A stretch of 64,000 nt of DNA, taken from contig NZ_CP095481.1 of assembly GCF_023023025.1 (NCBI RefSeq), positions 9,871,001 through 9,935,000 on the forward strand, written 5' to 3'. Positions 1 to 64,000 of the stretch are shown here, piece after piece. The position numbers and the translations under genes were made by a program. How positions within the stretch are numbered: position 1 is the first letter of the stretch; each line of letters starts with the position of its first letter. A model generated the notes under the pieces. The model had not been told where the DNA came from. It saw only the letters and a list, made by a program, of their open reading frames with translations, and ran no database searches. Source of the DNA: Amycolatopsis sp. WQ 127309. GTDB lineage: Bacteria > Actinomycetota > Actinomycetes > Mycobacteriales > Pseudonocardiaceae.

Positions 1-49
1 GGGCGCGGCCGATGAACCCCGAACCCCCGGTGACGAACACCTGTTCCAC
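1..49 (-). CDS. NAD-dependent epimerase/dehydratase family protein, N-terminal fragment
   Basis: Only the first 16 codons lie in the window; the gene runs off the left edge. It starts with GTG at 49 behind a GGAGG ribosome site six bases upstream. The visible peptide MEQVFVTGGSGFIGRA contains the TGGSGFIG glycine-rich loop that begins the Rossmann fold of extended short-chain dehydrogenases (nucleotide-sugar epimerases, dehydratases, NmrA relatives). It is divergent from the LysR gene at 175, so that regulator may control it; this is a common arrangement but is inference here. Substrate cannot be judged. Confidence 0.7.
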   Translation of the reverse strand, partial: MEQVFVTGGSGFIGRA

Positions 50-174
50 GGTTGCCTCCTTCGGTGATTTCCCACCAGCCCTCGCGGCCGGTTCACCTCG
101 GTAAAGCACTGGGCGGCTTCGGCTTCTTCCCTCAACAACATTCATGTTTTCGATGCTGAGGATACGATCTTTGG

Positions 175-1104
175 ATGGCTTCCCTGAGAGCGCTGGAGTG
201 TCTCGTCGCGATCGCCGACACCGGGTCGATCACCCAGGCCGCACGGCTGCTGCACTCGTCGCAGCCCGCCGTCTCCCACCAGCTCGCCACGCTGGAACGG
301 GAGACCCGGACGGTCCTGGTGCGGCGTGACCGTCGCGGCGTCACGTTGACCCCCGCGGGCCGGGCCGCCGTCGCGGACGCCCGGCGCGCGGTCACCGCGG
401 CCGCGGACGCGATCCGGGCCGCCCGTGCGGCCGGGGAGGCGGCCGGCGGGACGCTGCGGCTGGCGTGCGCGCAGAGCCTGTGCGTGCCGCTGGTGGCCCC
501 GGTCATCCGCGGGTGGCACCGAAGTCACCCGGAGGTGACGGTGACCCTGCGGGAGTCGGCCGAGCTGGCCGAGCTGACCGGCTGGCTCGACTCCGGCGAA
601 GTCGACCTGGTCCTCGTGCCGGCCCCCGTGCCCGACCGGCTGGCCGCCGCCGCGGTCACCGTGGCCGAGGAGGAGATCGTGCTGACGGCGCCGATCGGCC
701 ATCACCTGGCCGACCGGCCGGCCGTCCGGCTAGCGGATCTCGACGGCGCCCCGCTCGTGCACTTCGCGCCGGACAACGGCCTCGGTCTCTGGCTCGACCG
801 AGCACTGGCCGAAGCCGGGGTGCGCCCGGAACCGGTGATGCGGACGTCGGTGACCACCGCGGCCCCGCAGCTCGCGGCCGCCGGCCTCGGCGTCGCCGTC
901 TCACCGGTCAGCGCGGTCAGCCCCGGCTTCCCGGGAGTGGTCAGGTCGTTCTCGCCACGCTGGGTCCGGCAGCTGGTGGCACTGCGGCCCACCACTTCGG
1001 ACCCGCTCACCGACCGGTTCGTCGAGGACCTGCGGGCTCACGGCGTGGGCGTGCCCGAGGACGTCCGGGCTCAGCTCGCAGGGAATACCGAGCCATCCGA
1101 ATAG
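175..1104 (+). CDS. LysR-family transcriptional regulator
   Basis: 309 aa, the normal length for a LysR regulator. Residues 1-60 form the winged helix-turn-helix (LVAIADTGSITQAARLLHSS followed by QPAVSHQLATLE). The rest is the two-lobed effector domain, with an Ala-rich linker helix near 65-90 that usually mediates dimerisation. The ATG at 175 is chosen because it places the HTH at the usual distance from the N-terminus; the only purine-rich stretch (GAGG, 158-161) is rather far upstream. It is divergent from the truncated epimerase gene and followed in the same direction by an SDR gene 101 bp downstream; either may be its target. The effector is unknown. Confidence 0.85.
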   Translation: MASLRALECLVAIADTGSITQAARLLHSSQPAVSHQLATLERETRTVLVRRDRRGVTLTPAGRAAVADARRAVTAAADAIRAARAAGEAAGGTLRLACAQSLCVPLVAPVIRGWHRSHPEVTVTLRESAELAELTGWLDSGEVDLVLVPAPVPDRLAAAAVTVAEEEIVLTAPIGHHLADRPAVRLADLDGAPLVHFAPDNGLGLWLDRALAEAGVRPEPVMRTSVTTAAPQLAAAGLGVAVSPVSAVSPGFPGVVRSFSPRWVRQLVALRPTTSDPLTDRFVEDLRAHGVGVPEDVRAQLAGNTEPSE

Positions 1105-1205
1105 TGGATGGTGAGCCTTCGAAACATCGAGGCTGGTGGGGGAAGAACTCGGCGTGATCGCCGGTTGGAGGTGTCGAAATCCCCTCCTGCGAAAGGGAAA
1201 GTGAC

Positions 1206-1934
1206 ATGGGAGAGTCGTCTTTGCACGGCAAGCGCGTGGTGCTGATCGGCGGCACGGCCGGGTTCGGGCTGGCCACCGCCCGCGCGACGGCCGCGGTCGG
1301 CGGGCAGGTCGTGGTGGTGTCCAGCCGGCAGGCCAACGTGGCCGGGGCACTGGCCGAGCTGCCTGCCGATGCCCAGGGTGAGACGGCCGATGTGCGGGAC
1401 GAGAACGAGGTCGAGGCCCTGTTCGAGCGGATCGGTCCGTTCGATCACCTGGTCTACACCGCCGGTGAGCCGATGACACCGGCGCCGGTGCTCTCCACCG
1501 GGATCAGTGCGATCCGGCAGTTCTTCGAGACCCGCTTCTGGGGTGCTTACGCCGCGGTGAAGTACGGCGCCCCGCACATCCGGCCCGGCGGCTCGATCGT
1601 GCTGTCCAGCGGCGGCTCCGCCCAGCGGCCGGGGCCGGGCTGGGCGGCGGCGTCCAGCGCGCTGGGCGCGATGGAAGCGCTGGGCCGGGCGCTGGCGGTG
1701 GAGCTGGCGCCGATCCGGGTCAACGTCGTGCGGCCCCACCTGGTGCGCACCGAAATGTGGCGGGAATACCCGGCGGAGGAGCTCGAAGAGATGTTCCGCA
1801 CCACCGGCAGCGCGTTGCCGGTGGGCCGGATCGGCGAGACCGCCGATGTCGCCCGTAGTTACGTCCACCTGATGGAGCAGGACTACGCGACCGGCAGCGT
1901 GCTCACCGTCGACGGCGGCGGACTGCTGGTCTGA
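1206..1934 (+). CDS. Atypical short-chain dehydrogenase/reductase-fold protein lacking the catalytic Tyr-Lys pair
   Basis: 242 aa, the normal length of a classical SDR. The nucleotide-binding loop (IGGTAGFGLA, residues 14-23), the Asp63-Val element and the C-terminal DGGG segment are all present, so the Rossmann fold and NAD(P) binding look intact. After the serine of the active site (about Ser135) the expected YxxxK is missing: the aligned positions, about 148 and 152, are both alanine (GWAAASSALG). The strand bearing NNAG reads YTAG. A group of actinobacterial SDRs with this altered active site is known from family resemblance, and their reaction is unclear. RBS is GGGAAAG just before the ATG. 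It lies downstream of the LysR gene and may be its target. Confidence 0.8.
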   Translation: MGESSLHGKRVVLIGGTAGFGLATARATAAVGGQVVVVSSRQANVAGALAELPADAQGETADVRDENEVEALFERIGPFDHLVYTAGEPMTPAPVLSTGISAIRQFFETRFWGAYAAVKYGAPHIRPGGSIVLSSGGSAQRPGPGWAAASSALGAMEALGRALAVELAPIRVNVVRPHLVRTEMWREYPAEELEEMFRTTGSALPVGRIGETADVARSYVHLMEQDYATGSVLTVDGGGLLV

Positions 1935-2009
1935 ACCGCGGCGGCGCCGCGACGAGATCGGGACACGACAGGGATCGCGGTCCGACACGGCGGCCGCAGA
2001 GTCTTCGCC

Positions 2010-3224
2010 ATGGAACACACTCAGCTCGCCGGTACCGCTCCCCCTGTGCTCGAGCGCGGGGTGCGCGTGCCCGCGTTCGACGGGCTGCGCGGGGTCGCGA
2101 TCCTGGGGGTGCTGCTGTTCCACACCGGGCACCTGCCCGGTGGTTTCCTCGGCGTGGACCTGTTTTTCGCGTTGTCCGGCTACCTCATCACCGACCTGCT
2201 GCTGCGGGAGATCGACCGGACGGGGACGGTTTCGCCGGTCGCGTTCTGGGGCCGGCGGAGCCGCCGCCTGCTGCCCGCCCTGGCCGTGATGCTCGGCGTC
2301 GTCACGGTCGTGGTCTGGGCGCGAGGAACGCCGGACCTGCTGCGGACCACCCTCTCGGACGGGCCTTGGGTCCAGCTGAACCTGGTCAACTGGCACCTGC
2401 TCGCGGATTCGGCGGGCTACTGGGACCGGTTCGGCCAGGGCCGGGTGTTCGAGCACCTGTGGAGCATCGCCGTCGAGGAGCAGTTCTACCTGCTGTGGCC
2501 GATCCTGGTGGTTTTCCTCGCCCGGCTGGGAAAGCGCGCGGACCGCGGGGTCGCCGTGTTCGCCCTCGTCGCCTCGGTCGGGTCGCTCCTGCTGATGATC
2601 GTGCTGCTCGACCCCGCCGATCCGAGCCGGGTCTACACCGGCACCGACACCCGGGCCTTCTCCCTGCTGCTGGGCGCCGCGGCCGCGACGACGCCGGTGC
2701 GCGCGGTGCTGGCGCGAGTCCCTCGCGCGGCGGCCGGCGCCGTCTTGACGTTCCTCGCGGCGGTGATCGGCGTGCTGTGGTGGCAGGCCGACGGAACGGC
2801 CTCGCCGTGGCTGTTCACCGGCGGGCTCTTCGCGCACTCGCTGGTGGCCGCCCTGCTGATCGGCCTGTGCGCGCAGGCCGGGGACACGGTCTTCGCCCGG
2901 GTCCTGTCCTGGCCGCCGCTGCGCTGGCTCGGCCTGATCTCCTACAGCCTCTACCTGTGGCACTGGCCGGTTTCCGTGCTGCTGACCGCATCGGCGACCG
3001 GGCTGGGCGCATGGCCCCGGACCGCGCTGGTCTTCGCCGTTTCGATCGCGCTGGCCGCGCTTTCGAAGTACTGCGTCGAAGACCCGATCCGCTTCCGCGC
3101 CAAGTGGGCGAAGGGCCGGAGCGGGTGGGTGGCGTTCGCCGCGGTGATGACCGTGCTGGCTCTCCTCTGGCTTCTCGTGCCCGCTCCGGAAGCGATGACC
3201 GTCGACGTCACCGGCCTCACTTGA
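2010..3224 (+). CDS. Acyltransferase family 3 (OafA/YrhL type) integral membrane protein
   Basis: 404 aa of mainly hydrophobic segments (about ten). The N-terminal family signature is clear: FDGLRGVAILGVLLFHTG with its conserved Arg and His, then GGFLGVDLFFALSGYLITDLL, and later the IAVEEQFYLLWP motif. Such proteins move acyl groups, often acetyl, from the cytoplasm to cell-envelope glycans or secondary metabolites. Many OafA/YrhL proteins carry a C-terminal extracellular SGNH esterase domain. This one stops after the last membrane segment, and a free SGNH lipoprotein is encoded 2.7 kb away (5883-6632). The last 8 bp overlap the convergent lipoprotein gene. No strong RBS is visible before the ATG. 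Confidence 0.85.
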   Translation: MEHTQLAGTAPPVLERGVRVPAFDGLRGVAILGVLLFHTGHLPGGFLGVDLFFALSGYLITDLLLREIDRTGTVSPVAFWGRRSRRLLPALAVMLGVVTVVVWARGTPDLLRTTLSDGPWVQLNLVNWHLLADSAGYWDRFGQGRVFEHLWSIAVEEQFYLLWPILVVFLARLGKRADRGVAVFALVASVGSLLLMIVLLDPADPSRVYTGTDTRAFSLLLGAAAATTPVRAVLARVPRAAAGAVLTFLAAVIGVLWWQADGTASPWLFTGGLFAHSLVAALLIGLCAQAGDTVFARVLSWPPLRWLGLISYSLYLWHWPVSVLLTASATGLGAWPRTALVFAVSIALAALSKYCVEDPIRFRAKWAKGRSGWVAFAAVMTVLALLWLLVPAPEAMTVDVTGLT

Positions 3225-3690
3225 CCAGGGGGCAGGCCCGTGGCGCGTCCGACCCGGCCACCGGTTCGGTGAAGGCGAGCCGCACCTTCGTCGCCGGCGA
3301 GCCGCCGCTCTGGACGTGCACGCCGAGGGCCGTGCAGACGAGCTGGTCGATCCCGAGCGGGGTGACCTCGCCGACCGACAGCGGCACGGTGAGCCGGATG
3401 ACGCCGGGCTCGATGGTGACGGCCACCCGGGTGACCGCGCTCTCCGCGATCTCCGTGTGCAGGCCGGAGCCGCCCGGTCCGGCGAGCAGCAGGGCCTCCG
3501 CTTCGGCGATGGTGCCGAGGCGGCCGGTGTGGCGCAGCTGGGGCCGCAGCCGATCCTGCGCGTCGACAAAGTAGAGCGTGGCCCCGGGCGCGACGCCGGT
3601 CGGGGCGTCACCGCCCGGTGTGGGCGGTGCCGGGGTGACGCCACAGCCCGCGAGCAGCAGGACAGCGACCAGTGACCAGTGACGTTTCAC
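3217..3690 (-). CDS. Small GerMN-like lipoprotein of the two-component operon
   Basis: 157 aa with a short lipoprotein signal peptide ending in the lipobox LLAGC (Cys16), then a Pro-rich linker and one compact alpha/beta domain of about 110 residues. The segment TLYFVDAQDRLRP and the pattern TIAEAEALLLAGP resemble the GerMN domain found in LpqB and GerM proteins. Its GTG start overlaps the kinase stop by 4 nt, so it is translationally coupled. The order response regulator, kinase, GerMN lipoprotein matches mtrA-mtrB-lpqB in actinobacteria, although this protein is much shorter than LpqB. By analogy it may modulate the kinase from outside the membrane; this is inference. Confidence 0.7.
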   Translation of the reverse strand: MKRHWSLVAVLLLAGCGVTPAPPTPGGDAPTGVAPGATLYFVDAQDRLRPQLRHTGRLGTIAEAEALLLAGPGGSGLHTEIAESAVTRVAVTIEPGVIRLTVPLSVGEVTPLGIDQLVCTALGVHVQSGGSPATKVRLAFTEPVAGSDAPRACPLVK

Positions 3691-5099
3691 CGTTCCTCCA
3701 GGTTCCGGGGCAGCTCCAGGGTGAACCGCGCGCCGTCCGGGGTGGTGGCCACGACCAGCTCACCCCCGTGCAGGCGGACGTTTTCCCGGGCGATCGCCAG
3801 GCCGAGCCCGCTGCCCGGGGTACGGGCCCGCGCGGTGTCGGCCTTGAAGAAGCGGTCGAACACGTGCGGCAGGACGTGTCCGGGTATGCCCGGGCCGTGA
3901 TCGGTGACGTCGATCCGCACGTGCGTGGCGAACGCCGACACGTGCACCCGCACCGGGGGCGCCCCGTGGCGCAGGGCGTTCCCCACCAGGTTGGCGACGA
4001 TGACGTCCAGCCGGCGGCGGTCCACCCGCAGCCGGACGCCGTCCGGGGCCGTCAGCTCGATCCCGTCCAGCCAGCCGCGGGCGCGCAGGCAGCCCCGCAC
4101 GGCCTCGGCGACGTCGACCTCCTCCAGCCGCACCTGGGCCGTGCCGGCGTCGAACCGGGAGACCTCCATCAGGTCTTCGACCAGCCGGACCAGCCGGTGG
4201 GTCTCGGTGATCGCCAGCTGCGCCGATTCGCGGGCGTCCGGTTCCATCCCCTCCGCGGTGGTCGCCAGCACCTCGACCACCGCGGTCAGCGTGCTCAGCG
4301 GGGTGCGCAGCTCGTGGGAGACGTCCGCGGCGAACCGCCGGGCGTCGGCCTGCATGCGTTCCATCGCCGCCATCGACGACTGCAGCGACGCGGCCATCTC
4401 GTTGACGGTGCCGGTCAGCTGGGCCAGCTCGTCGACCCCCTGGGGTGCCGTGCGCGCCTCGAGCTCGCCGCGGGCCAGGCGGCGGGCGGTGTCCCGGAGC
4501 AGCCGGACCGGGCGCAGCACGCTGCCCGCGGCGAGCAGGGCCAGCAGGATCGCCAGCGGCAGGGCCACCGCGGCCGTGATGCCCGCGGACCGGGTGAGGC
4601 CGGCGATCTGCCGGTCGACGTCGGAGAGGTCGTGCGCCGAGTACACCTCGATCCCGGAGGGGACGCGGGTGCCGTCGGTGGCGGTGGTCATGACGGGCGT
4701 GCCGATCAGCAGCCACGGGACACCGCCGGTGGTGATCCGCTGTGTGACGAGCTGGTTCCGGACGCGCACTTCGGTGCGCAACGCGTCGGTGACGAGCGCC
4801 GCGCCGGTCCGGTCTTCGGATTCGGCGCCGCCGTAGGTGACCTCGGCGCCGGGGCCGACGGCCGTGCGGAGCCGGTCGAGCGCGTCCTGGTCCGGCGGGT
4901 AGGTCAGTGTGGGGGCGACCTCGGTGATCCGGGTGACGAGGGTTTCGGTGAGCCGCTGCTGGGCGGAGGTGACCAGGGCGGCACTGGCCGACGCGGCGCT
5001 CGACCACGCGGCCGCCGTGGCGCCGAGCACCGTGGTGAGGACGAAGGCGAGCAGCAGGCGGGCACGCAGCCCGCGCGGCCACAGCCTTCGCGCTTTCAC
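3687..5099 (-). CDS. Sensor histidine kinase, HAMP-HisKA-HATPase
   Basis: 470 aa. There is a transmembrane segment at about residues 13-33, an extracytoplasmic sensor of about 135 residues, a second membrane segment near 172-194, and a HAMP linker (to about 250). The dimerisation/phosphoacceptor helix carries VSHELRTPLS (His262). The ATP-binding domain has NLVGNALRHG (N box), DHGPGIPG (G1) and GSGLGLAIARE (G2). All catalytic signatures are present. The GTG start overlaps the response-regulator stop by 4 nt, and the gene is followed by a coupled lipoprotein gene. It should phosphorylate the regulator encoded just upstream. The input signal is unknown; the site of action is the plasma membrane. 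Confidence 0.93.
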   Translation of the reverse strand: MKARRLWPRGLRARLLLAFVLTTVLGATAAAWSSAASASAALVTSAQQRLTETLVTRITEVAPTLTYPPDQDALDRLRTAVGPGAEVTYGGAESEDRTGAALVTDALRTEVRVRNQLVTQRITTGGVPWLLIGTPVMTTATDGTRVPSGIEVYSAHDLSDVDRQIAGLTRSAGITAAVALPLAILLALLAAGSVLRPVRLLRDTARRLARGELEARTAPQGVDELAQLTGTVNEMAASLQSSMAAMERMQADARRFAADVSHELRTPLSTLTAVVEVLATTAEGMEPDARESAQLAITETHRLVRLVEDLMEVSRFDAGTAQVRLEEVDVAEAVRGCLRARGWLDGIELTAPDGVRLRVDRRRLDVIVANLVGNALRHGAPPVRVHVSAFATHVRIDVTDHGPGIPGHVLPHVFDRFFKADTARARTPGSGLGLAIARENVRLHGGELVVATTPDGARFTLELPRNLEER

Positions 5100-5770
5100 A
5101 GCGGCCCGAACCGGTAGCCGAACCCGCGCACGGTCTGCACGTAGACCGGGTTCGCGAGGTCCGTTTCGATCTTCGCCCGCAGGCGTTGCACGCAGTTGTC
5201 GACCAGCCGGGAGTCGCCGAGGTAGTCGTGTTCCCAGACCTGTTCCAGCAGCTGCGTCCGGCTGAACACGCGGCCGGGGGCGCCGGACAGGGTCAGCAGC
5301 AGGCGCAGCTCGGTGGCGGTGAGCTGCACCGGCCGGTCGCGCACGGCCACGGTCAGGGCGCCGGTGTCGATCCGCAGGTCGCCGTGCACCCGCACGCTGT
5401 CGGCCGCGGTCGTGGTGCGGCGCAGCACCGCGCGGATGCGGGCGTCCAGCACGCTCGGCCGGGCCGGTTTGACGACGTAGTCGTCCGCGCCCGCCGCCAG
5501 GCCGCCGACGACGTCGAAGTCGTCGCCGCGGGCGGTGAGCATGATCACCGGTACCTCGCCGGCCGCCCGGATCCGGCGGCACACCTCGAACCCGTCGATG
5601 CCGGGCAGCATCAGGTCGAGCACGACCAGCTCCGGCCGGGTGGCGCGGAACTCGGTCAACCCGGCTTCACCCGTTTCGGCGACGCGGACGTCGTGGCCGT
5701 GCCGGGACAGCGCCAGCTGGAGGCCGCGCCGGACCAGGGGGTCGTCTTCGATGAGGAGTATCGCCACCAC
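5096..5770 (-). CDS. OmpR/PhoB-family response regulator
   Basis: 224 aa. The receiver domain (1-115) carries the acidic pair IEDD, the phosphoacceptor LDLML (Asp52) and the conserved lysine in DDYVVKPA. The C-terminal winged helix (about 128-224) ends with VDNCVQRLRAKIE and YVQTVRGFGYRF, typical of OmpR-type DNA binding. I chose the GTG at 5770 because the protein then begins directly with the receiver strand VVAILLIEDD; longer upstream starts would only add unrelated sequence. It is first in a three-gene operon with its kinase and a lipoprotein. Divergent from it, 113 bp away, starts the SGNH lipoprotein gene at 5883, a plausible target. Confidence 0.93.
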   Translation of the reverse strand: MVAILLIEDDPLVRRGLQLALSRHGHDVRVAETGEAGLTEFRATRPELVVLDLMLPGIDGFEVCRRIRAAGEVPVIMLTARGDDFDVVGGLAAGADDYVVKPARPSVLDARIRAVLRRTTTAADSVRVHGDLRIDTGALTVAVRDRPVQLTATELRLLLTLSGAPGRVFSRTQLLEQVWEHDYLGDSRLVDNCVQRLRAKIETDLANPVYVQTVRGFGYRFGPL

Positions 5771-5882
5771 GTGTCCAGTATGGACAGCCCATTGCTGTCC
5801 CGCCCGGCCCGCGGACTTCCTGCGACACAACGGGGACACGACGGCGCTGGGCCCGGGACACCGCGGCGCCAGGCTTGCCGTC

Positions 5883-6632
5883 ATGACCAAGAACCGGAAC
5901 CTCCTGCTCGGCCTGACCAGTTTGCTCGTCGCGACCGCCGCCTGCTCGGGACCGTCCGCCACGCCGGCGCCGCCCACGAGCGGCGCCGCCGGCGAAAACC
6001 GCTCCACCGTGCTCTTCCTCGGGGATTCGGTCGCGGTGGGGGAATCGCTGCCGCTGGCCGCCGCGTTCAAGGCCGGTGGAGCCGGCTTCCAGTCCATCGC
6101 CGCCGACGGCGGCGGGAACGTCGTCGGGCCGTTCTCCGACAAGAACTGGGAGCAGCTGCCCGGCCAGATCACCGGGGCCAAACCGAACGTGGTGGTCTAC
6201 CAGATCACCACCTACGACTGGGGCAGCCGGGCCGAGCAGCAGGCCGCCTACGAAAAGCTGCTGGCCACGACGACCGGTGCCGGGGCCGAGCTCGTCTTCG
6301 TGACCATGCCGCCCATCAAGGCGGACGACTTCTACCAGCCGCACCTGGCCGACCTGGCGCGCACGTCCGAGGTGGCCAAGACGGTCGCGGCCGGCGGCAA
6401 GGCGACCGTCCTGGACGCGACCGAAGTCTGGGGAACCACCTACCAGCAGACCAAGGACGGCAAGGCCGACCGCAGCAAGGACGGCATCCACACCTGCCCG
6501 CAGGGCGCCGCCCGCTTCACCAGCTGGCTGCTCACCAAGCTGACCGCCGTGCTCCCCGGGTTCACCCCGCCGGCCGCGGACACCTGGGCCAACACCGGCT
6601 GGTCGGCCGACAAGCACTTCCAGGGCTGCTGA
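5883..6632 (+). CDS. SGNH/GDSL-hydrolase-like lipoprotein
   Basis: 249 aa. The ATG at 5883 gives a clean lipoprotein signal (KNRNLLLGLTSLLVATAAC, lipidation at Cys21) followed by a Pro/Ala-rich spacer. The mature part starts TVLFLGDSVAVGESL, block I of SGNH hydrolases with nucleophile Ser49, and ends with a DGIH motif (block V Asp-x-x-His). It resembles the C-terminal SGNH domain that is normally fused to OafA/YrhL acyltransferases. With the separate membrane acyltransferase at 2010-3224, the two may be a split version of that system, although the genes are not adjacent. Expected location is the outer face of the membrane; esterase or O-acyl-transfer chemistry is inferred. Confidence 0.8.
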   Translation: MTKNRNLLLGLTSLLVATAACSGPSATPAPPTSGAAGENRSTVLFLGDSVAVGESLPLAAAFKAGGAGFQSIAADGGGNVVGPFSDKNWEQLPGQITGAKPNVVVYQITTYDWGSRAEQQAAYEKLLATTTGAGAELVFVTMPPIKADDFYQPHLADLARTSEVAKTVAAGGKATVLDATEVWGTTYQQTKDGKADRSKDGIHTCPQGAARFTSWLLTKLTAVLPGFTPPAADTWANTGWSADKHFQGC

Positions 6633-6677
6633 GCGGGCGGGCTCAAGCCGGCCGGTCGAGCTTGCAAGCCGCTGAGG

Positions 6678-7389
6678 TCACCCGGCTTCGGGCGGGTGCC
6701 TCAGGCTGACGACCTTGCCGGGGTTGAACAGCCCCGTCGGGTCGAACGCCGTCTTCACCGCTCGGTGCAGGTCGAGCGCGGCGGGCGAAACCTCCCGTTC
6801 GAGGCCGGCGCGCTTGAGCAGGCCGACGCCGTGCTCGCCGGTCACGGTGCCCCCGAGCTCCAGGGCCGCGTCCAGGATGTCCTCGAACGCCGACTGGGCC
6901 CGCGACCGGGCCGCGTCGTCGCCCGGCGGGGTGATGATCAGCGGGTGGAGGTTGCCGTCGCCCGCGTGGGCGATGTTGGCGATCTTCACCTGGTGCCGCT
7001 GGGCCAGCGCCTCGATCCGACCCAGCATGTCGGGTACGTGCCGGCGGGGCACGCAGACGTCCTCGGTGAGCACCGGGCCCAGCCGCTCCAGCGCCGGGTA
7101 GGCCAGCCTTCGGGCCTGAAAGAGCGCGTCGGCCTCGGCGGCGTCGGTGGACCGTTCCGCCCAGCCGGCACCGCTGTCCCGGAAGCACTCGACGATCCGG
7201 TCGGCTTCCACCCCGCCGGCCGGCTCCGGCACGTCGACCTGGGCGAGCAGGAGCGCTTCGCCTTCGACCGCCAGCCCCATGCCCTTCCAGGCGTCGACCG
7301 CTTCGAGGCAGTGCCGGTCGACCAGTTCGAGGGCGGACGGGACGATCCCCGCCGCCCCGACGGCGCGCACGGCCTCGCCCGCGGCGGTC
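6678..7389 (-). pseudogene. FAD-linked oxidase (GlcD/glycolate-oxidase type), C-terminal half only
   Basis: The reading frame encodes about 236 residues that match the C-terminal part of GlcD/D-lactate dehydrogenase-type FAD-linked oxidases. It begins at AAGEAVRAVGAAGIVPSALE and contains IANIAHAGDGNLHPLI, GGTVTGEHGVGLLKR and the closing FDPTGLFNPGKV. The N-terminal FAD-binding domain (PP loop) is missing. Upstream of about 7389 the minus-strand sequence stops looking like this family, and the plus strand there is the 3' end of a GntR regulator gene. The codon use inside the fragment is still normal, so the loss appears recent. It cannot encode a working oxidase. Confidence 0.8.
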
Positions 7390-7608
7390 ACCGACGCGCT
7401 GGACCGGCTGCACATCCACCTGCACCTCTTCCGGTTGCGCAGCGACGAAATGGTCGCGGAGGGCGCGGTGAGCGAGCACCGGCTCATCCTGCAAGCGCTC
7501 GAGGACAACGATTCCGACGTCGCCGAAGCGGCGATGGTCTCCCACCTCAAGAAGTCCTTCGCGCGGGTCCGCGAGGCGCTGAACGACGAGACCGTCGGAC
7601 CCGCGTGA
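7387..7608 (+). pseudogene. GntR/FadR-type regulator, C-terminal FCD fragment
   Basis: About 73 residues in frame match the end of the FCD effector domain of GntR regulators: VTDALDRLHIHLHLFRLRS, then SEHRLILQALEDND and AAMVSHLKKSF. The conserved SEHRxI element, whose His belongs to the metal site, is present. The N-terminal winged helix and most of FCD are missing. The fragment begins exactly where the oppositely oriented glcD-like fragment begins. FCD regulators of this type often sit divergent from the glycolate/lactate oxidase genes they control, so the pair looks like the remains of one such locus. Confidence 0.75.
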
Positions 7609-7624
7609 CCCTCCGGGCCGGGCT

Positions 7625-8689
7625 TCACGCGGCTCGGCCGGTGGGGCCGAACAGGATGACGCTGCTGTAGCCCTCCATCGGCGCGAACTCCGCGTGCGTC
7701 CGGTTCAGCTGGCCGATGAGGTAGTCCCAGCCCGCCGCGACGTCGTCGATCGCCTTCATGTTCGTCGTGAGGTGCTCGGTCACCGGGGTGAAGAAGTCGT
7801 TCCAGTGCAACGGAACGAACAGCTTCGGCTGCACCTTCGCGACAGTCTGCTCGTAGAACTCGGTGCGGAACGCCGCGTCTTTGCCCACGCTGCCCGCCGT
7901 GCCGCAGAACATCGCGTCCGCCCGGACATCGTCGAGCGCGCCGGGCAGGAACCCCGCCGACGCCTTGATCAGCAACGACCGCGTCCCGTACTCCACCAGG
8001 AAGTCGAACGAGCCGCCCTCGAAGTAGTCCCCGGCGTCCGCGGGCTGGCGCAAGGGCTGCGTGATCGGCGTGCCGTCGCCACCCTTGGTCCCCGGGGAAT
8101 GCTTCGACGCCAGCACCGTGACGGCGAAGTCGCCGATCTTCACCGGCCGGCCGACTTGGTACGGCTGCAGCTGTGCCTCGGGGACGTCGCCGCCGCGGCC
8201 GATGTTGAGCGTGGACGGTGAGCCGTGCAACGTCGCGTTCGTGCGCTTGGCGATGTAGGGCGCGTCGAGCGAGTGGTCGTAGTGGGAGTGCGAGACGAAG
8301 ATGCCCTTGATCCGGTCGGCGCCGACCCGGGCGAGGGTCGCGTCGACCTTCGCCGGGTCCGTCTGGAGCTGACCGAAGATCGCCGTGCGTAGCGAGATGT
8401 CGGTGATGAAGGCGTCGAACAGCAGTTGCGTGGTCCCGTCGTCGACCAGCAGCGTGGTCGTGCCGAGGAACGTGACGCGCACCTCGCCGGGCCGCAGCGC
8501 CCGCTGGTCGTCGACCAGGTGCTCGGCGTAGTCCGCGACGTCACCCGACGGCGTCAGGAAACCGAGGTAGCCGCCGGTGCCGGCCGCGACGACGGCGACC
8601 CCGCCGATGCCCGCGGCCCGGGCCAGCACCTGCCGCCGGGTGAGCTTCTTCTTCGTTGATCCCTTGCCGCTGCTGTCAGCGTCCTGCAT
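7625..8689 (-). CDS. Metallo-beta-lactamase-fold hydrolase with Tat-type signal
   Basis: 354 aa. The N-terminus carries a twin-arginine-like signal: TRRQVLARAAGIGG at residues 17-30, then a hydrophobic Ala/Val/Gly stretch. The mature part is a metallo-beta-lactamase (UlaG/L-ascorbate-lactonase-like) fold with the metal motif SHSHYDHS (His134, His136, Asp138, His139) and the later ligands VLASKHSPG and FVPLHWNDF. It should be a secreted or membrane-attached metal-dependent hydrolase; the substrate is unknown. The ATG at 8689 follows GGGG and keeps the signal at the N-terminus. It is divergent from the TetR gene at 8780, with two symmetric operators between them. Confidence 0.85.
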   Translation of the reverse strand: MQDADSSGKGSTKKKLTRRQVLARAAGIGGVAVVAAGTGGYLGFLTPSGDVADYAEHLVDDQRALRPGEVRVTFLGTTTLLVDDGTTQLLFDAFITDISLRTAIFGQLQTDPAKVDATLARVGADRIKGIFVSHSHYDHSLDAPYIAKRTNATLHGSPSTLNIGRGGDVPEAQLQPYQVGRPVKIGDFAVTVLASKHSPGTKGGDGTPITQPLRQPADAGDYFEGGSFDFLVEYGTRSLLIKASAGFLPGALDDVRADAMFCGTAGSVGKDAAFRTEFYEQTVAKVQPKLFVPLHWNDFFTPVTEHLTTNMKAIDDVAAGWDYLIGQLNRTHAEFAPMEGYSSVILFGPTGRAA

Positions 8690-8705
8690 CGTCCAGCCCC
8701 TTTCG

Positions 8706-8764
8706 AAGTTGGCAGTTTCTGCCACATCTCGACCGTAGCCGATAGTGGCAGAAACTGCCAACTT
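8706..8764. promoter_or_regulatory. Twin palindromic operators between hydrolase and TetR genes
   Basis: Two 20-bp sites, 8706-8725 and 8745-8764, are exact reverse complements of each other and are separated by 19 bp. Each site is itself a palindrome built on TGGCAG and CTGCCA around a TTT or AAA centre. They fill the 90-bp gap between the hydrolase start (8689) and the TetR start (8780), where both promoters must lie. Binding by the neighbouring TetR protein, repressing both directions, is inferred from position and symmetry. Confidence 0.8.
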
Positions 8765-8779
8765 TGCTAGACTGAGGAC

Positions 8780-9409
8780 GTGCAGACGAACGAAGGGACC
8801 GGGCGGCGAGCGGCGAACGCGGCCCGCAAAGAAGCCGCTGTCCGCCTCGCAGCCCTGGAACTCTCGGAACAACGGGGCTTCTCCGCGGTCTCCATGGCCG
8901 ACATCGCGCAGCGCTCCGGCGTCGCCGAACGCACCGTGTTCCGGACCTTCGGCAGCAAAGCCGGGATCTTCTGGCACGACCCCTTCCTCCAGCGCCTGGT
9001 CCACCACCTCGACCCCGCCACCGCTGCCCTGGACCCCCTCACCGCGGTGTCGGACGCCGCCGCCACCGCCGCCCGGGAAATGAGCCGGCAGGACCGCGAC
9101 CTCGAAGCCCGTCGCCGCGCGCTCATCCTGAGCGAGCCCGACCTGATGGGCGTCGGCACCCAGTCGATGGGCCGCAACACCGGCGAACTCGCCCGCCGCA
9201 TCACACCCCCGGACGCCGACGCCGAACAGCAACGACGGCTGTCCCTGTTCGCGCTCTTCTCCGCAATGGCCCTCGCGTTCGTGCGCATGGACCCGGCCAA
9301 ACCGATCGACGACTGGATCACCCAGCTGCACGACGCGCTCTCACTAGCCGCGTTCGGTCCCCTGACCGGCTACGAGTCCCCACGCGAACGGCGCCACACC
9401 TCCAGCTGA
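8780..9409 (+). CDS. TetR-family transcriptional regulator
   Basis: 209 aa. The N-terminal HTH is typical: GFSAVSMADIAQRSGVAERT followed by VFRTFGSKAGIFWHDP, residues about 35-68. The C-terminal ligand domain is not diagnostic. Start is GTG at 8780, at the usual distance from the HTH. It probably represses itself and the divergent metallo-hydrolase through the twin operators at 8706-8764. Its 3' end overlaps the convergent carbohydrate kinase gene by 40 bp. Confidence 0.9.
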   Translation: MQTNEGTGRRAANAARKEAAVRLAALELSEQRGFSAVSMADIAQRSGVAERTVFRTFGSKAGIFWHDPFLQRLVHHLDPATAALDPLTAVSDAAATAAREMSRQDRDLEARRRALILSEPDLMGVGTQSMGRNTGELARRITPPDADAEQQRRLSLFALFSAMALAFVRMDPAKPIDDWITQLHDALSLAAFGPLTGYESPRERRHTSS

Positions 9410-10290
9410 TCCATCGTCGGATACGACGGACGCGCCCCGGGCCGGGTCGCCGCCAGCGCTCCCACCTCGGCAGCGAGCGTGGCCGCCGCGAGGAGGTCGA
9501 GGCCGCGCGAGAGGCCGTAGCCGACGGTGCCGGCGAACGCGTCGCCGCTGCCGGTCGTGTCGACCGCGTCCACGCGCACGGCCGGGATGCGGGTGTACTC
9601 GCCGTCCTCGAAGAGCACGGCGCCCTGGGAGCCCAGCGTCACGATCGCGCGGTGGATTCCCTTGCGCCGGAGCGTGGCGGCGATCTCCGGCCAGCCGCCG
9701 TCGGCCGTGCCCGGCAGCAGCCGGGCCAGTTCGTGGCGGTTGACGACGACCACGAAACAGTCGCGGAGGAGCGCGTCCGCCACCGGCCGGTAGGGCGAGA
9801 GGTTGAGCACCACTTTCGCGCCGTACGTCGCAGCGCGCCGAGCGCAGACGGCGACCGCGCCGAGGGAAACCTCGAGGGCCAGGAGAACGACGTCCGCCTC
9901 CGCTATCGCCGCCTCGACCTCGTCGGTCGCGGTCAGTTTCGCATTGGCCCCCTGAGCGACGACGATGGCGTTCTCGCCGGCCGGATCGACGCTGATGTAC
10001 GCCGAGCCGGTCGGCTCATCCCGGCACACGACGACCCGGTCCGACCTGATCCCGAGGCCGCGAAGGTCGTCCATGACCGTGCGCGCCGCGTCGTCGTCCC
10101 CGACCATCGCGACCAGCTCGACGTCGCCGCCGAGCAGGCGTGCGGCCGCGGCCTGGTTGAAGGACTTGCCGCCCGGGCTGATGCGGACGGACTCGGCCAG
10201 GACGGTCTCCCCCGGCTGCGCGATCGCCGGAACGCGGAGGGAGTGGTCGAGGTTCACCGACCCGACGCTGACGATCCGTTCGGTACTCAA
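9370..10290 (-). CDS. rbsK: Ribokinase-like PfkB-family carbohydrate kinase
   Basis: 306 aa, the usual ribokinase length. The N-terminal PfkB signature is SPGGKSFNQAAAARLLGG (residues 39-56). The C-terminal signature DTTGSGDAFAGTVGYGL has catalytic base Asp250. The beta-sheet lid and NLDHS substrate-side residues near the N-terminus agree with ribokinase. The start is TTG at 10290, overlapping the stop of the MFS gene (TTGA), which makes the two genes translationally coupled. Next to a nucleoside hydrolase and an MFS carrier, the likely job is phosphorylation of ribose released from nucleosides. Deoxyribose or another pentose cannot be excluded. Confidence 0.87.
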   Translation of the reverse strand: MSTERIVSVGSVNLDHSLRVPAIAQPGETVLAESVRISPGGKSFNQAAAARLLGGDVELVAMVGDDDAARTVMDDLRGLGIRSDRVVVCRDEPTGSAYISVDPAGENAIVVAQGANAKLTATDEVEAAIAEADVVLLALEVSLGAVAVCARRAATYGAKVVLNLSPYRPVADALLRDCFVVVVNRHELARLLPGTADGGWPEIAATLRRKGIHRAIVTLGSQGAVLFEDGEYTRIPAVRVDAVDTTGSGDAFAGTVGYGLSRGLDLLAAATLAAEVGALAATRPGARPSYPTMDQLEVWRRSRGDS

Positions 10291-11732
10291 TGGACCCTTC
10301 CGATCAGGGGATCCGCCGCCTCCGCGGAAACGGGACGCGGGATCGCGAACGACACGGCCAGCCCGGCCGCCAGGAGCACCGCGCTGCCGATCGCGGCGGC
10401 GACGTAACCGGCGGCCGGAGCGGCAGGGGACGGGGTCGCCGCGGCCTGGATCGCGTAGATCACCAGGAAGCTGAGACCCGCGCCGATGTTGAAGGCACCG
10501 GTGTTCAGCCCGGGCAGGGAGCCCGGGCGGGCCGCCGGGCTGAGGACGACGCCGAGCCCGTTGAGCATGATGTTCGCCATGCCCGCGTAGGTGACGCCGA
10601 CCCAGACCGCGATGACGAAGAGGAACACCGGGGACGTGCCGCGCACGCCGAAGGTCAGCGCGAGCATGCCCACGATCGTGCCGGCGATGCCCAGCCGCAG
10701 CATGCTCTTGTAACCGAGACCGGCCGCGAGCCGTCCGGCGAGCGGCCCCACCAGCAGTCCGGCCACGGCGTACGGCGTCAGGATGAGCGCCGACACCGCT
10801 TCGGCGCCGAGCCGGTACCCGAGGGCGCCGTCCTGGGCGAGAGCCGGGAGGAGGCCGTTCATCATCGCGAAAACGCCGCCGAGGGTGAGCGCGGTCGTGC
10901 TGACCAGCGCCCAGGTCGACCGTTCCCGCAACTGGGTGGTCGGGACCAAGGGCGCGGAAACGCGGCTTTCGACGAACCAGAACACCGCGAAGGCCGCGGC
11001 GGCCAGTGCGGCGGAACCGATCGCGATCCCCCGGTTCGCCTCGCCGAGCTTGCCCGTCTCGTTGACGGCGAGAAGGGCCGCGCCGACGGCGATGACGAGG
11101 AGCACCGTGCCGCCGACGTCGAGGCGCCGGCGGTCTTCCGCGAAGGATTCGCGGGTCATGAGCCGGACCAGGACCGCCGCGGCGACGGCCACCGCCCCCA
11201 TCGTCCAGAAGACGGACTGGAAACCGTGGTCGGTCACCAGGTAACCACCGAGGAGTGCGTCGAACCCGGCGATCCCGCCGTTGACCGCGGTCACCACCCC
11301 CATGAGCGTCCCGTATTTCTTCGGTTCACGTACCTCGGCCCGCAGCATGACCAGCGCGATCGGGATCACCGGCCCGGACGCGCCCTGGATGATCCGGCCG
11401 GCGAAGAGCAGCTCGATGTTCGGCGCGAGCGCGGCGACCACGCACCCCGCGGCCATCATCAGCAGCGCGCCGCACAGGACCCGGCGCCGGCCGGCGATGT
11501 CCGCCAGGCGGGGCAGGAAAAGCGAGAACACGGCCGCCGCGGTGAAGAACGCGGTCTGGGTGTTCGCGACCGCACCGGCACTGACGTTCAATTGCCGTTG
11601 AATCGACACGAGTGCGGGGCTGAGCATGCTCGCGTTCAGCTGGAAAGCCAGGCACGCGGAAAGCAAAGCCACCATCAATGTCGTTACCGGGGAGCCGGGC
11701 CGGATCGGGTTTACTGGCGTCATTGCCGGCAC
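10287..11732 (-). CDS. MFS transporter, DHA2-like 14-helix family
   Basis: 481 aa with about 14 hydrophobic segments. The loop motif RLADIAGRRRVLCGALLMM (MFS motif A-like) follows helix 2, and GRIIQGASGPVIPIALVML is the helix-4/5 region of DHA2 carriers. It is coupled to the downstream kinase gene and divergent from the LacI regulator at 11797. Its neighbourhood (nucleoside hydrolase, ribokinase) suggests uptake or exchange of nucleosides or ribose rather than the drug export common in this family. That substrate is inferred from context only. Confidence 0.85.
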   Translation of the reverse strand: MPAMTPVNPIRPGSPVTTLMVALLSACLAFQLNASMLSPALVSIQRQLNVSAGAVANTQTAFFTAAAVFSLFLPRLADIAGRRRVLCGALLMMAAGCVVAALAPNIELLFAGRIIQGASGPVIPIALVMLRAEVREPKKYGTLMGVVTAVNGGIAGFDALLGGYLVTDHGFQSVFWTMGAVAVAAAVLVRLMTRESFAEDRRRLDVGGTVLLVIAVGAALLAVNETGKLGEANRGIAIGSAALAAAAFAVFWFVESRVSAPLVPTTQLRERSTWALVSTTALTLGGVFAMMNGLLPALAQDGALGYRLGAEAVSALILTPYAVAGLLVGPLAGRLAAGLGYKSMLRLGIAGTIVGMLALTFGVRGTSPVFLFVIAVWVGVTYAGMANIMLNGLGVVLSPAARPGSLPGLNTGAFNIGAGLSFLVIYAIQAAATPSPAAPAAGYVAAAIGSAVLLAAGLAVSFAIPRPVSAEAADPLIGRVH

Positions 11733-11796
11733 TTTCTGGTCGGGTCAGTAATGTGGTAGACTATTCGGACTTGATCTTTGAATTGACGGTGAGGTA

Positions 11797-12828
11797 ATGG
11801 CGGTTTCACTGCAGGACGTCGCGGACGCCGCGGGCGTGTCGATCGCGACGGCGTCGCGGGCGCTCGGCGGCAAGGCGCGGGTGTCGGAAGCGACGATGCG
11901 CCTCGTGCGGGAGACCGCCGATCGCCTCGGCTACCAGGTGAACGCCCTGGGCAAAGCCCTCCGCGAAGGGTCGGACGGCGTCGTCGGCATCGTCGTTCCC
12001 ATGGTCAGCAATCCGTTCTACGCGTCACTGGTCCATGAATTCGAGGACCAGTTGTCGAAAGTCAACCTGAAATTGCTCATCGCGGATTCACACGGTGAAC
12101 TCGACCGTGAGATCGACCGTCTCGAAGCGCTGGCCAGCCGGCGGGTGCGGGGCATATTCGTCGTACCGGCTTATTTCGATCGTTCGCGGCCCACCATCGC
12201 GAAAATCGCCCACCAGCTCCCGCTCGTCCAGGTCGACCGCCGGGTCGAGGACGACGATTCCCTGGCGTTCGTCGGTGTCGACAACGCGGACGGGATCGGA
12301 CAGGTGCTGCGCCACGTCGCCGGCCAGGGCGCCGAAACCGTCGTGTTCGTCGGAGCCGACGACCGGACCTCGGTCGGCCGGGAGCGCCGGGAAGCGTTCA
12401 CGGCGGGTGTGAAGGAGGCCGGTCTGGTGGCGCAGCGGCCGATCATCGACCGGTACCTGTTCGAGTTCGGGCTTTCCGCGGCGAACCAGCTGATGCGGCG
12501 GTCGAAGCTGCCGGACGCGGTGATCGCGGGTGACGACCTGATCGCGACCGGGCTCCTCGCCGGCTTCGTCCGCCGCGAGCTGTCGGTCCCGGGCGACGTG
12601 CTGATCACCGGGTTCGACGGCACGGTCCTCGCCGACATCTGCAATCCGACCCTGACCACGGTGCAGCAGCCGATGGTGAAGATCGCGGAGGTCGCCGTCG
12701 CTCAGCTGATGCAGCAGATCGACGGCGCCGGCGAGGCCGGAGTGCACGTCCGGCTGCGCACGGCGTTGCGCCCGGGCGGTTCGACGGGCCGCCTGCCCGC
12801 GCGATCGGTTTCCCGCAGCGCTACTTGA
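11797..12828 (+). CDS. LacI-family repressor of the nucleoside cluster
   Basis: 343 aa. The HTH and hinge are textbook: SLQDVADAAGVSIATASRAL at residues 4-23, then the hinge helix region around NALGKALRE. A periplasmic-binding-protein-like sensor domain follows (GIVVPMVSNPFYASLVHEFE; GVDNADGIGQVLRHV; ITGFDGTVLADICNPTLTT VQQP region). It is divergent from the MFS-kinase operon and convergent with the nucleoside hydrolase gene (8-bp overlap), so it sits inside the cluster. Its likely operators are the two LacI-type sites at 13770-13809 in front of the hydrolase. Ribose or a nucleoside is the probable inducer, by inference. Confidence 0.9.
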   Translation: MAVSLQDVADAAGVSIATASRALGGKARVSEATMRLVRETADRLGYQVNALGKALREGSDGVVGIVVPMVSNPFYASLVHEFEDQLSKVNLKLLIADSHGELDREIDRLEALASRRVRGIFVVPAYFDRSRPTIAKIAHQLPLVQVDRRVEDDDSLAFVGVDNADGIGQVLRHVAGQGAETVVFVGADDRTSVGRERREAFTAGVKEAGLVAQRPIIDRYLFEFGLSAANQLMRRSKLPDAVIAGDDLIATGLLAGFVRRELSVPGDVLITGFDGTVLADICNPTLTTVQQPMVKIAEVAVAQLMQQIDGAGEAGVHVRLRTALRPGGSTGRLPARSVSRSAT

Positions 12829-13753
12829 GGTTCGCCACGGCCTCGCGGATCATCTGCCAGAACCTCGGCACGTCCAGGGTGATCGCGATGTCGGCGTTCG
12901 GTTCCTTGCCGAGCATGTCGTGCAGGTCGACCGCCGTGGCGCCGGAGGTGAACTCCCCCTTGGTCTCGACGTCGACGTGGCTGCGCTGGACGGTCGCCAC
13001 GGCCCGATCGATCGCGATCGCGACCGTGATGGGGTCGTGCAGCGGCCCCTCCGGCATGCCTTCGACCGCGTCGTAGGTGCTGCAGAAGAAGCGGAGCAGT
13101 TCGACGCCGAAGGCACTGGTGTTGTTGCCGATCGCGCCGATCGACGCGATCACGTCTTCGGTGATCAGGGCCTGGTGCGAGATGTTGAGCCCGACCATCG
13201 TGATCGGGAGACCGGACTTGAAGACGATGTCAGCCGCCTCGGGGTCGACCCAGGCGTTGAACTCGGGGTAGGCACCGACGTTGCCGCGGCCGGTCGAGCC
13301 ACCCATCCAGATGATCTCCTTGATCTTCTCCTTGAGGTCGGGTCGCACCTCCAGCAGGGTCGCGATGTTGGTGAGCGGCCCGGTCGGGATCAGGGTGACG
13401 GGTTCCGGCGCGTTCAGCAGGAGATCCGCGATCAGTTCGAGCGCGGTGCGGTCGTCCAGCGGGACCGTGGGGGCGGGCAGTTCGGGACCACCGAGTGCGT
13501 TGTCGCCGTGGATCCAGGTCGCCGGGGTGAGCATCCGCCGGAGCGGCTTGTCGGCCCCGGCGGCGACGGGCACGCCCTCGACGCCGGCCACGGTGAGCGC
13601 GACCCGCGCGTTGGTCGTCGTGTGTTCCAGGCGGCCGTTGCCGCCGACGGTCGTGACGCCGAGCAGGTCGATCGCCGGGTTCCCGGCGGCGAGCCAGAGG
13701 GCGAAGACGTCGTCGTGGCCGGGGTCGCAGTCGATGATGACCGGGGTGAGCAT
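12821..13753 (-). CDS. Nucleoside hydrolase (inosine-uridine preferring type)
   Basis: 310 aa. The N-terminal calcium-binding signature is DCDPGHDD (Asp8, Asp10, Asp14, Asp15). Other family motifs are WIHGDNALGG, LIPTGPLTNIATLL, IIWMGGS, EFNAWVDPEAAD and the active-site LHDPITVAIAID. It hydrolyses the N-glycosidic bond of ribonucleosides to base plus ribose. The second ATG (13753) is chosen because AGGAG lies just before it and between the two possible starts. With the ribokinase and carrier it forms a nucleoside-salvage/catabolism set. Two LacI-type operators lie immediately upstream. Confidence 0.93.
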   Translation of the reverse strand: MLTPVIIDCDPGHDDVFALWLAAGNPAIDLLGVTTVGGNGRLEHTTTNARVALTVAGVEGVPVAAGADKPLRRMLTPATWIHGDNALGGPELPAPTVPLDDRTALELIADLLLNAPEPVTLIPTGPLTNIATLLEVRPDLKEKIKEIIWMGGSTGRGNVGAYPEFNAWVDPEAADIVFKSGLPITMVGLNISHQALITEDVIASIGAIGNNTSAFGVELLRFFCSTYDAVEGMPEGPLHDPITVAIAIDRAVATVQRSHVDVETKGEFTSGATAVDLHDMLGKEPNADIAITLDVPRFWQMIREAVANLK

Positions 13754-13769
13754 GGGACTCCTCAACATG

Positions 13770-13828
13770 TGCGGAAACGATTACATCGTGATGCGGAAAC
13801 GATTACATCCACCGATGGGGCTTGTCAA
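13770..13828 (-). promoter_or_regulatory. Promoter of the nucleoside hydrolase gene with two LacI-type operators
   Basis: The 18-bp sequence TGCGGAAACGATTACATC occurs twice, at 13770-13787 and 13792-13809. The copies are 22 bp apart, about two helical turns, so both face the same side of the DNA. On the coding strand each reads TGTAATCGTTTCCGCA, which fits the LacI-family operator pattern TGnAAnCGnTTnC. A TTGACA hexamer lies just upstream in the direction of transcription (13828-13823) and could be the -35 box. Repression by the LacI protein of 11797-12828 is inferred. No similar copy was found before the MFS gene. Confidence 0.78.
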
Positions 13829-13840
13829 GAGCCGCGGAAC

Positions 13841-13873
13841 GCGCCCTTGCCGCCAAGCCGGCGGCAAGGGCGC
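13841..13873 (-). terminator. Strong hairpin terminator after the patatin gene
   Basis: A perfect 14-bp stem (13841-13854 with 13860-13873, GCGCCCTTGCCGCC and its complement) closes a 5-nt loop. It lies 18 bp past the stop of the patatin gene and upstream of the nucleoside hydrolase promoter, so it should insulate the two minus-strand units. There is no T tract, as is usual for terminators of high-GC actinomycetes. Confidence 0.75.
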
Positions 13874-13891
13874 AGGTTTCCTGCTGGCGAG

Positions 13892-14761
13892 TCAGAGGTC
13901 CCAGGCGGCTCGGATCGCCACTGCTTCGCGTTCGGCCTGGCGCCGGCCGATGTGGAGCGCCCGGCCGGCCGTCTCCGGGTCCATCATCTTCACGGGCGCT
14001 TCGAGGTCGCCGAAGTCGGGGTCCACGGCCACCAGCCGGGTTTTTCCGCGCAGCTGGGCCACTTCGGCGTCCGCCTCGATGGTCGAGGCGGATCGAGTGC
14101 CGTCGTCCGGGGCCCCGAGCGGGAGGCAGGACACGACCACGAGAACGTCACTCGGTGGCGCCGCCGCGGCGTTCAGGTGGTTGACGATGCCGCCGTCCAT
14201 GTAGCGGTTTCCGTTGATGGTGACGGTGGGGAACAGCATCGGTATGACGCAGCTGGCCGCGACCGCGTGCAGCAGCGGCACCCCGGATTCTTCGCCCCAC
14301 ACGACGAGCTCGCCGGTGCCGGTGTCGATCGCCGTGCAGCGGAACCCGGCGGGCCAGGCGACACCGTCGAGCATTCCGAGCAGGCCGAGGTACTCGTCTT
14401 CGGTGAGGGTGGTCGGCGCTTCCTGCGCAGCAGAACCGAGTGCCCGCAACGCCTGCCGTTGATCGGTGGCGAAGACGGCTCGGCGCGACGCGTCCAGGAA
14501 GTTCTGCGAGCCCGCCCCCAAGCTGTCGAAGTCCAGCTTCCGCCCCACCTCCGCCAGGACGCCGACTGCGTCGGTGACGTCGCGGCCGCCGGCCAGCAGC
14601 GCACCGACCAGCGATCCCGCCGACGTTCCCACGACCGCCGGCGCTTCCGCCAGGTCGACGCCGGCGTCACGCAGCCCGGTGAGCAGACCCGTCTGCCAAG
14701 CGACGCCGACGGTTCCGCCGCCGCCGAGCACGACCGCGCGGGTATTTCCTCGAGAAGTCAT
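13892..14761 (-). CDS. Patatin-like phospholipase/acyl hydrolase
   Basis: 289 aa. The oxyanion loop is VLGGGGTVGVAWQTGLL, the nucleophile elbow is VGTSAGSLVGALL (Ser47), and the catalytic dyad is completed by YMDGGIVNH (Asp189). These are the three hallmarks of bacterial patatins, which cleave acyl groups from lipids. There is no signal peptide, so the protein is cytoplasmic. The ATG overlaps the amidohydrolase stop (ATGA), so the two genes are translationally coupled and probably controlled together by the divergent TetR gene. The substrate is unknown. Confidence 0.9.
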   Translation of the reverse strand: MTSRGNTRAVVLGGGGTVGVAWQTGLLTGLRDAGVDLAEAPAVVGTSAGSLVGALLAGGRDVTDAVGVLAEVGRKLDFDSLGAGSQNFLDASRRAVFATDQRQALRALGSAAQEAPTTLTEDEYLGLLGMLDGVAWPAGFRCTAIDTGTGELVVWGEESGVPLLHAVAASCVIPMLFPTVTINGNRYMDGGIVNHLNAAAAPPSDVLVVVSCLPLGAPDDGTRSASTIEADAEVAQLRGKTRLVAVDPDFGDLEAPVKMMDPETAGRALHIGRRQAEREAVAIRAAWDL

Positions 14762-15759
14762 TGCTGTTCCTTCGTTGTTGTGATGTCGATGCCGAACAGG
14801 GCGCAGGCGTTGCCTGCGGTGAATTTGTCGCGGTCTTCGTCGGTGGGGAACTCGGTGAGGAACTGCTCGACGTCCGCCTTGGCCGGCTGCTGGAAGGGGT
14901 AGTCGGTGGAGAACAGCAGCCGGTCGGGCGTCGTGACCTCCAGGGCGTGACGCAGCAGCGCCGGCGTGAACATCCCGGAACTGGTGATGTGGACGTTGGA
15001 TCGGACGTAGTCCGACACCTTCCGGTCCAGGCCCGCGATACCCGAAAGGCTGTCGGCGCGATCGGTCCAGAACAGCAGCAGCTCGCCCCAGTGGCCGAGC
15101 ACGAGCTGCAAGCCGGGGTGGCGGTCGAAGGTGCCGCGGACGATCAGGCGCAACGCGGCGAGCGCCGCCTCCAGGTGCCACCCCCAGCCGAACGTCGCCA
15201 AGGCCAGCTCGGTCATCGGGTCGAAGCCGCTGTAGACGGCGTCGCGGACCGTGCGCGAGGGGATCTGCGGGTGGATGAAGATCGGCTGCCGCAGGGCCGC
15301 GGCGGTGGCGAACAGGTCGTCGTAACGCGGATCGTCCAGCGGCGTTTCGCCCGTCCGCCCGTAGACCATCGCGCCGACGAACCCGAGACCGGCCGCGCGT
15401 TCAAGCTCCGCCGCGGCAGCCTGCGGGTCCGCCATCGGCAGGGTGGCGAGCGCCCGCAGCCGCGCAGGGTGCCGGCCGACAGCCTCGGCCGCGACGTCGT
15501 TGGCCCGCCTGCTGAGCGTCCGCGCGGCCGCCGGCTCCAGCGGGTGCGTGCCGGGCGGCGCCAGCGAGAGGATCTGCAGGTCGACGCCCTGGGCGTCCAT
15601 CGCCGCGATCCGGGCGTCGCCGAGGTCGTCGAGACGCTCGAGGTTGTCCCCCAGCTCGTCGAGCACGACGCTCGGGTCGCCGCGGTCCGCCGGGAGCGCC
15701 TTCACCGCCGAGGTGAGCTCGGGCAGGTTCCAGTGTTCTTCGATCGCGATGAGGGCCAC
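14758..15759 (-). CDS. Amidohydrolase-2 family metal-dependent hydrolase/decarboxylase
   Basis: 333 aa. The N-terminus IAIEEHW matches the E-x-H metal-binding start of the non-hydrolytic decarboxylase branch (gamma-resorcylate decarboxylase, ACMSD relatives) instead of the HxH of classic amidohydrolases. Further expected metal or catalytic positions are the His in IFIHPQ, the His in LVLGHWGE and the Asp in FSTDYPFQQP. It is probably a Zn- or Mn-dependent decarboxylase or hydrolase of an aromatic or related acid; the substrate is unknown. It is first in an operon with a patatin gene and is preceded by repeated CGCTCAAC half-sites, the likely operator of the divergent TetR protein. Confidence 0.87.
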   Translation of the reverse strand: MALIAIEEHWNLPELTSAVKALPADRGDPSVVLDELGDNLERLDDLGDARIAAMDAQGVDLQILSLAPPGTHPLEPAAARTLSRRANDVAAEAVGRHPARLRALATLPMADPQAAAAELERAAGLGFVGAMVYGRTGETPLDDPRYDDLFATAAALRQPIFIHPQIPSRTVRDAVYSGFDPMTELALATFGWGWHLEAALAALRLIVRGTFDRHPGLQLVLGHWGELLLFWTDRADSLSGIAGLDRKVSDYVRSNVHITSSGMFTPALLRHALEVTTPDRLLFSTDYPFQQPAKADVEQFLTEFPTDEDRDKFTAGNACALFGIDITTTKEQQ

Positions 15760-15784
15760 GCCAGATCTCCCGGTCCGGGCAGTC

Positions 15785-15827
15785 CGCTCAACCGCCGTTG
15801 AGCGAGACGGTACACGAATCGCTCAAC
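15785..15827. promoter_or_regulatory. Three half-sites of a probable TetR operator
   Basis: The octamer CGCTCAAC occurs at 15785-15792 and 15820-15827, and its complement GTTGAGCG at 15797-15804. The first two make a palindrome with a 4-bp spacer. The second and third make one with 9-bp arms and a 13-bp spacer. They lie between the divergent amidohydrolase (start 15759) and TetR (start 15845) genes. One or two regulator dimers could bind; which pair is used cannot be seen. Confidence 0.72.
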
Positions 15828-15844
15828 GACTGTAGAGTGAAGTG

Positions 15845-16384
15845 ATGACCGAGACATCCCGCGCCGCCAAACGCGCCCGCACCGCCCAGCGGATCCTCGA
15901 CGCCGCCCGGCAGGAGTTCGCGAGCCGCGGCTTCGACGGCGCGACGATCCGGGGCATCGCCGGCGCGGCGGGAGTGGACGCCTCGCTGGTGATGCAGCAC
16001 TACGGCTCGAAGGCGGCGCTGTTCACCGCCGCGGTCCAGCTGCCCGGCGAGGACGCCCGGAGCGCCGCCGAGCACCTGCTGGAGGTCCTCGCCATCCGGC
16101 TGGAAGAGCTGCCCCCGGAGACGGCCGCGCTCGTCCGGTCCATGCTCACGGTGCCCGAAGCCGCCGACTCGATGCGGTCCTACCTCGACGAGCGCGTCGA
16201 CAACCTCGCCAGGTCGCTGGAGGGCGAGGACGCCCAGCTGCGCGCGCTGATCACCGTGAGCGGCATCCTCGGCCTGACGATCACCCAGCACTTCCTGAAG
16301 CTGCGCGCCTTCGACGACGCCTCCCACGAAGGACTACTGCGAGCCGCACGCGGCTGGACGGAATACCTGTCGCGCGACTCATGA
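15845..16384 (+). CDS. TetR-family transcriptional regulator
   Basis: About 179 aa. HTH: GFDGATIRGIAGAAGVDASL followed by VMQHYGSKAALFTAAV (residues about 30-65). The C-terminal part resembles the TetR_C family with the segment LVRSMLTVPEAADSMRSYL. A GTG directly precedes the chosen ATG and is also possible (15842). It is divergent from the amidohydrolase-patatin operon, with symmetric half-sites in the gap, so it is probably their repressor and its own. The ligand is unknown. Confidence 0.9.
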   Translation: MTETSRAAKRARTAQRILDAARQEFASRGFDGATIRGIAGAAGVDASLVMQHYGSKAALFTAAVQLPGEDARSAAEHLLEVLAIRLEELPPETAALVRSMLTVPEAADSMRSYLDERVDNLARSLEGEDAQLRALITVSGILGLTITQHFLKLRAFDDASHEGLLRAARGWTEYLSRDS

Positions 16385-16415
16385 GCCGTCGTCGATGACC
16401 GGCAAGTGCACGTGA

Positions 16416-17609
16416 CTACTTGCGCACCATCAACGAGGCAAGGCCGAAGAACGGGCCGGGCGGCAGCGGGTCGAGAGGCCGGTCGACGAGCGCGAGGTGG
16501 GGAAACCGCCGGAGCAGGGCCGGCAACGCCGTCGCGAGCTCGAGCCGGGCGAGCGCCGCCCCGAGGCAGTAATGGGCACCGTGCCCGAAGGCGAGATGAG
16601 GACGCGGCGTCCGGTCCACGTCGAAGGTGTCCGCGTCGGTGAACCGCTCGGGGTCGCGGTTCGCGGCACTGAACGACACCACCACCGTCTCACCCACCTC
16701 CAGCCGGTGGCCGCCGACGTCGGTCGCTTCCGTCGCTCGACGCGGAGTCGACACGGACACCGTCGACAGGACCCGGAGCAGCTCCTCGACAGTCGGCGCG
16801 ACGGCGTCCTGGCCGTCACGAAGGCGCGCGGCCCGCTCAGGTTCGCGAAGGAGAACCAGCACGCTCAAGCCGATCATGTCGGCGGTCGTCTGATGCCCGG
16901 CGATCAGCAGCAGGTTCGCCAGGCCGACCAGCTCAGGCTCGGTGATGGCGTCACCGTGCTCACGCACCAGACGTCCCAGCAGGTCGTCTCCCGGAGCGGC
17001 GCGGACTCGAGCGACCAGCTTGCCCATGTACTCCGCGGCCTCGCGCGCCGCTTGCGTCCGCGCCTGCAGCGACCGGCCGGCGTCGATCCGGCGAGCGGCC
17101 ACGTCCTGGAACTCGTCGCGGTCCGCGTCCGGCACCCCCAGCAGCTCACAGATCACCAAGCTCGAGATCGGGCGGGTGAATTCGGCGATCAGATCGAAGT
17201 CAGAACCCTGGGCCTCGATGGCGTCCAGGCAGTTCTCGACGATCGTGGCCACGCGTGGCTGCAGCGCTCGAACGTGCCGGACGGTGAACTCACCGGCGCA
17301 CATGCGCCGGAGCCGACTGTGCTCGGGCGGGTCCATCAGCAGCAAGTTGCCTGCGTTCGCGGCGCGGTCATCCCCACGGTCGCCACCGAGGAACCGGGTC
17401 GTGGCCCGGCTCGAAAACCGGCCGGGGTCCGCGAGGACGTCCTGTGCCTGCTCGAACCTGGTCACCAGACGCACCGGCGAGCCATCGGGAGAGGCCCCTT
17501 TCAGCAGGGTGCCGTCGGCCTGAGCCTGCCGTAACTCGTCGACCGGCCCCAGATCCGACCGCAGCATCTGCGGCACGGCCCCCGGCCGGGGTGTGTCGTT
17601 GCTCATCAT
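16416..17609 (-). CDS. Cytochrome P450
   Basis: 397 aa, the usual size of soluble actinomycete P450s. The I-helix oxygen-binding motif is AGHQTT (residues 237-242), the K-helix ExxR is EELLR (Glu276, Arg279), and the haem-binding loop is FGHGAHYCLG with Cys348 as thiolate ligand. It is a cytoplasmic monooxygenase needing ferredoxin and ferredoxin reductase, which are not encoded nearby. The first of two adjacent ATGs (17609) overlaps the aldolase stop (ATGA). It is the last gene of a four-gene operon with pyroglutamyl peptidase, alpha/beta hydrolase and threonine aldolase. The substrate is unknown; an amino-acid-derived molecule is a reasonable guess from the neighbours. Confidence 0.94.
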   Translation of the reverse strand: MMSNDTPRPGAVPQMLRSDLGPVDELRQAQADGTLLKGASPDGSPVRLVTRFEQAQDVLADPGRFSSRATTRFLGGDRGDDRAANAGNLLLMDPPEHSRLRRMCAGEFTVRHVRALQPRVATIVENCLDAIEAQGSDFDLIAEFTRPISSLVICELLGVPDADRDEFQDVAARRIDAGRSLQARTQAAREAAEYMGKLVARVRAAPGDDLLGRLVREHGDAITEPELVGLANLLLIAGHQTTADMIGLSVLVLLREPERAARLRDGQDAVAPTVEELLRVLSTVSVSTPRRATEATDVGGHRLEVGETVVVSFSAANRDPERFTDADTFDVDRTPRPHLAFGHGAHYCLGAALARLELATALPALLRRFPHLALVDRPLDPLPPGPFFGLASLMVRK

Positions 17610-18649
17610 CGGTCCTCGGTTGACGACCTGATCGCCTTGGCGATCGTCTCGACGTCTTCGGGTCGGGTGTCGAACGACGTCATCCACCGGACCTCGTTGC
17701 TCGACTCGTCCCAGTCGTAGAAGTGGAAGTGCTGGTGAAGTTCGGCCAGCGCGCGGGGAGGAAGGGATGCGAAGACGGCGTTGGACTGGACCGGGTTGGT
17801 CACGTGCAGGCCCGGTGCGTCCTGCACCAGCTCGTGGAGCAGCAACGCCATTTTGTTGGCGTGCCGGGCGTTGTCCAGCCACAGGTCCGTTTCCAGCAGC
17901 GCGACGAACTGTGCGGAGATGAAGCGCATCTTCGACGCCAGTTGCATGGTCAGCTTCCGCAGGTACTGGACGCCGTGATCGAGCTCCGGGTTCAGCACGA
18001 CCACCGCCTCGCCGATCAGCATCCCGTTCTTGGTGCCGCCGAAGGACAAGATGTCGACCCCGGCGTCCGTGGTGAACGCCCGCAGCGGCAACCCGGAGTG
18101 TGCCGCGGCGTTGGCCAGCCGGGCCCCGTCGAGGTGGACGGACATGCCGCGCGAGTGCGCGAACTCGGTGATGGCGCGGATCTCGGCGGGTGAGTACACC
18201 GTGCCCAGTTCGGTGGACTGGGCGATCGACACGAGCTGCGGCTGGGCGCGGTGTTCGTCGTCGAACCCTCGTGCCTCCCGCTCGATCGCCGGCACGGTCA
18301 GCTTTCCGTGCCGGCTCGGCACCGTCAGCAGCTTGATCCCACCCACCTTCTCGGGTGCGCCGCACTCGTCGACGTGCAGGTGCGCCGTGTCGGCGCAGAT
18401 CACCGACGCCCACCGGTCGCAGGCCGCCTGCAGCGCGATCACGTTCGCGCCGGTGCCGGTCAGGACCGGGTACGCGCGGGCCTGGGGCCCGAAGTGGTGC
18501 CGGAAGACCTCCTGGAGGCGTTCGGTGTAGACGTCGTGGCCGTAGCTGACCTGGTGCCCGCCGTTGGCGGCGGCGATCGCCGCGAGGACGTCCGGATGAG
18601 CTCCGGAGTAGTTGTCGCTGGCGAACTCACGCAAATCTCTGTCGTGCAT
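17606..18649 (-). CDS. Low-specificity threonine aldolase family PLP enzyme
   Basis: 347 aa. Fold-type I PLP enzyme of the beta-eliminating lyase/threonine aldolase family: FASDNYSGAHPDVL at the N-terminus, TGTGANVIAL for phosphate binding, SVHLDGARLANA (Asp174) and LSFGGTKNGM with the PLP lysine (Lys207). Such enzymes split beta-hydroxy-alpha-amino acids into glycine and an aldehyde, or run in reverse to build them. It is separated from the upstream hydrolase gene by 20 bp and coupled to the downstream P450 by a 4-nt overlap. In this context it could make or break a beta-hydroxy amino acid; this is inference. Confidence 0.9.
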   Translation of the reverse strand: MHDRDLREFASDNYSGAHPDVLAAIAAANGGHQVSYGHDVYTERLQEVFRHHFGPQARAYPVLTGTGANVIALQAACDRWASVICADTAHLHVDECGAPEKVGGIKLLTVPSRHGKLTVPAIEREARGFDDEHRAQPQLVSIAQSTELGTVYSPAEIRAITEFAHSRGMSVHLDGARLANAAAHSGLPLRAFTTDAGVDILSFGGTKNGMLIGEAVVVLNPELDHGVQYLRKLTMQLASKMRFISAQFVALLETDLWLDNARHANKMALLLHELVQDAPGLHVTNPVQSNAVFASLPPRALAELHQHFHFYDWDESSNEVRWMTSFDTRPEDVETIAKAIRSSTEDR

Positions 18650-18669
18650 GTGATTCCCGTTGTCGATGA

Positions 18670-19524
18670 TCAGAAGGCAGCTCGGCACTCGGCGTGGAAA
18701 CCACGCAGGGCAGCGGCCAACGCCGCGGGCTGTTCTTCGGGCACGTAGTGACCGCTGTCGGCGATGACCCCGCCACGGATGTCGGCGGCGTGGGGCCTGA
18801 CCTTGGCCAGCAGGTCCGGCGCGCTGCCCTGGGCACCGCCCAGCGCCAGCACGGGAACCCGGATCGGCTCGGCGTGCCGGGCGTTCTGCTCGATGTCGGT
18901 CAGGACGGCGCGGTAGTACCCGAGCAGACCGGTCAGCTTGCCGCCGCTCAGGACACGTTCGTACTCGTCGAGGTCGGCGTCGCCGAACGTCGCGGCGGGG
19001 TCGTGGGTCTTGTGCCCGAAGAACCACTCGAGCAGGACGCGCTCCCGCCCGTCCAGCAGCTTCTCGGGCAGGTCGGCGAGCCGGTTGAACAGGAAGTGCC
19101 ACGACTTCCAGTCCTGCTCACCGATCGCGATGACCGGGTCGAGGGAGACACCGGGGATGTTGGCGTCGATGAGCGCGACGCCGTCGAGCTCGTCCGGATA
19201 CCGGTGGGCGTGGGCGAAACCGACCCACGCGCCGATGTCGTGCCCGACGTACAGGTACCGCCCGATCCCCAGCACCCGCAGGAGTTCGTGGACGCGGTCG
19301 CTGGTCGTGTCGGTGTCGTAGCCGTCGGGCGGCCGGCTCGAATCCCCTTGCCCCGGCAGGTCGAACGCGATGACGCGGTGGTCGTCCGCGAGGTCGCGCA
19401 GGACGTGCCGCCAGGCGTAGGAGCTTTGCGGGAACCCGGCGGCGAGCACCACGACGGGGCCCTGGCCCCGCTCGACGACGTGCCAGCTCACACCGGCCGC
19501 GAGCACCGTCCGGCCGGGATTCAC
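18670..19524 (-). CDS. Alpha/beta hydrolase of the epoxide hydrolase/haloalkane dehalogenase group
   Basis: 284 aa. The oxyanion motif is AAGFPQSSYAW. The nucleophile elbow is YVGHDIGAWVG, with aspartate (Asp96) rather than serine as nucleophile, as in epoxide hydrolases, haloalkane and fluoroacetate dehalogenases. The catalytic His is in DSGHYVPEE (about residue 259). A cap domain is expected between about 130 and 215. The GTG start overlaps the stop of the pyroglutamyl peptidase gene by 4 nt, so that frame and start are well fixed. The reaction is probably opening of an epoxide or dehalogenation; the substrate is unknown. Confidence 0.87.
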   Translation of the reverse strand: MNPGRTVLAAGVSWHVVERGQGPVVVLAAGFPQSSYAWRHVLRDLADDHRVIAFDLPGQGDSSRPPDGYDTDTTSDRVHELLRVLGIGRYLYVGHDIGAWVGFAHAHRYPDELDGVALIDANIPGVSLDPVIAIGEQDWKSWHFLFNRLADLPEKLLDGRERVLLEWFFGHKTHDPAATFGDADLDEYERVLSGGKLTGLLGYYRAVLTDIEQNARHAEPIRVPVLALGGAQGSAPDLLAKVRPHAADIRGGVIADSGHYVPEEQPAALAAALRGFHAECRAAF

Positions 19525-20159
19525 GCTCGGCTCAGCGCCGCGTCGTGCGCTTCGAGCGCGACCTCGCTCGCGAGGTGGACGGCGCGGATGATCGTCTCGG
19601 GTGACATCGACGGCTTGGGCCGCCGCAGGCCGGCCACCTGCGACAGTTCGTAGGGCACGTGGACGAATCCGCCGACGGTGCGGGAGCCGCGCTGCTCGAG
19701 CAGCCGCATCAGCCGGTAGAAGACGTGGTTGCAGGTGTAGGTGCCCGCGGTGTCCGACACGTGCGCCGGGATGCCGTCGGCCACCAGCCGCTCGACGATG
19801 GCCTTGATCGGCAAGGTGCTGAAGTACGCGGCGGGTCCCGCTTCGTCGACCGGCCGGTCCACCGGTTGGAAGCCGGTGTTGTCCGGAACGCCGGGATCTT
19901 CGACGTTCACGGCGACCCGCTCCACGGCGATGTCTTCCTGGCCGCCGGCCTGGCCGGTGCAGATCACCACGTCCGGCTGGTACCGCTCGACGGCGTCGTG
20001 CAGCACGCGGCCCACCGAGGCGAAGTCGACGGGCAGCTCGACGGCGTGCACGGCCCCCGGTCCGGTCCAGCTGTCCCGCACCGCGCGCACCGCGTTCCAC
20101 GACGGGTTCGTCGTCTCCCCGCCGAACGGTTCGAAGCCGGTGAGCAAGGTCGTCGGCAT
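19521..20159 (-). CDS. pcp: Pyrrolidone-carboxylate peptidase (pyroglutamyl peptidase I)
   Basis: 212 aa. It carries the family signatures LLTGFEPFGG at the N-terminus, ICTGQAGG with Glu80 in AVERVAVN, SDTAGTYTCNHVFYRLM with the nucleophile Cys143, and GGFVHVPY with His167. All three catalytic residues (Glu, Cys, His) are present, so it should remove N-terminal pyroglutamate from peptides in the cytoplasm. It is the first gene of a four-gene operon with 4-nt or 20-bp junctions, preceded by a perfect inverted repeat and divergent from a CGNR-type regulator. Its place before a hydrolase, an aldolase and a P450 is unusual. Confidence 0.93.
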   Translation of the reverse strand: MPTTLLTGFEPFGGETTNPSWNAVRAVRDSWTGPGAVHAVELPVDFASVGRVLHDAVERYQPDVVICTGQAGGQEDIAVERVAVNVEDPGVPDNTGFQPVDRPVDEAGPAAYFSTLPIKAIVERLVADGIPAHVSDTAGTYTCNHVFYRLMRLLEQRGSRTVGGFVHVPYELSQVAGLRRPKPSMSPETIIRAVHLASEVALEAHDAALSRA

Positions 20160-20182
20160 GGGTCCTCCTTGTGGTCGAGGTC

Positions 20183-20214
20183 TTTACTGTAACGCTAGCT
20201 GACGTTACAGTAAA
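20183..20214. promoter_or_regulatory. Perfect inverted repeat operator before pcp operon and CGNR gene
   Basis: TTTACTGTAACG (20183-20194) and its exact complement (20203-20214) flank an 8-bp spacer. The repeat ends 3 bp before the ATG of the CGNR gene and lies 24 bp upstream of pcp. The arms are AT-rich compared with their surroundings, and TTTACTGT could also supply promoter hexamers. It is probably the binding site of the adjacent regulator, silencing both directions. Confidence 0.82.
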
Positions 20215-20217
20215 CCC

Positions 20218-20754
20218 ATGAGTCACGCGTTCGTGTTCGACACGGGTCACACCTGGGCGGATTTCCTCGCGACCAGAACGAACGTGCACGGTCCCGCACC
20301 CTCGGAATGGCTGACGACGGCCCAGGCCGCCCGGAACTGGTTCGACGCGGCCGGGCTCGGCCCGGCACAACCGCCGCAAGAGGCCGACCTGCCGCTGATC
20401 CACGCAGCCAGGGAAGCACTGCGAACGACCATCCTGACCCGCCTCGGATACCCACTGCCACCCCTGTCCCCCGACCTGGCGTCCGCGACGGCGTTGCTGA
20501 GACAGGTGGCCCACGCGGCGTCGGACCCGGTCGGTGCCCCGGAGTCCTGGAGCGTCGCGCTCACCCGGATCGTCGTCAGCTCCACTGTGGACCTGGCGCA
20601 ACCGGCCTCACGGTTTCTCACGTGCGCGGAGCACGTGTGCAGCAAAGTGTTCTCGGACCGCGGAGACGTTCGCCAGCGCTACTGCAGCTCTCGCTGCGCG
20701 ACCCGCGCGCGGGTTCGGTCACACCGGGTCAAACGCACCACGGACGACGGCTGA
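20218..20754 (+). CDS. CGNR zinc-finger (ABATE-type) transcriptional regulator
   Basis: 178 aa. The N-terminal domain begins FVFDTGHTWADFLATR, like the ABATE/putative stress-sensing domain. The C-terminal zinc finger has Cys136, Cys141, Cys156 and Cys160, with RQRYCSSRCATRARVRSHR. The family-name tetrad CGNR reads CATR here, but all four zinc ligands are kept. These small actinobacterial proteins are thought to bind DNA next to their targets. It is divergent from the pcp operon, and an exact inverted repeat lies directly in front of its start codon, so autoregulation and control of that operon are likely. Confidence 0.85.
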   Translation: MSHAFVFDTGHTWADFLATRTNVHGPAPSEWLTTAQAARNWFDAAGLGPAQPPQEADLPLIHAAREALRTTILTRLGYPLPPLSPDLASATALLRQVAHAASDPVGAPESWSVALTRIVVSSTVDLAQPASRFLTCAEHVCSKVFSDRGDVRQRYCSSRCATRARVRSHRVKRTTDDG

Positions 20755-20937
20755 CTCCCGATCTTCTCCGGCGGCCAGGGCACCCTGCGATCCAGCACGG
20801 GCCACCGGTTCACCTGGCCGGTCCTGATCGGCGGGTAGGTGCGCGAGGCCTCGGCGAGTACTCGACGCTCCATTCCGCGGGGATCCGGCCTTCTCGCTCC
20901 ACCCGCAGGCCGGTCCCAAAACAACGCACGACCGGCG

Positions 20938-21363
20938 ATGACGCGGCGTCCGCTGGTCTCGTTGCCGGACCTGCTCCACCCCGTGGTCGACGACGTGGTC
21001 GGCACCGACCCGCTGATCGTCACCTGCGGGACGACGTCGAGGGAGACGACCGCGGACCACGGCCGGCCGAGCCACCGCTACCTGCTGGACTGCATGGACC
21101 TGCGCGCCGCGCTCACCGCCGCTTGTGAGCCGGGTGCGCTCTTCGTCCGGGTCGAGAACGGAACCCGGCCGGTCGGCGATCCCGCCGTCGTCTTCGCGCG
21201 GTTCCAGGCCGCGCTGCGCGGCGGCGGCGACCCGACCGAGAGGAGACCATGGCCCCCGGGGTACCGGCACAGTGTGCGGCGATGCCGGCTTTCGTTGCTC
21301 ACATCGTGCATCCCGCGGCCGGGGCCGGTCTGTCTAGCGTGTGCGGCAGGCCACACGTCATGA
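20938..21363 (+). CDS. Unrecognised small protein (doubtful)
   Basis: This frame has strong G/C at third positions from the ATG at 20938 to about 21250. It encodes a plausible globular stretch (LPDLLHPVVDDVVGTDPLIV, RYLLDCMDLRAALTAACEPG, ALFVRVENGTRPVGDPAVVF). After 21250 the sequence looks non-coding although the frame stays open to 21363, so the true gene may end in a frameshift or the real product may be shorter. No family was recognised. It lies between the CGNR gene and the GMC oxidoreductase genes; no clear RBS is seen. Confidence 0.35.
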   Translation: MTRRPLVSLPDLLHPVVDDVVGTDPLIVTCGTTSRETTADHGRPSHRYLLDCMDLRAALTAACEPGALFVRVENGTRPVGDPAVVFARFQAALRGGGDPTERRPWPPGYRHSVRRCRLSLLTSCIPRPGPVCLACAAGHTS

Positions 21364-21392
21364 CCACAGAGGACAGTCGCCCGGGAGGACCC

Positions 21393-22982
21393 ATGTCAGA
21401 CAGCCGGACCGAGCACTACGACTACGTCGTGGTGGGGGCAGGATCGGCGGGCTGCGCACTCGCCGGCCGGTTGTCCGAAGACCCGGACGTCACGGTCGCG
21501 CTCGTCGAGGCCGGCCCGCCGGCCCGGGGCCGGCTCTTCGAGATCCCCGCGCTGTTCTCGCAGCAGCTCAAGACGGTCTACGACTGGGACTTCGAGACCG
21601 AACCCGAGCCGCAGCTCGGCGGCCGGCGCGCCTACCTGCCACGCGGCCGCGCGATCGGCGGCACCAGCTCGATGAACACGATGCTCTACGTCCGCGGCCA
21701 CCGCCACGACTACGACACGTGGGCCGAACTGGGCAACAAGGGCTGGAGCTACGACTACGTCCTGCCGTTCTTCAAGCGGTCCGAGGACAACCAGCGCGGC
21801 GCGGACGGCTTCCACGGCGTCGGCGGGCCGCTCACGGTGAGCGACCCGGTCTCCGTGCACCCGCTGCTGCGGACTTGGGTCGAGGCGGCGCAGGACGCCG
21901 GGCACCGGCCGAACCCCGACTTCAACGGCGCCGAGCAGGACGGCGTCGGCTGCTACCAGGTCACCCAGCGCAACGGGCTGCGCTGCAGCAGCGCGGTCGC
22001 GTTCCTCGGCCCGGCTGCCGGCCAGGCGAACCTGACCGTCCTGCCCTCGACGCTCGCCCTCCGCCTGCTCTTCGACGGCACCCGGGCCACCGGCCTGGAG
22101 GTGGACCACCTCGGCGAGGTCCGCACGCTCGGCGTGACGCGGGAAATCGTCCTCTCGCTGGGCGCGTACAACTCGCCGCACCTGCTGCTGCAGTCCGGCG
22201 TCGGCCCGGCGGACGAACTGACCGCCGCCGGCGTCACCCCGGTGCACGACCTGCCGGACGTCGGGCGGAACATGCAGGACCACGCCGGCTGCTTCCTCAG
22301 CTTCTTCAGCAGCACGCCGCCGGTCCTCGGGCCCGACACCTCCGCCGAAGAACAGCAGCTGCGCAGCACCGGAACCAGCCCGATGGCCTGGACCGAGGTC
22401 GGCGGGTTCCTCCGGTCCTCCGACGACGTCCCGGCACCCGACATCCAGGTGCACGCGGCGCTGGGCATCGTCCGCGACCAGGGGCTGGCCGCGCCGCTGG
22501 AGCCCGGCATGTCGTTCGGCCCCTACGTGGCCCGGCCCGCGAGCCGCGGCAGCGTGCGGCTGCGGCACTCGCACCCGTACGCCAAACCCAGGATCGTCCA
22601 CAACTACCTCGACGACGCCGACGACCGCGCCCGGCTGCGCGAAGGCGTGCGGATGTGCATGCGGATCGCCCGGGAGGCCCGGCTCACCGCGCTGCTCGAC
22701 GGCGACCTGCGGACCGCGGCCGACGCCGGGCTCGCCCCGAAGTCCGACCTCGACCACGACCTCGACGACTACATCCGCACCCAGTCGTTCTCGTTCTACC
22801 ACCCGTCCGGCACCTGCATGATGGGCAAGGTCGTCGACCACGAACTGCGCGTGCACGGGCTGGCCAACGTCCGCGTCGCCGACACCTCGATCATGCCGAC
22901 GCTCGTCACCGGCAACACCAACGCACCGGCCATCATGATCGGCGAACGAGCGGCCGGGTTCATCCGGGGCACGTCGTCCTGA
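21393..22982 (+). CDS. GMC-family FAD oxidoreductase (choline dehydrogenase-like)
   Basis: 529 aa. The N-terminal FAD loop is YVVVGAGSAGCALAGRLSE. GMC signature 1 is PRGRAIGGTSSMNTMLYVRG, signature 2 lies around GAYNSPHLLLQSGVGPA, and the C-terminal catalytic region is FSFYHPSGTCMMG (active-site His) with NTNAPAIMIGERAA. It oxidises an alcohol group using FAD; the real substrate is unknown. The ATG at 21393 is preferred because GGGAGG stands right before it and the protein then starts at the dinucleotide-binding strand; an in-frame ATG lies at 21360. It is followed after 27 bp by a second GMC gene. Confidence 0.92.
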   Translation: MSDSRTEHYDYVVVGAGSAGCALAGRLSEDPDVTVALVEAGPPARGRLFEIPALFSQQLKTVYDWDFETEPEPQLGGRRAYLPRGRAIGGTSSMNTMLYVRGHRHDYDTWAELGNKGWSYDYVLPFFKRSEDNQRGADGFHGVGGPLTVSDPVSVHPLLRTWVEAAQDAGHRPNPDFNGAEQDGVGCYQVTQRNGLRCSSAVAFLGPAAGQANLTVLPSTLALRLLFDGTRATGLEVDHLGEVRTLGVTREIVLSLGAYNSPHLLLQSGVGPADELTAAGVTPVHDLPDVGRNMQDHAGCFLSFFSSTPPVLGPDTSAEEQQLRSTGTSPMAWTEVGGFLRSSDDVPAPDIQVHAALGIVRDQGLAAPLEPGMSFGPYVARPASRGSVRLRHSHPYAKPRIVHNYLDDADDRARLREGVRMCMRIAREARLTALLDGDLRTAADAGLAPKSDLDHDLDDYIRTQSFSFYHPSGTCMMGKVVDHELRVHGLANVRVADTSIMPTLVTGNTNAPAIMIGERAAGFIRGTSS

Positions 22983-23009
22983 CCCACCCACGAAAGAAAG
23001 ACCTCGTTC

Positions 23010-24554
23010 ATGGCTGACCTGTCCGTCGTCACCCCCGGCGCCACCGGTGAAATCGACACCGACGTCCTGATCATCGGCTCGGGCATGGGCGGTGGCACGC
23101 TCGCCTGGGCCCTGCGCGAGTCCGGCGCCCGCGTCCTGATCGTGGAGCGCGGGGACTTCCTGCCCCGCGAGCCGGAAAACGCCCAGCCCGAACAGATGTA
23201 CCTCAAGGGCCGCTACAAGAACGCCGGCCACTGGTACGACGGCCGCACGGGCGAACCCTTCGCCCCCGGCGTCTACTACTGGGTCGGCGGGAACACGAAG
23301 TTCTACGGCGCCTCGCTCCCCCGGTTCCGGCGCAGCGACTTCACCGAAGTCGAGCACCAGGAGGGCCGGTCGCGAGCGTGGCCGTTCTCCTACGACGACC
23401 TGGAACCCTTCTACGGCCAGGCGGAGCGGCTCTTCGACGCCCACGGCCAGGTCGGCGAGGACCCGACCGAACCACCGCACTCGACGTCGTACCCGTTCCC
23501 GCCGCTCGAGCACGAGCCCACGATCCAGCGGTTCGCGGACTCACTGAAGGCGCAGGGCCTGCACCCGTTCCGCACCCCGAACGCGCTCAACGTCGAATCC
23601 CAGGCGGACCGGGCGGCCGTCACCACCGCGGACGGCTGCCCGGACGGCACCGGGCGCAAGGCCGAAGCCGAGAACAAGGTCGTGCGTCCCGCGCTGGCGG
23701 CCGGGGTGAAGATCCTGGTGCGCACCGAAGTCACCAAGCTGATCACCTCCGAGGACGGACGGCGGATCGTGGCCGCCGAAGCGCGCAGCGACGGCCGCAC
23801 GATCAGGATCACCGCGAAACGGGTGGCCCTGGCCGCCGGCGCGGTGAACTCCGCCGCCCTGCTGCTGCGCTCGGCGACCCCCGCCCACCCGGCCGGGCTC
23901 GCCAACTCCTCGGGCCTGCTGGGCCGCAACTACATGGTGCACAACAGCACGTTCTTCGTCGGCGTGAACCCGCTGCGGACCAACCCGACGCAGTGGCAGA
24001 AGACGCTGGGGATCAACGACTTCTACGAAGCGGGCGAGGGCACCCCGTTCCCGCTGGGCAACCTGCAGATGCTCGGCAAGCTCCGCGCCCCGATGCTCAA
24101 ACCCGCGCGGGCGTGGGCGCCGATGTGGGCGCTGGACTTCATGTCCGCGCGCAGCCTCGACATCTACCTGACGACCGAGGACCTGCCGTCGCGGGACAAC
24201 CGGGTGCGCGTCGACGGCGATCGGATCCTGATCGACTGGACGCCCACGAACGTCGCCCCGCACCGCGAGCTCGTGCGGCGCGTGACGAAGCTGGTCCGCA
24301 AGGCCGGCTACCCGCTGATCTTCACCCAGCGCATGGGGATCGAGACGAACTCGCACATGTGCGGCACCGCGGTGGCCGGGCACGACCCCACCGGCAGCGT
24401 GCTCGACGCGTCCTGCCGCAGCCACGACGTCGAGAACCTGTGGCTGGCGGACGCGTCGTTCTTCCCGTCGTCGGCCGCGCTCAACCCGGCGCTGACGATC
24501 GCCGCCAACGCCCTGCGCATCGCGCCGTCGGTCGTGGCCGGCCTGACCGCCTGA
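23010..24554 (+). CDS. GMC-type FAD oxidoreductase, second type
   Basis: 514 aa. The FAD motif is DVLIIGSGMGGGTLAWALRE, then a GGNTKFYGA segment like GMC oxidoreductases of the gluconate/sorbose dehydrogenase and pyranose-oxidase-like group. The C-terminal part is IETNSHMCGTAVAG (active-site His) and NLWLADASFFPSSAALNPAL. It differs clearly from the neighbouring choline-dehydrogenase-like enzyme, so the pair is not a simple duplication. The two genes are 27 bp apart and end at a strong bidirectional terminator. They probably act on the same or successive alcohol substrates; identity unknown. Confidence 0.9.
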   Translation: MADLSVVTPGATGEIDTDVLIIGSGMGGGTLAWALRESGARVLIVERGDFLPREPENAQPEQMYLKGRYKNAGHWYDGRTGEPFAPGVYYWVGGNTKFYGASLPRFRRSDFTEVEHQEGRSRAWPFSYDDLEPFYGQAERLFDAHGQVGEDPTEPPHSTSYPFPPLEHEPTIQRFADSLKAQGLHPFRTPNALNVESQADRAAVTTADGCPDGTGRKAEAENKVVRPALAAGVKILVRTEVTKLITSEDGRRIVAAEARSDGRTIRITAKRVALAAGAVNSAALLLRSATPAHPAGLANSSGLLGRNYMVHNSTFFVGVNPLRTNPTQWQKTLGINDFYEAGEGTPFPLGNLQMLGKLRAPMLKPARAWAPMWALDFMSARSLDIYLTTEDLPSRDNRVRVDGDRILIDWTPTNVAPHRELVRRVTKLVRKAGYPLIFTQRMGIETNSHMCGTAVAGHDPTGSVLDASCRSHDVENLWLADASFFPSSAALNPALTIAANALRIAPSVVAGLTA

Positions 24555-24565
24555 CCGGCACACGG

Positions 24566-24602
24566 AAAGGCCGCCCTTCCCGGATCGGGAAGGGCGGCCT
24601 TT
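24566..24602. terminator. Bidirectional terminator between GMC and LLM genes
   Basis: A perfect 16-bp stem (24566-24581 with 24587-24602) beginning AAAGGCCGCCC and ending in TTT, with a 5-nt loop. A-rich and T-rich ends on both sides let it work in both directions. It sits between the convergent GMC operon (stop at 24554) and the LLM gene (stop at 24609). Confidence 0.9.
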
Positions 24603-24608
24603 CGCGGT

Positions 24609-25499
24609 TCAGCGCCGGATCGCCGGCAGGAGCGTGTCGCGGAGGGCGTCGATCTGGTCCCGCTCCTCACCCGGCAACGGTGCGAAGACGACGGCGTCCG
24701 CCCCCGCCTCCGCCAGGTTCTCGAGCTGCCGCAGGCAGCCGGCGAGGTCACCCGCGACCGTCACCTGGTCCAGTGCGTCGTCGACGGTGCTCGCGGCACC
24801 CAGCTGGAACCGCATGAAGTCCTGGCCGAGCGCGCGTTCGACGACCGGCCGCAACGCGGCCCGGGCCGCTTCGCCGTCCGGCCGCAGGCACAGCCAGGCG
24901 AACACGGTGATCCGCCGGCCGGGGCCGACGGCGTCGCGGACCGAGCGGACGTAGCCCGGACCGGACCCCTCGGCCAGGATGACGCCGTCGGCCGCGCGGG
25001 CCGCCAGCGCCATCCCCTTCGGGCCCCGCACGCCGAGGTGCAGCGTGGGCGGGACCCGCGGCGGGTGGGTCAGCGCGACCCCGTCGAGGTGGACGTGGCC
25101 GCCGTCCAGCGACACCGTTTCCCCGGCGAGCAGCCGCCGGACGGCGGCCGTCACCTCGTCGAGCGCGGTCATCAGGCCGGCCGGGTGAGCGCCGACCTGC
25201 CGGAGCCAGCCGGGCATGCCGTGCCCGATGCCGGACCGGAACCGGCCGGGGTGCATCCGCCCCAAGGTGGCGATCTCCATCGCCAGGTAGGCCGGGTTGC
25301 GCACGGCCGCGGGGCTGATGCCGAGCCCGACCCGCACGGCCGAGGTGTCCGCCAGCAGGGTGGCCGCCTGGGCGAACCCGCCGGCCAGCCCCAAGTCCTC
25401 GACGACCCACAGCTCGTCGAGCCCGGAGCGGTCGATCGGTGTGGCCAGGCCCCGCACCCGCTCGGCCGGCAGGCCGTCCAGCTTGATCCCGTAGTCCAT
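24609..25499 (-). CDS. LLM-class (luciferase-like) flavin/F420-dependent oxidoreductase
   Basis: 296 aa. TIM-barrel of the luciferase-like monooxygenase superfamily: DELWVVEDLGLAGGFAQAA, VRVGLGISPAAVRNPAYLA followed by MEIATLGRMHPGRF, RSGIGHGMPGWLRQVG and the PRVPPTLHLGVRGPKGMALA segment. This pattern is typical of actinobacterial F420-dependent enzymes, although FMN cannot be excluded. It is the last gene of the operon that starts with the HisD-like dehydrogenase, 12 bp after the ThDP enzyme gene. It may oxidise or reduce an intermediate of that pathway. Confidence 0.85.
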   Translation of the reverse strand: MDYGIKLDGLPAERVRGLATPIDRSGLDELWVVEDLGLAGGFAQAATLLADTSAVRVGLGISPAAVRNPAYLAMEIATLGRMHPGRFRSGIGHGMPGWLRQVGAHPAGLMTALDEVTAAVRRLLAGETVSLDGGHVHLDGVALTHPPRVPPTLHLGVRGPKGMALAARAADGVILAEGSGPGYVRSVRDAVGPGRRITVFAWLCLRPDGEAARAALRPVVERALGQDFMRFQLGAASTVDDALDQVTVAGDLAGCLRQLENLAEAGADAVVFAPLPGEERDQIDALRDTLLPAIRR

Positions 25500-25511
25500 G
25501 TCCGCCGTCCC

Positions 25512-27299
25512 TCAGAGGTGCTGTTCGGTGGCCCGGGTGCGGTGGTACTCCTCCTGGCGTTCGTCGGTGACGTAGGCCGGGACCGGGAAGTCCCACCAGC
25601 CCGGCACCCACGGCCCGGCGGCGTCGCGGTCGGTGGGGACCTCGACGAGCGCCGGGGCACCGGACTGGACGGCCTTGCGCAGCGTCGGCTCCAGCGAATC
25701 CGTGTCGGAGACCTTCCACGACTCGATGCCGAACGACGCGCCGAGCGCGGCGAAGTCGGGGCTGTAGGGCGTGCCGTCCGGGCGGGAGAACTCGGTGCCG
25801 ATGTGCCGGGACGTCTGCTTGCGCTGGCCCCCGCGGATCGACATGTAGCCCGCGTTGTTCTGCACGACGAACACCACCGGCGCGCCCGTGGTGACGCTGA
25901 GGGCGATTTCCTGCGCGGTCATCAGGAAGTCGCCGTCGCCGACGACGCACACGACCGTGCGGTCCGGCTGCCCCAGCTTGGCGCCGACGGCGGCCGGGAT
26001 CGCCCAGCCCATCGAGGAGAACCCGCCGGAGGTCAGGTGGGTACGCGGGCCGTAGACCGGGAAGGTCTGCTTCACCGCGCCCTGGGTGTTGCCCGAGCCG
26101 GCGACGATGATCGCGTCCCGCGGCAGCACCGACCGCAGCGCGCCCAGCGGCCGCTGCGAGGTGAACGGGAAGCGGTCGCTGTCCCGGCGGCCGGCGAGTT
26201 TCTCCTCCCAGTCGCGCTTGAGCGAGACCAGCTCGGCGAGGTATTCCGGGCGGTCGGCGGCCGCGGTCGGCAGCGAGGCCACGATCGCGTCGACCGTGCG
26301 CTGCGCGTCCGCGACGATCCCGACCTCGGCCGGGTAGTTCTTGCCGATCTCGTGCGGGTCGATGTCGATGTGGATCAGCTTTGCGGGCGGGATCGAGAAG
26401 CTGATCCCCTTGGCGTAGCTGGAGGCCGACCAGTCGGTGAACCGGCAACCGACCGACACGACGACGTCGGCCGAGCTGGCGATCGCGTTCCCGGTCATCG
26501 TGCCGGTCTGCCCGACGCTCCCGGCGAACAGCTCGTGGTCCTCGGGGAACGCGCTCTTGCCGTTCCACGTCGTCACGACGGGGATCTTCCAGTGCTCGGC
26601 GAGCGCGAGCAGGGCGTCGGACGCGTCGGAGGTGATCGCGCCGCCGCCGGCGACGATCACCGGGCGGCGGGCCGCCCGCAGCACCTCGACGGCCCGGTCG
26701 ACCGCTTCGGGGTCCGGGTGCTGGCGCCCGACCGGCAGCCGGCGGGCGAGGTCGTGCAGGTCGACGTCGGCGGCCTCGGCCTGGACGTCCATCGGCACCT
26801 CGAGGTGCACCGGGCCGGGCCGGCCGGTCAGCATCGAATTGAAGCAGCGGTGCAGCACGAACGGCAGCTCCTCGACCCGGGTGACGACCCAGTGCCGCTT
26901 GCTGACCGCCTCGGCGACCTTGGGGAAGTCGTTGGCCGTGTAGCGATCGAGCTCCTGGAGCAGGCCGTGTCCGCGCATGTGCGTGGGCGGGCCGCCGGTG
27001 ATGACCAGCACGCTGGTCGAGTCCGTGAACGCCGTGCCCATGCCGATGACGGTGTTGCTGGCGCCGGCGCCGATCGACGTCACCGCGGCCATCGGGCGGC
27101 CGGTGGCGCGGTAGAAGCCGTCCGCGAGGTGGACGGCGCTCTGCTCGTGGAAGGTCTGGATGAAGGGGATGTCGGACTCGGCGTCGAGGAAGGCGTCGGT
27201 CAGGGACCAGATCCCGTGGCCGGGGATGCCGGCCACGTAGTCGACGCCGTAGTTGCGCAGGGTGCGCGCGACGATCTGGCCGCCGGTGAGGACAGGCAT
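25512..27299 (-). CDS. Thiamine-diphosphate-dependent enzyme of the acetolactate synthase/benzoylformate decarboxylase superfamily
   Basis: 595 aa with three domains: N-terminal pyrimidine-binding with catalytic Glu52 in FHEQSAVHLADG, a central Rossmann-like domain (about 190-330), and C-terminal diphosphate-binding with VVGDGDFLMTAQEIALSV and NNAGY. It looks like the large subunit of acetolactate synthase, but no small subunit is adjacent and the setting is catabolic. A carboligase, decarboxylase or C-C lyase acting on a keto intermediate is therefore likelier than branched-chain amino acid synthesis. The ATG follows GGAG. It stands between the ThuA-like and LLM genes in one operon. Confidence 0.88.
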   Translation of the reverse strand: MPVLTGGQIVARTLRNYGVDYVAGIPGHGIWSLTDAFLDAESDIPFIQTFHEQSAVHLADGFYRATGRPMAAVTSIGAGASNTVIGMGTAFTDSTSVLVITGGPPTHMRGHGLLQELDRYTANDFPKVAEAVSKRHWVVTRVEELPFVLHRCFNSMLTGRPGPVHLEVPMDVQAEAADVDLHDLARRLPVGRQHPDPEAVDRAVEVLRAARRPVIVAGGGAITSDASDALLALAEHWKIPVVTTWNGKSAFPEDHELFAGSVGQTGTMTGNAIASSADVVVSVGCRFTDWSASSYAKGISFSIPPAKLIHIDIDPHEIGKNYPAEVGIVADAQRTVDAIVASLPTAAADRPEYLAELVSLKRDWEEKLAGRRDSDRFPFTSQRPLGALRSVLPRDAIIVAGSGNTQGAVKQTFPVYGPRTHLTSGGFSSMGWAIPAAVGAKLGQPDRTVVCVVGDGDFLMTAQEIALSVTTGAPVVFVVQNNAGYMSIRGGQRKQTSRHIGTEFSRPDGTPYSPDFAALGASFGIESWKVSDTDSLEPTLRKAVQSGAPALVEVPTDRDAAGPWVPGWWDFPVPAYVTDERQEEYHRTRATEQHL

Positions 27300-27321
27300 G
27301 GTTTCTCCGCTCTGCTGCTGG

Positions 27322-27990
27322 TTATTTCGCGTCCCGGGCGGCCCAGGCGAAGCCCTGGGCGCACAGCCGGGTGACGTCGGGGTGGTGCAGGTCGTCGAGG
27401 TCGTGGCCGACGGCGCTGTAGAACACCCGGCCCCGGCCCCACGTCCTGGTCCACGCCTGCGGGATCCGGTTCCCCTCGATCCAGGGCACGTGCTGGGCGG
27501 AGAAGGTGGTCTCGGCCAGCACGTGGTTGTTCGGGTCGACGGACATGTAGTACTGCTCGGAGGCGACGCGGAAATCCGCCACCCCGGCGGTGATCTCGTG
27601 CTGACGGTCCACTATGGACACCTCGTAGGGGTGCTTCACGCCCTCCCCCGCCGGGTGTTCGAGGAAGCTGCCGCCGAGCAGCCAGTGGTACTTGATGCTC
27701 GTGCGGAACGCGGCGGCCGCGCCGTGCCACGCGGCGATCCCGGTGCCGGCCTCCGCCGCGCCGAGCAGGCTGTCCTCCTGGGCCGCCGACAACCCTTCCG
27801 ACAGCAGGGCGTTGTTCCAGTTGAGCGCGATCAGGTCGTAGCCGGTGAGGTCGGCGTCGAGGGCGAAGACGTCGTTGGTCTCGTCGACGTCGAACCCGAG
27901 GTCCGCGAAGAGCGGCCGGGCCCACTCACGGGCGACCTGGTAGGGCTTGTGGCCGGGCCAGCCGCCGTAGAGGTAGAGCACGCGAGTCAT
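27322..27990 (-). CDS. ThuA-like (trehalose utilisation/glutamine amidotransferase fold) protein
   Basis: 222 aa. The sequence VLYLYGGWPGHKPYQVAREW, then NDVFALDADLTGYDLIALNW, AAWHGAAAAFR, and the final RVFYSAVGHDLDDLHHPDV fit the ThuA domain, a class-I glutamine-amidotransferase-like fold that in most members has lost the amidotransferase triad. Family members are linked to sugar utilisation (for example trehalose to 3-keto forms), but the chemistry is not settled. The ATG overlaps the permease stop by 4 nt. It is the third gene of the HisD-permease-ThuA-ThDP-LLM operon. Confidence 0.82.
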   Translation of the reverse strand: MTRVLYLYGGWPGHKPYQVAREWARPLFADLGFDVDETNDVFALDADLTGYDLIALNWNNALLSEGLSAAQEDSLLGAAEAGTGIAAWHGAAAAFRTSIKYHWLLGGSFLEHPAGEGVKHPYEVSIVDRQHEITAGVADFRVASEQYYMSVDPNNHVLAETTFSAQHVPWIEGNRIPQAWTRTWGRGRVFYSAVGHDLDDLHHPDVTRLCAQGFAWAARDAK

Positions 27991-29576
27991 GAGCCGATTC
28001 CTTCCGTTGCGGTGGCGGCGCGCGCCCGCAGCCGGGCGGCGACTTCGAGCGCGTCGCCCTCGGGCGCGGTGGACTTGCGCTCCGGCTTGGCGACCAGCAG
28101 GTAGACCAGCCCGACCGCCGAGACCACGAGAAACCCGATCAGCGCGATCCACCGGTCGACGAACGGCGTGCCGGCGTCGCCGGTGGGGGCGGCGAGCAGC
28201 ACCATCGCGAGCACGCCGTAGACCAGGGCCGCGACGTTGACGACCAGCCCGGAACGGCCGAGCGACCAGGCCCCGGCCGGCCGCCAGCCGCGCAGGCGCA
28301 TCCGCAACGCGGCCAGCACGACCAGCTGGAAGGCCGCGTAGCCCGCGAGCACCTGGAACGCGGCGATCCGCACCAGCGAGTCCGGGGAGAAGTAGACGAA
28401 CACGAAGATGAGCACCGGCACGATGTTCACGGCGAGCAGGGCGTTGACCGGGACCCGGTGGCGCGGGGAGACCTGGGAGAACACCCGGGAGCCGGGGAAC
28501 ATGTCGTCGCGGGCGAAGGAGAAGACGATCCGGCTCGCCGCGGCCTGCTGGCTCATCACCCCGGCGATGAACGACGTCAGGGTGACCACCAGGATGAGCT
28601 TCGTGCCCACGGTGCCGATCGAGGCCTGCAGGATGGCCGGGATCGGGTTGGTGTCCGAACCGGACACGATGGCGGTCAGGTCGGGAGCGGCGAGCGCGTA
28701 GCCGGCGAAGGCCAGGATCGCGGCGAGCCCGCCGACGACCACGGTCAGCTGCATGGCACGCGGGATGCTGCGCGCCGGGTTCGGAACCTCTTCGGCGACC
28801 TCGCCGCACGCCTCGAACCCGTAGTAGAGGAACAGGCCGACGAGCGAGGCGGCCATGAACGCCCCGAAGTAACCGCCGGCGTGGCTGGTGCCCATCCCGT
28901 CGAAGAAGACGGAGACGGGGTTGTGGCGCTGGAACACCAGCAGGTAGATGCCGACCAGGACGATGCCGACGAGCTCGGCGGCCAGGCCGATCTTCGAGAT
29001 CAGGGCCAGGACCCGGGTGCCGAAACTGTTGCACACCAAGCACACCACCGTCACGGCGAGCGCGATGACCAGGCGCTCCCCGGGCGTCGAGCTGACGCCC
29101 GGGTGGGCCGCGGTGCCGCCGAAGAGGCTGGCCACGAAGTCCGAGCTGAACAGCGCGGTGCTCGTGATGCCGATGGTGATGCAGGAGATGTAGGTCCAAG
29201 CGGTGAACCAGGCGTAGCGGCCGTTCCACAGCCGGCGCGACCACTGGTAGAGCCCGCCCGCGAGCGGGAACTGCGAGACCACCTCACCGAAGACCAGGGC
29301 GACGAGCAGCTGGCCGACGCCGATGATCAGGATCCAGAAGATGGAGGGCGGTCCCGCCGACGACAGGCCGATCGCGAACAGGGAAACCACGCCGACGAGC
29401 GGCGAAAGGTAGACGAAGCCCAGGGCGAAGTTGCCCCACAGGCTGACTTTGCGGTCGAAGCGCTGCTCGTAACCCAGCGCGGCGAGGAGCTCCGCGTCCT
29501 CCGCGGACGAGGCGGGACCGGTGGTGGGTGCCGGCGGCCGGGCCGTGGCACCTCTCGCTTTCTCTGGTGCTGCCAT
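27987..29576 (-). CDS. APC-superfamily amino acid/polyamine permease
   Basis: 529 aa with about 12 to 14 hydrophobic segments, plus hydrophilic Ala/Pro-rich N- and C-terminal tails. The family core is visible: NFALGFVYLSPLVGVVSLF, EVVSQFPLAGGLYQWSRRLW, the YYGFEACGEVAEEVPNPARSIP loop after helix 6, and FARDDMFPGSRVFSQVSPRHR. The ATG at 29576 has an ideal GGAGG. It probably imports the substrate of the operon, a small amino compound by family habit. It sits 101 bp after the HisD-like gene and is coupled to the ThuA-like gene. Confidence 0.9.
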   Translation of the reverse strand: MAAPEKARGATARPPAPTTGPASSAEDAELLAALGYEQRFDRKVSLWGNFALGFVYLSPLVGVVSLFAIGLSSAGPPSIFWILIIGVGQLLVALVFGEVVSQFPLAGGLYQWSRRLWNGRYAWFTAWTYISCITIGITSTALFSSDFVASLFGGTAAHPGVSSTPGERLVIALAVTVVCLVCNSFGTRVLALISKIGLAAELVGIVLVGIYLLVFQRHNPVSVFFDGMGTSHAGGYFGAFMAASLVGLFLYYGFEACGEVAEEVPNPARSIPRAMQLTVVVGGLAAILAFAGYALAAPDLTAIVSGSDTNPIPAILQASIGTVGTKLILVVTLTSFIAGVMSQQAAASRIVFSFARDDMFPGSRVFSQVSPRHRVPVNALLAVNIVPVLIFVFVYFSPDSLVRIAAFQVLAGYAAFQLVVLAALRMRLRGWRPAGAWSLGRSGLVVNVAALVYGVLAMVLLAAPTGDAGTPFVDRWIALIGFLVVSAVGLVYLLVAKPERKSTAPEGDALEVAARLRARAATATEGIGS

Positions 29577-29677
29577 GACGACCTCCAGTGGTCGAGGCGG
29601 TACTGCTCGGGGGGGGATTCCGGGGCGCCCGGACCGGGTTCGCCGGTGGGAGCGGGCGGGCCCCGAGGCCGTGACGA

Positions 29678-31003
29678 TCAGGCGCGACCGAAGGTGTGGT
29701 CGGTCCAGCCGAGCCGGGCCGTGCCGAAGCGGGCGGTGCGGACGTCGCCGGAGCGGGCGTGTCCCTCGAAGTTCTCCAGGCGCGAGGCCCGGCCGCAGAT
29801 CTCGCCCAGCTCCACGCTGGAGCGGGCGTCCTGGATCTCCTGGTAGGTGACGGTCTTGAGGTACTTGCCGACCCAGAGCCCGCCGGTGTAGCGGGCCGCG
29901 CCCAGGGTGGGCAGCACGTGGTTCGTCCCGATCACCTTGTCCCCGTAGGCGACGCAGGTCTTCTCGCCCAGGAAGAGGGCGCCGTAGTTGCGCATGCGGT
30001 CCAGGGCGAGCCGCGGCTCGGCGGTGAGCACCTGGACGTGCTCGCTCGCGTACTCGTCGGCGAGCTCGTAGGCCGCGGTGATGTCCGGGACGACGAGCAC
30101 CTCGCCCCGGTCGCGCCAGGCGCGGCCGGCCACGTCGCGGGTCGGCAGCTCGACGAGCAGCTCCTCGACGTAGGAGATCGTGCGGCGCGCCACCTCCGCC
30201 GACGTCGTGATCAGCACCGCCGGGGAATCGGGTCCGTGCTCGGCCTGCGACAGCAGGTCCGTGGCCACGGTGAACGGGTCGGCGGTGTCGTCGGCGACGA
30301 TGAGGACCTCGGTGGGGCCGGCGAACAGGTCGATGCCGACCTCGCCGAAGAGCTGCCGCTTGGCTTCGGCGACGTAGGCGTTGCCCGGCCCGGCGAGCAT
30401 GTCGACCGCGGCGACGCTCTCGGTGCCCAGCGCCAGCGCGGCGACCGCCTGCACCCCGCCCAGGACGAAGATCTCGTCCGCGCCGGCCAGGTGCATGGCC
30501 GCCACGCTGACGGGCGGCGGCGTGCCGCGGTCCGGCGGCGTGGTGGCGGCGACCCGGCCGACCCCGGCGACCTTGGCGGTCACCACGGTCATGTGCGCCG
30601 ACGCGGTCAGCGGGTACCGTCCACCCGGGACGTACGCCCCGGCGGCGCTGATCGGGATGTTGCGCTGCCCCAGGAAAACCCCGGGCAGGGTCTCGACCTC
30701 GAAGTCGGTGAGCGAGTCCCGCTGGGCCTGGGCGAACCCGCGCACCTGGCGCTGCACGAACCGCAGGTCGTCGAGCACGGTCTCCGGCACCGAGGCCACG
30801 ATGGCGGCGATCTCGTCCGGGCCGAGCCGGAAGGACTCCGGGCTCCACGCGTCGAACTTCTCCGACCAGCGCCGCACCGCGGCGTCCCCGTTCGCCCGGA
30901 CGTCCGCGATGATGCCGGCGACCGTGTCGACGATCTCCGGGCTGCTGGTGCGCGTCGCCGCGGGCGCCACGGGCTTCTTCACGATCATGGACGATGTGGA
31001 CAC
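29678..31003 (-). CDS. HisD-family (histidinol dehydrogenase-like) NAD-dependent dehydrogenase, catabolic
   Basis: 441 aa. All HisD zinc and catalytic positions seem kept: Gln and His in LLSQAEHGPDS, the Glu-His pair in YASEHVQVLT, the Asp in YGDKVIGTNHVLPT, and the His in ENFEGHARSG. The start is GTG at 31003 with AAGGAG upstream. No other histidine gene is nearby. The gene heads an operon with a permease, a ThuA protein, a ThDP enzyme and an LLM oxidoreductase, behind a PucR regulator. HisD paralogues of this kind oxidise other alcohols (for example HpsN on sulfopropanediol), so a catabolic primary-alcohol-to-acid oxidation is likelier than histidine synthesis. Confidence 0.87.
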   Translation of the reverse strand: MSTSSMIVKKPVAPAATRTSSPEIVDTVAGIIADVRANGDAAVRRWSEKFDAWSPESFRLGPDEIAAIVASVPETVLDDLRFVQRQVRGFAQAQRDSLTDFEVETLPGVFLGQRNIPISAAGAYVPGGRYPLTASAHMTVVTAKVAGVGRVAATTPPDRGTPPPVSVAAMHLAGADEIFVLGGVQAVAALALGTESVAAVDMLAGPGNAYVAEAKRQLFGEVGIDLFAGPTEVLIVADDTADPFTVATDLLSQAEHGPDSPAVLITTSAEVARRTISYVEELLVELPTRDVAGRAWRDRGEVLVVPDITAAYELADEYASEHVQVLTAEPRLALDRMRNYGALFLGEKTCVAYGDKVIGTNHVLPTLGAARYTGGLWVGKYLKTVTYQEIQDARSSVELGEICGRASRLENFEGHARSGDVRTARFGTARLGWTDHTFGRA

Positions 31004-31088
31004 TCCGCACTCCTTGCCGATACGAGAATCCCGGTGGGCTTGACCGTGAATTCTGGGGAAGGCGTGCTCCGGCCGGCAGACACAAGCC

Positions 31089-31115
31089 GTGCAACGGAGG
31101 CGCCCCGGCTTGCAC
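31089..31115. promoter_or_regulatory. Inverted repeat upstream of the HisD-like operon
   Basis: GTGCAA (31089-31094) and TTGCAC (31110-31115) are separated by 15 bp. They lie in the 126-bp gap between the end of the PucR gene (31130) and the GTG start of the HisD-like gene (31003). The place and spacing suit an activator or repressor site for the operon, and the adjacent PucR protein is the natural candidate. The arms are short, so chance cannot be ruled out. Confidence 0.4.
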
Positions 31116-31129
31116 ACACCGCGCCGGGT

Positions 31130-32719
31130 TCAGCGCCGGTGGACCGGCCGGTCGAGCAGGTCGTGGCCGCGGACGGCGAGCTGGAGGCGTTGCTGCACCT
31201 CGACGTCCGCGAGATCGAACCCGAGCACGGCCGAGAGCCGGTCCAGCCGGTGGTAGAGGGTCCGGCGCTGCACGAAGAGCGCCTCCGCCGCGCGTGCCTT
31301 GTTGCCCCCGCACCGGAGGAAGACACGCAGCGTGGGCAGCAACGGGTTCGAGGTGAGCGCGTCGTGCTCCAGCAACGGGCCGAGCTCGTCCTCGACGTAC
31401 CGCGCCAGTTCCGGGCCTTCCGCCAGCGCCACCAGGAGCCGGAGGGCACCGAGGTCGTCGAACCGCAGCAGCCGCCCGGCGCGTCCGGCGGTGGCCGCCG
31501 ACGCGGCGCTGCGGCTCTGGCGGATCGCGCTGGGCAGTGCGGCCGGGGCGACGATCCGGCTGACCCCGCCCGGCAAGCCGTGTTTCGTCAGCCGCGCGAG
31601 CAGCTCGGCGTCACCCGCGCCGCGGGGCAGCCCGGCCACCGCCAGGTCGAGGTCCCCGAGATCGCCGACGACCGCGGGGTATCCCTGCTCCCGCAGGACG
31701 AACCCGAGGTCGGCCTCGGTCGTCCGCCCGGCGACCACGACGATCAGGTCGCGGTGCCGGAGGTCCTGGCCCAGCGCCAGGGCGCGCTCGACGAACTTCT
31801 CGCCCGGGATGTCGCCGAGCTGCAGCCGGTTGAGCAGGGCGCCGTGCCGCTGGGCCGCGCGCGCTCCGCTCTCCCGTTCGCTCAGCAGGGTGATCGCCAC
31901 GGCCGCCGCGGCCCGCTCCAGCGCCGCGAGGTCAGCCGGGCGCGGCTGGTCCGGGCCGTGCAGCAGGTGCAGCCAGCCCCAGGACTCCCCGCGCAGGACG
32001 ACCGGGCGCCGGGCGCACGCGGCGACGTGGCGGAACGAGCCGGCCCGGGCCGTCGGCCCCCCGCGTCCTTCGCGCAGGACGGGCTGGTGCCGCTCGTGGA
32101 TCGCCCGCGAATGCACACCCCAGTCCGCGACGACGTAGTCCGCCTCGCCGGTGGCGCCCGCGTAGGCGAGCATCCGGTGGGACACGTCCTCGAGCACGAC
32201 CGGGTGGCCGGTGCGGCGGGCGACTTCCTTGACCATCGCGACGTAGTCTTCGTCGGCCAGCAGCAGGTCCATAAAGGCCTGCCCGGTCGCCTCCTCGGCG
32301 ATGAGCCGGCTCACCCGGAGCTCCACCAGCACTTCGTGGATCTGCGCCGAGGCCTCGGCGAACGGGATCTCGTCGCGCAACCCGACGAGGGGCAGCCCGA
32401 CGGCCCTGGCCTCGTCGATCACGGCTTCCGGCATGGTGGCGAACATCCGGCCGGCCAGTTCGACGACGAGGACGGCCGCGTGCGCGTCGGCGAGCCTCCG
32501 GACGAACGCCCGCTGGAGGTCGGCGGTGCCGCCCATGCCGAGCCCGGCCGTCAGCAGCATCTCCTGGCCGGAGAGGAACCGGTGGATGTCCGGGATCTCG
32601 CCGGTGTGGACCCAGCGCACGGGCCGGTCGAGCCGGTCTTCGCCGGCGAGGACCGACACCTCGGTCCGGCGGAACACCTCGAGGTCGAGGGCCGCGCGGA
32701 CGGTCAGGACATCGCCCAT
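31130..32719 (-). CDS. PucR-family transcriptional regulator
   Basis: 529 aa. The N-terminal PucR domain (about 1-130) contains VRWVHTGEIPDIHRFLSGQE and LLTAGLGMGG. A GAF/GGDEF-like middle follows. The C-terminal HTH_30 domain reads FLRCGGNKARAAEALFVQRR then TLYHRLDRLSAVLG (about 465-500). Members activate catabolic genes (purine, amino acid, allantoin) when their substrate is present. It is in the same direction as, and just upstream of, the HisD-like operon, so that operon is its probable target. Its start overlaps the end of the GH3 glycosidase gene by 16 bp, so it could also be expressed with that gene. Confidence 0.9.
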   Translation of the reverse strand: MGDVLTVRAALDLEVFRRTEVSVLAGEDRLDRPVRWVHTGEIPDIHRFLSGQEMLLTAGLGMGGTADLQRAFVRRLADAHAAVLVVELAGRMFATMPEAVIDEARAVGLPLVGLRDEIPFAEASAQIHEVLVELRVSRLIAEEATGQAFMDLLLADEDYVAMVKEVARRTGHPVVLEDVSHRMLAYAGATGEADYVVADWGVHSRAIHERHQPVLREGRGGPTARAGSFRHVAACARRPVVLRGESWGWLHLLHGPDQPRPADLAALERAAAAVAITLLSERESGARAAQRHGALLNRLQLGDIPGEKFVERALALGQDLRHRDLIVVVAGRTTEADLGFVLREQGYPAVVGDLGDLDLAVAGLPRGAGDAELLARLTKHGLPGGVSRIVAPAALPSAIRQSRSAASAATAGRAGRLLRFDDLGALRLLVALAEGPELARYVEDELGPLLEHDALTSNPLLPTLRVFLRCGGNKARAAEALFVQRRTLYHRLDRLSAVLGFDLADVEVQQRLQLAVRGHDLLDRPVHRR

Positions 32720-33729
32720 CCGGCACTTCCCCGGTCGAACGTCGTGGCCGCGTGCCGGACCCGGGCCGCGGCCTCGGCCAAGCGGGTCGCGAACGGCTCA
32801 TCGGTGCTCGCCCGGCCGGCGATGCGGCCGGCCAGCCCGGCGAGTTCCGGGCCGCCGGGGAGCAGGAGCAGATCCACTCCCGCGTCGAGCGCCGCCATGA
32901 CGGTCTCGGGCAGCGAACGCCCCCTGGTCGTGCTGGGCGTGTCCAGGTCGTCGCTGACGACGAGCCCGTCGAACCCGAGGTCGTGGCGCAGCAGCCGCAT
33001 GATCTCGGCCGAGGTCGACGCGGGCTCGGCGGGATCGATCGCCGGCACCACCACCGGCCCGGTCATCACCGCGCGCACCCCGGCCGACACCACCCGGCGG
33101 AAGGGCTCCAGGTCGGCCGGGCGGGACACGTCCAGCGCGGTGTCGTGCACCGCGGGATCGAGGGCGAGTTCCGGGTGGCCGGGGAAGTGCTTCGCCACCG
33201 CGAGCACCCCGGCGCTCTGGACTCCCGTGACGAACGCGGCGCCGACGCGACCGACCTCTTCGTGGTCGAAGGGCAGCGTCCGGCCGGCGAGCCACGGGTT
33301 CTCCCCCGACAGCACGTCGAGCACCGGCGAGAGGAACACGGTCACCCCCAGCGCGCGGGCGGCGGTCGCGACGGCCGCCGCGGCCGCGGCGATCTCCTCG
33401 GCGGGCAGTCCCCGCAGCGAGCCGGCGTCCGGGAAGGCGGGCACCAGGTCGTGCAGCCGGGCGATCCCCCACGGCTCCTGGTCCACCGCGAACAGGAGCG
33501 GGGCGGCGGCGGTGTCGGCCAGTTCGGCGACGAACGCCGTGAAATCCCCGGCCGACTCCCCGGCCCGCCGTTCCGGGGACATCGCCCGGGCGACGTACTC
33601 GGCGCGGGTCTCCCCGATCAGGACCGCCTGCGTGCCCCGTCGCACCAGGTCACGAAGCCACGGATCCACCTTCAGTTCGCCGGCGACCGGCAGCAGGACG
33701 GCGTACGCGTCACGCTCGAACTCGGTCAC
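32704..33729 (-). CDS. Glycoside hydrolase family 3, NagZ-like beta-N-acetylhexosaminidase
   Basis: 341 aa, one domain and no signal peptide, as in cytoplasmic NagZ. The NagZ-type motif begins KHFPGH (residues 180-185), but continues PELALDPAVHD instead of the usual GDTxxDSH. The nucleophile is in LVVSDDLD (Asp260), and a substrate-binding arginine is probably in the FAVDQEPWGIARL region. It would release N-acetylglucosamine or a related sugar from cell-wall fragments or chitobiose-like compounds. GTG start with GGAGG. It is divergent from a LacI-DeoR regulator pair. Confidence 0.82.
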   Translation of the reverse strand: MTEFERDAYAVLLPVAGELKVDPWLRDLVRRGTQAVLIGETRAEYVARAMSPERRAGESAGDFTAFVAELADTAAAPLLFAVDQEPWGIARLHDLVPAFPDAGSLRGLPAEEIAAAAAAVATAARALGVTVFLSPVLDVLSGENPWLAGRTLPFDHEEVGRVGAAFVTGVQSAGVLAVAKHFPGHPELALDPAVHDTALDVSRPADLEPFRRVVSAGVRAVMTGPVVVPAIDPAEPASTSAEIMRLLRHDLGFDGLVVSDDLDTPSTTRGRSLPETVMAALDAGVDLLLLPGGPELAGLAGRIAGRASTDEPFATRLAEAAARVRHAATTFDRGSAGWAMS

Positions 33730-33757
33730 ATTCGACCTCCTATCGACTCCGCAGCGT

Positions 33758-33777
33758 AGTTAGTGATACGATTAACT
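33758..33777. promoter_or_regulatory. Candidate LacI operator between GH3 and LacI genes
   Basis: A 20-bp dyad of the form AGTTA...TAACT with partial internal symmetry (14 of 20 positions symmetric). It is the most AT-rich stretch of the 126-bp gap between the divergent GH3 (33729) and LacI (33856) genes, so it may also overlap the promoters. The adjacent LacI protein is the probable ligand. Confidence 0.55.
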
Positions 33778-33855
33778 TTGCACAGAGGGTACGCGTCCGA
33801 TCGACGCTGTCAAGCCGTCGTCGCCACGGCGGACCCGATCGAGGAGACTTCGCCG

Positions 33856-34938
33856 ATGGTCACGATGAAGGACGTCGCCCGGGCCGCCGGGGTGTCGCAG
33901 GCCGCGGTGTCCTACGCCTACAACCGGCCGGAGAAGCTCTCCGCGGCCCAGCGGCAGGCCATCATGGAGATCGCCGCCCAGCTCGGCTACGCCGGGCCGA
34001 ACGCCGTCGGCGCCAGCCTCCGCTCCGGCCGCAGCGGTGCGATCGGCGTGATGCTGATGGACACCCTCGAATACGCCTTCACCGACCCGTCCACCCGGTG
34101 CCTGCTCGAGGGGATCGTGCAGACGCGGCGCTTCGACGACCTGGCCCTCACCCTGCTGCCGCTCCCCCACCGCGGCGTGCCGGCGGCCGTCGGCGAACCA
34201 CGAAGCGGTGACCAGGCCGCGCTGCGGGGCCTGGTCGACGGCGTGATCGTGCACTGCCTGCCCGACGACCACTCGGCGTTGCTGACCCTCCAGTCGCGGG
34301 GTATCCCGATGATCATCATCGACGCCCCGCACCTGCCGGGCGTGCCGCTCGTCGGCATCGCCGACCGGGAGGCCGCGCGCGAGCAGGTCGAGCACCTGCT
34401 CGGGCTGGGACACCGGCGCTTCGGGATCATCGCGGAACGTCTGCTGCCGGACGGTTTCCACGGGCTCGTCGACGCGCGGCGGCGCGCCCGGTGCGCCGAA
34501 CGCGTCGTGCGGGAGCGGATCGCCGGCTACCAGGAGGCCTGCGAGGCCGCCGGCCTGGACTTCGAGCAGGTCCCCGTGGTGGAGGCCGGCGGGTTCGACC
34601 TCGCCGCGGGTGTCCCGGCGGCACACGATCTCCTCACCGGCACCGAGGTGACCGCGGTCGTGGCCACTTCGGACACGATGGCGATCGCCGTGCTGGAAGC
34701 GGCGCGCGACCGCGGGCTGCGGGTGCCCGAAGACCTGTCGGTCGTCGGGTTCGACGACGCTCCCGAAGCCGCTCCCCGCGGCCTGACCACCATCCGGCAG
34801 CCGATGGTCCACAAGGGACGGATCGCCGCCGAGCTCCTCTTCGGGTTGCTGCGTGGCGATCCGAAGCCGGACGACGTGTACCTGCCGACCGAACTCGTGC
34901 GCCGCCGCACGTCCGGCGCACCGAGGGTGACGCGATGA
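33856..34938 (+). CDS. LacI-family transcriptional regulator
   Basis: 360 aa. HTH: TMKDVARAAGVSQAAVSYAY NRPEKLS region at residues 3-30, then the hinge around NAVGASLRSGRSGAIGV and a periplasmic-binding-protein-like sensor domain (GVMLMDTLEYAFTDPSTRCL; MIIIDAPHLPGVPLVGIADR; VVGFDDAPEAAPRGLTTIRQ). The ATG at 33856 has GAGGAG upstream and places the HTH at the N-terminus. It is divergent from the GH3 glycosidase and overlaps the next gene (DeoR) by ATGA, so the two regulators are made together. Confidence 0.92.
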   Translation: MVTMKDVARAAGVSQAAVSYAYNRPEKLSAAQRQAIMEIAAQLGYAGPNAVGASLRSGRSGAIGVMLMDTLEYAFTDPSTRCLLEGIVQTRRFDDLALTLLPLPHRGVPAAVGEPRSGDQAALRGLVDGVIVHCLPDDHSALLTLQSRGIPMIIIDAPHLPGVPLVGIADREAAREQVEHLLGLGHRRFGIIAERLLPDGFHGLVDARRRARCAERVVRERIAGYQEACEAAGLDFEQVPVVEAGGFDLAAGVPAAHDLLTGTEVTAVVATSDTMAIAVLEAARDRGLRVPEDLSVVGFDDAPEAAPRGLTTIRQPMVHKGRIAAELLFGLLRGDPKPDDVYLPTELVRRRTSGAPRVTR

Positions 34939-35693
34939 GAAACGACGACCGCCGGAAAACCATCGTCGAACAGCTACGCGGCACCGGCACGGTCACGGTC
35001 GCCGAACTGGTCGCCGTGACCACGGTGTCCGAGATGACCATCCGCCGCGATCTGGACGTCCTGGCCGCGCAGGGGGTGCTGCGCCGCGTCCACGGTGGCG
35101 CGGTCCTGCTCCGCCGGGCCGAGGCGGAGTCGTTCGACGCCCGGCTCACCACGGCCGCCGAAGCCAAGGAGGCCATCGGCGCCACGGTCGCCTCGATGAT
35201 CGCCGACGGCGAGACCGTCGTCCTCGACCGCGGCACGACAGCCCTGGCGGTCGCCCGGCACCTGCGCGACCGCCCGGTCACGGTGATGCCGCTTTCCCTG
35301 CACGCGGCGCTCGCGCTCCTGGACGGCACCCAGGCCGAGGTGCTCCTGCCCGGCGGGCAGCCGTCGCGTCAGGAGCTCGCGCTGGCCGGGCCGCTCGCCC
35401 TGGTTTCCGTGCGGTCACTCCGGTTCGACGTGGCGGTGCTCGGCGCGCCCGCGTTCAGCACCGGCACCGGGATCACCACGCCCGACCTCGCCGACGGCGA
35501 GATGAAGCGGCAGGCGCTGGCGGTCGCGGGCCGCGCGATCCTCGCCGTCGACGGCACCAAGTGGGGCCGCACCGCCCTGGTCCGGGTCTGCCCGCCGGAC
35601 GCGCTCGACGCCGTCGTCACCGACACCTCGGCGCCGCAAGCCGAGCGAGACGCCCTGCTCGCCGCCGGCGTCCACGTGGAGCAGTGCCCCTAA
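34935..35693 (+). CDS. DeoR/GlpR-family transcriptional regulator
   Basis: 252 aa. N-terminal DeoR winged helix: VTVAELVAVTTVSEMTIRRD followed by LDVLAAQGVLRRVHGGA. The C-terminal sugar-phosphate sensor (isomerase-like) domain contains VVLDRGTTALAVARHL and DVAVLGAPAFSTGTGITTPD. The ATG overlaps the LacI stop. A co-transcribed LacI-DeoR pair opposite a glycosidase suggests two-step sensing of a free sugar and its phosphate in amino-sugar or glycan use; this is inference. Confidence 0.9.
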   Translation: MRNDDRRKTIVEQLRGTGTVTVAELVAVTTVSEMTIRRDLDVLAAQGVLRRVHGGAVLLRRAEAESFDARLTTAAEAKEAIGATVASMIADGETVVLDRGTTALAVARHLRDRPVTVMPLSLHAALALLDGTQAEVLLPGGQPSRQELALAGPLALVSVRSLRFDVAVLGAPAFSTGTGITTPDLADGEMKRQALAVAGRAILAVDGTKWGRTALVRVCPPDALDAVVTDTSAPQAERDALLAAGVHVEQCP

Positions 35694-35698
35694 CTACC

Positions 35699-36370
35699 AT
35701 GGCGGGCATGGGCGACGAGGACGGTGCCGGAGACCAGCCTGGGCGAGCACGGTCCTACCGCAAGGCCGAAGAGCGGCGTGAGCAGGTCCTGGCGAAGGCG
35801 ATCGAGCTGTTCGCCCAGCACGGCGTCGACACCTCGCTGCGCTCGATCGGTGAAGCGATCGGGGTTTCCCACGCCGCGCTGCGGTACTACTTCCCGTCCC
35901 GCGACGACCTGCTGATCGCCGTCTACCAGGCCCACGAGGCCGCCGAGGACGAGGAAGACGGCGACTCGGCGACCGCGGTGCTGAAACGCAGCGCGTTGCG
36001 CAACCGCGAAGTCCCGGGCCTGGTCGAGCTGTACGCGACCTTGACGACCGACGCCCTGCAACCCGACCGCCACCCGGCGGTACGGGACTTCGTCTGGCAG
36101 CGGTTCCGGCGGGTACGAGCAGAACTCGCCGACATGGTGCGCGAGGGACAGAGCACCGACGTGGACGCCGACGACGCGGCGGCCCTGCTGGTCGCCGCCT
36201 CCGACGGGCTGCAGGTGCAGTGGCTGCTCGACCCGGAGGCGGTCGACGTGCACCGCGTGCTGAGCCTGCTGGAACGGCTGGTGCTCGGCTCAGCGCGCCC
36301 GCGCCAGGACGGCGAGACCGAGCACGGCGGCCAGCGCGAACCCGGCGGGAACCAGGAACACCAGCGGTAG
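35699..36370 (+). CDS. TetR-family transcriptional regulator
   Basis: 223 aa from ATG 35699 (ATG 35708 is equally possible). HTH: GVDTSLRSIGEAIGVSHAAL then RYYFPSRDDLLIAVYQAH. The C-terminal domain includes LVELYATLTTDALQPDRHPA, as in TetR_C_6-type proteins. It starts 6 bp after the DeoR gene. The last 81 bp overlap the convergent MFS gene, an unusually long coding overlap; the C-terminal tail encoded there (rich in Gly, Gln, Glu, His) may be dispensable. It may control the MFS gene through the palindrome at 37554-37580. Confidence 0.85.
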   Translation: MAGMGDEDGAGDQPGRARSYRKAEERREQVLAKAIELFAQHGVDTSLRSIGEAIGVSHAALRYYFPSRDDLLIAVYQAHEAAEDEEDGDSATAVLKRSALRNREVPGLVELYATLTTDALQPDRHPAVRDFVWQRFRRVRAELADMVREGQSTDVDADDAAALLVAASDGLQVQWLLDPEAVDVHRVLSLLERLVLGSARPRQDGETEHGGQREPGGNQEHQR

Positions 36371-37537
36371 CCCGATCCAGGCCGCGCCCAGCCCGCCGGC
36401 CAGCCCGCCCAGCGCGGAGCTGAGCGCGGTCGAACTCAGGAAGATCGCCGAGGCCGTCGCCACCGCCCGCGGCAACAGCCGCTGCGCGACGATGATCCCC
36501 AAGGTCGCGAACACCCCCCAGACCCCGCCCATCAGGACCTGCCCGGCGAACAACCCGGCCGCGGTACCGGTCAACGCGAAGCAGAGGTTCGCACCGACCC
36601 CGAACCCGGCGGCCAGCACCATCAGCCGCACCTCACCCGTCCGACGGGCGACGACCACCGCGACGGGCATGAGCACCAGCTCCACCAACGGCTGGATACC
36701 GATGATCGCGCCGCTGAGCGCCGGGCTGAACCCCAGCCGGTCGTTCATGTAGATCGGCAGGAACGCGTATTTGACCGACTCACCGGCGTAGACGCAGATG
36801 TAGAGCGCCGTGAAGGCGAGCAACGGCAGCATCGCGCGGACGCCGGGCCTGACCGAGCGCGGCTTACCCGCTGCCGCGGCGGCGTTGAGTACGCCCGGAT
36901 CGCGCAGCGCGCCCAACGGCACCAGCTGCGCCAGGGTCGCGACCGCCGTCGCGAACAGCATCACACGGGAGCCGGCCACGGCCGCCAGGAACGACCCCGC
37001 CACCGGCCCCACGACCCAGCCCGCGGTGAGCGCCATCCGCACGATCGCCACGACCCCGTCGTTGGCCGGGCTCGGACGCAGCGCCGCCTGGTCGTGGATG
37101 GCCGCGAACAGCTGCGACGTCGCGGCACCGGCGAAGCCGAGCACGACCGCGCTCACCACGAACGGCACCCACAACCGCGGCGCGAGAGCGATCGCCGTCC
37201 ACCCGGCGAACCCGACGACCGCGCACAGCCGGAACAACCCCAGCCGCGAACCGGTGCGGTCGGAGCGGGCCCCCACCAGATAACCCGCCACCGGCGCGGT
37301 GAGGTTGGTCAGGTAGTAGAGACCCGCGACCGTCAGCGACGCGTGCAGCTCGCCGACCAGGAACGACGCGATCTGCGGGGCCGCGGCGGAGAACCCCAGC
37401 CCGGACAGGAACAACGCCACCGTCGACCGGAGGTACAGCGGGGTGGACCACACCAGCCGCAACGCCGTCTGCCCGGGCTGTCCGGTTCCGGGATCGAGAC
37501 CCGCTCCGCTCCGCGCACCGGGAGGTTGTCCGCTCAT
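36290..37537 (-). CDS. MFS transporter, sugar-efflux (SetA)-like
   Basis: 415 aa with about 12 hydrophobic segments. LYYLTNLTAPVAGYLVGARSDRTGSR is the loop-2/3 region with the MFS GxxxDRxG motif, and KYAFLPIYMNDRLG then SPALSGAIIGIQP are like SetA/SotB-type sugar efflux carriers. It probably exports sugars or small drugs from the cytoplasm. A perfect 27-bp palindrome lies 17 bp before its ATG, so it is tightly controlled. It is convergent with, and overlaps, the TetR gene. Confidence 0.87.
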   Translation of the reverse strand: MSGQPPGARSGAGLDPGTGQPGQTALRLVWSTPLYLRSTVALFLSGLGFSAAAPQIASFLVGELHASLTVAGLYYLTNLTAPVAGYLVGARSDRTGSRLGLFRLCAVVGFAGWTAIALAPRLWVPFVVSAVVLGFAGAATSQLFAAIHDQAALRPSPANDGVVAIVRMALTAGWVVGPVAGSFLAAVAGSRVMLFATAVATLAQLVPLGALRDPGVLNAAAAAGKPRSVRPGVRAMLPLLAFTALYICVYAGESVKYAFLPIYMNDRLGFSPALSGAIIGIQPLVELVLMPVAVVVARRTGEVRLMVLAAGFGVGANLCFALTGTAAGLFAGQVLMGGVWGVFATLGIIVAQRLLPRAVATASAIFLSSTALSSALGGLAGGLGAAWIGLPLVFLVPAGFALAAVLGLAVLARAR

Positions 37538-37553
37538 TCCGCGAACCTACCCT

Positions 37554-37580
37554 CAAGATTCTTCCAATGGAAGAATCTTG
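37554..37580. promoter_or_regulatory. Perfect 27-bp palindrome upstream of the MFS gene
   Basis: CAAGATTCTTCC (37554-37565) and its exact complement (37569-37580) surround AAT. It is AT-rich and begins 17 bp upstream of the MFS start codon, so it should be an operator, probably covering the promoter or the transcription start. The TetR gene on the other side of the transporter is the nearest candidate regulator. A 12-bp stem with a 3-nt loop could also fold in RNA. Confidence 0.8.
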
Positions 37581-38084
37581 GGCCAGCCGGACCCATCAGC
37601 GGGCCGCCCGCGCCGAAGAAGCCGGTTCTCGAACGCGTCGTCGCAGAACAACCGTGCCACTGGCGGAACCCCCGGCAGGTTGCCGGGCGGGCTGCCCAGC
37701 AGCTCATGGCACACGCGCTGGTGCCTCACCGCCGGACGGCGCCCCGGCGGCAACGGTGCCGTTCACCCGGTCCAGTGGTCTCCGCCGCCAGACGTCATTC
37801 CCGGCGCCCGGCACCTCTTGCTTGATGTTGCGGTGGCCGGGCGACACGCCCCCCGACCGGCCGGCCACCGCAACACTTCCGCTTCGCTCAGCGCTGCCTC
37901 GTGTGGCCGAGGCGCTGACTGGCCGCCGCGGCGGCAGCGGTCGGAGGGTCACCGCCCGCGATCGGCGCTCTCGCGGCTGCGGTGAACTGTGGATCGCGCC
38001 CTTCGCCTACCCCCAGACCCGCTTCGGCCTGACCCTGCGCCGCCTGCTCGACAAAGCTCTCACCTCGCCGAAGCTCGCACGGTC
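37581..38084. other. Gene-free stretch with a 14-bp inverted repeat
   Basis: No convincing gene: the open frames are rich in Arg, Pro, Ala and Ser, lack third-position preference and have no family motif. The stretch contains an exact inverted repeat, GTTGCGGTGGCCGG at 37827-37840 and its complement at 37861-37874, around a 20-bp loop. This could be a terminator for the minus-strand cupin operon that ends at 38085, although it lies about 210 bp away, or the trace of a small mobile element. Nothing else was recognised. Confidence 0.5.
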
Positions 38085-38606
38085 TCAGCGTTGGGGCGCG
38101 GTCCGCGCCCAGGTGTTGGTGCTCAGCGAAGACCAGTAGTTGTCGAGCAACCGGCCGAACGCGTCCGGGTTGGGCAGCTCCAGATCCTTCGGCGGCAGCT
38201 CCCGGCGCTCCGCGGGCTTCCCGATCCCAGCGATGATCTGCTCGACGCCACCGGGCGCGTAACCGTTGAGTACATGCGTTTCCCGGGTAGTGGTGAACCC
38301 GTGGTCGGTGCCGCGCGGGATCCAGATCGAGTCTCCCGCCGTGGCGGTGAGCTTGCGCGCGCCGACCTGCATGTCCATCGAGCCGCTGAACACGAAGAAC
38401 CATTCGTCGACGTTGTGGACGTGCAGCGGCGGCCCGACCCCGGCCCGCATCCACTGTTCGATGACCGAGAACGAGCCACCGGTCCGGTGGACGTCGGCCA
38501 GGATCACCCACAGCGTGTCGTAGAACCAGTACGCGGGCGCATCGTCCTTGCTGGCAACAAAAGCGTCCCGGGCCGGGAACGTGGTGACGGGGTTGGGCGA
38601 TGGCAT
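38085..38606 (-). CDS. Cupin-domain protein (quercetinase-like)
   Basis: 173 aa. A single cupin barrel with motif 1 GPPLHVHNVDEWFFVFSG (two His and a Glu as metal ligands) and motif 2 GDSIWIPRGTDHGF (His). It is similar in outline to flavonol/quercetin dioxygenase-like cupins of actinobacteria. It may be a metal-dependent dioxygenase or isomerase, or only a small-molecule binder. It is the last gene of an operon with two NmrA-like proteins (28 bp after the second). TetR control is probable. Confidence 0.85.
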   Translation of the reverse strand: MPSPNPVTTFPARDAFVASKDDAPAYWFYDTLWVILADVHRTGGSFSVIEQWMRAGVGPPLHVHNVDEWFFVFSGSMDMQVGARKLTATAGDSIWIPRGTDHGFTTTRETHVLNGYAPGGVEQIIAGIGKPAERRELPPKDLELPNPDAFGRLLDNYWSSLSTNTWARTAPQR

Positions 38607-38634
38607 CGTGGCTCCTCGAAGGTGAAGTGGGGTA

Positions 38635-39504
38635 TCAGCGGACTGCGGCGCGGACGGCCTCGGCCAGTGGCGTCGCAGGACGGCCCAGCAGTCGCGCGAG
38701 ATCCTGACTGCCGGTTGCCAGGTCGCCGTGCGCGACGGAGGCGTCCAGGGCCGCGACGAACTCGGCGCTCCCCTGGTTCAGGCCCGCTTGGCGCAGCGAG
38801 GACGTGTACTCCTCGACCGGCAGGTCGCGGTAGACCACCGAGGTGCCGGTGACCTGGCTGGTGACCCGGGCCAACTCGGCGAGGTCGAAGGCCGACCCAC
38901 CGAGTTCGTAGCTCCGGTCGCCCGGCTCGTCCTGCAGCAACGCCGTCACCGCGGCGGCGGCGTAGTCCTGACGTGTCGCCGCGGAGATCCGGCCGGCGCC
39001 TGCCGCGCCGAGGATCTCGCCGCGCCGCAGGTACTCGTCCAGCTGACCGGTGTAGTTCTCGGTGTACCAGCCGTTGCGCAGGAGCGTGAACGGGACGCCA
39101 GCCTCGCGCAGCACTCGCTCGGTGTCCTGGTGCTCTCCCGCCAGCGGGTTGGTCGTGTCGTCGGCGTTGAGCATGCTCGTGTAGACGATGCGTGAAGTCC
39201 CCGCCGACCTGGCCGCGTCGATGACGTTGGTGTGGTGGGCGACCCGCCGGCCCGGCTCGCTGCTGGAGACGAGCAGCAGCCGGTCGACGCCGGCCAGCGC
39301 GACGGCCAGGGACCGCGGGCAAGAGTAGTCCGCTTCGCGCACCTGCACCCCGCGCTCGGCGAGGTCGGCGGCCTTGCCCGGCGTGCGCACGACCGCGACG
39401 AGGTCAGAGGCGGGCACCCCGCGGTGCACCAGTTCCAGGACGGCGAGGCGGCCCAGCTGCCCCGAAGCGCCGGTGACCGCGTAGGTCCGGACAGGGAGCT
39501 TCAC
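38635..39504 (-). CDS. NmrA-like NAD(P)H-binding oxidoreductase (QorB-type)
   Basis: 289 aa. Rossmann start YAVTGASGQLGRLAVLELVH, then VAVVRTPGKAADLAERGVQV followed by READY; later LLVSSSEPGRRVAHHTNVID and FTLLRNGWYTENY. This is the NmrA/quinone oxidoreductase 2 (QorB) branch of atypical SDRs, which bind NADPH and reduce quinones or act as redox sensors. The GTG start overlaps the stop of the other NmrA gene by 4 nt. It is the middle gene of a three-gene operon. Confidence 0.88.
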   Translation of the reverse strand: MKLPVRTYAVTGASGQLGRLAVLELVHRGVPASDLVAVVRTPGKAADLAERGVQVREADYSCPRSLAVALAGVDRLLLVSSSEPGRRVAHHTNVIDAARSAGTSRIVYTSMLNADDTTNPLAGEHQDTERVLREAGVPFTLLRNGWYTENYTGQLDEYLRRGEILGAAGAGRISAATRQDYAAAAVTALLQDEPGDRSYELGGSAFDLAELARVTSQVTGTSVVYRDLPVEEYTSSLRQAGLNQGSAEFVAALDASVAHGDLATGSQDLARLLGRPATPLAEAVRAAVR

Positions 39505-40346
39505 GAGAACACCTCGATGTGATCGGTGACGAACTTCTCGAAGCCGCGCGCCGGCCGGCCGAGGATCGACGGCACGTCGTCGGTGAGGTAGTCGCAGTCG
39601 CCCTCGGCGAACAACCCCACCGCTTGCGCGTTCATCGCCGCCAGTCCCGCCGGCAAGCCGACCTCGACCAGCGCCCGTGTCTGTTCCTCGACCGTCAGCG
39701 GCTCGAACGCGATCGGCCGCCCGAGCACCTTCGAGAGGACCACCGCGGCGTCGGCGAACGAGATCGACTCGGGCCCGGTCGGCCAGTACGTCTTGCCCGC
39801 GTGCCCAGCCGGAGTGACCGCGATCTCCGCGGCGACGGCGGCGACATCCCGCGCGTCGATCATCCCGAGACGGCCCTCGCCGGCCGCCGACCCGAAGCTG
39901 CTCTCCTTCACGATCGACGGAGCCGACATGAAGAAGTTCTGCATGTAGGCGTTGTTGCGCAGCAGGGTGTAGCTCAGTCCGGACGCGATCAGCCCGTCCT
40001 CGATCTCCGCTTGACCGCGTCGCCGGGCGATCGGCGAATCCGCCGACGCCTTGCTGGTCACCTTCACCACGTGCCCGGCGCCCGCCCGGACCGCGCTCCT
40101 GATCACGCCCAGCTCCTGCTCGGGGACCGCCGGGCTGACCAGCACCACCGACGAGACCCCGCGCATCGCCGCATCGACTGTCTCCGGAACGCCGAGGTCA
40201 CCGGCGACCACCTCCACGCCTGCGTCTGCCAGTGCGGCAGCCTTCCCGGGGTCGCGGACCAGGACCCGGACCCGTTCTCCCCGCTCGGCCAGCAGCCGCG
40301 CCGCTTCCGAGCCCACCTTGCCCGCGGTCGTGATCAATACCGTCAC
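39501..40346 (-). CDS. NmrA-family NAD(P)H-binding protein
   Basis: 281 aa. TVLITTAGKVGSEAARLLAE replaces the normal TGATGxxG loop with TTAGKVGS, as in many NmrA-like redox sensor proteins. Further, VRVLVRDPGKAAALADAGVE followed by VVAGDL, and YTLLRNNAYMQNF. The GTG at 40346 is chosen because AAGGAG lies before it and the Rossmann strand then begins at residue 2; a longer start at 40382 would run through the operator. It is the first gene of the NmrA-NmrA-cupin operon, divergent from a TetR gene. Confidence 0.88.
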   Translation of the reverse strand: MTVLITTAGKVGSEAARLLAERGERVRVLVRDPGKAAALADAGVEVVAGDLGVPETVDAAMRGVSSVVLVSPAVPEQELGVIRSAVRAGAGHVVKVTSKASADSPIARRRGQAEIEDGLIASGLSYTLLRNNAYMQNFFMSAPSIVKESSFGSAAGEGRLGMIDARDVAAVAAEIAVTPAGHAGKTYWPTGPESISFADAAVVLSKVLGRPIAFEPLTVEEQTRALVEVGLPAGLAAMNAQAVGLFAEGDCDYLTDDVPSILGRPARGFEKFVTDHIEVFS

Positions 40347-40365
40347 ACTGTCTCCTTGGTTTAAT

Positions 40366-40383
40366 TTTGGAGTTAACCCCAAA
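40366..40383. promoter_or_regulatory. Near-perfect palindromic operator of the NmrA operon
   Basis: TTTGGAGTTAACCCCAAA, an 18-bp palindrome with one mismatched pair, centred on GTTAAC. It lies between the NmrA start (40346) and the TetR start (40430), within an unusually AT-rich gap. Autoregulatory binding by the adjacent TetR protein is the simplest reading. Confidence 0.75.
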
Positions 40384-40429
40384 GATAGTACTCGCTCTAA
40401 TCTTGGAGCGCCGCTGCTAGGCTGTGGCG

Positions 40430-41065
40430 ATGACGAGTCCCGGACTTCGCGAGCGCAAGAAAGCGCGTACCCGCAGGCTCATCGCCGACACGGCGGCCCG
40501 GCTGTTCGCCGAGCACGGTTACGAGCACGTGTCGGTCAGCGACGTGGCGCGCGAAGCCGAAGTCGCCGAGCAGACCGTCTACAACTACTTCCGGACCAAG
40601 GAACAGCTGGTCACCGACCGGGAGGAGCAGATCCGGCAGCGGCTGTGCGACCTCGTCCGCGACCGGCCGGCCGGCACGAGCCCGGCGGCCGCCGTCCGCG
40701 GCTTCGTCCTCGAGTCCGTCGCCGGGATCCGGCGCATCCCGGCGGAGCTCTGGCGGGGAGAGCTCGGTCACCTCGCGGCCATCAGCCCGGCCGTCCACCG
40801 GCTGGCCCTGGAACTGACCGACCGCCAGGCCGCCGCGCTCGCCGAAGCCATCACCGACACCGGTACCGCCTCATCGGAAGTCGCCGAGCTGCAGGGGATC
40901 GCGCTGGCCGGGGTGTTCCGGATCATCATCGTCGAGGCCGGCCGGCGCACCGTCGAAGGGCAGTGCCAGGAGGCGATCGCCGACGCGCTGTACCCGATGA
41001 TCGAAAACGTCCTCGACGAACTCGACCACTGGTTCACCACGCCGCGGCCACCGGCGACAACGTGA
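40430..41065 (+). CDS. TetR-family transcriptional regulator
   Basis: 211 aa. HTH: GYEHVSVSDVAREAEVAEQT then VYNYFRTKEQLVTDREEQ. The start could also be the in-frame GTG at 40424. The C-terminal domain includes LELTDRQAAALAEAITD, as in AcrR-like proteins. It is divergent from the NmrA-NmrA-cupin operon with a palindrome between them; it probably represses that operon in answer to a xenobiotic or quinone-like compound, by inference. It is the last intact gene before the decayed stretch. Confidence 0.9.
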   Translation: MTSPGLRERKKARTRRLIADTAARLFAEHGYEHVSVSDVAREAEVAEQTVYNYFRTKEQLVTDREEQIRQRLCDLVRDRPAGTSPAAAVRGFVLESVAGIRRIPAELWRGELGHLAAISPAVHRLALELTDRQAAALAEAITDTGTASSEVAELQGIALAGVFRIIIVEAGRRTVEGQCQEAIADALYPMIENVLDELDHWFTTPRPPATT

Positions 41066-41376
41066 CGGGAGACCGGCCCGCGCCGGTCCGGCCAAGGATC
41101 CCGGCCACCGCCCGGATCGGCTTCGGCCACGATGCCGCAGCCGCACCACCCGATGGCTTCGAACTGCTCGCGTGGTCAAGCGCCGAAGACCACCTCCAAC
41201 GTCCCGACTTCCGTGTTCAGCCCGGCGACAGCGCGTCCGCCACTGCGAACCTCACCTCACGAGCACGCGACAACGCCGGCCACTGCCCGGTCGAGGCCAA
41301 GAAACCCGTCGAACAGGCTCGCCACCACCGACGCCGTTTCCGCCGGGCGGTGCGGCAGCCCCGAACGACGACGTCG

Positions 41377-41515
41377 TCATGAGCGCGGCGGCTCGTGCCC
41401 ACGCATCCAGGCGACCACCGCCGCGGCGACCTCTGCCCCATCGGTCTCGTTGAGGACCTCGTACCGCGCTTGCGCAACGCCCAGCTTCCTCACGAGATGG
41501 TGAGCGGGCCGGGTC
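41377..41515 (-). pseudogene. Alpha/beta hydrolase (monoacylglycerol-lipase-like), C-terminal remnant
   Basis: About 45 codons end in the sequence LVRKLGVAQARYEVLNETDG followed by AEVAAAVVAWMRGH. The YEVLNET-DGAEV part matches the conserved His-Glu-Val-Leu-Asn-Glu-Thr-Asn end of monoacylglycerol-lipase-like hydrolases, with the catalytic His itself changed to Tyr. The preceding residues of that motif (usually LYPGA) are missing. The rest of the gene was not found. Confidence 0.5.
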
Positions 41516-41755
41516 GCCGGCGAACTGACGTCGTGGTTCGAAACGCGGTGCCTCGACACGACCGCCGAGTTCGCCACCTTCGTGCCGGCGAAGTCCAAAA
41601 GCGATGAAGCCGCACGGGCCGGGGTCATGGTGATGTCCGGCCACGAGCGACTGCGTCGCCCTGCACACCGCCGGCCACGTCCCTCACGCCGAAAAGCTCA
41701 CCATCATGCTGCAATTCACCGGCGGGTTCTCCCGCGCGTCGCAACTATTTCTCCG

Positions 41756-42720
41756 CTATGTCCAAAGGACTTTGCCAACCGCTCCCCGTTCGACCGCGTC
41801 CTGCGCCACCGCAGCTTCTACGAGAGGAAAGTGGTGGATCGGAAGCCCAGACTCACCGATGCGGAAGCCACCAGTGGCGATGGCCGCCGTCACGTCACTC
41901 GCCGCCCGCGCCACCGCCTCGGCGTGCAGGGAGCACAAGACGAGGTACTGATATCGGAGGTTCTTGAAATAGGTGTCCAAAATGGGCACCGTGTATTCGT
42001 CGCCCCCGTGCTTGGCGTAGATCGATACGGTTCCGCCGGTTTTCACGACAGCAAGGTCCAGTGCGTTGTTCTGGGCTGGCGCGACCTCCACCACCAAGTC
42101 CACGCCGTCGGGCGCGGCCGCGCGTACCGCGCTCTCGGCGTCGCCTTGCCGATAGTCGATCACGTGGTGAGCACCAGCGGCCTTTGCCAACGACTCCTTC
42201 GTTGCGGAACTCACTGTTGTGACGACGGTTGCGCCCGACCAGCGCGCCAACTGGACTGCGGCGTTGCCGACCGCGCCCGCACCGCCCTGCACCAGGACCG
42301 TCAGTCCGGTCATCGCGCCAGGCCCCAGACGCGAAGGGCCGCGATCGTGCACCGTCAGAGCACGATGCGCAGTCAGGGCCGGGACCCCGATGGAGGCACC
42401 GACGTCGAAACTCACTCCATCGGGTAGAGGAACGACGTGGCTGATCGGTTGCACCACATACTCGGCTGCCGTGCCGAAAGGCTTCCCCGTGCTGGGCGAG
42501 AATCAGCCAGACCCGCTCGCCGACCGAAAATTCGGCCACGTCCGGGCCCACCGCGTCGACGACTCCGGCACCGTCTTGCCCCGGCGTCACCTCATCGAAC
42601 GGCAGCGGCCGGATTCGGAATCGCCAATCGGTGGGATTGACTCCGGAACGCATCAGGCGGACCTGAACTTCGCCCGGACAGGGCTCGGGAATGTCGCGCT
42701 CGACTCCGCGAAACGATCAG
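41756..42720 (-). pseudogene. NADPH:quinone reductase/zinc-less MDR alcohol dehydrogenase, frameshifted
   Basis: Two frames together spell an MDR (zeta-crystallin-like) reductase. The N-terminal frame gives IPEPCPGEVQVRLMRSGVNP, TPGQDGAGVVDAVGPDVAEF and VGERVW. The C-terminal frame gives TAAEYVVQPISHVVPLPDGV, VLVQGGAGAVGNAAVQLARW (NADPH loop) and VIDYRQGD. The switch between frames lies near 42480-42505. The start codon region is also lost: a stop codon precedes the first recognised residues. It is therefore a pseudogene, although a 233-residue piece of the cofactor domain remains open. Confidence 0.8.
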
Positions 42721-42742
42721 CGGCTATCCACTGGAGCGACCG

Positions 42743-43215
42743 GTGGTCCCGGTGGTCGAGGTGATCGCCACGACCGCGCGCCGATCACCCGGTGCCGACG
42801 GCACGTACCGCAGCCGGTGCGCGGACGAAACAGTACGCGCCTACCTCGAGACCGCCCGCCGGCTGCCTGCTGCTCAACATCCAGCCCGGCCGGGCCGACT
42901 TCCTGACGGAAGCGCGCGCGTACGGGAAATGCGTGGCCCTCAACCCCGAGTGGGCAGGGTGACAACCTCGGTCATCCGCATCGAACAGGACCTCACACTC
43001 CCCGCGGAGTCTCGGCGATCAAGGTGGTCGACGGCATCGGCTCGGCCGCGACCAAGCGCGCGACGTGACGCACGCTGACCAGCAGGCTGCCCGATCAGGT
43101 ACGCACCCGGTTCAAGCTCTTCCTCGACGAAGACACCCACAACGGTTCCACCCTGATGACACCGTCAGAGGTGCTGGCTCTCGCCCCAGCTCCCTCCTAC
43201 ATCGTCTACGAATGA
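42743..43215 (+). pseudogene. Remnant of an actinobacterial conserved protein of unknown function
   Basis: Three pieces in different frames appear to come from one gene. They are IATTARRSPGADGTYRSRCA with DETVRAYLETARR; LLLNIQPGRADFLTEARAYG with VALNPEW; and RLPDQVRTRFKLFLDEDTHN with GSTLMTPSEVLALAPAPSYI, ending VYE and a stop at 43213-43215. I recall this order (LLLDIQPGRSDF ... DPEW ... FKLFxDED ... YIVYE) from secreted or lipoprotein-type hypothetical proteins of actinobacteria. There are several frameshifts and an internal deletion after the DPEW-like part. Confidence 0.5.
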
Positions 43216-43471
43216 CGCCGTACGCGGTGCCCACAACCGGGCCGAGCTGACCCTGGTCCACCGGTGGGCCCGGATGGTTCTGCGGAACGCGCCGGCGGAG
43301 GTCGTCTTACGGATCGAGGTCGACGATTCATGCCCGGAGCGAGCTTTCCCGCGTACCCCGTCGGAAGCCGGCGGACGGGGACTGGCACTGGTCGCCTCGT
43401 GCGCTGTCGTCTGGGGACAACAGCCGCACGACGTCGGCAAAACGGTGTGGGCCGAACTTACCGCGCGCTGA
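43216..43471 (+). pseudogene. RsbW-like anti-sigma/HATPase protein, C-terminal remnant
   Basis: The open frame reads AVRGAHNRAELTLVHRWARM, then LRIEVDDSCPERAF, GGRGLALVASCAVVWGQQ and GKTVWAELTAR before the stop. These match the second half of actinobacterial ATP-binding anti-sigma-like proteins (HATPase_c_2): the N-box end, the D-x-S/C-P loop, GGRGLxLV, and the final GKTVWAEL. The N-terminal half is missing, and the fragment directly abuts the end of the preceding remnant. Confidence 0.65.
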
Positions 43472-43578
43472 CCCCGGATCGGCGGGACAGCGATGCGGAA
43501 TGCCGGACCACGCCCGACGGAAAGCCCGAGGGACCTGTCCGAAACAGCGAAGAACGGCTGACGGGCAGCTTCGCCGGT

Positions 43579-44835
43579 TCAGGTGATCGGCTGGGCCGTG
43601 ATCGTCGTGGTCGGGGTGCAGGGCCGGTCCGCGTTCGTGCACGTCACCGCCATCGTGATCACCTGTCCGCCGGTCGCCGTCACCGGACCCGTCAGCGCGC
43701 GTGAGGTCTGGCGGACCGTCGCCAGGTCGTAGGCGGCGAGCTGCGTGCTGTCGAGGCTGATCCGCGCCGAACCCTGGTCGCCACCGGGGTTGGCCAGCTC
43801 CAAGGTGATCAGGCGGTAGGTCCGGCCGTTCGGGACGACGTAGGAGAACAGCTGCGGCCCGGACACCCCCGGGTAGGCCGTGCCGGTGACGGTGAGCCGC
43901 GTGCTCGTGGCGGCGGGGGTCAGCCGCACCGGTGGCGGCTGGCCTCCCACGCCCGCGGCCGTCGGGGTCGGGGCCGCCGGCGTGATCGACGGCGCCGACG
44001 ACGAGGCGGAACTCGTCGCGCCGGTGGACGAAACCGACGTGGACGCCGAGGACGACGTCGGCGGAATCGACGGCGATGGGCCGGCCATCGTCTTGGGGGC
44101 CGCGCGCAGCAGCGTGGACAGCAGCAGCGCGATCACCATGAGCGCCATGATCAGCAGCGAGAAGATGAGGAACGTCCGGCGTGGCAGCATCGGCCGCTGC
44201 TGGAACGTCGCGTTCAGGTCGATCGGGTCGGTCAGCTCGGACAGCACGGTCACGGTGAACGGCCACGCCCGGTCCGCGCCGCGCCAGAAGTACTTGCGCG
44301 GACGGGCACGCAGCTTCACGAACGTGGTCGTGCCCGGCCGCAGCACCGGCACCTTCGGCCGGCCGGTGAAGGTGAGCTTGTCGTCGGGGTCGGCGGCGCG
44401 CACGTCGATGGAGTGCTCGACGTTGCCGAGGTTGTCCACCGCCAGTGTGTGCTTTCCCTTGCGGGCGCCCGAGGAGTTGACCGGCACGAGCTCCGCGCTG
44501 AGCTCGGCGTACTCGGTGACGGTGACCAGGCCCTCCTGGACCACCGAGCCGCCGGGGTCCTCGCGGGAAGCGACCTGCACCGCGAACGGGTACTCACCCG
44601 TCAGCACCTCGTGCCCGCGCGGCGGCGAGAACGTCAGCTCGACGGTGACCTCCTGGGCGGGCATCAGGTTGGCCCGCTCGGGCTTCACCGCCGTCCAGTC
44701 GTGCGCCTCGCCGAGCACGGCGAAGCGGAACTGGTCCACCACCGCGCCGTTGTTGCGGATCAGCACGTGGCACCGCGCGTCACTGCCCGGATCGACGGTC
44801 ACCGCCGCGACCCGCAGCACCGCGCCGACTCCCAT
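43579..44835 (-). CDS. Membrane protein of the contractile injection cluster, Ig-like N-domain, single TM
   Basis: 418 aa. Residues 1-200 have the look of two beta-sandwich domains of the COG1470 (NEW1/Ig-like) type: VTVDPGSDARCHVLIRNNGA, then NLMPAQEVTVELTFSPPRGH and HTLAVDNLGNVEHSIDVRA. A single transmembrane segment lies at 221-243, followed by a Ser/Pro/Ala/Thr-rich linker (about 250-300) and a C-terminal beta-rich domain. There is no signal peptide, so the N-domain is cytoplasmic and the C-domain probably outside. It is the last gene of the injection operon, 31 bp after another membrane protein. It may help attach the particle to the membrane; this is inference. Confidence 0.75.
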   Translation of the reverse strand: MGVGAVLRVAAVTVDPGSDARCHVLIRNNGAVVDQFRFAVLGEAHDWTAVKPERANLMPAQEVTVELTFSPPRGHEVLTGEYPFAVQVASREDPGGSVVQEGLVTVTEYAELSAELVPVNSSGARKGKHTLAVDNLGNVEHSIDVRAADPDDKLTFTGRPKVPVLRPGTTTFVKLRARPRKYFWRGADRAWPFTVTVLSELTDPIDLNATFQQRPMLPRRTFLIFSLLIMALMVIALLLSTLLRAAPKTMAGPSPSIPPTSSSASTSVSSTGATSSASSSAPSITPAAPTPTAAGVGGQPPPVRLTPAATSTRLTVTGTAYPGVSGPQLFSYVVPNGRTYRLITLELANPGGDQGSARISLDSTQLAAYDLATVRQTSRALTGPVTATGGQVITMAVTCTNADRPCTPTTTITAQPIT

Positions 44836-44866
44836 GCCCGCCTCCTCCCGTCCGTGGTTGCCGCGC

Positions 44867-46903
44867 TCACTGCAGCGCGAAGAACTCGATCTCCGACATC
44901 GCGACGTTCTGGCTGCTCTGCCCGTCGAAGATCTCCGCCACCTCGATCGTCGCCGAGTTGACCAGCGTGGTGTTCTTCATCGACAGCGTCTGCTGGCCCG
45001 CCACGTCCTGCGGCAGCAGGTTTTCCGTGACGCCGTTGGACAGCGTCACCTTGAGGATCGACGGCCGCGCGTCCGCCACGAAGGCGTCGTGGGCCCCGGA
45101 GTAGAGGATGATGTTGCGCAGCAACCGGGTCTCCCCGAAGGTGAAGGTGATCCGCGGGTGCTTGCGCGAGTCCCACGGCGTGGCCCAGTAGGTGTCGGTG
45201 TAGGTGTCGGCGGCCGCCCCGGGCGGGTGCCCGGTGATCATCGTCGTCGAGGTCACGGTCACCGGGTGCACCGGTTCCAGCTGCGGAGTCACCTTGCGGT
45301 AGAGCGCGGAGATGTTGTCCACCACGGTGTTGCGCATCGGCGGGTAGAACGCGTACCCCAGCCCGAGCAGCAGCAACGCGATGCCGAACACCACGCGCAC
45401 CTTGCGGAACGCCGAGTACGTCAGCCACTTGCGATGTCCACCGGTGCCCTTCTGCCCGGGCCGGGTGCCGATCTGGTAAGCCTTCGGACGCCGCTTCAGC
45501 TTCGCGAGCAGCCGCCGCCACCAGACGGGCCGGACCACCGCGGCCCGGTCCAGGGACTCGCCGCACCTGCTGCAGAAGTGCCGGCTCGGCACGTTGCCCT
45601 CGCCGCAGACCCCGCAGACCAGGTCCCCGAGTTCCAGCCGTCGTGTCGGTTTGGACTTGACGATGGCCCGGGTCTTGATCTGCACGGGCTGCGGCAGCAG
45701 CTCGGGCGGTTCCTGCTCGGCGGCCAGCGCCCGACCCACCACGGGCTGTGCCAGCGCGGCGACCAGAGCGGCCCGCTCGGCCCCCTCCGCCGACACGACA
45801 ACGGCGACCGGCGCCCCCGTCGCGGGCGGCGGTGTCGCTGCCGCCGCGGCGGAACGCGGCGGAGCGGGAGGCGCGGCCGGGCCGGACGCACCGGACGACG
45901 CGGCGGCGGCAGCGGGCACCGGCGCGGCAGCACCGGGCGGTGGCGGTGGCGCGGCACCAGTGCCCGACGCGGCGCCGGCACCGGCCGACGCCGCGCCGAC
46001 CGCAGCCCTGCCGGGCGGTGGCGGCGGCACGGCACCAGCGCCTGACGCGGCACTAACACCGACCGACACCGCGCCCGGCGCGGCACCAGCACCGGCCGAC
46101 GCCGCGACCGGTGCGGCAGCGCCGGGGGGTGGCGGCGGAGGCGAAGCCACCGCGCCAGCCGCAGCCTTGCCGGGCGGTGGCGGCGGAGTGGCCGCTTTCC
46201 CAGGAGCAGGCGGCGGTGCCGCTGACGCTCCCGGCGGAGGCGGCGGAGCAGCCGCCTTGCCCGGCGGCGGAGGTGCCGACGGCGAGGACTCTCCCGCCGT
46301 TCCCGGCGCAGGCGACGGCGCGGCAGCCTTCTCTGGGGGTGGAGGCGGCGCGGCCGCACCGGGCGGCGGGGGCGGTGCCGCGGCCTTACCGGGAGGCGGC
46401 GGGGGTGCCGCGGCCTTGCCCGGCGATGGCGGGGGTACCGCTGACGCTCCCGGTGGCGGAGGAGCCGCCGCACGACCCGGGGGTGGAGGCGGTGCGGCCG
46501 CCTTCCCCGGCGGCGGTGGCGGCGGCGCCGCCGCTGCCTTTCCCGGCGGCGGTGGCGGCGGCGGTGGCGGTGGCGGTGGCGGTGCGGCCGCCTTTCCAGG
46601 AGGCGGTGGGGTGCCCGCGCCGGAAGCCGGCGCCGGTTCCGAGTCGAACGTCTCCACTCCGGCCGCCACCGCGGCCGGGCGGGGTTCCAGCCGGTACGTC
46701 GGCACCAGCCGGCGCAGCCTCGTCTTGACCCGGCGCCACCACGACGGCCTCGCCTCCGGCGGTGGCGGGGGCTCCTCGACGATCACGATCTCCGGCTCCG
46801 CCACCGTGATCCGGTCACCGTTCCACTCCAGGAACTTCCCGCAGTCGCCGCAGAAGGCGGACTCGTCATCGTTGTGGTTGCCGCACATCCGGCAGACGAT
46901 CAC
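44867..46903 (-). CDS. Zinc-ribbon, proline-rich, single-TM protein with discoidin-like C-domain
   Basis: 678 aa. An N-terminal zinc ribbon (CRMCGNHNDDESAFCGDC) is followed by a very long Pro/Ala/Gly low-complexity part (about 100-400, repeated P(n)GKAAAP). A second zinc ribbon (CGVCGEGNVPSRHFCSRC, about 427-452), a basic segment, one TM helix (about 502-521) and an extracytoplasmic beta-sandwich (about 545-678, WDSRKHPRITFTFGETRLLR; SEIEFFAL) complete it. The C-domain resembles F5/8-type (discoidin-like) glycan-binding folds. The GTG start overlaps the tail-protein-I stop. The architecture recalls the membrane partner described for Streptomyces injection systems (CisA), but identity was not tested. 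Confidence 0.8.
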   Translation of the reverse strand: MIVCRMCGNHNDDESAFCGDCGKFLEWNGDRITVAEPEIVIVEEPPPPPEARPSWWRRVKTRLRRLVPTYRLEPRPAAVAAGVETFDSEPAPASGAGTPPPPGKAAAPPPPPPPPPPPPPGKAAAAPPPPPPGKAAAPPPPPGRAAAPPPPGASAVPPPSPGKAAAPPPPPGKAAAPPPPPGAAAPPPPPEKAAAPSPAPGTAGESSPSAPPPPGKAAAPPPPPGASAAPPPAPGKAATPPPPPGKAAAGAVASPPPPPPGAAAPVAASAGAGAAPGAVSVGVSAASGAGAVPPPPPGRAAVGAASAGAGAASGTGAAPPPPPGAAAPVPAAAAASSGASGPAAPPAPPRSAAAAATPPPATGAPVAVVVSAEGAERAALVAALAQPVVGRALAAEQEPPELLPQPVQIKTRAIVKSKPTRRLELGDLVCGVCGEGNVPSRHFCSRCGESLDRAAVVRPVWWRRLLAKLKRRPKAYQIGTRPGQKGTGGHRKWLTYSAFRKVRVVFGIALLLLGLGYAFYPPMRNTVVDNISALYRKVTPQLEPVHPVTVTSTTMITGHPPGAAADTYTDTYWATPWDSRKHPRITFTFGETRLLRNIILYSGAHDAFVADARPSILKVTLSNGVTENLLPQDVAGQQTLSMKNTTLVNSATIEVAEIFDGQSSQNVAMSEIEFFALQ

Positions 46904-47439
46904 GGCTCGATCACCTCCACGCTGTGCAGTACTCCCACGGGTTTCGCGGCCCGGATGACCGCCTCGACGGCGGCTTTCGAGGTCGGGGACCCCGGCGCGG
47001 GAGTCACGATCACCCGCACCCAGTGCTCGACGTCGGTGGGCGGCTCGGGCCGGGGCCGCACCGACCACGACACGCCGCCGCTCTCCTCGATGCGCACCTC
47101 GCCGTCCACCACCAGCTCCAGGTGCCGGCGCAGCCCGGCCATCGTGCCGCGCATCCGGTACAGCGCGACCGCCTCGGCGATCACCGCCCGCTGCGCGGCC
47201 ATCGACCAGTTCTCGTCCAGCAGCACGCCGAACCAGCCGGCCAGCCAGCGGGTGAAGTCCTCCGGTGCCAGCAACGGGTCCACGTACGCGCCCAGGCAGT
47301 CCACCGTGCCGATCACCGGCGCGAGCACCTGGTCGAAGCCCTCGGTCCAGCGCACCGCGAACGGGTCGTCGGCGAAGATCGACGGCAGCAGGCCGATCAG
47401 CGGGTGCGGGGTGGCCAGCTCGGCGATTCCGGCGCGCAT
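46900..47439 (-). CDS. Phage tail protein I (gpI-like) of the baseplate
   Basis: 179 aa. It has the pattern of the TIGR02242/gpI family: LIGLLPSIFADDPFAVRWTE, FDQVLAPVIGTVDCLGAYVD, PEDFTRWLAGWFGVLLDENW, and the following YRMRGTMAGLRRHLELVV. In P2-like phages gpI joins gpJ at the baseplate edge, and in eCIS loci it lies at the same place. The ATG overlaps the gpJ stop by one base (TGATG). The next gene, a membrane protein, overlaps its stop by 4 nt. Confidence 0.88.
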   Translation of the reverse strand: MRAGIAELATPHPLIGLLPSIFADDPFAVRWTEGFDQVLAPVIGTVDCLGAYVDPLLAPEDFTRWLAGWFGVLLDENWSMAAQRAVIAEAVALYRMRGTMAGLRRHLELVVDGEVRIEESGGVSWSVRPRPEPPTDVEHWVRVIVTPAPGSPTSKAAVEAVIRAAKPVGVLHSVEVIEP

Positions 47440-49391
47440 CAGGACTTCTCCACCCGGACCTGGTGGTCGAACGAGAACACCAGCCCGCCCGCGCCGACCG
47501 GGACGCGATCGGCTTCCGAGCCGCGCTCGCCGGTGACCGGGTTGGCGCCGTAGACCCGCACGTCCTCGACGACGTCGACGCCCTGCACCGACTGCAGCAG
47601 CGCGAACAGCTCACCGCGGACGACGCGCCTGCTGAACGGCCAGCCGGTGCGCTCGGGCCCGCCGGTCAGCGGGTTGAGGAACGCGTAGAGCTCGTCCAGC
47701 GCGCGACGGCGGATCTCCTCGGTGTCGAGCCGGGTCCGGGCCACCAGCCGGGCGACGACGGTGATGCCGCGGTAGCGCGGGGGCTCCACGAGCACCCGCG
47801 TGCCGACCAGGCGCATCTCCTCCAGCCGGTCGGCGACGCGCCGCAGGGTGTCCTCGGCGGGCACGAGGTCGGCGAACTCGAGCCGGTGGCCGGTGGCCGA
47901 CGCCGCGGGCACCACCATCACCTTCACCGCGCCGTGCGGGACGTCGTCCTCGCCGGCGGTCAGGCAGTGGATCCGCGCGACCTCCGGCGCGGCTTCGCGG
48001 GCGATGGCCTCGTAGTCCTCGGCGGTGACGGCGCGGCTGCGCGTGCGCAGCATGATCGGCCCGCGCCGCTTGGCCTGCTCCAGCGTCTCCCCGTCCACCC
48101 CGCCCTGGGCGGGTTCGAGGTTCTCCACCCCGGCGATGAACGGGATCGACGCGCGCAGCGTGTTGACGGCCCGCACGGCGACGTTGCCCTGGCCACCGCC
48201 GCCGCTGTGGTAGCGGCGCATCCGCACCGGCGCGCCGCGTTGCGGGACGGCCCCGTACTGGCGCAGGGTCCCGTCCTCCTGCCGCACGGCCGGGCCGAAC
48301 TCGACCTCCCCGGACACCGGGTCCAGCAGGTAGTGCCGGTCGTCGGCGGTGCTGGCCGCGAAGTGCTCCACCGGCGTCCACTCGCGCCAGGCGCCGTCCT
48401 CGCCCACTTCGAGCGACGACGGGTTCCGCCCGGCGAGCACCGGCACCCGGCTGAGCGAAAACCGTTGCCCGGGAACGCCTTCGGCGAGCCCCAGTTCCTC
48501 GCCTTCGATGATCTCGCCGTGCATCGCCGGCACGGTCGCCCCGACGGTGCTGGCCACCAGGGTGCGGATCACCGGCGAGGAGCTGTAGGCGGCCTGGCCG
48601 GGCAGCGGCTCGATCACCCGCACCCGCAGCCAGGCGGCGCGCTGCTCGCCGATGGCGCTGGTCTCGTGCCCGTCGGGCACGTGCACGACGATCCGCCCGG
48701 GCCGGTTGAGCCCGCCCGTCTCGTCGGTGCTGACCCGGCACTCCCGCCAGTCCTGCGCCGACCACGCCTCCCACACCAGTGGCGGGTGCTTCGGGTTGAC
48801 GCCGATGCCCTCGGTCCGCCCGTCGAAGTCCAGCCGCACGGCGCAGCCCGGCACCGGTTCGGCGAACCCGACCAGCAGCGCGTCGCCGAGCACGGGCGGG
48901 TCGGAGAAAGCGGCGAACTCCTGGCCCAGCTCGACCGACGGCGTCAAGTCCTCCGTGGACACCTTGCCCGTGCGCAGCCGCCGCACCGCGCCGAGCCGGG
49001 CGGGCACCACGGTCAGGTCGCGCAGGGTCGCGAAGACCGTCGGTTCCTCGGTTTCGGTGCGGGTGGTGGAGACCTTCGTGCCGGTGCGCAGCACCATCCG
49101 GCTGCGCGCGGGGGCGGTCAGCCAGAAGGTGACCGGGACCGTCGCCGGGGTGGGCGGCAGCATGCGCAGCCCGAGCAGCTCGAGGAACTTCACGTAGAGC
49201 CGGTCGGGCACCCGGTTGAGCCGGTAGGTCAGCTGCTCGGTCATGAAGGCGAAGGTCTCGATGAGCGTCACGCCGGGGTCGGAGACGTTGTGGTCCGTCC
49301 ACTCCGGACAGCGGCGCTGCACGAACCGCTTCGCCTCGTCCACCAGGTCCTGGAAGCGGCGGTCGTCGAGATTCGGTGCGGGCAGGGCCAT
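47439..49391 (-). CDS. Baseplate assembly protein, gpJ/Afp11-like
   Basis: 650 aa. It belongs to the putative baseplate assembly family (TIGR02243; gpJ/gp6-related). Typical elements are RRCPEWTDHNVSDPGVTLIE near residue 30, TYRLNRVPDRLYVKFLELLG, the central VPQRGAPVRMRRYHSGGGGQ followed by GNVAVRAVNTL, and TRSRAVTAEDYEAIAREAAP. It forms the wedge that links the central hub to the sheath and drives the conformational switch on firing. It starts 3 bp after the gp25-like gene and overlaps tail protein I by one base. The length fits eCIS homologues. Confidence 0.93.
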   Translation of the reverse strand: MALPAPNLDDRRFQDLVDEAKRFVQRRCPEWTDHNVSDPGVTLIETFAFMTEQLTYRLNRVPDRLYVKFLELLGLRMLPPTPATVPVTFWLTAPARSRMVLRTGTKVSTTRTETEEPTVFATLRDLTVVPARLGAVRRLRTGKVSTEDLTPSVELGQEFAAFSDPPVLGDALLVGFAEPVPGCAVRLDFDGRTEGIGVNPKHPPLVWEAWSAQDWRECRVSTDETGGLNRPGRIVVHVPDGHETSAIGEQRAAWLRVRVIEPLPGQAAYSSSPVIRTLVASTVGATVPAMHGEIIEGEELGLAEGVPGQRFSLSRVPVLAGRNPSSLEVGEDGAWREWTPVEHFAASTADDRHYLLDPVSGEVEFGPAVRQEDGTLRQYGAVPQRGAPVRMRRYHSGGGGQGNVAVRAVNTLRASIPFIAGVENLEPAQGGVDGETLEQAKRRGPIMLRTRSRAVTAEDYEAIAREAAPEVARIHCLTAGEDDVPHGAVKVMVVPAASATGHRLEFADLVPAEDTLRRVADRLEEMRLVGTRVLVEPPRYRGITVVARLVARTRLDTEEIRRRALDELYAFLNPLTGGPERTGWPFSRRVVRGELFALLQSVQGVDVVEDVRVYGANPVTGERGSEADRVPVGAGGLVFSFDHQVRVEKS

Positions 49392-49393
49392 CG

Positions 49394-49798
49394 CTAGTCA
49401 CTCCCGTTCTCGGGGATGGTGTAGAAGGGGAACACCAGGTTGCGGGGGTCGTTCTCGCCCTTGACGACGTAGGCGATGTCGATGAGCAGCACGCTTTCGT
49501 CGTCGGGGTGCGGAAAGACCTGGATGTCGGCGGGCACCACCCGCGGCTCCCAGCGCCGCAGCGAACGCCGCACCTCGCCGGCGATGGCGGCCAGCACGTC
49601 CGGGCCGGCGCCGCTGAAGACGTAGTCGCGCAGCGGGCAGCCGAACTCCGGACGGAACGGGCGTTCGCCGGGGTGGGTGCCGAGCACGATCCGCATGGCC
49701 TGCTCCAGCTTGGCGGCCCCGCCCGCCATGGCGATCCGGCCGCCGGTGTCGACGTCGAGCGGGAACGACCAGCCCCGGCCGACGAAATCGGTGCGCAT
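49394..49798 (-). CDS. gp25-like baseplate wedge protein (GPW/gp25 family, Afp9-like)
   Basis: 134 aa. It is a compact protein with the conserved core of T4 gp25/lysozyme-like baseplate proteins: GRGWSFPLDVDTGGRIAMA, AMRIVLGTHPGERPFRPEFG, CPLRDYVFSG and an RRWEPRV segment (the gp25 EPR motif). It nucleates sheath assembly on the baseplate. It starts 12 bp after the spike gene and ends 2 bp before gpJ, an order shared by contractile tails and eCIS loci. Confidence 0.93.
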   Translation of the reverse strand: MRTDFVGRGWSFPLDVDTGGRIAMAGGAAKLEQAMRIVLGTHPGERPFRPEFGCPLRDYVFSGAGPDVLAAIAGEVRRSLRRWEPRVVPADIQVFPHPDDESVLLIDIAYVVKGENDPRNLVFPFYTIPENGSD

Positions 49799-49810
49799 CG
49801 AAGGTGCCTC

Positions 49811-52126
49811 TCAGATCGGGAGGGGGATGCCGTTGACGGTGACCACCGGCGCGGCGATGTTCAGCGCGGTGGTGGCCTTGAGGGTGAGCATCGTGCCGCC
49901 GTCGATCTCGACGGTCCCGGCCGGACCGGCGGAGACGATGACCACGCCGTCCGTCGCGGCCAGCGTCATCTGCGGCAGCGGCGACTTGCTCACGCCGAGG
50001 ACCGGGGTGCAGGTCAGGCTGACCGCGGAGTTGACCTGGTCCATGGTGAGCGCGACGGCGCCGTTCTGGGTGCCCACGGTGACCGACGACGACAACGCCC
50101 CGAGCGCGCTACCGGTGCCCATGACGGGAGCGCCCGCACCGCCGCCACCTCCGCCACCCGACGAGCCGAGCGCGCCCGAAAGCGCGCCACTGGCCGCACC
50201 GACCGCTTCGGCGGCGCCCGGCTCCGACTGCAGGGCTTCCTCCGCCATGGTCACCCCGGGCAGCGGCTGGTCGGTGAACATCAGGCAGTTGCCGGTGCTG
50301 GAGACGAACCCGCGCTGGATCACCTCGCCGACCATGCCCGGGGTCTGCACCGAGCCGCCCATGCCGTCCTGCCCGTCGGCGGCCATCGCGCCTTCGGCGG
50401 CGCCGACCGCGGCCCCGAGCGCCATCCCGCCGCCACCCATCATCGGGTTGCCCATGCCGCCGCCCATGCCGCCACCGGCGGACAGGCTCAGCGTCTGGGC
50501 CGGCGGGGTGCTCAGTTTCCACGTGGTCAGGTTGTTGACCAGCCCGCCGAGCACGTACGGCCGCCGGGGGTCGCCGAGCTCGAAGGCCAGCATCACCTCG
50601 TCGCCGACCTCGGGCAGGAACAGCGCGCCGCCGCGCTGGCCCGCGACGAACTGCACCGCGGGTGCCCAGTCGGTCTCGAAGTCCGGCGCCAGCCACGGCA
50701 GGGCCACCTTGATCCGCGCCTTGCCCAGCGGGTCGAGGGTGTTGCTGACGACGCCGCAGACCACGCCGTCGAGCCGCGGCCGCTGCCGCACGGCCCGCCC
50801 GAGCGAGGTCAGGCCCAGCATGGACCGGTCCTGCCTGCCGTGGGCGGAGAACACCGTGCGGTAGCCGCGGTCGCGGTCGTCGAAGATGTGCTGGGCCCGC
50901 GACACCAGCCAGTTCCCGCCGAACGGCCGCGGCACCCCGCGGACCTCCAGCAGCACGCCGGGCTGGATCATCGGATCGCCGACGGCCTCGCCCTCGGCCT
51001 CGGCGAAGGTGGACCCGGCCTCGGTTCCCAGCGCGGCGGCCATGCCCGGGGCCGCGGTGAACTCCTGCTCGCCGGTGCCGAAGGGCCGGTCGACGGTGAT
51101 CCGCGCGGTCGGGCTCGGCGCCGGGCCCAGCGAAGCCATGTTCAGCCCGCCGAGCACGGCCGCGCCCATCCCGCCGAGCAGGTTCTTCGCGCTGCCGGCC
51201 GGGTCGCCGACCGCCTTCGCGAGGGTGGCCGGGTTGTCGGCCTGCTCCGCGACCTGGCCGAGCACTTTCGACACGACGCCGCCGAGCTTGCCGGCGGGAC
51301 CGCTGCCGGCCGGGGAGAACTTGGTGCCCAGCGAGTTCGGCGTGTCACCGCTGCCGCCGGGCGTGGTGGCCTGCTGGGCGATCGCGACCATCCGCAGCGG
51401 GTCCCACGCGCGGACCTCGACGTCCGGGGTCAGGTTGCCCGCGGTGACCCGGGGACGGAAGTCCAGCAGGTCGTCGGGGAAGGTCACCGGCTCGGGCGCC
51501 GCGGCGACCGGGCGGCTCACCGACGTGGCCGGCCGGAAGTGGAAGACCCCGTCGCTCATCCCGGCCTCGTAGCCGATCTCGGCGGCGCGGTCGAGCAGGA
51601 AGTCCCAGTCGGTCTGGTTCACCTGCGCCAGGTAGGGGTGGGTGGTCGTGGTCGCGACGACCCCGCCGGCCGGCAGCCCGGCCTCCGCCGCCAGCTGCGT
51701 CGCGACGTCGGAATCGGTGCTGTTGAGGAAGGTGCGGCTGCGGGTGGCGCGCTGCAGCCGGTGCTCGGCGGTGTAGCCGCGGACGACGGTGTGGGCGGTC
51801 AGCTCCCGCAGCTGCGCTTCGATCGCGGTCACCTCGCCGACGACGAGCCTGCCGATGTTGTGCACGCCGTCGTCGGTGCCCGAACCGGTCACCGCGACCA
51901 CGCTGCCCACGACGATGCCGGCGTCGTCGAGCGTCCGGCCGTCGTTGTCGAGGAAGGTGAGTTCGAACATCCCCGGCAGCGTCAGGTCGCAGTCGACGAC
52001 CACGCGCGCCAGCCGCGACGCCGCGAGCGCGGTCAGCGGGGTGGAGTCCACCGTCACGATCGGGCGCACGGTCGGGCGGTTGCGGGTGGGCGGCGGTTCC
52101 TCCGGCACGGACATCGGGTCGGTCAT
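49811..52126 (-). CDS. Spike/hub protein: gpD-like hub fused to gpV/VgrG-like spike (Afp8-like)
   Basis: 771 aa. Residues about 20-350 resemble the late control protein D/gp27 hub fold (LTALAASRLARVVVDCDLTL, NQTDWDFLLDRAAEIGYEAG). About 430-540 is the gpV/VgrG OB fold (LDPLGKARIKVALPWLAPDF, ALFLPEVGDEVMLAFELGDP then RRPYVLGGLVN). About 548-675 is an unusual Gly/Met/Ala-rich segment, followed by a beta-helical needle (MTLAATDGVVIVSAGPAGTV) ending NIAAPVVTVNGIPLPI. It is the puncturing tip at the centre of the baseplate. The ATG overlaps the LysM gene stop by 4 nt. No PAAR cap gene was seen nearby. Confidence 0.92.
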   Translation of the reverse strand: MTDPMSVPEEPPPTRNRPTVRPIVTVDSTPLTALAASRLARVVVDCDLTLPGMFELTFLDNDGRTLDDAGIVVGSVVAVTGSGTDDGVHNIGRLVVGEVTAIEAQLRELTAHTVVRGYTAEHRLQRATRSRTFLNSTDSDVATQLAAEAGLPAGGVVATTTTHPYLAQVNQTDWDFLLDRAAEIGYEAGMSDGVFHFRPATSVSRPVAAAPEPVTFPDDLLDFRPRVTAGNLTPDVEVRAWDPLRMVAIAQQATTPGGSGDTPNSLGTKFSPAGSGPAGKLGGVVSKVLGQVAEQADNPATLAKAVGDPAGSAKNLLGGMGAAVLGGLNMASLGPAPSPTARITVDRPFGTGEQEFTAAPGMAAALGTEAGSTFAEAEGEAVGDPMIQPGVLLEVRGVPRPFGGNWLVSRAQHIFDDRDRGYRTVFSAHGRQDRSMLGLTSLGRAVRQRPRLDGVVCGVVSNTLDPLGKARIKVALPWLAPDFETDWAPAVQFVAGQRGGALFLPEVGDEVMLAFELGDPRRPYVLGGLVNNLTTWKLSTPPAQTLSLSAGGGMGGGMGNPMMGGGGMALGAAVGAAEGAMAADGQDGMGGSVQTPGMVGEVIQRGFVSSTGNCLMFTDQPLPGVTMAEEALQSEPGAAEAVGAASGALSGALGSSGGGGGGGAGAPVMGTGSALGALSSSVTVGTQNGAVALTMDQVNSAVSLTCTPVLGVSKSPLPQMTLAATDGVVIVSAGPAGTVEIDGGTMLTLKATTALNIAAPVVTVNGIPLPI

Positions 52127-52959
52127 GGCGTCTCCACGTGGTCCAGTTCGGCGGTGCTGGGCAGGAACAGCCGTCGGCCGGGGCCGAGGCGCAGCGGGTC
52201 GTCGAGGCCGTTGGCCAGCGCGACGGCCCGCCAGGCCTTGGGCGAGCCGTACGTCCGGTGGGCGAGGCGGACCAGGTCGTCCCCCGCGACCACGGTGTGC
52301 CGGCCCCGGCCGGGCAGCCCGCCGGAGGTCGGGTTGGTCAGCGGCATCGTCGGGCTGTACTCCCGCAGCTTCAGGTCCACCGTCGCCACGACCGGCGTGC
52401 CGGCCGGGGAGATCTGGTCGTAGACCACGCCGACCTTCTCCAGGGTGACCTGGTGGTTGAGCGCCTCGCCCCAGAGCAGGTCCAGCACCGGCAGCCGGAA
52501 GTCGACCTTCGCCTCGCCGGAGCCCGTGCCGCCGGTGGACTTCGACGCGCTGTCGCTGTTGCCCGCCCCGCCCCGCGTCACCAGGCTCGACAGGTCCTGG
52601 GTCAGCGGCCCGACGAAGTCCCTGGCCAGCTGGTTGATGTTCAGGCTGTCCAGCCGCGGCGTCGAATCGGCGTAGGGCACGGTCCAGGACAGCAGCTTCT
52701 GCACGGTCGTCTGGCAGTCCTTGCCGTAGAGCTTGATCTCCGAGAGCTGGATGGTCAGCTTGACGCTCTGGCGCACGGTGTCCTCGGAGGTGCCGGCCAG
52801 GTTCGCCGCGCTCTGCGTGGAGGCCGACCGGTCGACCGAGACCTTGCCCGGGTTGAACGGGAAGGTCACGAAGTCGCCGGAGGAGCCCAGGGTGAGCCGG
52901 GTGACCTGCTGCAGGGTGCTGCCGGAGGAGCCGGTGATCGGCAGGGGAACCGGGGTCAT
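52123..52959 (-). CDS. LysM-domain tube/baseplate adaptor (Afp7-like)
   Basis: 278 aa. The N-terminal part (about 1-205) has a beta-rich start (VTFPFNPGKVSVDRSASTQS) and KLTIQLSEIKLYGKDCQTTV. The C-terminal LysM domain (about 218-268) reads HTVVAGDDLVRLAHRTYGSP then KAWRAVALANGLDDP. In eCIS and T6SS-like particles, LysM proteins of this sort (gp53/Afp7) connect the tube or hub to the inner baseplate rather than binding peptidoglycan. The ATG is 2 bp after the preceding tube-like gene, and its stop overlaps the spike gene. Confidence 0.9.
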   Translation of the reverse strand: MTPVPLPITGSSGSTLQQVTRLTLGSSGDFVTFPFNPGKVSVDRSASTQSAANLAGTSEDTVRQSVKLTIQLSEIKLYGKDCQTTVQKLLSWTVPYADSTPRLDSLNINQLARDFVGPLTQDLSSLVTRGGAGNSDSASKSTGGTGSGEAKVDFRLPVLDLLWGEALNHQVTLEKVGVVYDQISPAGTPVVATVDLKLREYSPTMPLTNPTSGGLPGRGRHTVVAGDDLVRLAHRTYGSPKAWRAVALANGLDDPLRLGPGRRLFLPSTAELDHVETP

Positions 52960-52960
52960 G

Positions 52961-53494
52961 TCACAGGAACCCTTCGTGGACGAGCTCGAGGGTCTCGATC
53001 GCGACCTTGCTGTCGAAGGCGTTGAGCGTCGGACCCACCCACGCCGAGGGCCGCGCGGCGCGCAGGTCCCACGACGCCACCGGCGCTCCGGCGCGGTCCA
53101 TCAGGACGATGTGCGCGGTGGTGCCGGCGGGCGTGACCGAGCCCGGCTCGCCGTAGAGCTGCGCGGCCTGCGCCTTGAGCCACTTCTGCAGGGCGGCGGA
53201 GCTGACCGGGTCCATGGCCCGTTCCAGCTGGATCACCGGGTACGACAGCCCGCCGGGCAGGATGTGCTCGTAGCCGGCGTTGCCGTGCGCACGGAACCGG
53301 CGGGGGTTGTAGTCCGCGCGCAGGCCCTTGCAGGAGGACCACTGCCCCAGGTCCAGCGTGCCGCCGGCGAGGCCGTCCACCAGCACCTTGAAGCGCATGG
53401 CCAGGCCGATGGTGACCTTGGCGTTGGCCGGGCCCTCGTTGAAGTACGGGATGTACGGGATGGTCTGCTTGACCGGCTGCAACGGGTTCAGCAC
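52961..53494 (-). CDS. Tail-tube-like protein (gp19/Afp5 type)
   Basis: 177 aa. It belongs to the conserved phage tail protein family of gp19-like tubes: RFKVLVDGLAGGTLDLGQWS then SCKGLRADYNPRRF, LPGGLSYPVIQLERAMDPVS, and the closing AFDSKVAIETLELVHEGFL, which is shared with its neighbour. Its larger size and position next to the LysM gene suggest the specialised first ring that joins the tube to the spike (Afp5 role). GTG start after GGAGG, 43 bp after the previous gene. Confidence 0.9.
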   Translation of the reverse strand: MLNPLQPVKQTIPYIPYFNEGPANAKVTIGLAMRFKVLVDGLAGGTLDLGQWSSCKGLRADYNPRRFRAHGNAGYEHILPGGLSYPVIQLERAMDPVSSAALQKWLKAQAAQLYGEPGSVTPAGTTAHIVLMDRAGAPVASWDLRAARPSAWVGPTLNAFDSKVAIETLELVHEGFL

Positions 53495-53537
53495 GGCGCA
53501 CCTCCTCCTGTCCGGTGTGGACGTCCTGAGTGGACGG

Positions 53538-54035
53538 TCATGCCATGACCTCGTCGCCGAGGAACCCGGTGTGCGCGATCGTCAGGGTCTCGATCGCCAC
53601 GTGGGAGGCCGAGCCCGCTTCGAAGTCGGTGATCGCCCAGCCGCACGGGAAGAACTGCTTGAGGTCCCAGGACAGGATCGGCAGGTTGCGCGAGTCGCAC
53701 ATGACGATCGCGCCGCTGAGCGGGGTCACGCTGCGCGAGGTCTCGGCCAGCCACTCCTGCACGGTCTGGGAGTCGAAGCAGGCCGCCCGGCTGAGCTTCA
53801 CGCGTTCGTACTTGGTGTTGCCGGGGAACACCCAGCAGCCGTTGCCGGTGCTGCCGGTGCGGTACTCGCAGACGTCCCAGTTCACGCTCAGGCCCGAGAC
53901 CTTGGACCACGTGCCGAAGTCGTAGGGCCCGTTCATGACGTTGACCACGAAGTGGTGCGAGATGCCCGGGGACAGGCCCAGCAGGCTGGCGGCTTCGTGG
54001 TAGGCCGCGTTCTTGGCGATGTCCTTGAAACCCAT
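53538..54035 (-). CDS. Tail-tube-like protein (gp19 family)
   Basis: 165 aa. Same family as the next gene: HHFVVNVMNGPYDFGTWSKV then SGLSVNWDVCEYRTG, KYERVKLSRAACFDSQTVQE, and ASHVAIETLTIAHTGFLGDE. It has four Cys residues, more than is usual for a tube protein. It lies between the giant DUF4157 gene and the other tube-like gene. It may form the main tube or a special ring; the gene after the sheath (59632-60123) is the better candidate for the bulk tube. Confidence 0.9.
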   Translation of the reverse strand: MGFKDIAKNAAYHEAASLLGLSPGISHHFVVNVMNGPYDFGTWSKVSGLSVNWDVCEYRTGSTGNGCWVFPGNTKYERVKLSRAACFDSQTVQEWLAETSRSVTPLSGAIVMCDSRNLPILSWDLKQFFPCGWAITDFEAGSASHVAIETLTIAHTGFLGDEVMA

Positions 54036-54045
54036 GCGGCGCTCC

Positions 54046-57000
54046 TCAGCGTTGGTCCATCAGGCGGCCGGATCGTTCCCGCTGCACCAGCACGTCCCAG
54101 CGCAGCCTGCGGTGCAGCCGTTCGTAGAGCTTCCCGCTCAGTTCTTCGATGTCGTCGCTCTCGTCGAGGTCCAGCCACCGGCGTGGTGGCTGCTCTCCGA
54201 TGCGTTCGGTCAGCAGCCGGTCGTGCTCGTCCTGGGTGTCGACGGCCGGTGCGGGTGTCCCCGGCGCGGGTGCGCCCGCCGGTGGCTCCACATCGGACAG
54301 GAACCGCGCGAGGCTTTCCGCGGAGGTGAAGTCGACCCGCCGCCCACCGTCGCGTTCGGCGGCGACCAGCTCGGCCACGCCGGCGCCCGGCGTCTCCGCG
54401 GCCCGCTGGGTGGCCGCGGCCGCCGGCGCTTCCGCCGTGGCCGGTTCCGGTGACGCGGGCGCGGGCGGCCGGAGGTGCCGCAGCGGAACGCCGGACCCAC
54501 CGGCGACCCACTGTTCGATGGCCAGGGCTTCCGCTTCCAGCGCCCGCCCACCCGGGCTGGTCTCCTCCGGCACGCGCCCGTCGAGCACCCGCTGCTGGAC
54601 GACGTGGGCCAGCTCGTGGGCAAGGGTGGCCGAGGCGGGCATCCGGTCGAGCGGCCCCCATTCGGCGGGCACGTGCACCACCCCGGCCGTGGTGTAGGCC
54701 CGGGCGTGCAGCAGCCCGGCGGAGGCCGAGACACCGGCACCACGGCGCACCTGAAGGTCACCCAGGTCGGGCAGCCCGGCTTGGTGCAGTCTCGCGGCGA
54801 GCGCGACGGGCACGCGTTCGACTTCGACGGAGCCGAGCGGTGTCCCGGAGCCGGGGGACGGCGGTTCCGGGCTTCCGGCGGGCGCCGGGAAGGCCGGGAA
54901 GCCGGCGGGGGCCGGGAGCGGGGTGCTGCCGGCGGGTGCCGGCGGCCCCGCACTTCCGTCCGGCGCCCACGGCCCCGGATTTCCGGCGAGCGGCGCCCGC
55001 GGTCTCGCGCCCACAGCCGGCGGCAAGGGTCCGGCGGGTGCCGGCAGCCCCGCAGTTCCGGCCGGTGCCCCTGGCCCCGGATTTCCGGCCGACGGTCCTG
55101 CAGGCGCCGGCAGCCCGGGGAACCTCGCAGACGCCGATGGTCCCGTGCTTCCGGCAGGCGTCTGCCGGGTGGCGCTTTCGACCGGAGCCGACGACCGCGG
55201 GTTCCCGGCCGAGGGTCCCGTCGATCCGGCGGGTACCGAAGGTCCCGCACTTCCCGTCGACGAGCCTGGGTTCCCGGCGGCCGACGGCAGTCCGGCGCCG
55301 CCGGCAGGTGCCGGCGGTCCCAGCGTTCCGGCGGACGCCACCGTGTCGGGCAGTACGCGCCGGCCCAGCAGGCTGGGCCGGCTCACCAGGGCGTCGAGCG
55401 CCACAGGTACGCGCTCGACGGAGTCCGCCGGCAGCCCCGCCCCTCCAGCCGACTCCGGCAGCCCTGCGCTTCTCTCGGACTCCGGCAGCCCCACGTTTCC
55501 TGCGGACTCCGGCAGCCCTGCATTTCCGGCGGACTCCGGCAGCCCCACGTTTCCTGCGGACTCCGGCAGCCCTGCATTTCCGGCGGACTCCGGCAGCCCC
55601 ACGTTTCCTGCGGACTCCGGCAGCCCTGCATTTCCGGCGGACTCCGGCAGCCCCACGTTTCCTGCGGACTCCGGCAGCCCTGCATTTCCGGCGGACTCCG
55701 GCAGCCCCACGTTTCCTGCGGACTCCGGCATCCCTGCATTTCCGGCGGACTCCGGCAGCCCCACGTTTCCTGCGGACTCCGGCAGCCCTGCATTTCCGGC
55801 GGACTCCGGCAGCCCTGCGTTTCCGGCGTCTGCCGGCGGCTCCGGCAAGACCGCCCGGGCCGCCGGCGAAGCCGGCACCTGATCGAAGGTGCCCAGGCTC
55901 CCGGCAGGTACTGCGTCCTCGGCCGGCACCGGCGAGTCGGGCAACCCGTCCCGACGCGACCGGCCGACCGGCGTGCCCGGCACCCATCCGCCGGAATCCG
56001 TTTCTCCCGCCGGCAACGGTGATGCCGTGTTCCCGGACGGCACCGCCCGCCCGGGCAGGCTGCCCCGGGGCGCCCGGGTGGTCAGCACCACCGGGACGTG
56101 CTCGCCGGCGTCCACATATCCCGTGGACGCCGGTGCGGCGGTTTCGGCAGCCGTCCCCGGCCGGTCGGACAGCTTGCCGGAGTGCGGCAGAGCGGTGGCC
56201 GCGTTGTCGCCGGCGTCCGGGGCTCCCGTTCCGTCAGACGCCACCCCTGTCGGCCGTCCGGGCAGGTCACCCTCGTGCAACAGAGTCGCGGGTGCGTACT
56301 CGCCGATGTCCGGCGCTCCCGTTCCGTCAGCCATCACCGTGATCCGCCCGCCGGGCAGGTCACCCCGGTGCAACAGGGTCGCGGGTGCGTACTCGCCGGT
56401 GTCCGGCGCTGCCGTGCCGTCGGCGGTCACCGTGATCGGCCCGTCGAGCAGGTCACCCTGGTGAAACAGGGTCGCGGGTGCGTGCTCGGTGGTGTCCGTT
56501 GCCACCGCGCTGTCAGCCATCGTCGGTACCGGCTGCGCGTGCTCGCCGGTGTCCGCCACCGGTACCGATCCGCTCTGTTGCGGCGGGACAGGCCGGCTGG
56601 TGTCCGGCTCTCCCGTGCCGGAGGCAGCCGTGACCACGCGGGCAGGGAGGTCGCCCTGGTGCAACCGGGCGGCGAACGCAGCGGTGTCCGCCTGCGGAAC
56701 CGCGCTCTCGGCCGGCGTCGGTCGGCCGGTCGGGCGACGCGGCCCCGGACGCTCCGTCGCTCCGTCGCGCGAGGAGGCGGACGGTGCGTCGGCGACTGCA
56801 GGCGTCTGCGGCATGCCGCCGGGCTCGGGCTGGGTGGTTGCCGGCCGGTGCCGCAGCTTCGTGGTCGCCGGCTCGTCGAGGTTTTGCGGCCGCGCCGGTG
56901 CTTCCGGGGTGGGGGCCGCTTCCGGCAGGCGGGTCTCGAGCGTGGCCGGCGCGGTCTTCGCAACGAGGGAACCGTCGACGGGAAGTTCGCCGCGACCCGG

Positions 57001-59043
57001 GGCGGGGTGCGTTTCCTGGTCCGGCACGGCGGTCTCTTCTTCGACCGGGGTGACGTCGGGTGGTGGTGATTCGTCGGAGTCCGCGTCGTCCTCCCGGGCC
57101 GCGCGCAGCCCGCGCCGCCGGCTTTCGGCCAGGCTCGCCCGGCGGCGCGGAGGCAGCGGGACGTCGGGGATTTCGCTGCCGGGCAACGGACGCGTCGCCG
57201 GCGGGGTCCACGAAGCGAGCACGTTCTGCTCCGGCGTGGAGGTCACGCCGAGCAACCGGTCCCGTTCCAGAGTCATCTCCCGCAACAGTGCGGGCGTGCG
57301 GTGCGGAACCTCGGGCACGCGCGGTTCAGCCACATACGCCGGTGCCGCGGCGGTCAAGGGCGCCGTCGGCCGCGACGCGGGGGGAACATCCCGGACAGGC
57401 AGCCGCCGAGCGGTCGCGGGCAGCCGGGGCCGGGCCTTCGCGGCTGGGTGCCGCAGTTCGGTCCCGGAGACGGGCTGCCCGGCATCGATCCCCATCGCGA
57501 TCGGTTCGAGGCCGGCGGTGATCCGGGTCCCGGCGCCTGACGTGCTCGTGACCCGGACCGCGGCGTCGGGACCCGCACCGGCGCCGATGCCGGTCCCGGC
57601 CTCGGCGGTGCCGGTCCCGGTCCTGACCTCGGCAGAGCCGGAGCCAAGGTCGGTTTCGGTGCGGGTGCCGGCCTCGGGACCAGTGCCGGTCTCGGCTCCG
57701 GCTTCGGTGCCGCTCCCGGTCTCGGTTCCGGCCTCGGTGCCGCTCCCGGCCTCGGTGCCGCTCCCGGCCTCGGTGCCGGTGCCGGCCTCGGTGCCGGTGC
57801 CGGCCTCGGACGTAGCTCTCCCACCGGCTTCGGCGGTGGTCCCGGCTGGGGTTTCGGACCCGGTCCTGGCATCGGTTCTTGTCTCGGCCGGGCCGGTGGT
57901 GCCGGACTCGGCGGCTCGGGTCCCGGCCGGCCCTCCCGCACCGGCCCCGGGTGCGGAATCGGCCGTGTGCGTGAGCGCGGACTCGGTTCCGGCGCGGCCC
58001 TGGCCGCCGGCCGGAGCGAGCGGCAACCGCGGTTCAGGCCCGGCGGCCGGCAGTCCGGGATCGGTCACGCCGAAGAGCGAACCCGAACCGGGCTGGACGA
58101 ACGGGAGTCCGAGAGCGGTCACGTCGGCCGGCGAACCGGCAACCGGTACCCGCACAACGGATCCGGCGGCCGGCGATCCCCCGCCGGCATCTCCGGGCGA
58201 CGGCATCACCTCTCCGGCCGATGACCCGGCAGGCATCCCCGTCCCCGGCTCGGCAGCCGGCCGCTCGGCCACGAGCAGCTCCGGCTCCGCCCCACCGGAA
58301 GACGACCCGGTCCCGTGAGCCGGAACTCCGGCACCGGGCAACCCGGCTGCCGGTGCGTTGCCCACGCGCGATCCACCGGCCCCGGCAAGGGGTAAGCCCT
58401 CGCGGGCTCCCGTGACCGACCGTCCCCGCCCCGCAGCGGTCCCGGCTCCACCGGTCTTGGCGGCAGGCCACCCGGCACCGGCCCGGCCACCCGGGCCGGT
58501 CGCCGACCATCCGGGGTCGGTCGCCGGCCGTCCGGAGTCGGCCGCCGGCCGTCCGGCCCCGGTCGCCGGCCGTCCGGCCCCGGTCGCCGACCATCCGGCC
58601 CCGGTCGCCGACCATCCGGAGTCGGCCGCCGGCTGTCCGGGGCCGAGCGCAGCGGGCGATCCCGGTTCGGATGCCCGCACCCCCGGCAACGGGAGCCGGG
58701 TCTCCTCGGGGACCACCCGGAGCAGGCCGGTGACCTGTCCCGCCGGCGCCGGGCCGGCCGCGAACCCGGCCCGGTCCGTCAGGTTGGGCTCGACCGCCGC
58801 CCAGGAGGTGGTCATGTCCACCGTCAACGGGGGGTGCGGCGGGATCACCGGCCGCAAGGGCGGGACGCGTCGCCACGCCGTGCCGGTCGCTCTGGCCGGG
58901 CGCACTGCTTCGGCCACCGGGCCGGGCGCGACCACCGGACCGGCCACGACCGCCGGTGAGTCCACATCGGACGAATCCACAGTGGACTCATCCGCCGTGG
59001 CTCGGGCACGGCGTCGGCGGAACGGCCAGCTCGGCATCGTCAT
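54046..59043 (-). CDS. Giant disordered DUF4157 (eCIS core) protein
   Basis: 1665 aa, far longer than usual DUF4157 proteins. Residues about 1-1440 are low-complexity and presumably disordered, rich in Pro, Gly, Ala, Ser, Thr and Glu, with several internal repeat blocks including a perfect 54-bp array (residues about 1077-1184). The eCIS-core domain is near the C-terminus (about 1440-1510) and contains ASATLAHELAHVVQQR, an intact HExxH zinc-protease motif at about 1474. In other loci this domain marks eCIS clusters and is usually N-terminal. The ATG overlaps the upstream small gene (ATGA). It could be a processed structural, cargo or release factor; its role is not known. Confidence 0.88.
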   Translation of the reverse strand: MTMPSWPFRRRRARATADESTVDSSDVDSPAVVAGPVVAPGPVAEAVRPARATGTAWRRVPPLRPVIPPHPPLTVDMTTSWAAVEPNLTDRAGFAAGPAPAGQVTGLLRVVPEETRLPLPGVRASEPGSPAALGPGQPAADSGWSATGAGWSATGAGRPATGAGRPAADSGRPATDPGWSATGPGGRAGAGWPAAKTGGAGTAAGRGRSVTGAREGLPLAGAGGSRVGNAPAAGLPGAGVPAHGTGSSSGGAEPELLVAERPAAEPGTGMPAGSSAGEVMPSPGDAGGGSPAAGSVVRVPVAGSPADVTALGLPFVQPGSGSLFGVTDPGLPAAGPEPRLPLAPAGGQGRAGTESALTHTADSAPGAGAGGPAGTRAAESGTTGPAETRTDARTGSETPAGTTAEAGGRATSEAGTGTEAGTGTEAGSGTEAGSGTEAGTETGSGTEAGAETGTGPEAGTRTETDLGSGSAEVRTGTGTAEAGTGIGAGAGPDAAVRVTSTSGAGTRITAGLEPIAMGIDAGQPVSGTELRHPAAKARPRLPATARRLPVRDVPPASRPTAPLTAAAPAYVAEPRVPEVPHRTPALLREMTLERDRLLGVTSTPEQNVLASWTPPATRPLPGSEIPDVPLPPRRRASLAESRRRGLRAAREDDADSDESPPPDVTPVEEETAVPDQETHPAPGRGELPVDGSLVAKTAPATLETRLPEAAPTPEAPARPQNLDEPATTKLRHRPATTQPEPGGMPQTPAVADAPSASSRDGATERPGPRRPTGRPTPAESAVPQADTAAFAARLHQGDLPARVVTAASGTGEPDTSRPVPPQQSGSVPVADTGEHAQPVPTMADSAVATDTTEHAPATLFHQGDLLDGPITVTADGTAAPDTGEYAPATLLHRGDLPGGRITVMADGTGAPDIGEYAPATLLHEGDLPGRPTGVASDGTGAPDAGDNAATALPHSGKLSDRPGTAAETAAPASTGYVDAGEHVPVVLTTRAPRGSLPGRAVPSGNTASPLPAGETDSGGWVPGTPVGRSRRDGLPDSPVPAEDAVPAGSLGTFDQVPASPAARAVLPEPPADAGNAGLPESAGNAGLPESAGNVGLPESAGNAGMPESAGNVGLPESAGNAGLPESAGNVGLPESAGNAGLPESAGNVGLPESAGNAGLPESAGNVGLPESAGNAGLPESAGNVGLPESERSAGLPESAGGAGLPADSVERVPVALDALVSRPSLLGRRVLPDTVASAGTLGPPAPAGGAGLPSAAGNPGSSTGSAGPSVPAGSTGPSAGNPRSSAPVESATRQTPAGSTGPSASARFPGLPAPAGPSAGNPGPGAPAGTAGLPAPAGPLPPAVGARPRAPLAGNPGPWAPDGSAGPPAPAGSTPLPAPAGFPAFPAPAGSPEPPSPGSGTPLGSVEVERVPVALAARLHQAGLPDLGDLQVRRGAGVSASAGLLHARAYTTAGVVHVPAEWGPLDRMPASATLAHELAHVVQQRVLDGRVPEETSPGGRALEAEALAIEQWVAGGSGVPLRHLRPPAPASPEPATAEAPAAAATQRAAETPGAGVAELVAAERDGGRRVDFTSAESLARFLSDVEPPAGAPAPGTPAPAVDTQDEHDRLLTERIGEQPPRRWLDLDESDDIEELSGKLYERLHRRLRWDVLVQRERSGRLMDQR
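55490..55813. repeat. Six 54-bp tandem repeats inside the DUF4157 gene
   Basis: Six almost identical 54-bp units encode two alternating 9-residue blocks, GNAGLPESA and GNVGLPESA, in frame. One unit carries a single base change that gives AGMPESA. Degenerate copies continue on both sides (about 55436-55840). Near-identity at silent positions points to recent expansion or ongoing homogenisation, so copy number probably varies between strains. Confidence 0.92.
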
Positions 59044-59231
59044 CCCTCCCAGCCGGCGAACGCGCCGGACAGCTCTTGGTCACCGCCGAGTGCGGTGTTG
59101 ATGCGGCCTATCTCCTCGATGACCCGGATGCGGCTGCGGTGGTCGAGTTCCAGGATCGAGTCGAACGACCAGTGCAGGTAGTAGGCGATGTAGACGATCT
59201 CCTGCCACAGCCGGTCGTCCGGTGCGCTCAC
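59040..59231 (-). CDS. Small conserved tail-cluster protein (DUF6760-like)
   Basis: 63 aa: DDRLWQEIVYIAYYLHWSFD then SILELDHRSRIRVIEEIGRI. Helical, with a pattern (Trp, then IAYYLHW and a LDHRxRxRV(I)EEI) that I associate with small proteins placed after the baseplate-chaperone gene in contractile tail clusters. GTG start and 4-nt overlaps on both sides fix its ends. It might be an assembly chaperone, like the small tail-assembly proteins of phages. Confidence 0.75.
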   Translation of the reverse strand: MSAPDDRLWQEIVYIAYYLHWSFDSILELDHRSRIRVIEEIGRINTALGGDQELSGAFAGWEG

Positions 59232-59635
59232 CCGCCGGGCTCCTCGGACTCGTCGCCGGCGGCGATGTCGACCACGAAGCGGTGGCCGCAGCCCGGGCAG
59301 CGGACGTCGGCTTCGGTGTGGCCGTGCTGGTTGATGCGCCGGTACAGGTCCTGCAGGAACGCCAGGTCCGAGGCGAACAGGTGCTCGATGACGAACCGGT
59401 CCACCGGGGCGACCGTGCCGAGCGAGGTCAGCGTCCGGCAGATCAGGTGCACCGACAGGTACGCCGGGTTCTGCCGCACCTGCGGGTCGGCGTGCGCGGT
59501 GAGCTCGTCCTTCGCGGTCGCCAGGCGCATCGCGCCGCTGCGGTGCACCTGGCCCCGCTCGTCGACGTACCCGCGGGGCAGGGTGAACGGGTACTCCGTG
59601 CGCAGCCCGGGCCCGTCCACCGTCGACGCCGTCAT
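59228..59635 (-). CDS. T4-type baseplate hub assembly chaperone-like protein
   Basis: 135 aa. The pattern LRTEYPFTLPRGYVDERGQV, SGAMRLATAKDELTAHADPQ, QNPAYLSVHLICRTLTSLGT and LFASDLAFLQDLYRRIN is that of the T4_baseplate (PF12322-type) hub-assembly chaperone family. The C-terminus has a single CPGC pair and two His residues (VRCPGCGHRF), a possible metal site. The ATG at 59635 overlaps the tube gene stop; a longer frame upstream lies inside the tube gene and is not used. Confidence 0.85.
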   Translation of the reverse strand: MTASTVDGPGLRTEYPFTLPRGYVDERGQVHRSGAMRLATAKDELTAHADPQVRQNPAYLSVHLICRTLTSLGTVAPVDRFVIEHLFASDLAFLQDLYRRINQHGHTEADVRCPGCGHRFVVDIAAGDESEEPGG

Positions 59636-60123
59636 GCGCCGTTGGTGTTCTTGCCGCCCAGGCCGGGCACGAACGTGATCTCGTCGCAGACCAGGGTGCA
59701 GGTGGCCATCACGATCTCCGTCGCGCCCGCCTTCAGGCCCTGGACGTCCAGTTTGGACGGCCAGGCGTTGAGCAGCCGGTAGGTCGCCTTGGTCTGCCCG
59801 GCGGCGTCCTGCAGGATCAGCGAGCAGCTCTGCCGCGCCTGCGGGTCCGCCGCGATCGCCTTCTGGTGCCAGACCCACAGGGTGGCGTCCTGGTCGACGC
59901 CGCGCTTGAGGGTGACGGTCGCGGGCTTGGTCTTGCCGAACTGCTTCGACAGCAGCACGCCGTTGCGGCCGGCGCTCATGTACTCGGCGGGTTCCACTTC
60001 CGAACTGATGCCGGCCAGCTCGGAGAACATGATGCTGCCGCTGCTGCCGAAGGCCGTGACGTCGATGACGAACCGGCTGGCGCTGATGACGTCCGGGACG
60101 GTGCTGAGGGGCTCGGGAGCCAT
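59632..60123 (-). CDS. Inner tube protein (gp19/Afp1-like)
   Basis: 163 aa. ASRFVIDVTAFGSSGSIMFS then ELAGISSEVEPAEYM, the FGKTKPATVTLKRGVDQDAT segment and the LQDAAGQTKATYRLLNAWPS then KLDVQGLKAG ending are typical of eCIS and T4-like tail tube proteins. It lies directly after the sheath gene (28 bp), the usual place for the bulk tube subunit, and is coupled to the hub chaperone gene. Hexamer rings of it should form the channel pushed out on contraction. Confidence 0.93.
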   Translation of the reverse strand: MAPEPLSTVPDVISASRFVIDVTAFGSSGSIMFSELAGISSEVEPAEYMSAGRNGVLLSKQFGKTKPATVTLKRGVDQDATLWVWHQKAIAADPQARQSCSLILQDAAGQTKATYRLLNAWPSKLDVQGLKAGATEIVMATCTLVCDEITFVPGLGGKNTNGA

Positions 60124-60151
60124 GGGTGACCTCTTTCAGGGGTGTCGGGGA

Positions 60152-61684
60152 TCATTCGTCGAGTGCTGCGCCCTGCGAGAACTGCGAGATGCGGAAGATC
60201 ACGAACTCGGCCGGCTTCACCGGCGCCACCCCGATCTCGACGACGAGGTTGCCTTCGTCACGGCTTTCCGGCGGGTTGTTCTCCGCGTCGCACTTGACGA
60301 AGAACGCCTCCTCCGGCGTCCGGCCCATCAGCGCGCCGCTGCGCCACACCTGCTGGAGGAACGCCCCGACCACGCGCTGGACGCTCTCCCACAGGTAGTG
60401 GTCGTTCGGCTCGAACACCACCCAGTTGGTGCCGGCGAGAATGGACTCCTCGATGAAGTTGAACAGCCGGCGCACGTTGAGGTAACGCCACTCCGGGTCG
60501 CTCGACAGCGTTCGCGCGCCCCAGATCCGGATGCCCTGCGCGGGGAAGGACCGCAGGCAGTTGACCCCGAGCGGGTTGAGCAGTTCCTGCTCACCCTTGG
60601 TGATCGCGGTCTGCAACGCGATCGCGCCGCGGATCACCTCGTTGGCCGGCGCCTTGTGCACCCCGCGGGCCTGGTCGCTGCGCGCCCACACGCCGGCGAC
60701 GTGCCCGCTCGGCGGCAGCGTCACCTTGGCGCCCTGGGTGGGGTCCATGGTCTGCACCCACGGCCAGTACAGCGTCGCGTACTTGGAGTCGTAGCCGGCG
60801 AAGTCGGTGCGCCACCGGATGAGCTGCTGGGCGTTGAGGCCCGGGGGCGGGTCGAGGATGGCCACCCGGTCCGACATCAGCTCGCAGTGGGCGATCATCG
60901 CGAGCTGGACGCCCTTGACGTCCTCTTCGGACAGCAGCCCGCGCTGGTAGGCCGACATCAGGTCGGGTACCGCGACCATGGTGATCTCGTCGATGGCCTC
61001 GAAGCTGCTGATGCCGGTGCGCGAGTCGGTGTCGCCGACGTAGCTTTCGGAGCCGACGCGGGCGGGCACCGTCAGGGTGCCGCCACGCAGCTCCACGGTG
61101 GCGCCCTTCTTCGGGGCGGCGACCACGGGGCGCTGCGGGTCCTCCAGCGCGACGAGCTTGGACCGCTTGGCCAGCACGGTGGCGACGTTCGCCGCGCCGC
61201 GCCGCGTCGTCAGGTTGTCGAAGGTCTCCTCGACCTTGCCGTCCTTGCGCACCTCGAGCTTGAACGTGTCCTCGCCGGGCTGCGACGCCTCCGACACCGC
61301 GACGCTCAGCCCGGTCGCCTCACCGCCGGTGATCGCACGCAGTTCCAGCGCGGGCACGGAGTCGTCGGAGTCGGCGGGGATCGCGGCCTTGGCGTAGGTC
61401 TCCTGCGCCTGGTCGCCGTCGGGCTCGGGCAGCCGCAGGACGAAGGCCGAGCCGCCGCCGTTGAGGAAGAACCCGTAGATCGAGTGGGCCAGGTAGGTGC
61501 CTTCGACGAAGCCGCCGAAGATCCGGGTGTACTGCGTCCAGTTGGTGACCAGCGTGGGCTCGGACACCGGGCCCTTTTCGGCGAAGCCGACGAAGCCGGC
61601 GACCGAGGTGCCGACGCCTTCGATCGGCCGCGAGCCGGACGAGACTTCCTCGACGTACACGCCGGGTGACAGATAGGTCGGCAT
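60152..61684 (-). CDS. Contractile tail sheath protein (Afp2/3-like)
   Basis: 510 aa, the normal length for a sheath subunit. N-terminus TYLSPGVYVEEVSSGSRPIE then GVGTSVAGFVGFAEKGP is the classical sheath start. The C-terminal conserved half includes GIRIWGARTLSSDPEWRYLN, RRLFNFIEESILAGTNWVVF then EPNDHYLWE, and GRTPEEAFFVKCDAENNPPE. It is the only sheath gene in the window, and the first gene of the minus-strand operon, with an AGGGAG site. It contracts to drive the tube into the target. Confidence 0.96.
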   Translation of the reverse strand: MPTYLSPGVYVEEVSSGSRPIEGVGTSVAGFVGFAEKGPVSEPTLVTNWTQYTRIFGGFVEGTYLAHSIYGFFLNGGGSAFVLRLPEPDGDQAQETYAKAAIPADSDDSVPALELRAITGGEATGLSVAVSEASQPGEDTFKLEVRKDGKVEETFDNLTTRRGAANVATVLAKRSKLVALEDPQRPVVAAPKKGATVELRGGTLTVPARVGSESYVGDTDSRTGISSFEAIDEITMVAVPDLMSAYQRGLLSEEDVKGVQLAMIAHCELMSDRVAILDPPPGLNAQQLIRWRTDFAGYDSKYATLYWPWVQTMDPTQGAKVTLPPSGHVAGVWARSDQARGVHKAPANEVIRGAIALQTAITKGEQELLNPLGVNCLRSFPAQGIRIWGARTLSSDPEWRYLNVRRLFNFIEESILAGTNWVVFEPNDHYLWESVQRVVGAFLQQVWRSGALMGRTPEEAFFVKCDAENNPPESRDEGNLVVEIGVAPVKPAEFVIFRISQFSQGAALDE

Positions 61685-61869
61685 CGCATCTCCCTGCTGG
61701 GTGGGGACCGGTGAGCGCTTTGAAGCTTCGCAGCGGCCGCCGGTGATCGAGAGCGGGCGAGGGGCGCTCGCCCGGACACGCCGGAGTGCCTCCAGGGGCG
61801 AGCGGAGCGGCCCCTGGAGCGGCCCGCGACAGCACCTCCCGGACGCACCCGGCGGCCGAAACTGGGGGC
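61685..61869. promoter_or_regulatory. Divergent promoter region of the injection-system operons
   Basis: The 185-bp gap between the sheath gene and the DUF4255 gene is the only sizeable non-coding space inside the cluster, so both operons are probably started here. No clear -35/-10 pair or long dyad could be seen; a short GAAGCTTC palindrome is present near 61720. Control must be judged from experiments. Confidence 0.5.
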
Positions 61870-62511
61870 GTGCTGCACGATGTGGACTCCGCCCTGCGGA
61901 CCTGGCTGTTCGCGGAACTGCCCGCGGACGTGGAGATCGCGCTCGAAGGTCCCGGCGCGGTCACCGTCACCGCGGGACGTCCGGTGCTGGGCCTGTTCCT
62001 CTACGAGATCGGCGAGGAGCTCGACGGCCAGGCCGGGGCCGGTATCCGGCTGCGGGGACCGGACGGGCGGGTCACCGGCACCGTCCTGCCGGTCCGGCGT
62101 TACCGCCTGACCTACCTCGTGACGGCGTGGGCGACCACCGTGGCCGCCGAACACGACCTGCTCGGCGCGGTGCTGGCCGCCCACGCCGGGCGTCCGGTAC
62201 TCACCCCGGAACTGCTGCCCGGACGGCTGGGCGAGCTGGCCGAACCGCTGCCGATCCGACTGGGCCGGCACCGGGCCGGCGGCGGCGAGCACGACCTGTG
62301 GCACGCCCTCGGCGTGCCGCTGCGCACCGCGCTGGACCTGACCGTCACCGCGCCGGTGGTGCCCACGCGGATCGAAGACCCGGCCCCGCCGGTGCACACG
62401 GTCGAGCTGGGCGTGCGCGACGAGCCGGCCGCGTCCGCGCCGCGCACCGGCCCCCGCTGGACCCGTACGTCCCGCACCGCCCCCGAACCCGACCCAGGAG
62501 AGCGACGATGA
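61870..62511 (+). CDS. DUF4255/Pvc16 N-terminal-domain tail terminator (Afp16-like)
   Basis: 213 aa. LHDVDSALRTWLFAELPADV and PVLGLFLYEIGEELDGQAGA then VRRYRLTYLVTAWA fit the DUF4255 family, which caps the distal end of eCIS tubes and sets particle length. The GTG at 61870 is chosen because homologues begin at this point; the frame is open further upstream. Its stop overlaps the next start (ATGA). It is divergent from the sheath gene. Confidence 0.88.
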   Translation: MLHDVDSALRTWLFAELPADVEIALEGPGAVTVTAGRPVLGLFLYEIGEELDGQAGAGIRLRGPDGRVTGTVLPVRRYRLTYLVTAWATTVAAEHDLLGAVLAAHAGRPVLTPELLPGRLGELAEPLPIRLGRHRAGGGEHDLWHALGVPLRTALDLTVTAPVVPTRIEDPAPPVHTVELGVRDEPAASAPRTGPRWTRTSRTAPEPDPGERR

Positions 62512-64000
62512 CCGCACCCGCCCCGTCGGACTGCGCGTGGCTGCGCAGCAACCCGGCGACCATCCCGCACAGCACGCCGAGTTCGTTCGCGAAGCTGCTG
62601 GGCGCCGACGACGTGTGGCGGCAGCTCTACCAGGAATGGCTGGTGGGAACGACTAACGGCGCGGCCAACGCCGCCCGCGTCGACTCCGCGCAGATCGGGG
62701 TGGACGAGCTGGTGCGCTGGTTCGCCCAGCTCGTCGCGGCCGGGTCCGCCGCGCAGAGCGATGCCGTCCCGGCCGTGGAGCTGAGCAAGCTGAGCCGCGG
62801 TGAGCAGGCCCTCGCCAAGGTCAACAAGGGAGCGCCCAGCAACAAGGACAAGTTCGAGTGCTTCCAGCGCGGGTACGCCGACAGCTTCCTCGCCGACATC
62901 GAGTCCGTCCGGGCCGTGCTGAAGGCCCGCACCGAGCAGCTGCGCGCCACGAAGGGCGCCGACGGCAAGTCCTTGTCGGCCAAGGAGGCCAAGGCCTTGG
63001 CCGGCAAGGAGGCCCAGCGGCTCACGCTGGCCAACGCGGCCCGCGCGCAGGTCGAAGGCAAGGAAGCGGGCCTGGACGTCAACGTCGGGCTGCTGGTGCA
63101 GGTGCAGATCGAGCAGTACCAGGCCGGCACGCTGATGCTCGTCGACAAGGCCCTGCAGGAACTCGAAGAGACCAAGTGGGACGACGAGGACGGCAAGTTC
63201 AAGAACAAGGCGATCAAGGACTTGTCGGCGGCCACCTCGGCCGTGTTCACCGCCTCCGCCGCGCTCAAGGTGTTCAGCCGCGAAGTCGTCGCGATGACGC
63301 CGGAGAAGCGGGCCGAGCCGGCCACCGAGGCGCGCCTGTTCGACCTGATGATCGGGTTCACCGAGGCGGTCGGGGTGCAGGGCCGCGCGATGACCAGCGC
63401 GGGCGAGCAGGTCGCCGCCTGGGCCAAGTGGGCGACCAAGAACCTGCTCAAGGAGAACTTCAACACCATCTACCCCAAGCTGGGCGGCGCGCTGCTCGTG
63501 CTGCGCACCGGCATCTCGATCGCCCAGGTGACCCTCGACTTCTTCCCGCCGTTCAACGCGATCGGCACCGCGCTCGGGGTCGCCGACCAGGCGCTGGAGT
63601 TCGGCCTCACCGAGCTGGTCGTCTGGCGGGACAAGCAGGACCCGGAGATCCAGAAGAAGTACGCGGGCCAGGAGTTCGTCACGCCGTGGGAGGAGCTGAG
63701 CACCGCGGCCAAGGCCGTCTCCGGGTTCTCCGAGGGCAAGAAGCTGTTGTGGGACAACCTGAAGGACTACACCGAGGGTCTGCCGGCCAAGGCGGTCAAG
63801 AAGGTGGCGACGATGACCGTGGACGCCGTCGCCACGGTCACCGACATGTCACCGGAGCGGCAGTACCAGCTCCAGGCCGGCACCGAAGGCGTCATCGACT
63901 TCCTGGACAGCTCCAAGGAGACGATCCTCAGCCTCGGCGGGGTCGAAGCGACCCTCTCGGTGACCGGCGCGATCGCGAAGGCCGCCGGCGACTCGAGCCC
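62508..64000 (+). CDS. Large unknown protein of the injection cluster, partial (candidate cargo or tape measure)
   Basis: 497 codons are open up to the window edge. The ATG overlaps the DUF4255 stop, so it is in the same operon. The sequence is mostly helical and rich in Ala, Lys, Glu and Leu (for example SKEAKALAGKEAQRLTLANA, LVDKALQELEETKWDDEDGK). One long hydrophobic or amphipathic stretch (LGGALLVLRTGISIAQVTLD, then FNAIGTALGVADQALEFGL) lies at about residues 325-375. It has no Walker motifs in the visible part, so it is not the AAA+ protein that often follows DUF4255. No family was recognised. A toxin cargo, tape measure or assembly factor are all open. Confidence 0.7.
   Translation, partial: MTAPAPSDCAWLRSNPATIPHSTPSSFAKLLGADDVWRQLYQEWLVGTTNGAANAARVDSAQIGVDELVRWFAQLVAAGSAAQSDAVPAVELSKLSRGEQALAKVNKGAPSNKDKFECFQRGYADSFLADIESVRAVLKARTEQLRATKGADGKSLSAKEAKALAGKEAQRLTLANAARAQVEGKEAGLDVNVGLLVQVQIEQYQAGTLMLVDKALQELEETKWDDEDGKFKNKAIKDLSAATSAVFTASAALKVFSREVVAMTPEKRAEPATEARLFDLMIGFTEAVGVQGRAMTSAGEQVAAWAKWATKNLLKENFNTIYPKLGGALLVLRTGISIAQVTLDFFPPFNAIGTALGVADQALEFGLTELVVWRDKQDPEIQKKYAGQEFVTPWEELSTAAKAVSGFSEGKKLLWDNLKDYTEGLPAKAVKKVATMTVDAVATVTDMSPERQYQLQAGTEGVIDFLDSSKETILSLGGVEATLSVTGAIAKAAGDSS

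Follow-up and report, generated by a model that had tools for sequence, protein, structure and literature searches.

A contractile tail operon in Amycolatopsis sp. WQ 127309 raises the question of whether it belongs to a prophage or to a contractile injection system (eCIS) and, if the latter, how a particle that appears to lack the usual eCIS ATPase would set its length, load its tube and fire. We addressed this from the window, which is the whole stretch of 64,000 nucleotides that was analysed, together with its genome and related loci.

Gene content and identity of the locus

We found an eCIS locus of 14 tightly packed genes on the minus strand, from 61684 to 43579 (Table 1). An earlier note on this DNA, made from the sequence alone, had described the genes as tightly coupled, and the gaps between consecutive genes indeed run from -4 to 43 bases. 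The sheath, tube, hub chaperone, spike, LysM adaptor, gp25, gpJ, tail protein I, DUF4157 and DUF4255 genes that it named were all recovered with Pfam and NCBIfam profiles, the hub and LysM matches lying under the cut-offs. Its two membrane proteins at the operon end correspond to a CisA homologue and an Ig-like single-TM protein, and the divergent operon is, as it proposed, headed by the terminator gene. The 915-aa open reading frame at 44867-47614 is an over-long call of the cisA homologue. By genome-wide search, the sheath gene and the unusually long DUF4157 gene are each single-copy in the 11.13 Mb genome.

Table 1. Features of the eCIS locus, in window positions, with the evidence for each
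Feature	Position	Strand	Evidence
Sheath (Cis2), 510 aa	60152..61684	-	PF04984 E 9.2e-25; PF17482 E 1.1e-18; phrog_23 tail sheath E 6.7e-82
Inner tube (Cis1a), 163 aa	59632..60123	-	PF06841 E 2.3e-22
Tail-assembly-chaperone-like protein, 135 aa, CxxC pair at C-terminus	59228..59635	-	phrog_508 E 1.8e-7 (PHROGs)
DUF6760, 63 aa	59040..59231	-	PF20546 E 3.5e-9; 4-base overlap with each neighbour
Slot protein, 1665 aa, candidate disordered tape measure	54046..59043	-	PF13699 (DUF4157) E 2.5e-9, residues 1412-1485; motifs; disorder proxy; position between chaperone and tube initiators
54-base tandem repeat, 7.4 copies, within slot-gene linker	55428..55828	-	
Second tube-like protein, tube initiator candidate, 165 aa	53538..54035	-	PF06841 E 1.2e-20; TIGR02241 E 3.9e-16 (just under cut-off); CIS5_fam E 5.9e-7 (under cut-off)
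Third tube-like protein, Cis5/Cis1b-like tube initiator, 177 aa	52961..53494	-	TIGR02241 E 2.7e-20 (above cut-off); CIS5_fam E 6.3e-8 (under cut-off)
Hub adaptor with LysM (Cis7-like), 278 aa	52123..52959	-	PF19266 (CIS_tube) E 2.3e-5, LysM E 0.009, both under Pfam cut-offs
VgrG-like spike (Cis8), 771 aa	49811..52126	-	PF04717 E 9.9e-22; PF05954 E 2.5e-5 (under cut-off)
gp25 baseplate wedge (Cis9), 134 aa	49394..49798	-	PF04965 E 9.3e-21
Baseplate J-like wedge (Cis11), 650 aa	47439..49391	-	TIGR02243 E 5e-153; PF04865 E 1.3e-13
Tail protein I (Cis12), 179 aa	46900..47439	-	PF09684 E 9.9e-16
CisA homologue, 678 aa	44867..46903	-	Two zinc ribbons, Pro-rich stretch, one TM helix, discoidin/CBM32-like domain at the C-terminus; shares 4 bases with Cis12
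Ig-like (Cep192/HYDIN-type) single-TM membrane protein, 418 aa	43579..44835	-	PF22067 E 7.8e-10; TM segment read from sequence; 31 bases after cisA
Pvc16_N/DUF4255 tail terminator (Cis16), first gene of divergent operon	61870..62511	+	PF14065 E 2.4e-20
897-aa protein, helical then beta-rich, candidate cargo	62508..64000, continues to about 65201 beyond window	+	No family match

The operational definition of an eCIS given in PMC8213781 is at least ten core genes together, including at least one of Afp12, 13, 14 or 16. By Pfam/NCBIfam profiles, rather than the profiles of that paper, we counted ten (sheath, three tube-like proteins, LysM hub, spike, gp25, J, Afp12 and Afp16), and two eCIS marks are present, the Pvc16_N tail terminator (PF14065) and the core domain DUF4157 (PF13699). 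Terminase PF03354, the one terminase family searched genome-wide, is absent from the genome, and ten flanking or neighbouring proteins matched no structural, packaging or integration family in PHROGs. A prophage or tailocin was rejected, with head, packaging, fibre and lysis genes unrecognised among the genes scanned. As the earlier note had argued, the structural set, Pvc16_N, DUF4157 and the lack of recognised head and packaging genes support, at the level of genes, an actinomycete eCIS with a complete structural gene set. Gene order, the sheath tree and a sheath identity of 56-59% to loci with records named Streptomyces suggest subtype IId, a label that rests on Streptomyces kinship rather than on a dbeCIS reference set.

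Absence of Cis15 and extent of the divergent operon

AAA+ ATPases are described as invariable in eCIS, and the ATPase of the Streptomyces system as required for activity, in the passages of PMC10020575 drawn on here. The earlier note suggested looking for this gene beyond position 64,000, a guess that was not borne out. Using the Cis15 protein of locus L050 as the tblastn query (a Walker-motif regular expression had proved too strict, missing even Streptomyces Cis15), we found no match in 120 kb of surrounding sequence, 56 kb of it past the window edge. Cis15 was likewise not found in the whole genome, where only generic AAA domains occur and the best AAA match, at 32% identity, spans 182 of 687 aa. 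A LuxR/NTPase regulator (764 aa, 70027-72321) was rejected as a substitute ATPase, being present in 1 of 80 loci.

Across 200 genomes of the family, Cis15 lies within 20 kb of 0/31 class-1 sheath genes, the window's included, and of 52/53 Streptomyces-like class-2 sheath genes, the three sheath classes having been cut by eye at gaps in the score list. Where a genome has class-1 sheaths only, a Cis15-like match (E<=1e-40) is missing in 17 of 19 cases, and the other two have only distant matches elsewhere. On the sheath tree (a quick LG+G4 tree with hand-set ATPase states, 14 of 113 rows being without a state), the ATPase-less state is one change on one branch (SH-aLRT 97); here L129 and L133 were set as ATPase-present although the gene lies outside their fetched stretches, and some group-A states were assigned from only about 10 kb of flank. 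Since Cis15 is missing near every class-1 sheath gene and the operational definition does not require it, we counted the locus as a variant. By gene content, the window eCIS is thus a member of a lineage without the eCIS AAA+ ATPase Cis15. The layout can rightly be called distinctive, as the earlier note had it, because it goes with this lineage. In our searches of open PMC papers, no title or abstract reported an ATPase-less eCIS of this kind. Such a lineage suggests that assembly, and presumably loading, is possible without the ATPase, against the word "invariable" in PMC10020575.

The loss of Cis15, together with the expansion of a DNA minisatellite in the slot gene, might instead mark an eCIS in decay, its loading lost and its function gone. 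However, all structural frames of the locus are open and closely packed, and the ATPase-less state occupies one branch spanning five actinomycete families rather than appearing as scattered losses. We consider decay highly improbable.

Position 64,000 is only the edge of the window, and by our own gene calls the divergent operon extends to about 69826. None of the three genes between 62508 and 69826 was recognised as a fibre gene, which the earlier note had also suggested looking for beyond the edge. The 897-aa protein belongs to a set of 5 proteins found, itself included; since its AlphaFold model is poor (mean pLDDT 54) and searching with its fold brought up nothing at E<=0.001, we claim no function for it. 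Its helical N-terminal half does no more than resemble the description of Sle1.

These genes bear on whether the particle acts outside the cell, as a fibre-less eCIS or tailocin-like weapon released by lysis against other cells, the missing ATPase then reflecting a tailocin-like life. R-tailocins and phages are described as being without Cis15 (PMC12210884), and the divergent operon encodes a secreted LAxTG surface protein in 7/7 members of the window's subclade. Yet the locus and flank genes scanned include none recognised as a fibre or lysis gene, the CisA homologue occupies the usual fibre place, Pvc16_N and DUF4157 mark eCIS, and the nearest characterised relatives are reported as cytoplasmic (PMC10066040). 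An extracellular weapon is, in our judgement, unlikely.

The slot protein as a candidate tape measure

The earlier note pointed beyond position 64,000 for the tape measure; the best candidate is inside the window instead. This is the slot protein, whose gene follows that of the tail-assembly chaperone and precedes those of the tube initiators and hub, the phage tape-measure position. Phage tail-assembly chaperones serve the tape measure. The protein has a W/R-rich N-box, a long A/P/G-rich linker, DUF4157 (HELAH at residue 1476) and a conserved C-terminal box, and by a disorder proxy it is mostly disordered. The DUF6760 gene shares 4 bases with the chaperone gene and 4 with the slot gene. Six chaperone relatives scanned also match phrog_508 (E 9.5e-7 to 8.8e-4), and a DUF6760 start giving the 4-base overlap is available in 99/101 loci examined, a count that took the start nearest the chaperone stop, which favours short overlaps, and that includes eight second copies. 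Ribosomal frameshifting between the chaperone and DUF6760 genes was rejected, as the window junction has no slippery heptamer.

The window slot protein has its end motifs in common with a protein without a name that Streptomyces clusters encode in the same position. A C-box profile built from 41 group-B proteins detected 15 of 19 other slot proteins (16 group-A proteins and those of the ATPase-bearing L023, L027 and L028) at E<1e-3, and the reverse search detected 41/41, the best shuffled decoys scoring E 0.29 and 1.2. The N-box occurs in 28/35 and 43/52 slot proteins, against 15/1315 and 54/2167 control stretches. In the ATPase-less lineage the slot protein nearly always carries DUF4157, and in group B it keeps its ends and position without that domain. 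The slot-length, N-box and DUF4157 counts for groups A and B leave out L015 (masked Ns), L031 (miscalled start, Ns) and L023, L027 and L028 (ATPase and DUF4157-in-slot), take eight duplicate loci once and score DUF4157 by the HExxH motif rather than by profile. Counting genes from sco4253, the slot gene of S. coelicolor would be sco4249.

Streptomyces clusters are said to lack a tape measure, yet their particles have one fixed length (PMC12237407, PMC10066040). The slot protein is a candidate for this missing ruler and makes length control directly testable. We propose, tentatively and at somewhat under even chances, that type IId eCIS do have a tape measure, namely the slot protein after the tail-assembly chaperone, and that in one lineage ruler and core-domain cargo form one chain built in at assembly, with the loading ATPase dispensable. 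It may have been overlooked because it is mostly disordered and without a named family; in our searches of open PMC papers, no title or abstract reported it as an eCIS tape measure. Across nine paired loci of group B, the slot length had a CV of 0.12 against 0.34 for the approximate CisA inner part; this smaller spread is no more than suggestive of a length constraint. If the proposal is true, strains of one species with different slot lengths, such as the S. murinus entries (1012 to 1083 aa), would be expected to make particles of different lengths.

Several observations stand against the ruler role and ATPase-free loading. Slot lengths are variable, the slot protein has no known tape-measure homology (no PHROGs match for the window and L050 proteins and no Pfam tape-measure match for the window protein, although disordered sequences are hard to match), and DUF4157-in-slot also occurs outside the ATPase-less loci: L023, L027 and L028 combine it with Cis15, and L019 and L021 have neither Cis15 nor the HExxH motif. 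DUF4157-in-slot needs 5 changes on the sheath tree, and for its link with ATPase absence the tree holds only one independent pair, too few for a statistical test. In the parts of the S. coelicolor studies drawn on here, the unknown proteins that particle proteomics picked out were sco4242, sco4256 and sco4251 and no others (PMC10020575), and the cryoEM model, built from nine proteins, does not include the slot protein (PMC12237407). Lumen density was mostly lost in a sco4256-4258 mutant (PMC10066040), and therefore most of that density need not be ruler.

The same features could describe a cargo scaffold or adaptor, in which DUF4157 and the C-box anchor at the tube initiators, the disordered part loads or plugs the lumen, and length is set otherwise. 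Elsewhere DUF4157 marks cargo and cargo adaptors (PMC8213781, PMC13277306), and Tme of S. davawensis, a tape-measure-related effector, carries it at the N-terminus (PMC11126660); moreover, group-A slot lengths range from 380 to 1687 aa, more than fourfold. Against this, the ends and position persist in group B without DUF4157, neither Pfam nor PHROGs revealed a toxin domain in the window slot protein, and a tail-assembly chaperone gene directly precedes the slot region. We regard the scaffold as a credible alternative on the doubtful side.

Proposed firing and comparison with known systems

CisA is reported as required for firing in S. coelicolor (PMC12237407). The window homologue has clear profile homology to the same-place gene in other actinomycetes, Streptomyces included, and we found a single TM helix, a place after Cis12, a disordered inner part and a conserved outer (C-terminal) domain, which matches the glycan-binding discoidin family and fold (CBM32-type). 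This match offers a concrete guess at the firing signal, namely wall or surface glycans. As a tblastn query the homologue matched 26/27 group-A loci, the stretch of the remaining locus being short. The fetched stretch of L092 starts after its cisA, which in its sub-branch precedes tail protein I. Searched against solved sequences, the CisA profile gave six matches, all weak (E 0.047 or higher); one, over the outer domain, is a cyclic ADP-ribose hydrolase chain (E 0.06). The Ig-like membrane protein has tblastn relatives in 49/80 eCIS loci, and a promoter/terminator scan at the operon end found nothing.

On balance we lean slightly towards a complete eCIS near the cytoplasmic type IId, from a lineage without Cis15, with a slot protein that doubles as tape measure and in-built core domain and with CisA-triggered firing through the cell's own membrane; the ruler role, ATPase-free loading and membrane-triggered self-killing are what we infer. 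The tube and sheath would grow from the baseplate around the slot protein, which the tail-assembly chaperone and DUF6760 would hold soluble. Its DUF4157 and C-terminal box would bind the tube initiators near the baseplate, leaving the disordered N-terminal part to extend up the lumen toward the Pvc16 cap. As the slot protein would be built in during assembly, no ATPase would be needed to thread it. The particle would be free in the cytoplasm, the zinc-ribbon and Pro-rich inner part of CisA contacting the baseplate and its outer discoidin-like domain reporting on wall or surface glycans. If the envelope came under stress, the contact would set off firing across that cell's own membrane, and the hypha would be killed or made permeable. 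We carry the link to stress-triggered cell death over from Streptomyces (PMC10066040, PMC10020575, PMC12237407), and the clear CisA homologue strengthens it; self-killing itself is shown only in Streptomyces, an ATPase bearer (PMC10020575).

Compared through related Streptomyces loci, the window resembles CIS-Sc of S. coelicolor (type IId, SCO4242-4260) and SLP of S. lividans in its order (sheath, tube, chaperone-like protein, DUF6760, slot, tube initiator, hub, spike, gp25, J, I, CisA), its Pvc16 cap and its nearby Ig-TM and LuxR genes. Unlike them, it has no AAA+ ATPase, DUF4157 is part of the slot protein instead of a protein of its own, Pvc16 is divergent and adjoins the sheath, and there is an extra tube-like gene, whereas in group-B loci both tube-initiator queries match the same place. 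Its CisA shares with SCO4242, taken by description, the place after Cis12, the disordered inner part, the one TM helix and the conserved outer domain, but its Pro-rich inner part is longer and its outer domain is discoidin-like, whereas PMC12237407 describes similarity to solute-binding domains.

As with Tme and with Sle1 and Sle2 of S. lividans, DUF4157 is tied to the tube initiator or spike and a relation to tape measures is proposed (PMC11126660, PMC13277306). Sle2, a separate DUF4157 protein, is reported to co-elute with the tube initiator (PMC13277306), and Tme also has large disordered parts (PMC11126660). Unlike these three, the window protein carries DUF4157 near its C-terminus with no nuclease or toxin domain after it, and its gene lies in the core operon after the chaperone. 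From the type I eCIS tape measures Afp14 and Pvc14, the former known here by description only, the slot protein differs in being mostly disordered and in matching no tape-measure family, and it shares with them the proposed length-setting role.

Gene content of the locus

Profile libraries confirmed every gene that the earlier note had named from the DNA alone. We found the sheath, tube, two further tube-like proteins, VgrG-like spike, gp25, baseplate J and tail protein I, together with the eCIS core domain DUF4157 and a Pvc16_N terminator; the LysM adaptor is present too, but its matches lie below Pfam's cut-offs. Structurally, the locus is an eCIS. Its minus-strand operon holds 14 genes with gaps of -4 to 43 bases, and that the locus is decaying is very improbable. 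In the single-contig genome of 11.13 Mb (window, bases 9871001-9935000), the sheath and the DUF4157 protein each occur once, and a genome-wide search for one terminase family, PF03354, gave no match. ARAGORN also called a tRNA-Trp antisense within the coding part of cisA, probably a false positive.

Features in and beyond the window (L003, the stretch running past the window edge)
Feature	Window coordinates	L003 coordinates	Strand	Remarks
eCIS operon	61684 to 43579		-	14 genes
Tail-assembly chaperone	59228-59635			PHROGs match
Slot gene	54046-59043		-	1665 aa
54-base repeat	55428-55828			7.4 copies, 95% matches, inside slot gene
tRNA-Trp call	46563-46657		+	
897-aa protein	62508-64000, on to about 65201	2508-5201	+	helical N-half with hydrophobic stretches; beta-rich C-half
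1023-aa secreted protein	66755-69826 (outside window)	6755-9826		DUF7507/CARDB/DUF11 domains; ends in LAYTG anchor motif and TM tail
Lytic transglycosylase (SLT_2)	72656-73846 (outside window)	12656-13846		
GerE/LuxR-type regulator	73957-74592 (outside window)	13957-14592		211 aa
Peptidyl-arginine-deiminase-family protein	74868-75821 (outside window)	14868-15821		

Absence of the ATPase Cis15

Two layouts are prominent among 80 related loci. In group B, the Streptomyces-like loci, the AAA+ ATPase Cis15 lies close to the terminator gene Pvc16 and the sheath; group A, the ATPase-less loci, includes the window, Actinokineospora, Lentzea, Labedaea, Actinophytocola, Spirilliplanes, some Kitasatospora and others. 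The Streptomyces griseofuscus ATPase (L050) as query matched 54 of the 80 loci, L015 weakly. The 26 loci with no match were 15 of group A (L006-L014, L016-L021) and 11 from Streptomyces, in which Pvc16 also falls outside the fetched stretch.

We surveyed 200 genomes of the window's family and sorted 96 sheath hits by score. An ATPase lay within 20 kb of none of the 31 class-1 sheaths (the window's counted; a few sit on short contigs), 52 of the 53 class-2, Streptomyces-like sheaths (the miss is at a contig start) and one of the 12 distant class-3 sheaths. Nineteen genomes carry no sheaths other than class-1 ones; 17 of these had no Cis15-like match at E ≤ 1e-40 anywhere (best five candidates scored per genome), and two had distant matches elsewhere only. 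With all 66 candidates in the window's genome scored at E ≤ 1e-3, we found generic AAA domains and no Cis15; the best match has 32% identity over 182 of the 687 residues. The locus lacks Cis15.

On a quick sheath tree (113 rows, 99 with state), ATPase presence requires a single change (branch SH-aLRT 97). With the root of this tree open, loss and ancestral absence both fit. ATPase-less rows whose records are named belong to Pseudonocardiaceae, Streptomycetaceae, Micromonosporaceae, Streptosporangiaceae and Ilumatobacteraceae. Actinokineospora bangkokensis (G199) has two eCIS clusters, both ATPase-less (L006 and L013), and in one ATPase-less sub-branch (L108, L110, L116, L122, L123, L124) the CisA match precedes tail protein I rather than following it.

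The slot protein, a tape-measure candidate

In tailed phages, the tape measure occupies the position after the tail-assembly chaperone. In the window and in 6/6 scanned relatives from both groups, a phrog_508 chaperone gene precedes the slot gene, which encodes a long, mostly disordered protein; the window's chaperone gene shares 4 bases with the DUF6760 gene, which in turn shares 4 with the slot gene. We infer that the slot protein is a tape measure. According to three papers, Streptomyces clusters have no tape measure gene (PMC10066040, PMC10286715, PMC12237407), and the last of them reports one length for all analysed particles.

One long frame lies between DUF6760 and the tube initiators in nearly all full-stretch loci, with none from L059 and L137. 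Its product is 380-1687 aa (median 776) in group A (n = 35) and 557-1198 aa (median 1030) in group B (n = 52), with a high content of Ala, Pro and Gly. On a simple scale, 69% of the 41-residue stretches of the window's protein score as disordered; for 78 further proteins predicted in the region, the median is 0 and the maximum 34%. Strains probably come to differ in slot length through the 54-base repeat.

Slot proteins have three conserved features: a W/R-rich start (e.g. RWPFRRR), a second Trp/LPPL segment identified by eye, and a C-terminal box. The start occurs in 28/35 group-A and 43/52 group-B proteins (control stretches from the same proteins, 15/1315 and 54/2167). A C-box profile from 41 group-B proteins recovered 15 of 19 others (16 from group A, together with those of L023, L027 and L028) at E < 1e-3, and the reverse search 41/41; the best shuffled decoys reached E 0.29 and 1.2. 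These matches in both directions argue that the unnamed Streptomyces-cluster protein and the window's DUF4157 protein very probably form one sequence family. The Streptomyces C-terminal part retrieved 27 proteins (26 named hypothetical protein, one nameless), none with a Pfam domain.

The DUF4157-type HExxH motif occurs in 33/35 group-A versus 0/52 group-B slot proteins, a count excluding the metagenome loci L023, L027 and L028, which combine the ATPase with DUF4157 in the slot. Many group-B loci have a separate DUF4157 protein close to the ATPase (by eye, uncounted); one such protein, Sle2 of S. lividans, is reported to co-elute with the tube initiator (PMC13277306), and in Photorhabdus cargo is reported to be loaded by Pvc15, which corresponds to Cis15 (PMC11495950). 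Read most simply, the group-A core domain would belong to a chain that enters the tube as it assembles, so that ATP-driven loading would be unneeded. Against this, slot lengths differ widely, also among S. murinus entries, and DUF4157 in the slot tracks ATPase absence imperfectly (5 changes on the sheath tree). In addition, S. coelicolor particle proteomics did not name the slot protein (PMC10020575), the nine-protein cryoEM model omits it (PMC12237407) and most lumen density depends on sco4256-4258 (PMC10066040). That the slot protein is instead a cargo scaffold is a possible, less favoured reading.

Divergent operon and comparison with known systems

The divergent operon extends to about 69826 and encodes, in order, Pvc16, the 897-aa protein, a protein of 500 aa in which a segment is repeated, and the 1023-aa protein. 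The 897-aa protein matches 2/80 related loci (L006, L008) and five proteins in a large database, itself counted; it is a rare cargo candidate, probably swapped. LAxTG relatives of the 1023-aa protein follow Pvc16, directly or with two genes between, in L006-L011, which make up the rest of the window's subclade (six members), a sortase-type surface protein being tied here to a presumed intracellular CIS. Read by eye, PAAR-like proteins lie directly 3' of Pvc16 in some ATPase-less loci (L016, about 8749-9246; L020, about 8847-9236), with none seen in the window. Beyond the operon lie the transglycosylase, the deiminase-family protein and the regulator, which has tblastn relatives in 49/80 eCIS loci and 6/16 downstream stretches. 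In S. coelicolor, the TTA-containing LuxR gene SCO4263 is described as controlling SCO4251-4253, which include the sheath gene (PMC2000904).

The locus would encode a Streptomyces-like, cytoplasmic and membrane-triggered contractile machine that assembles with the slot protein at its centre and uses CisA for firing; a released weapon is unlikely. ATPase-free loading, glycan sensing and self-killing may be properties of this locus. Among open PMC papers searched by title or abstract, a set without the dbeCIS paper, none reports an eCIS without Cis15 of this kind or such a ruler candidate. What would set the locus apart from known systems is the lack of Cis15 together with a putative ruler that shares one protein with the core domain.
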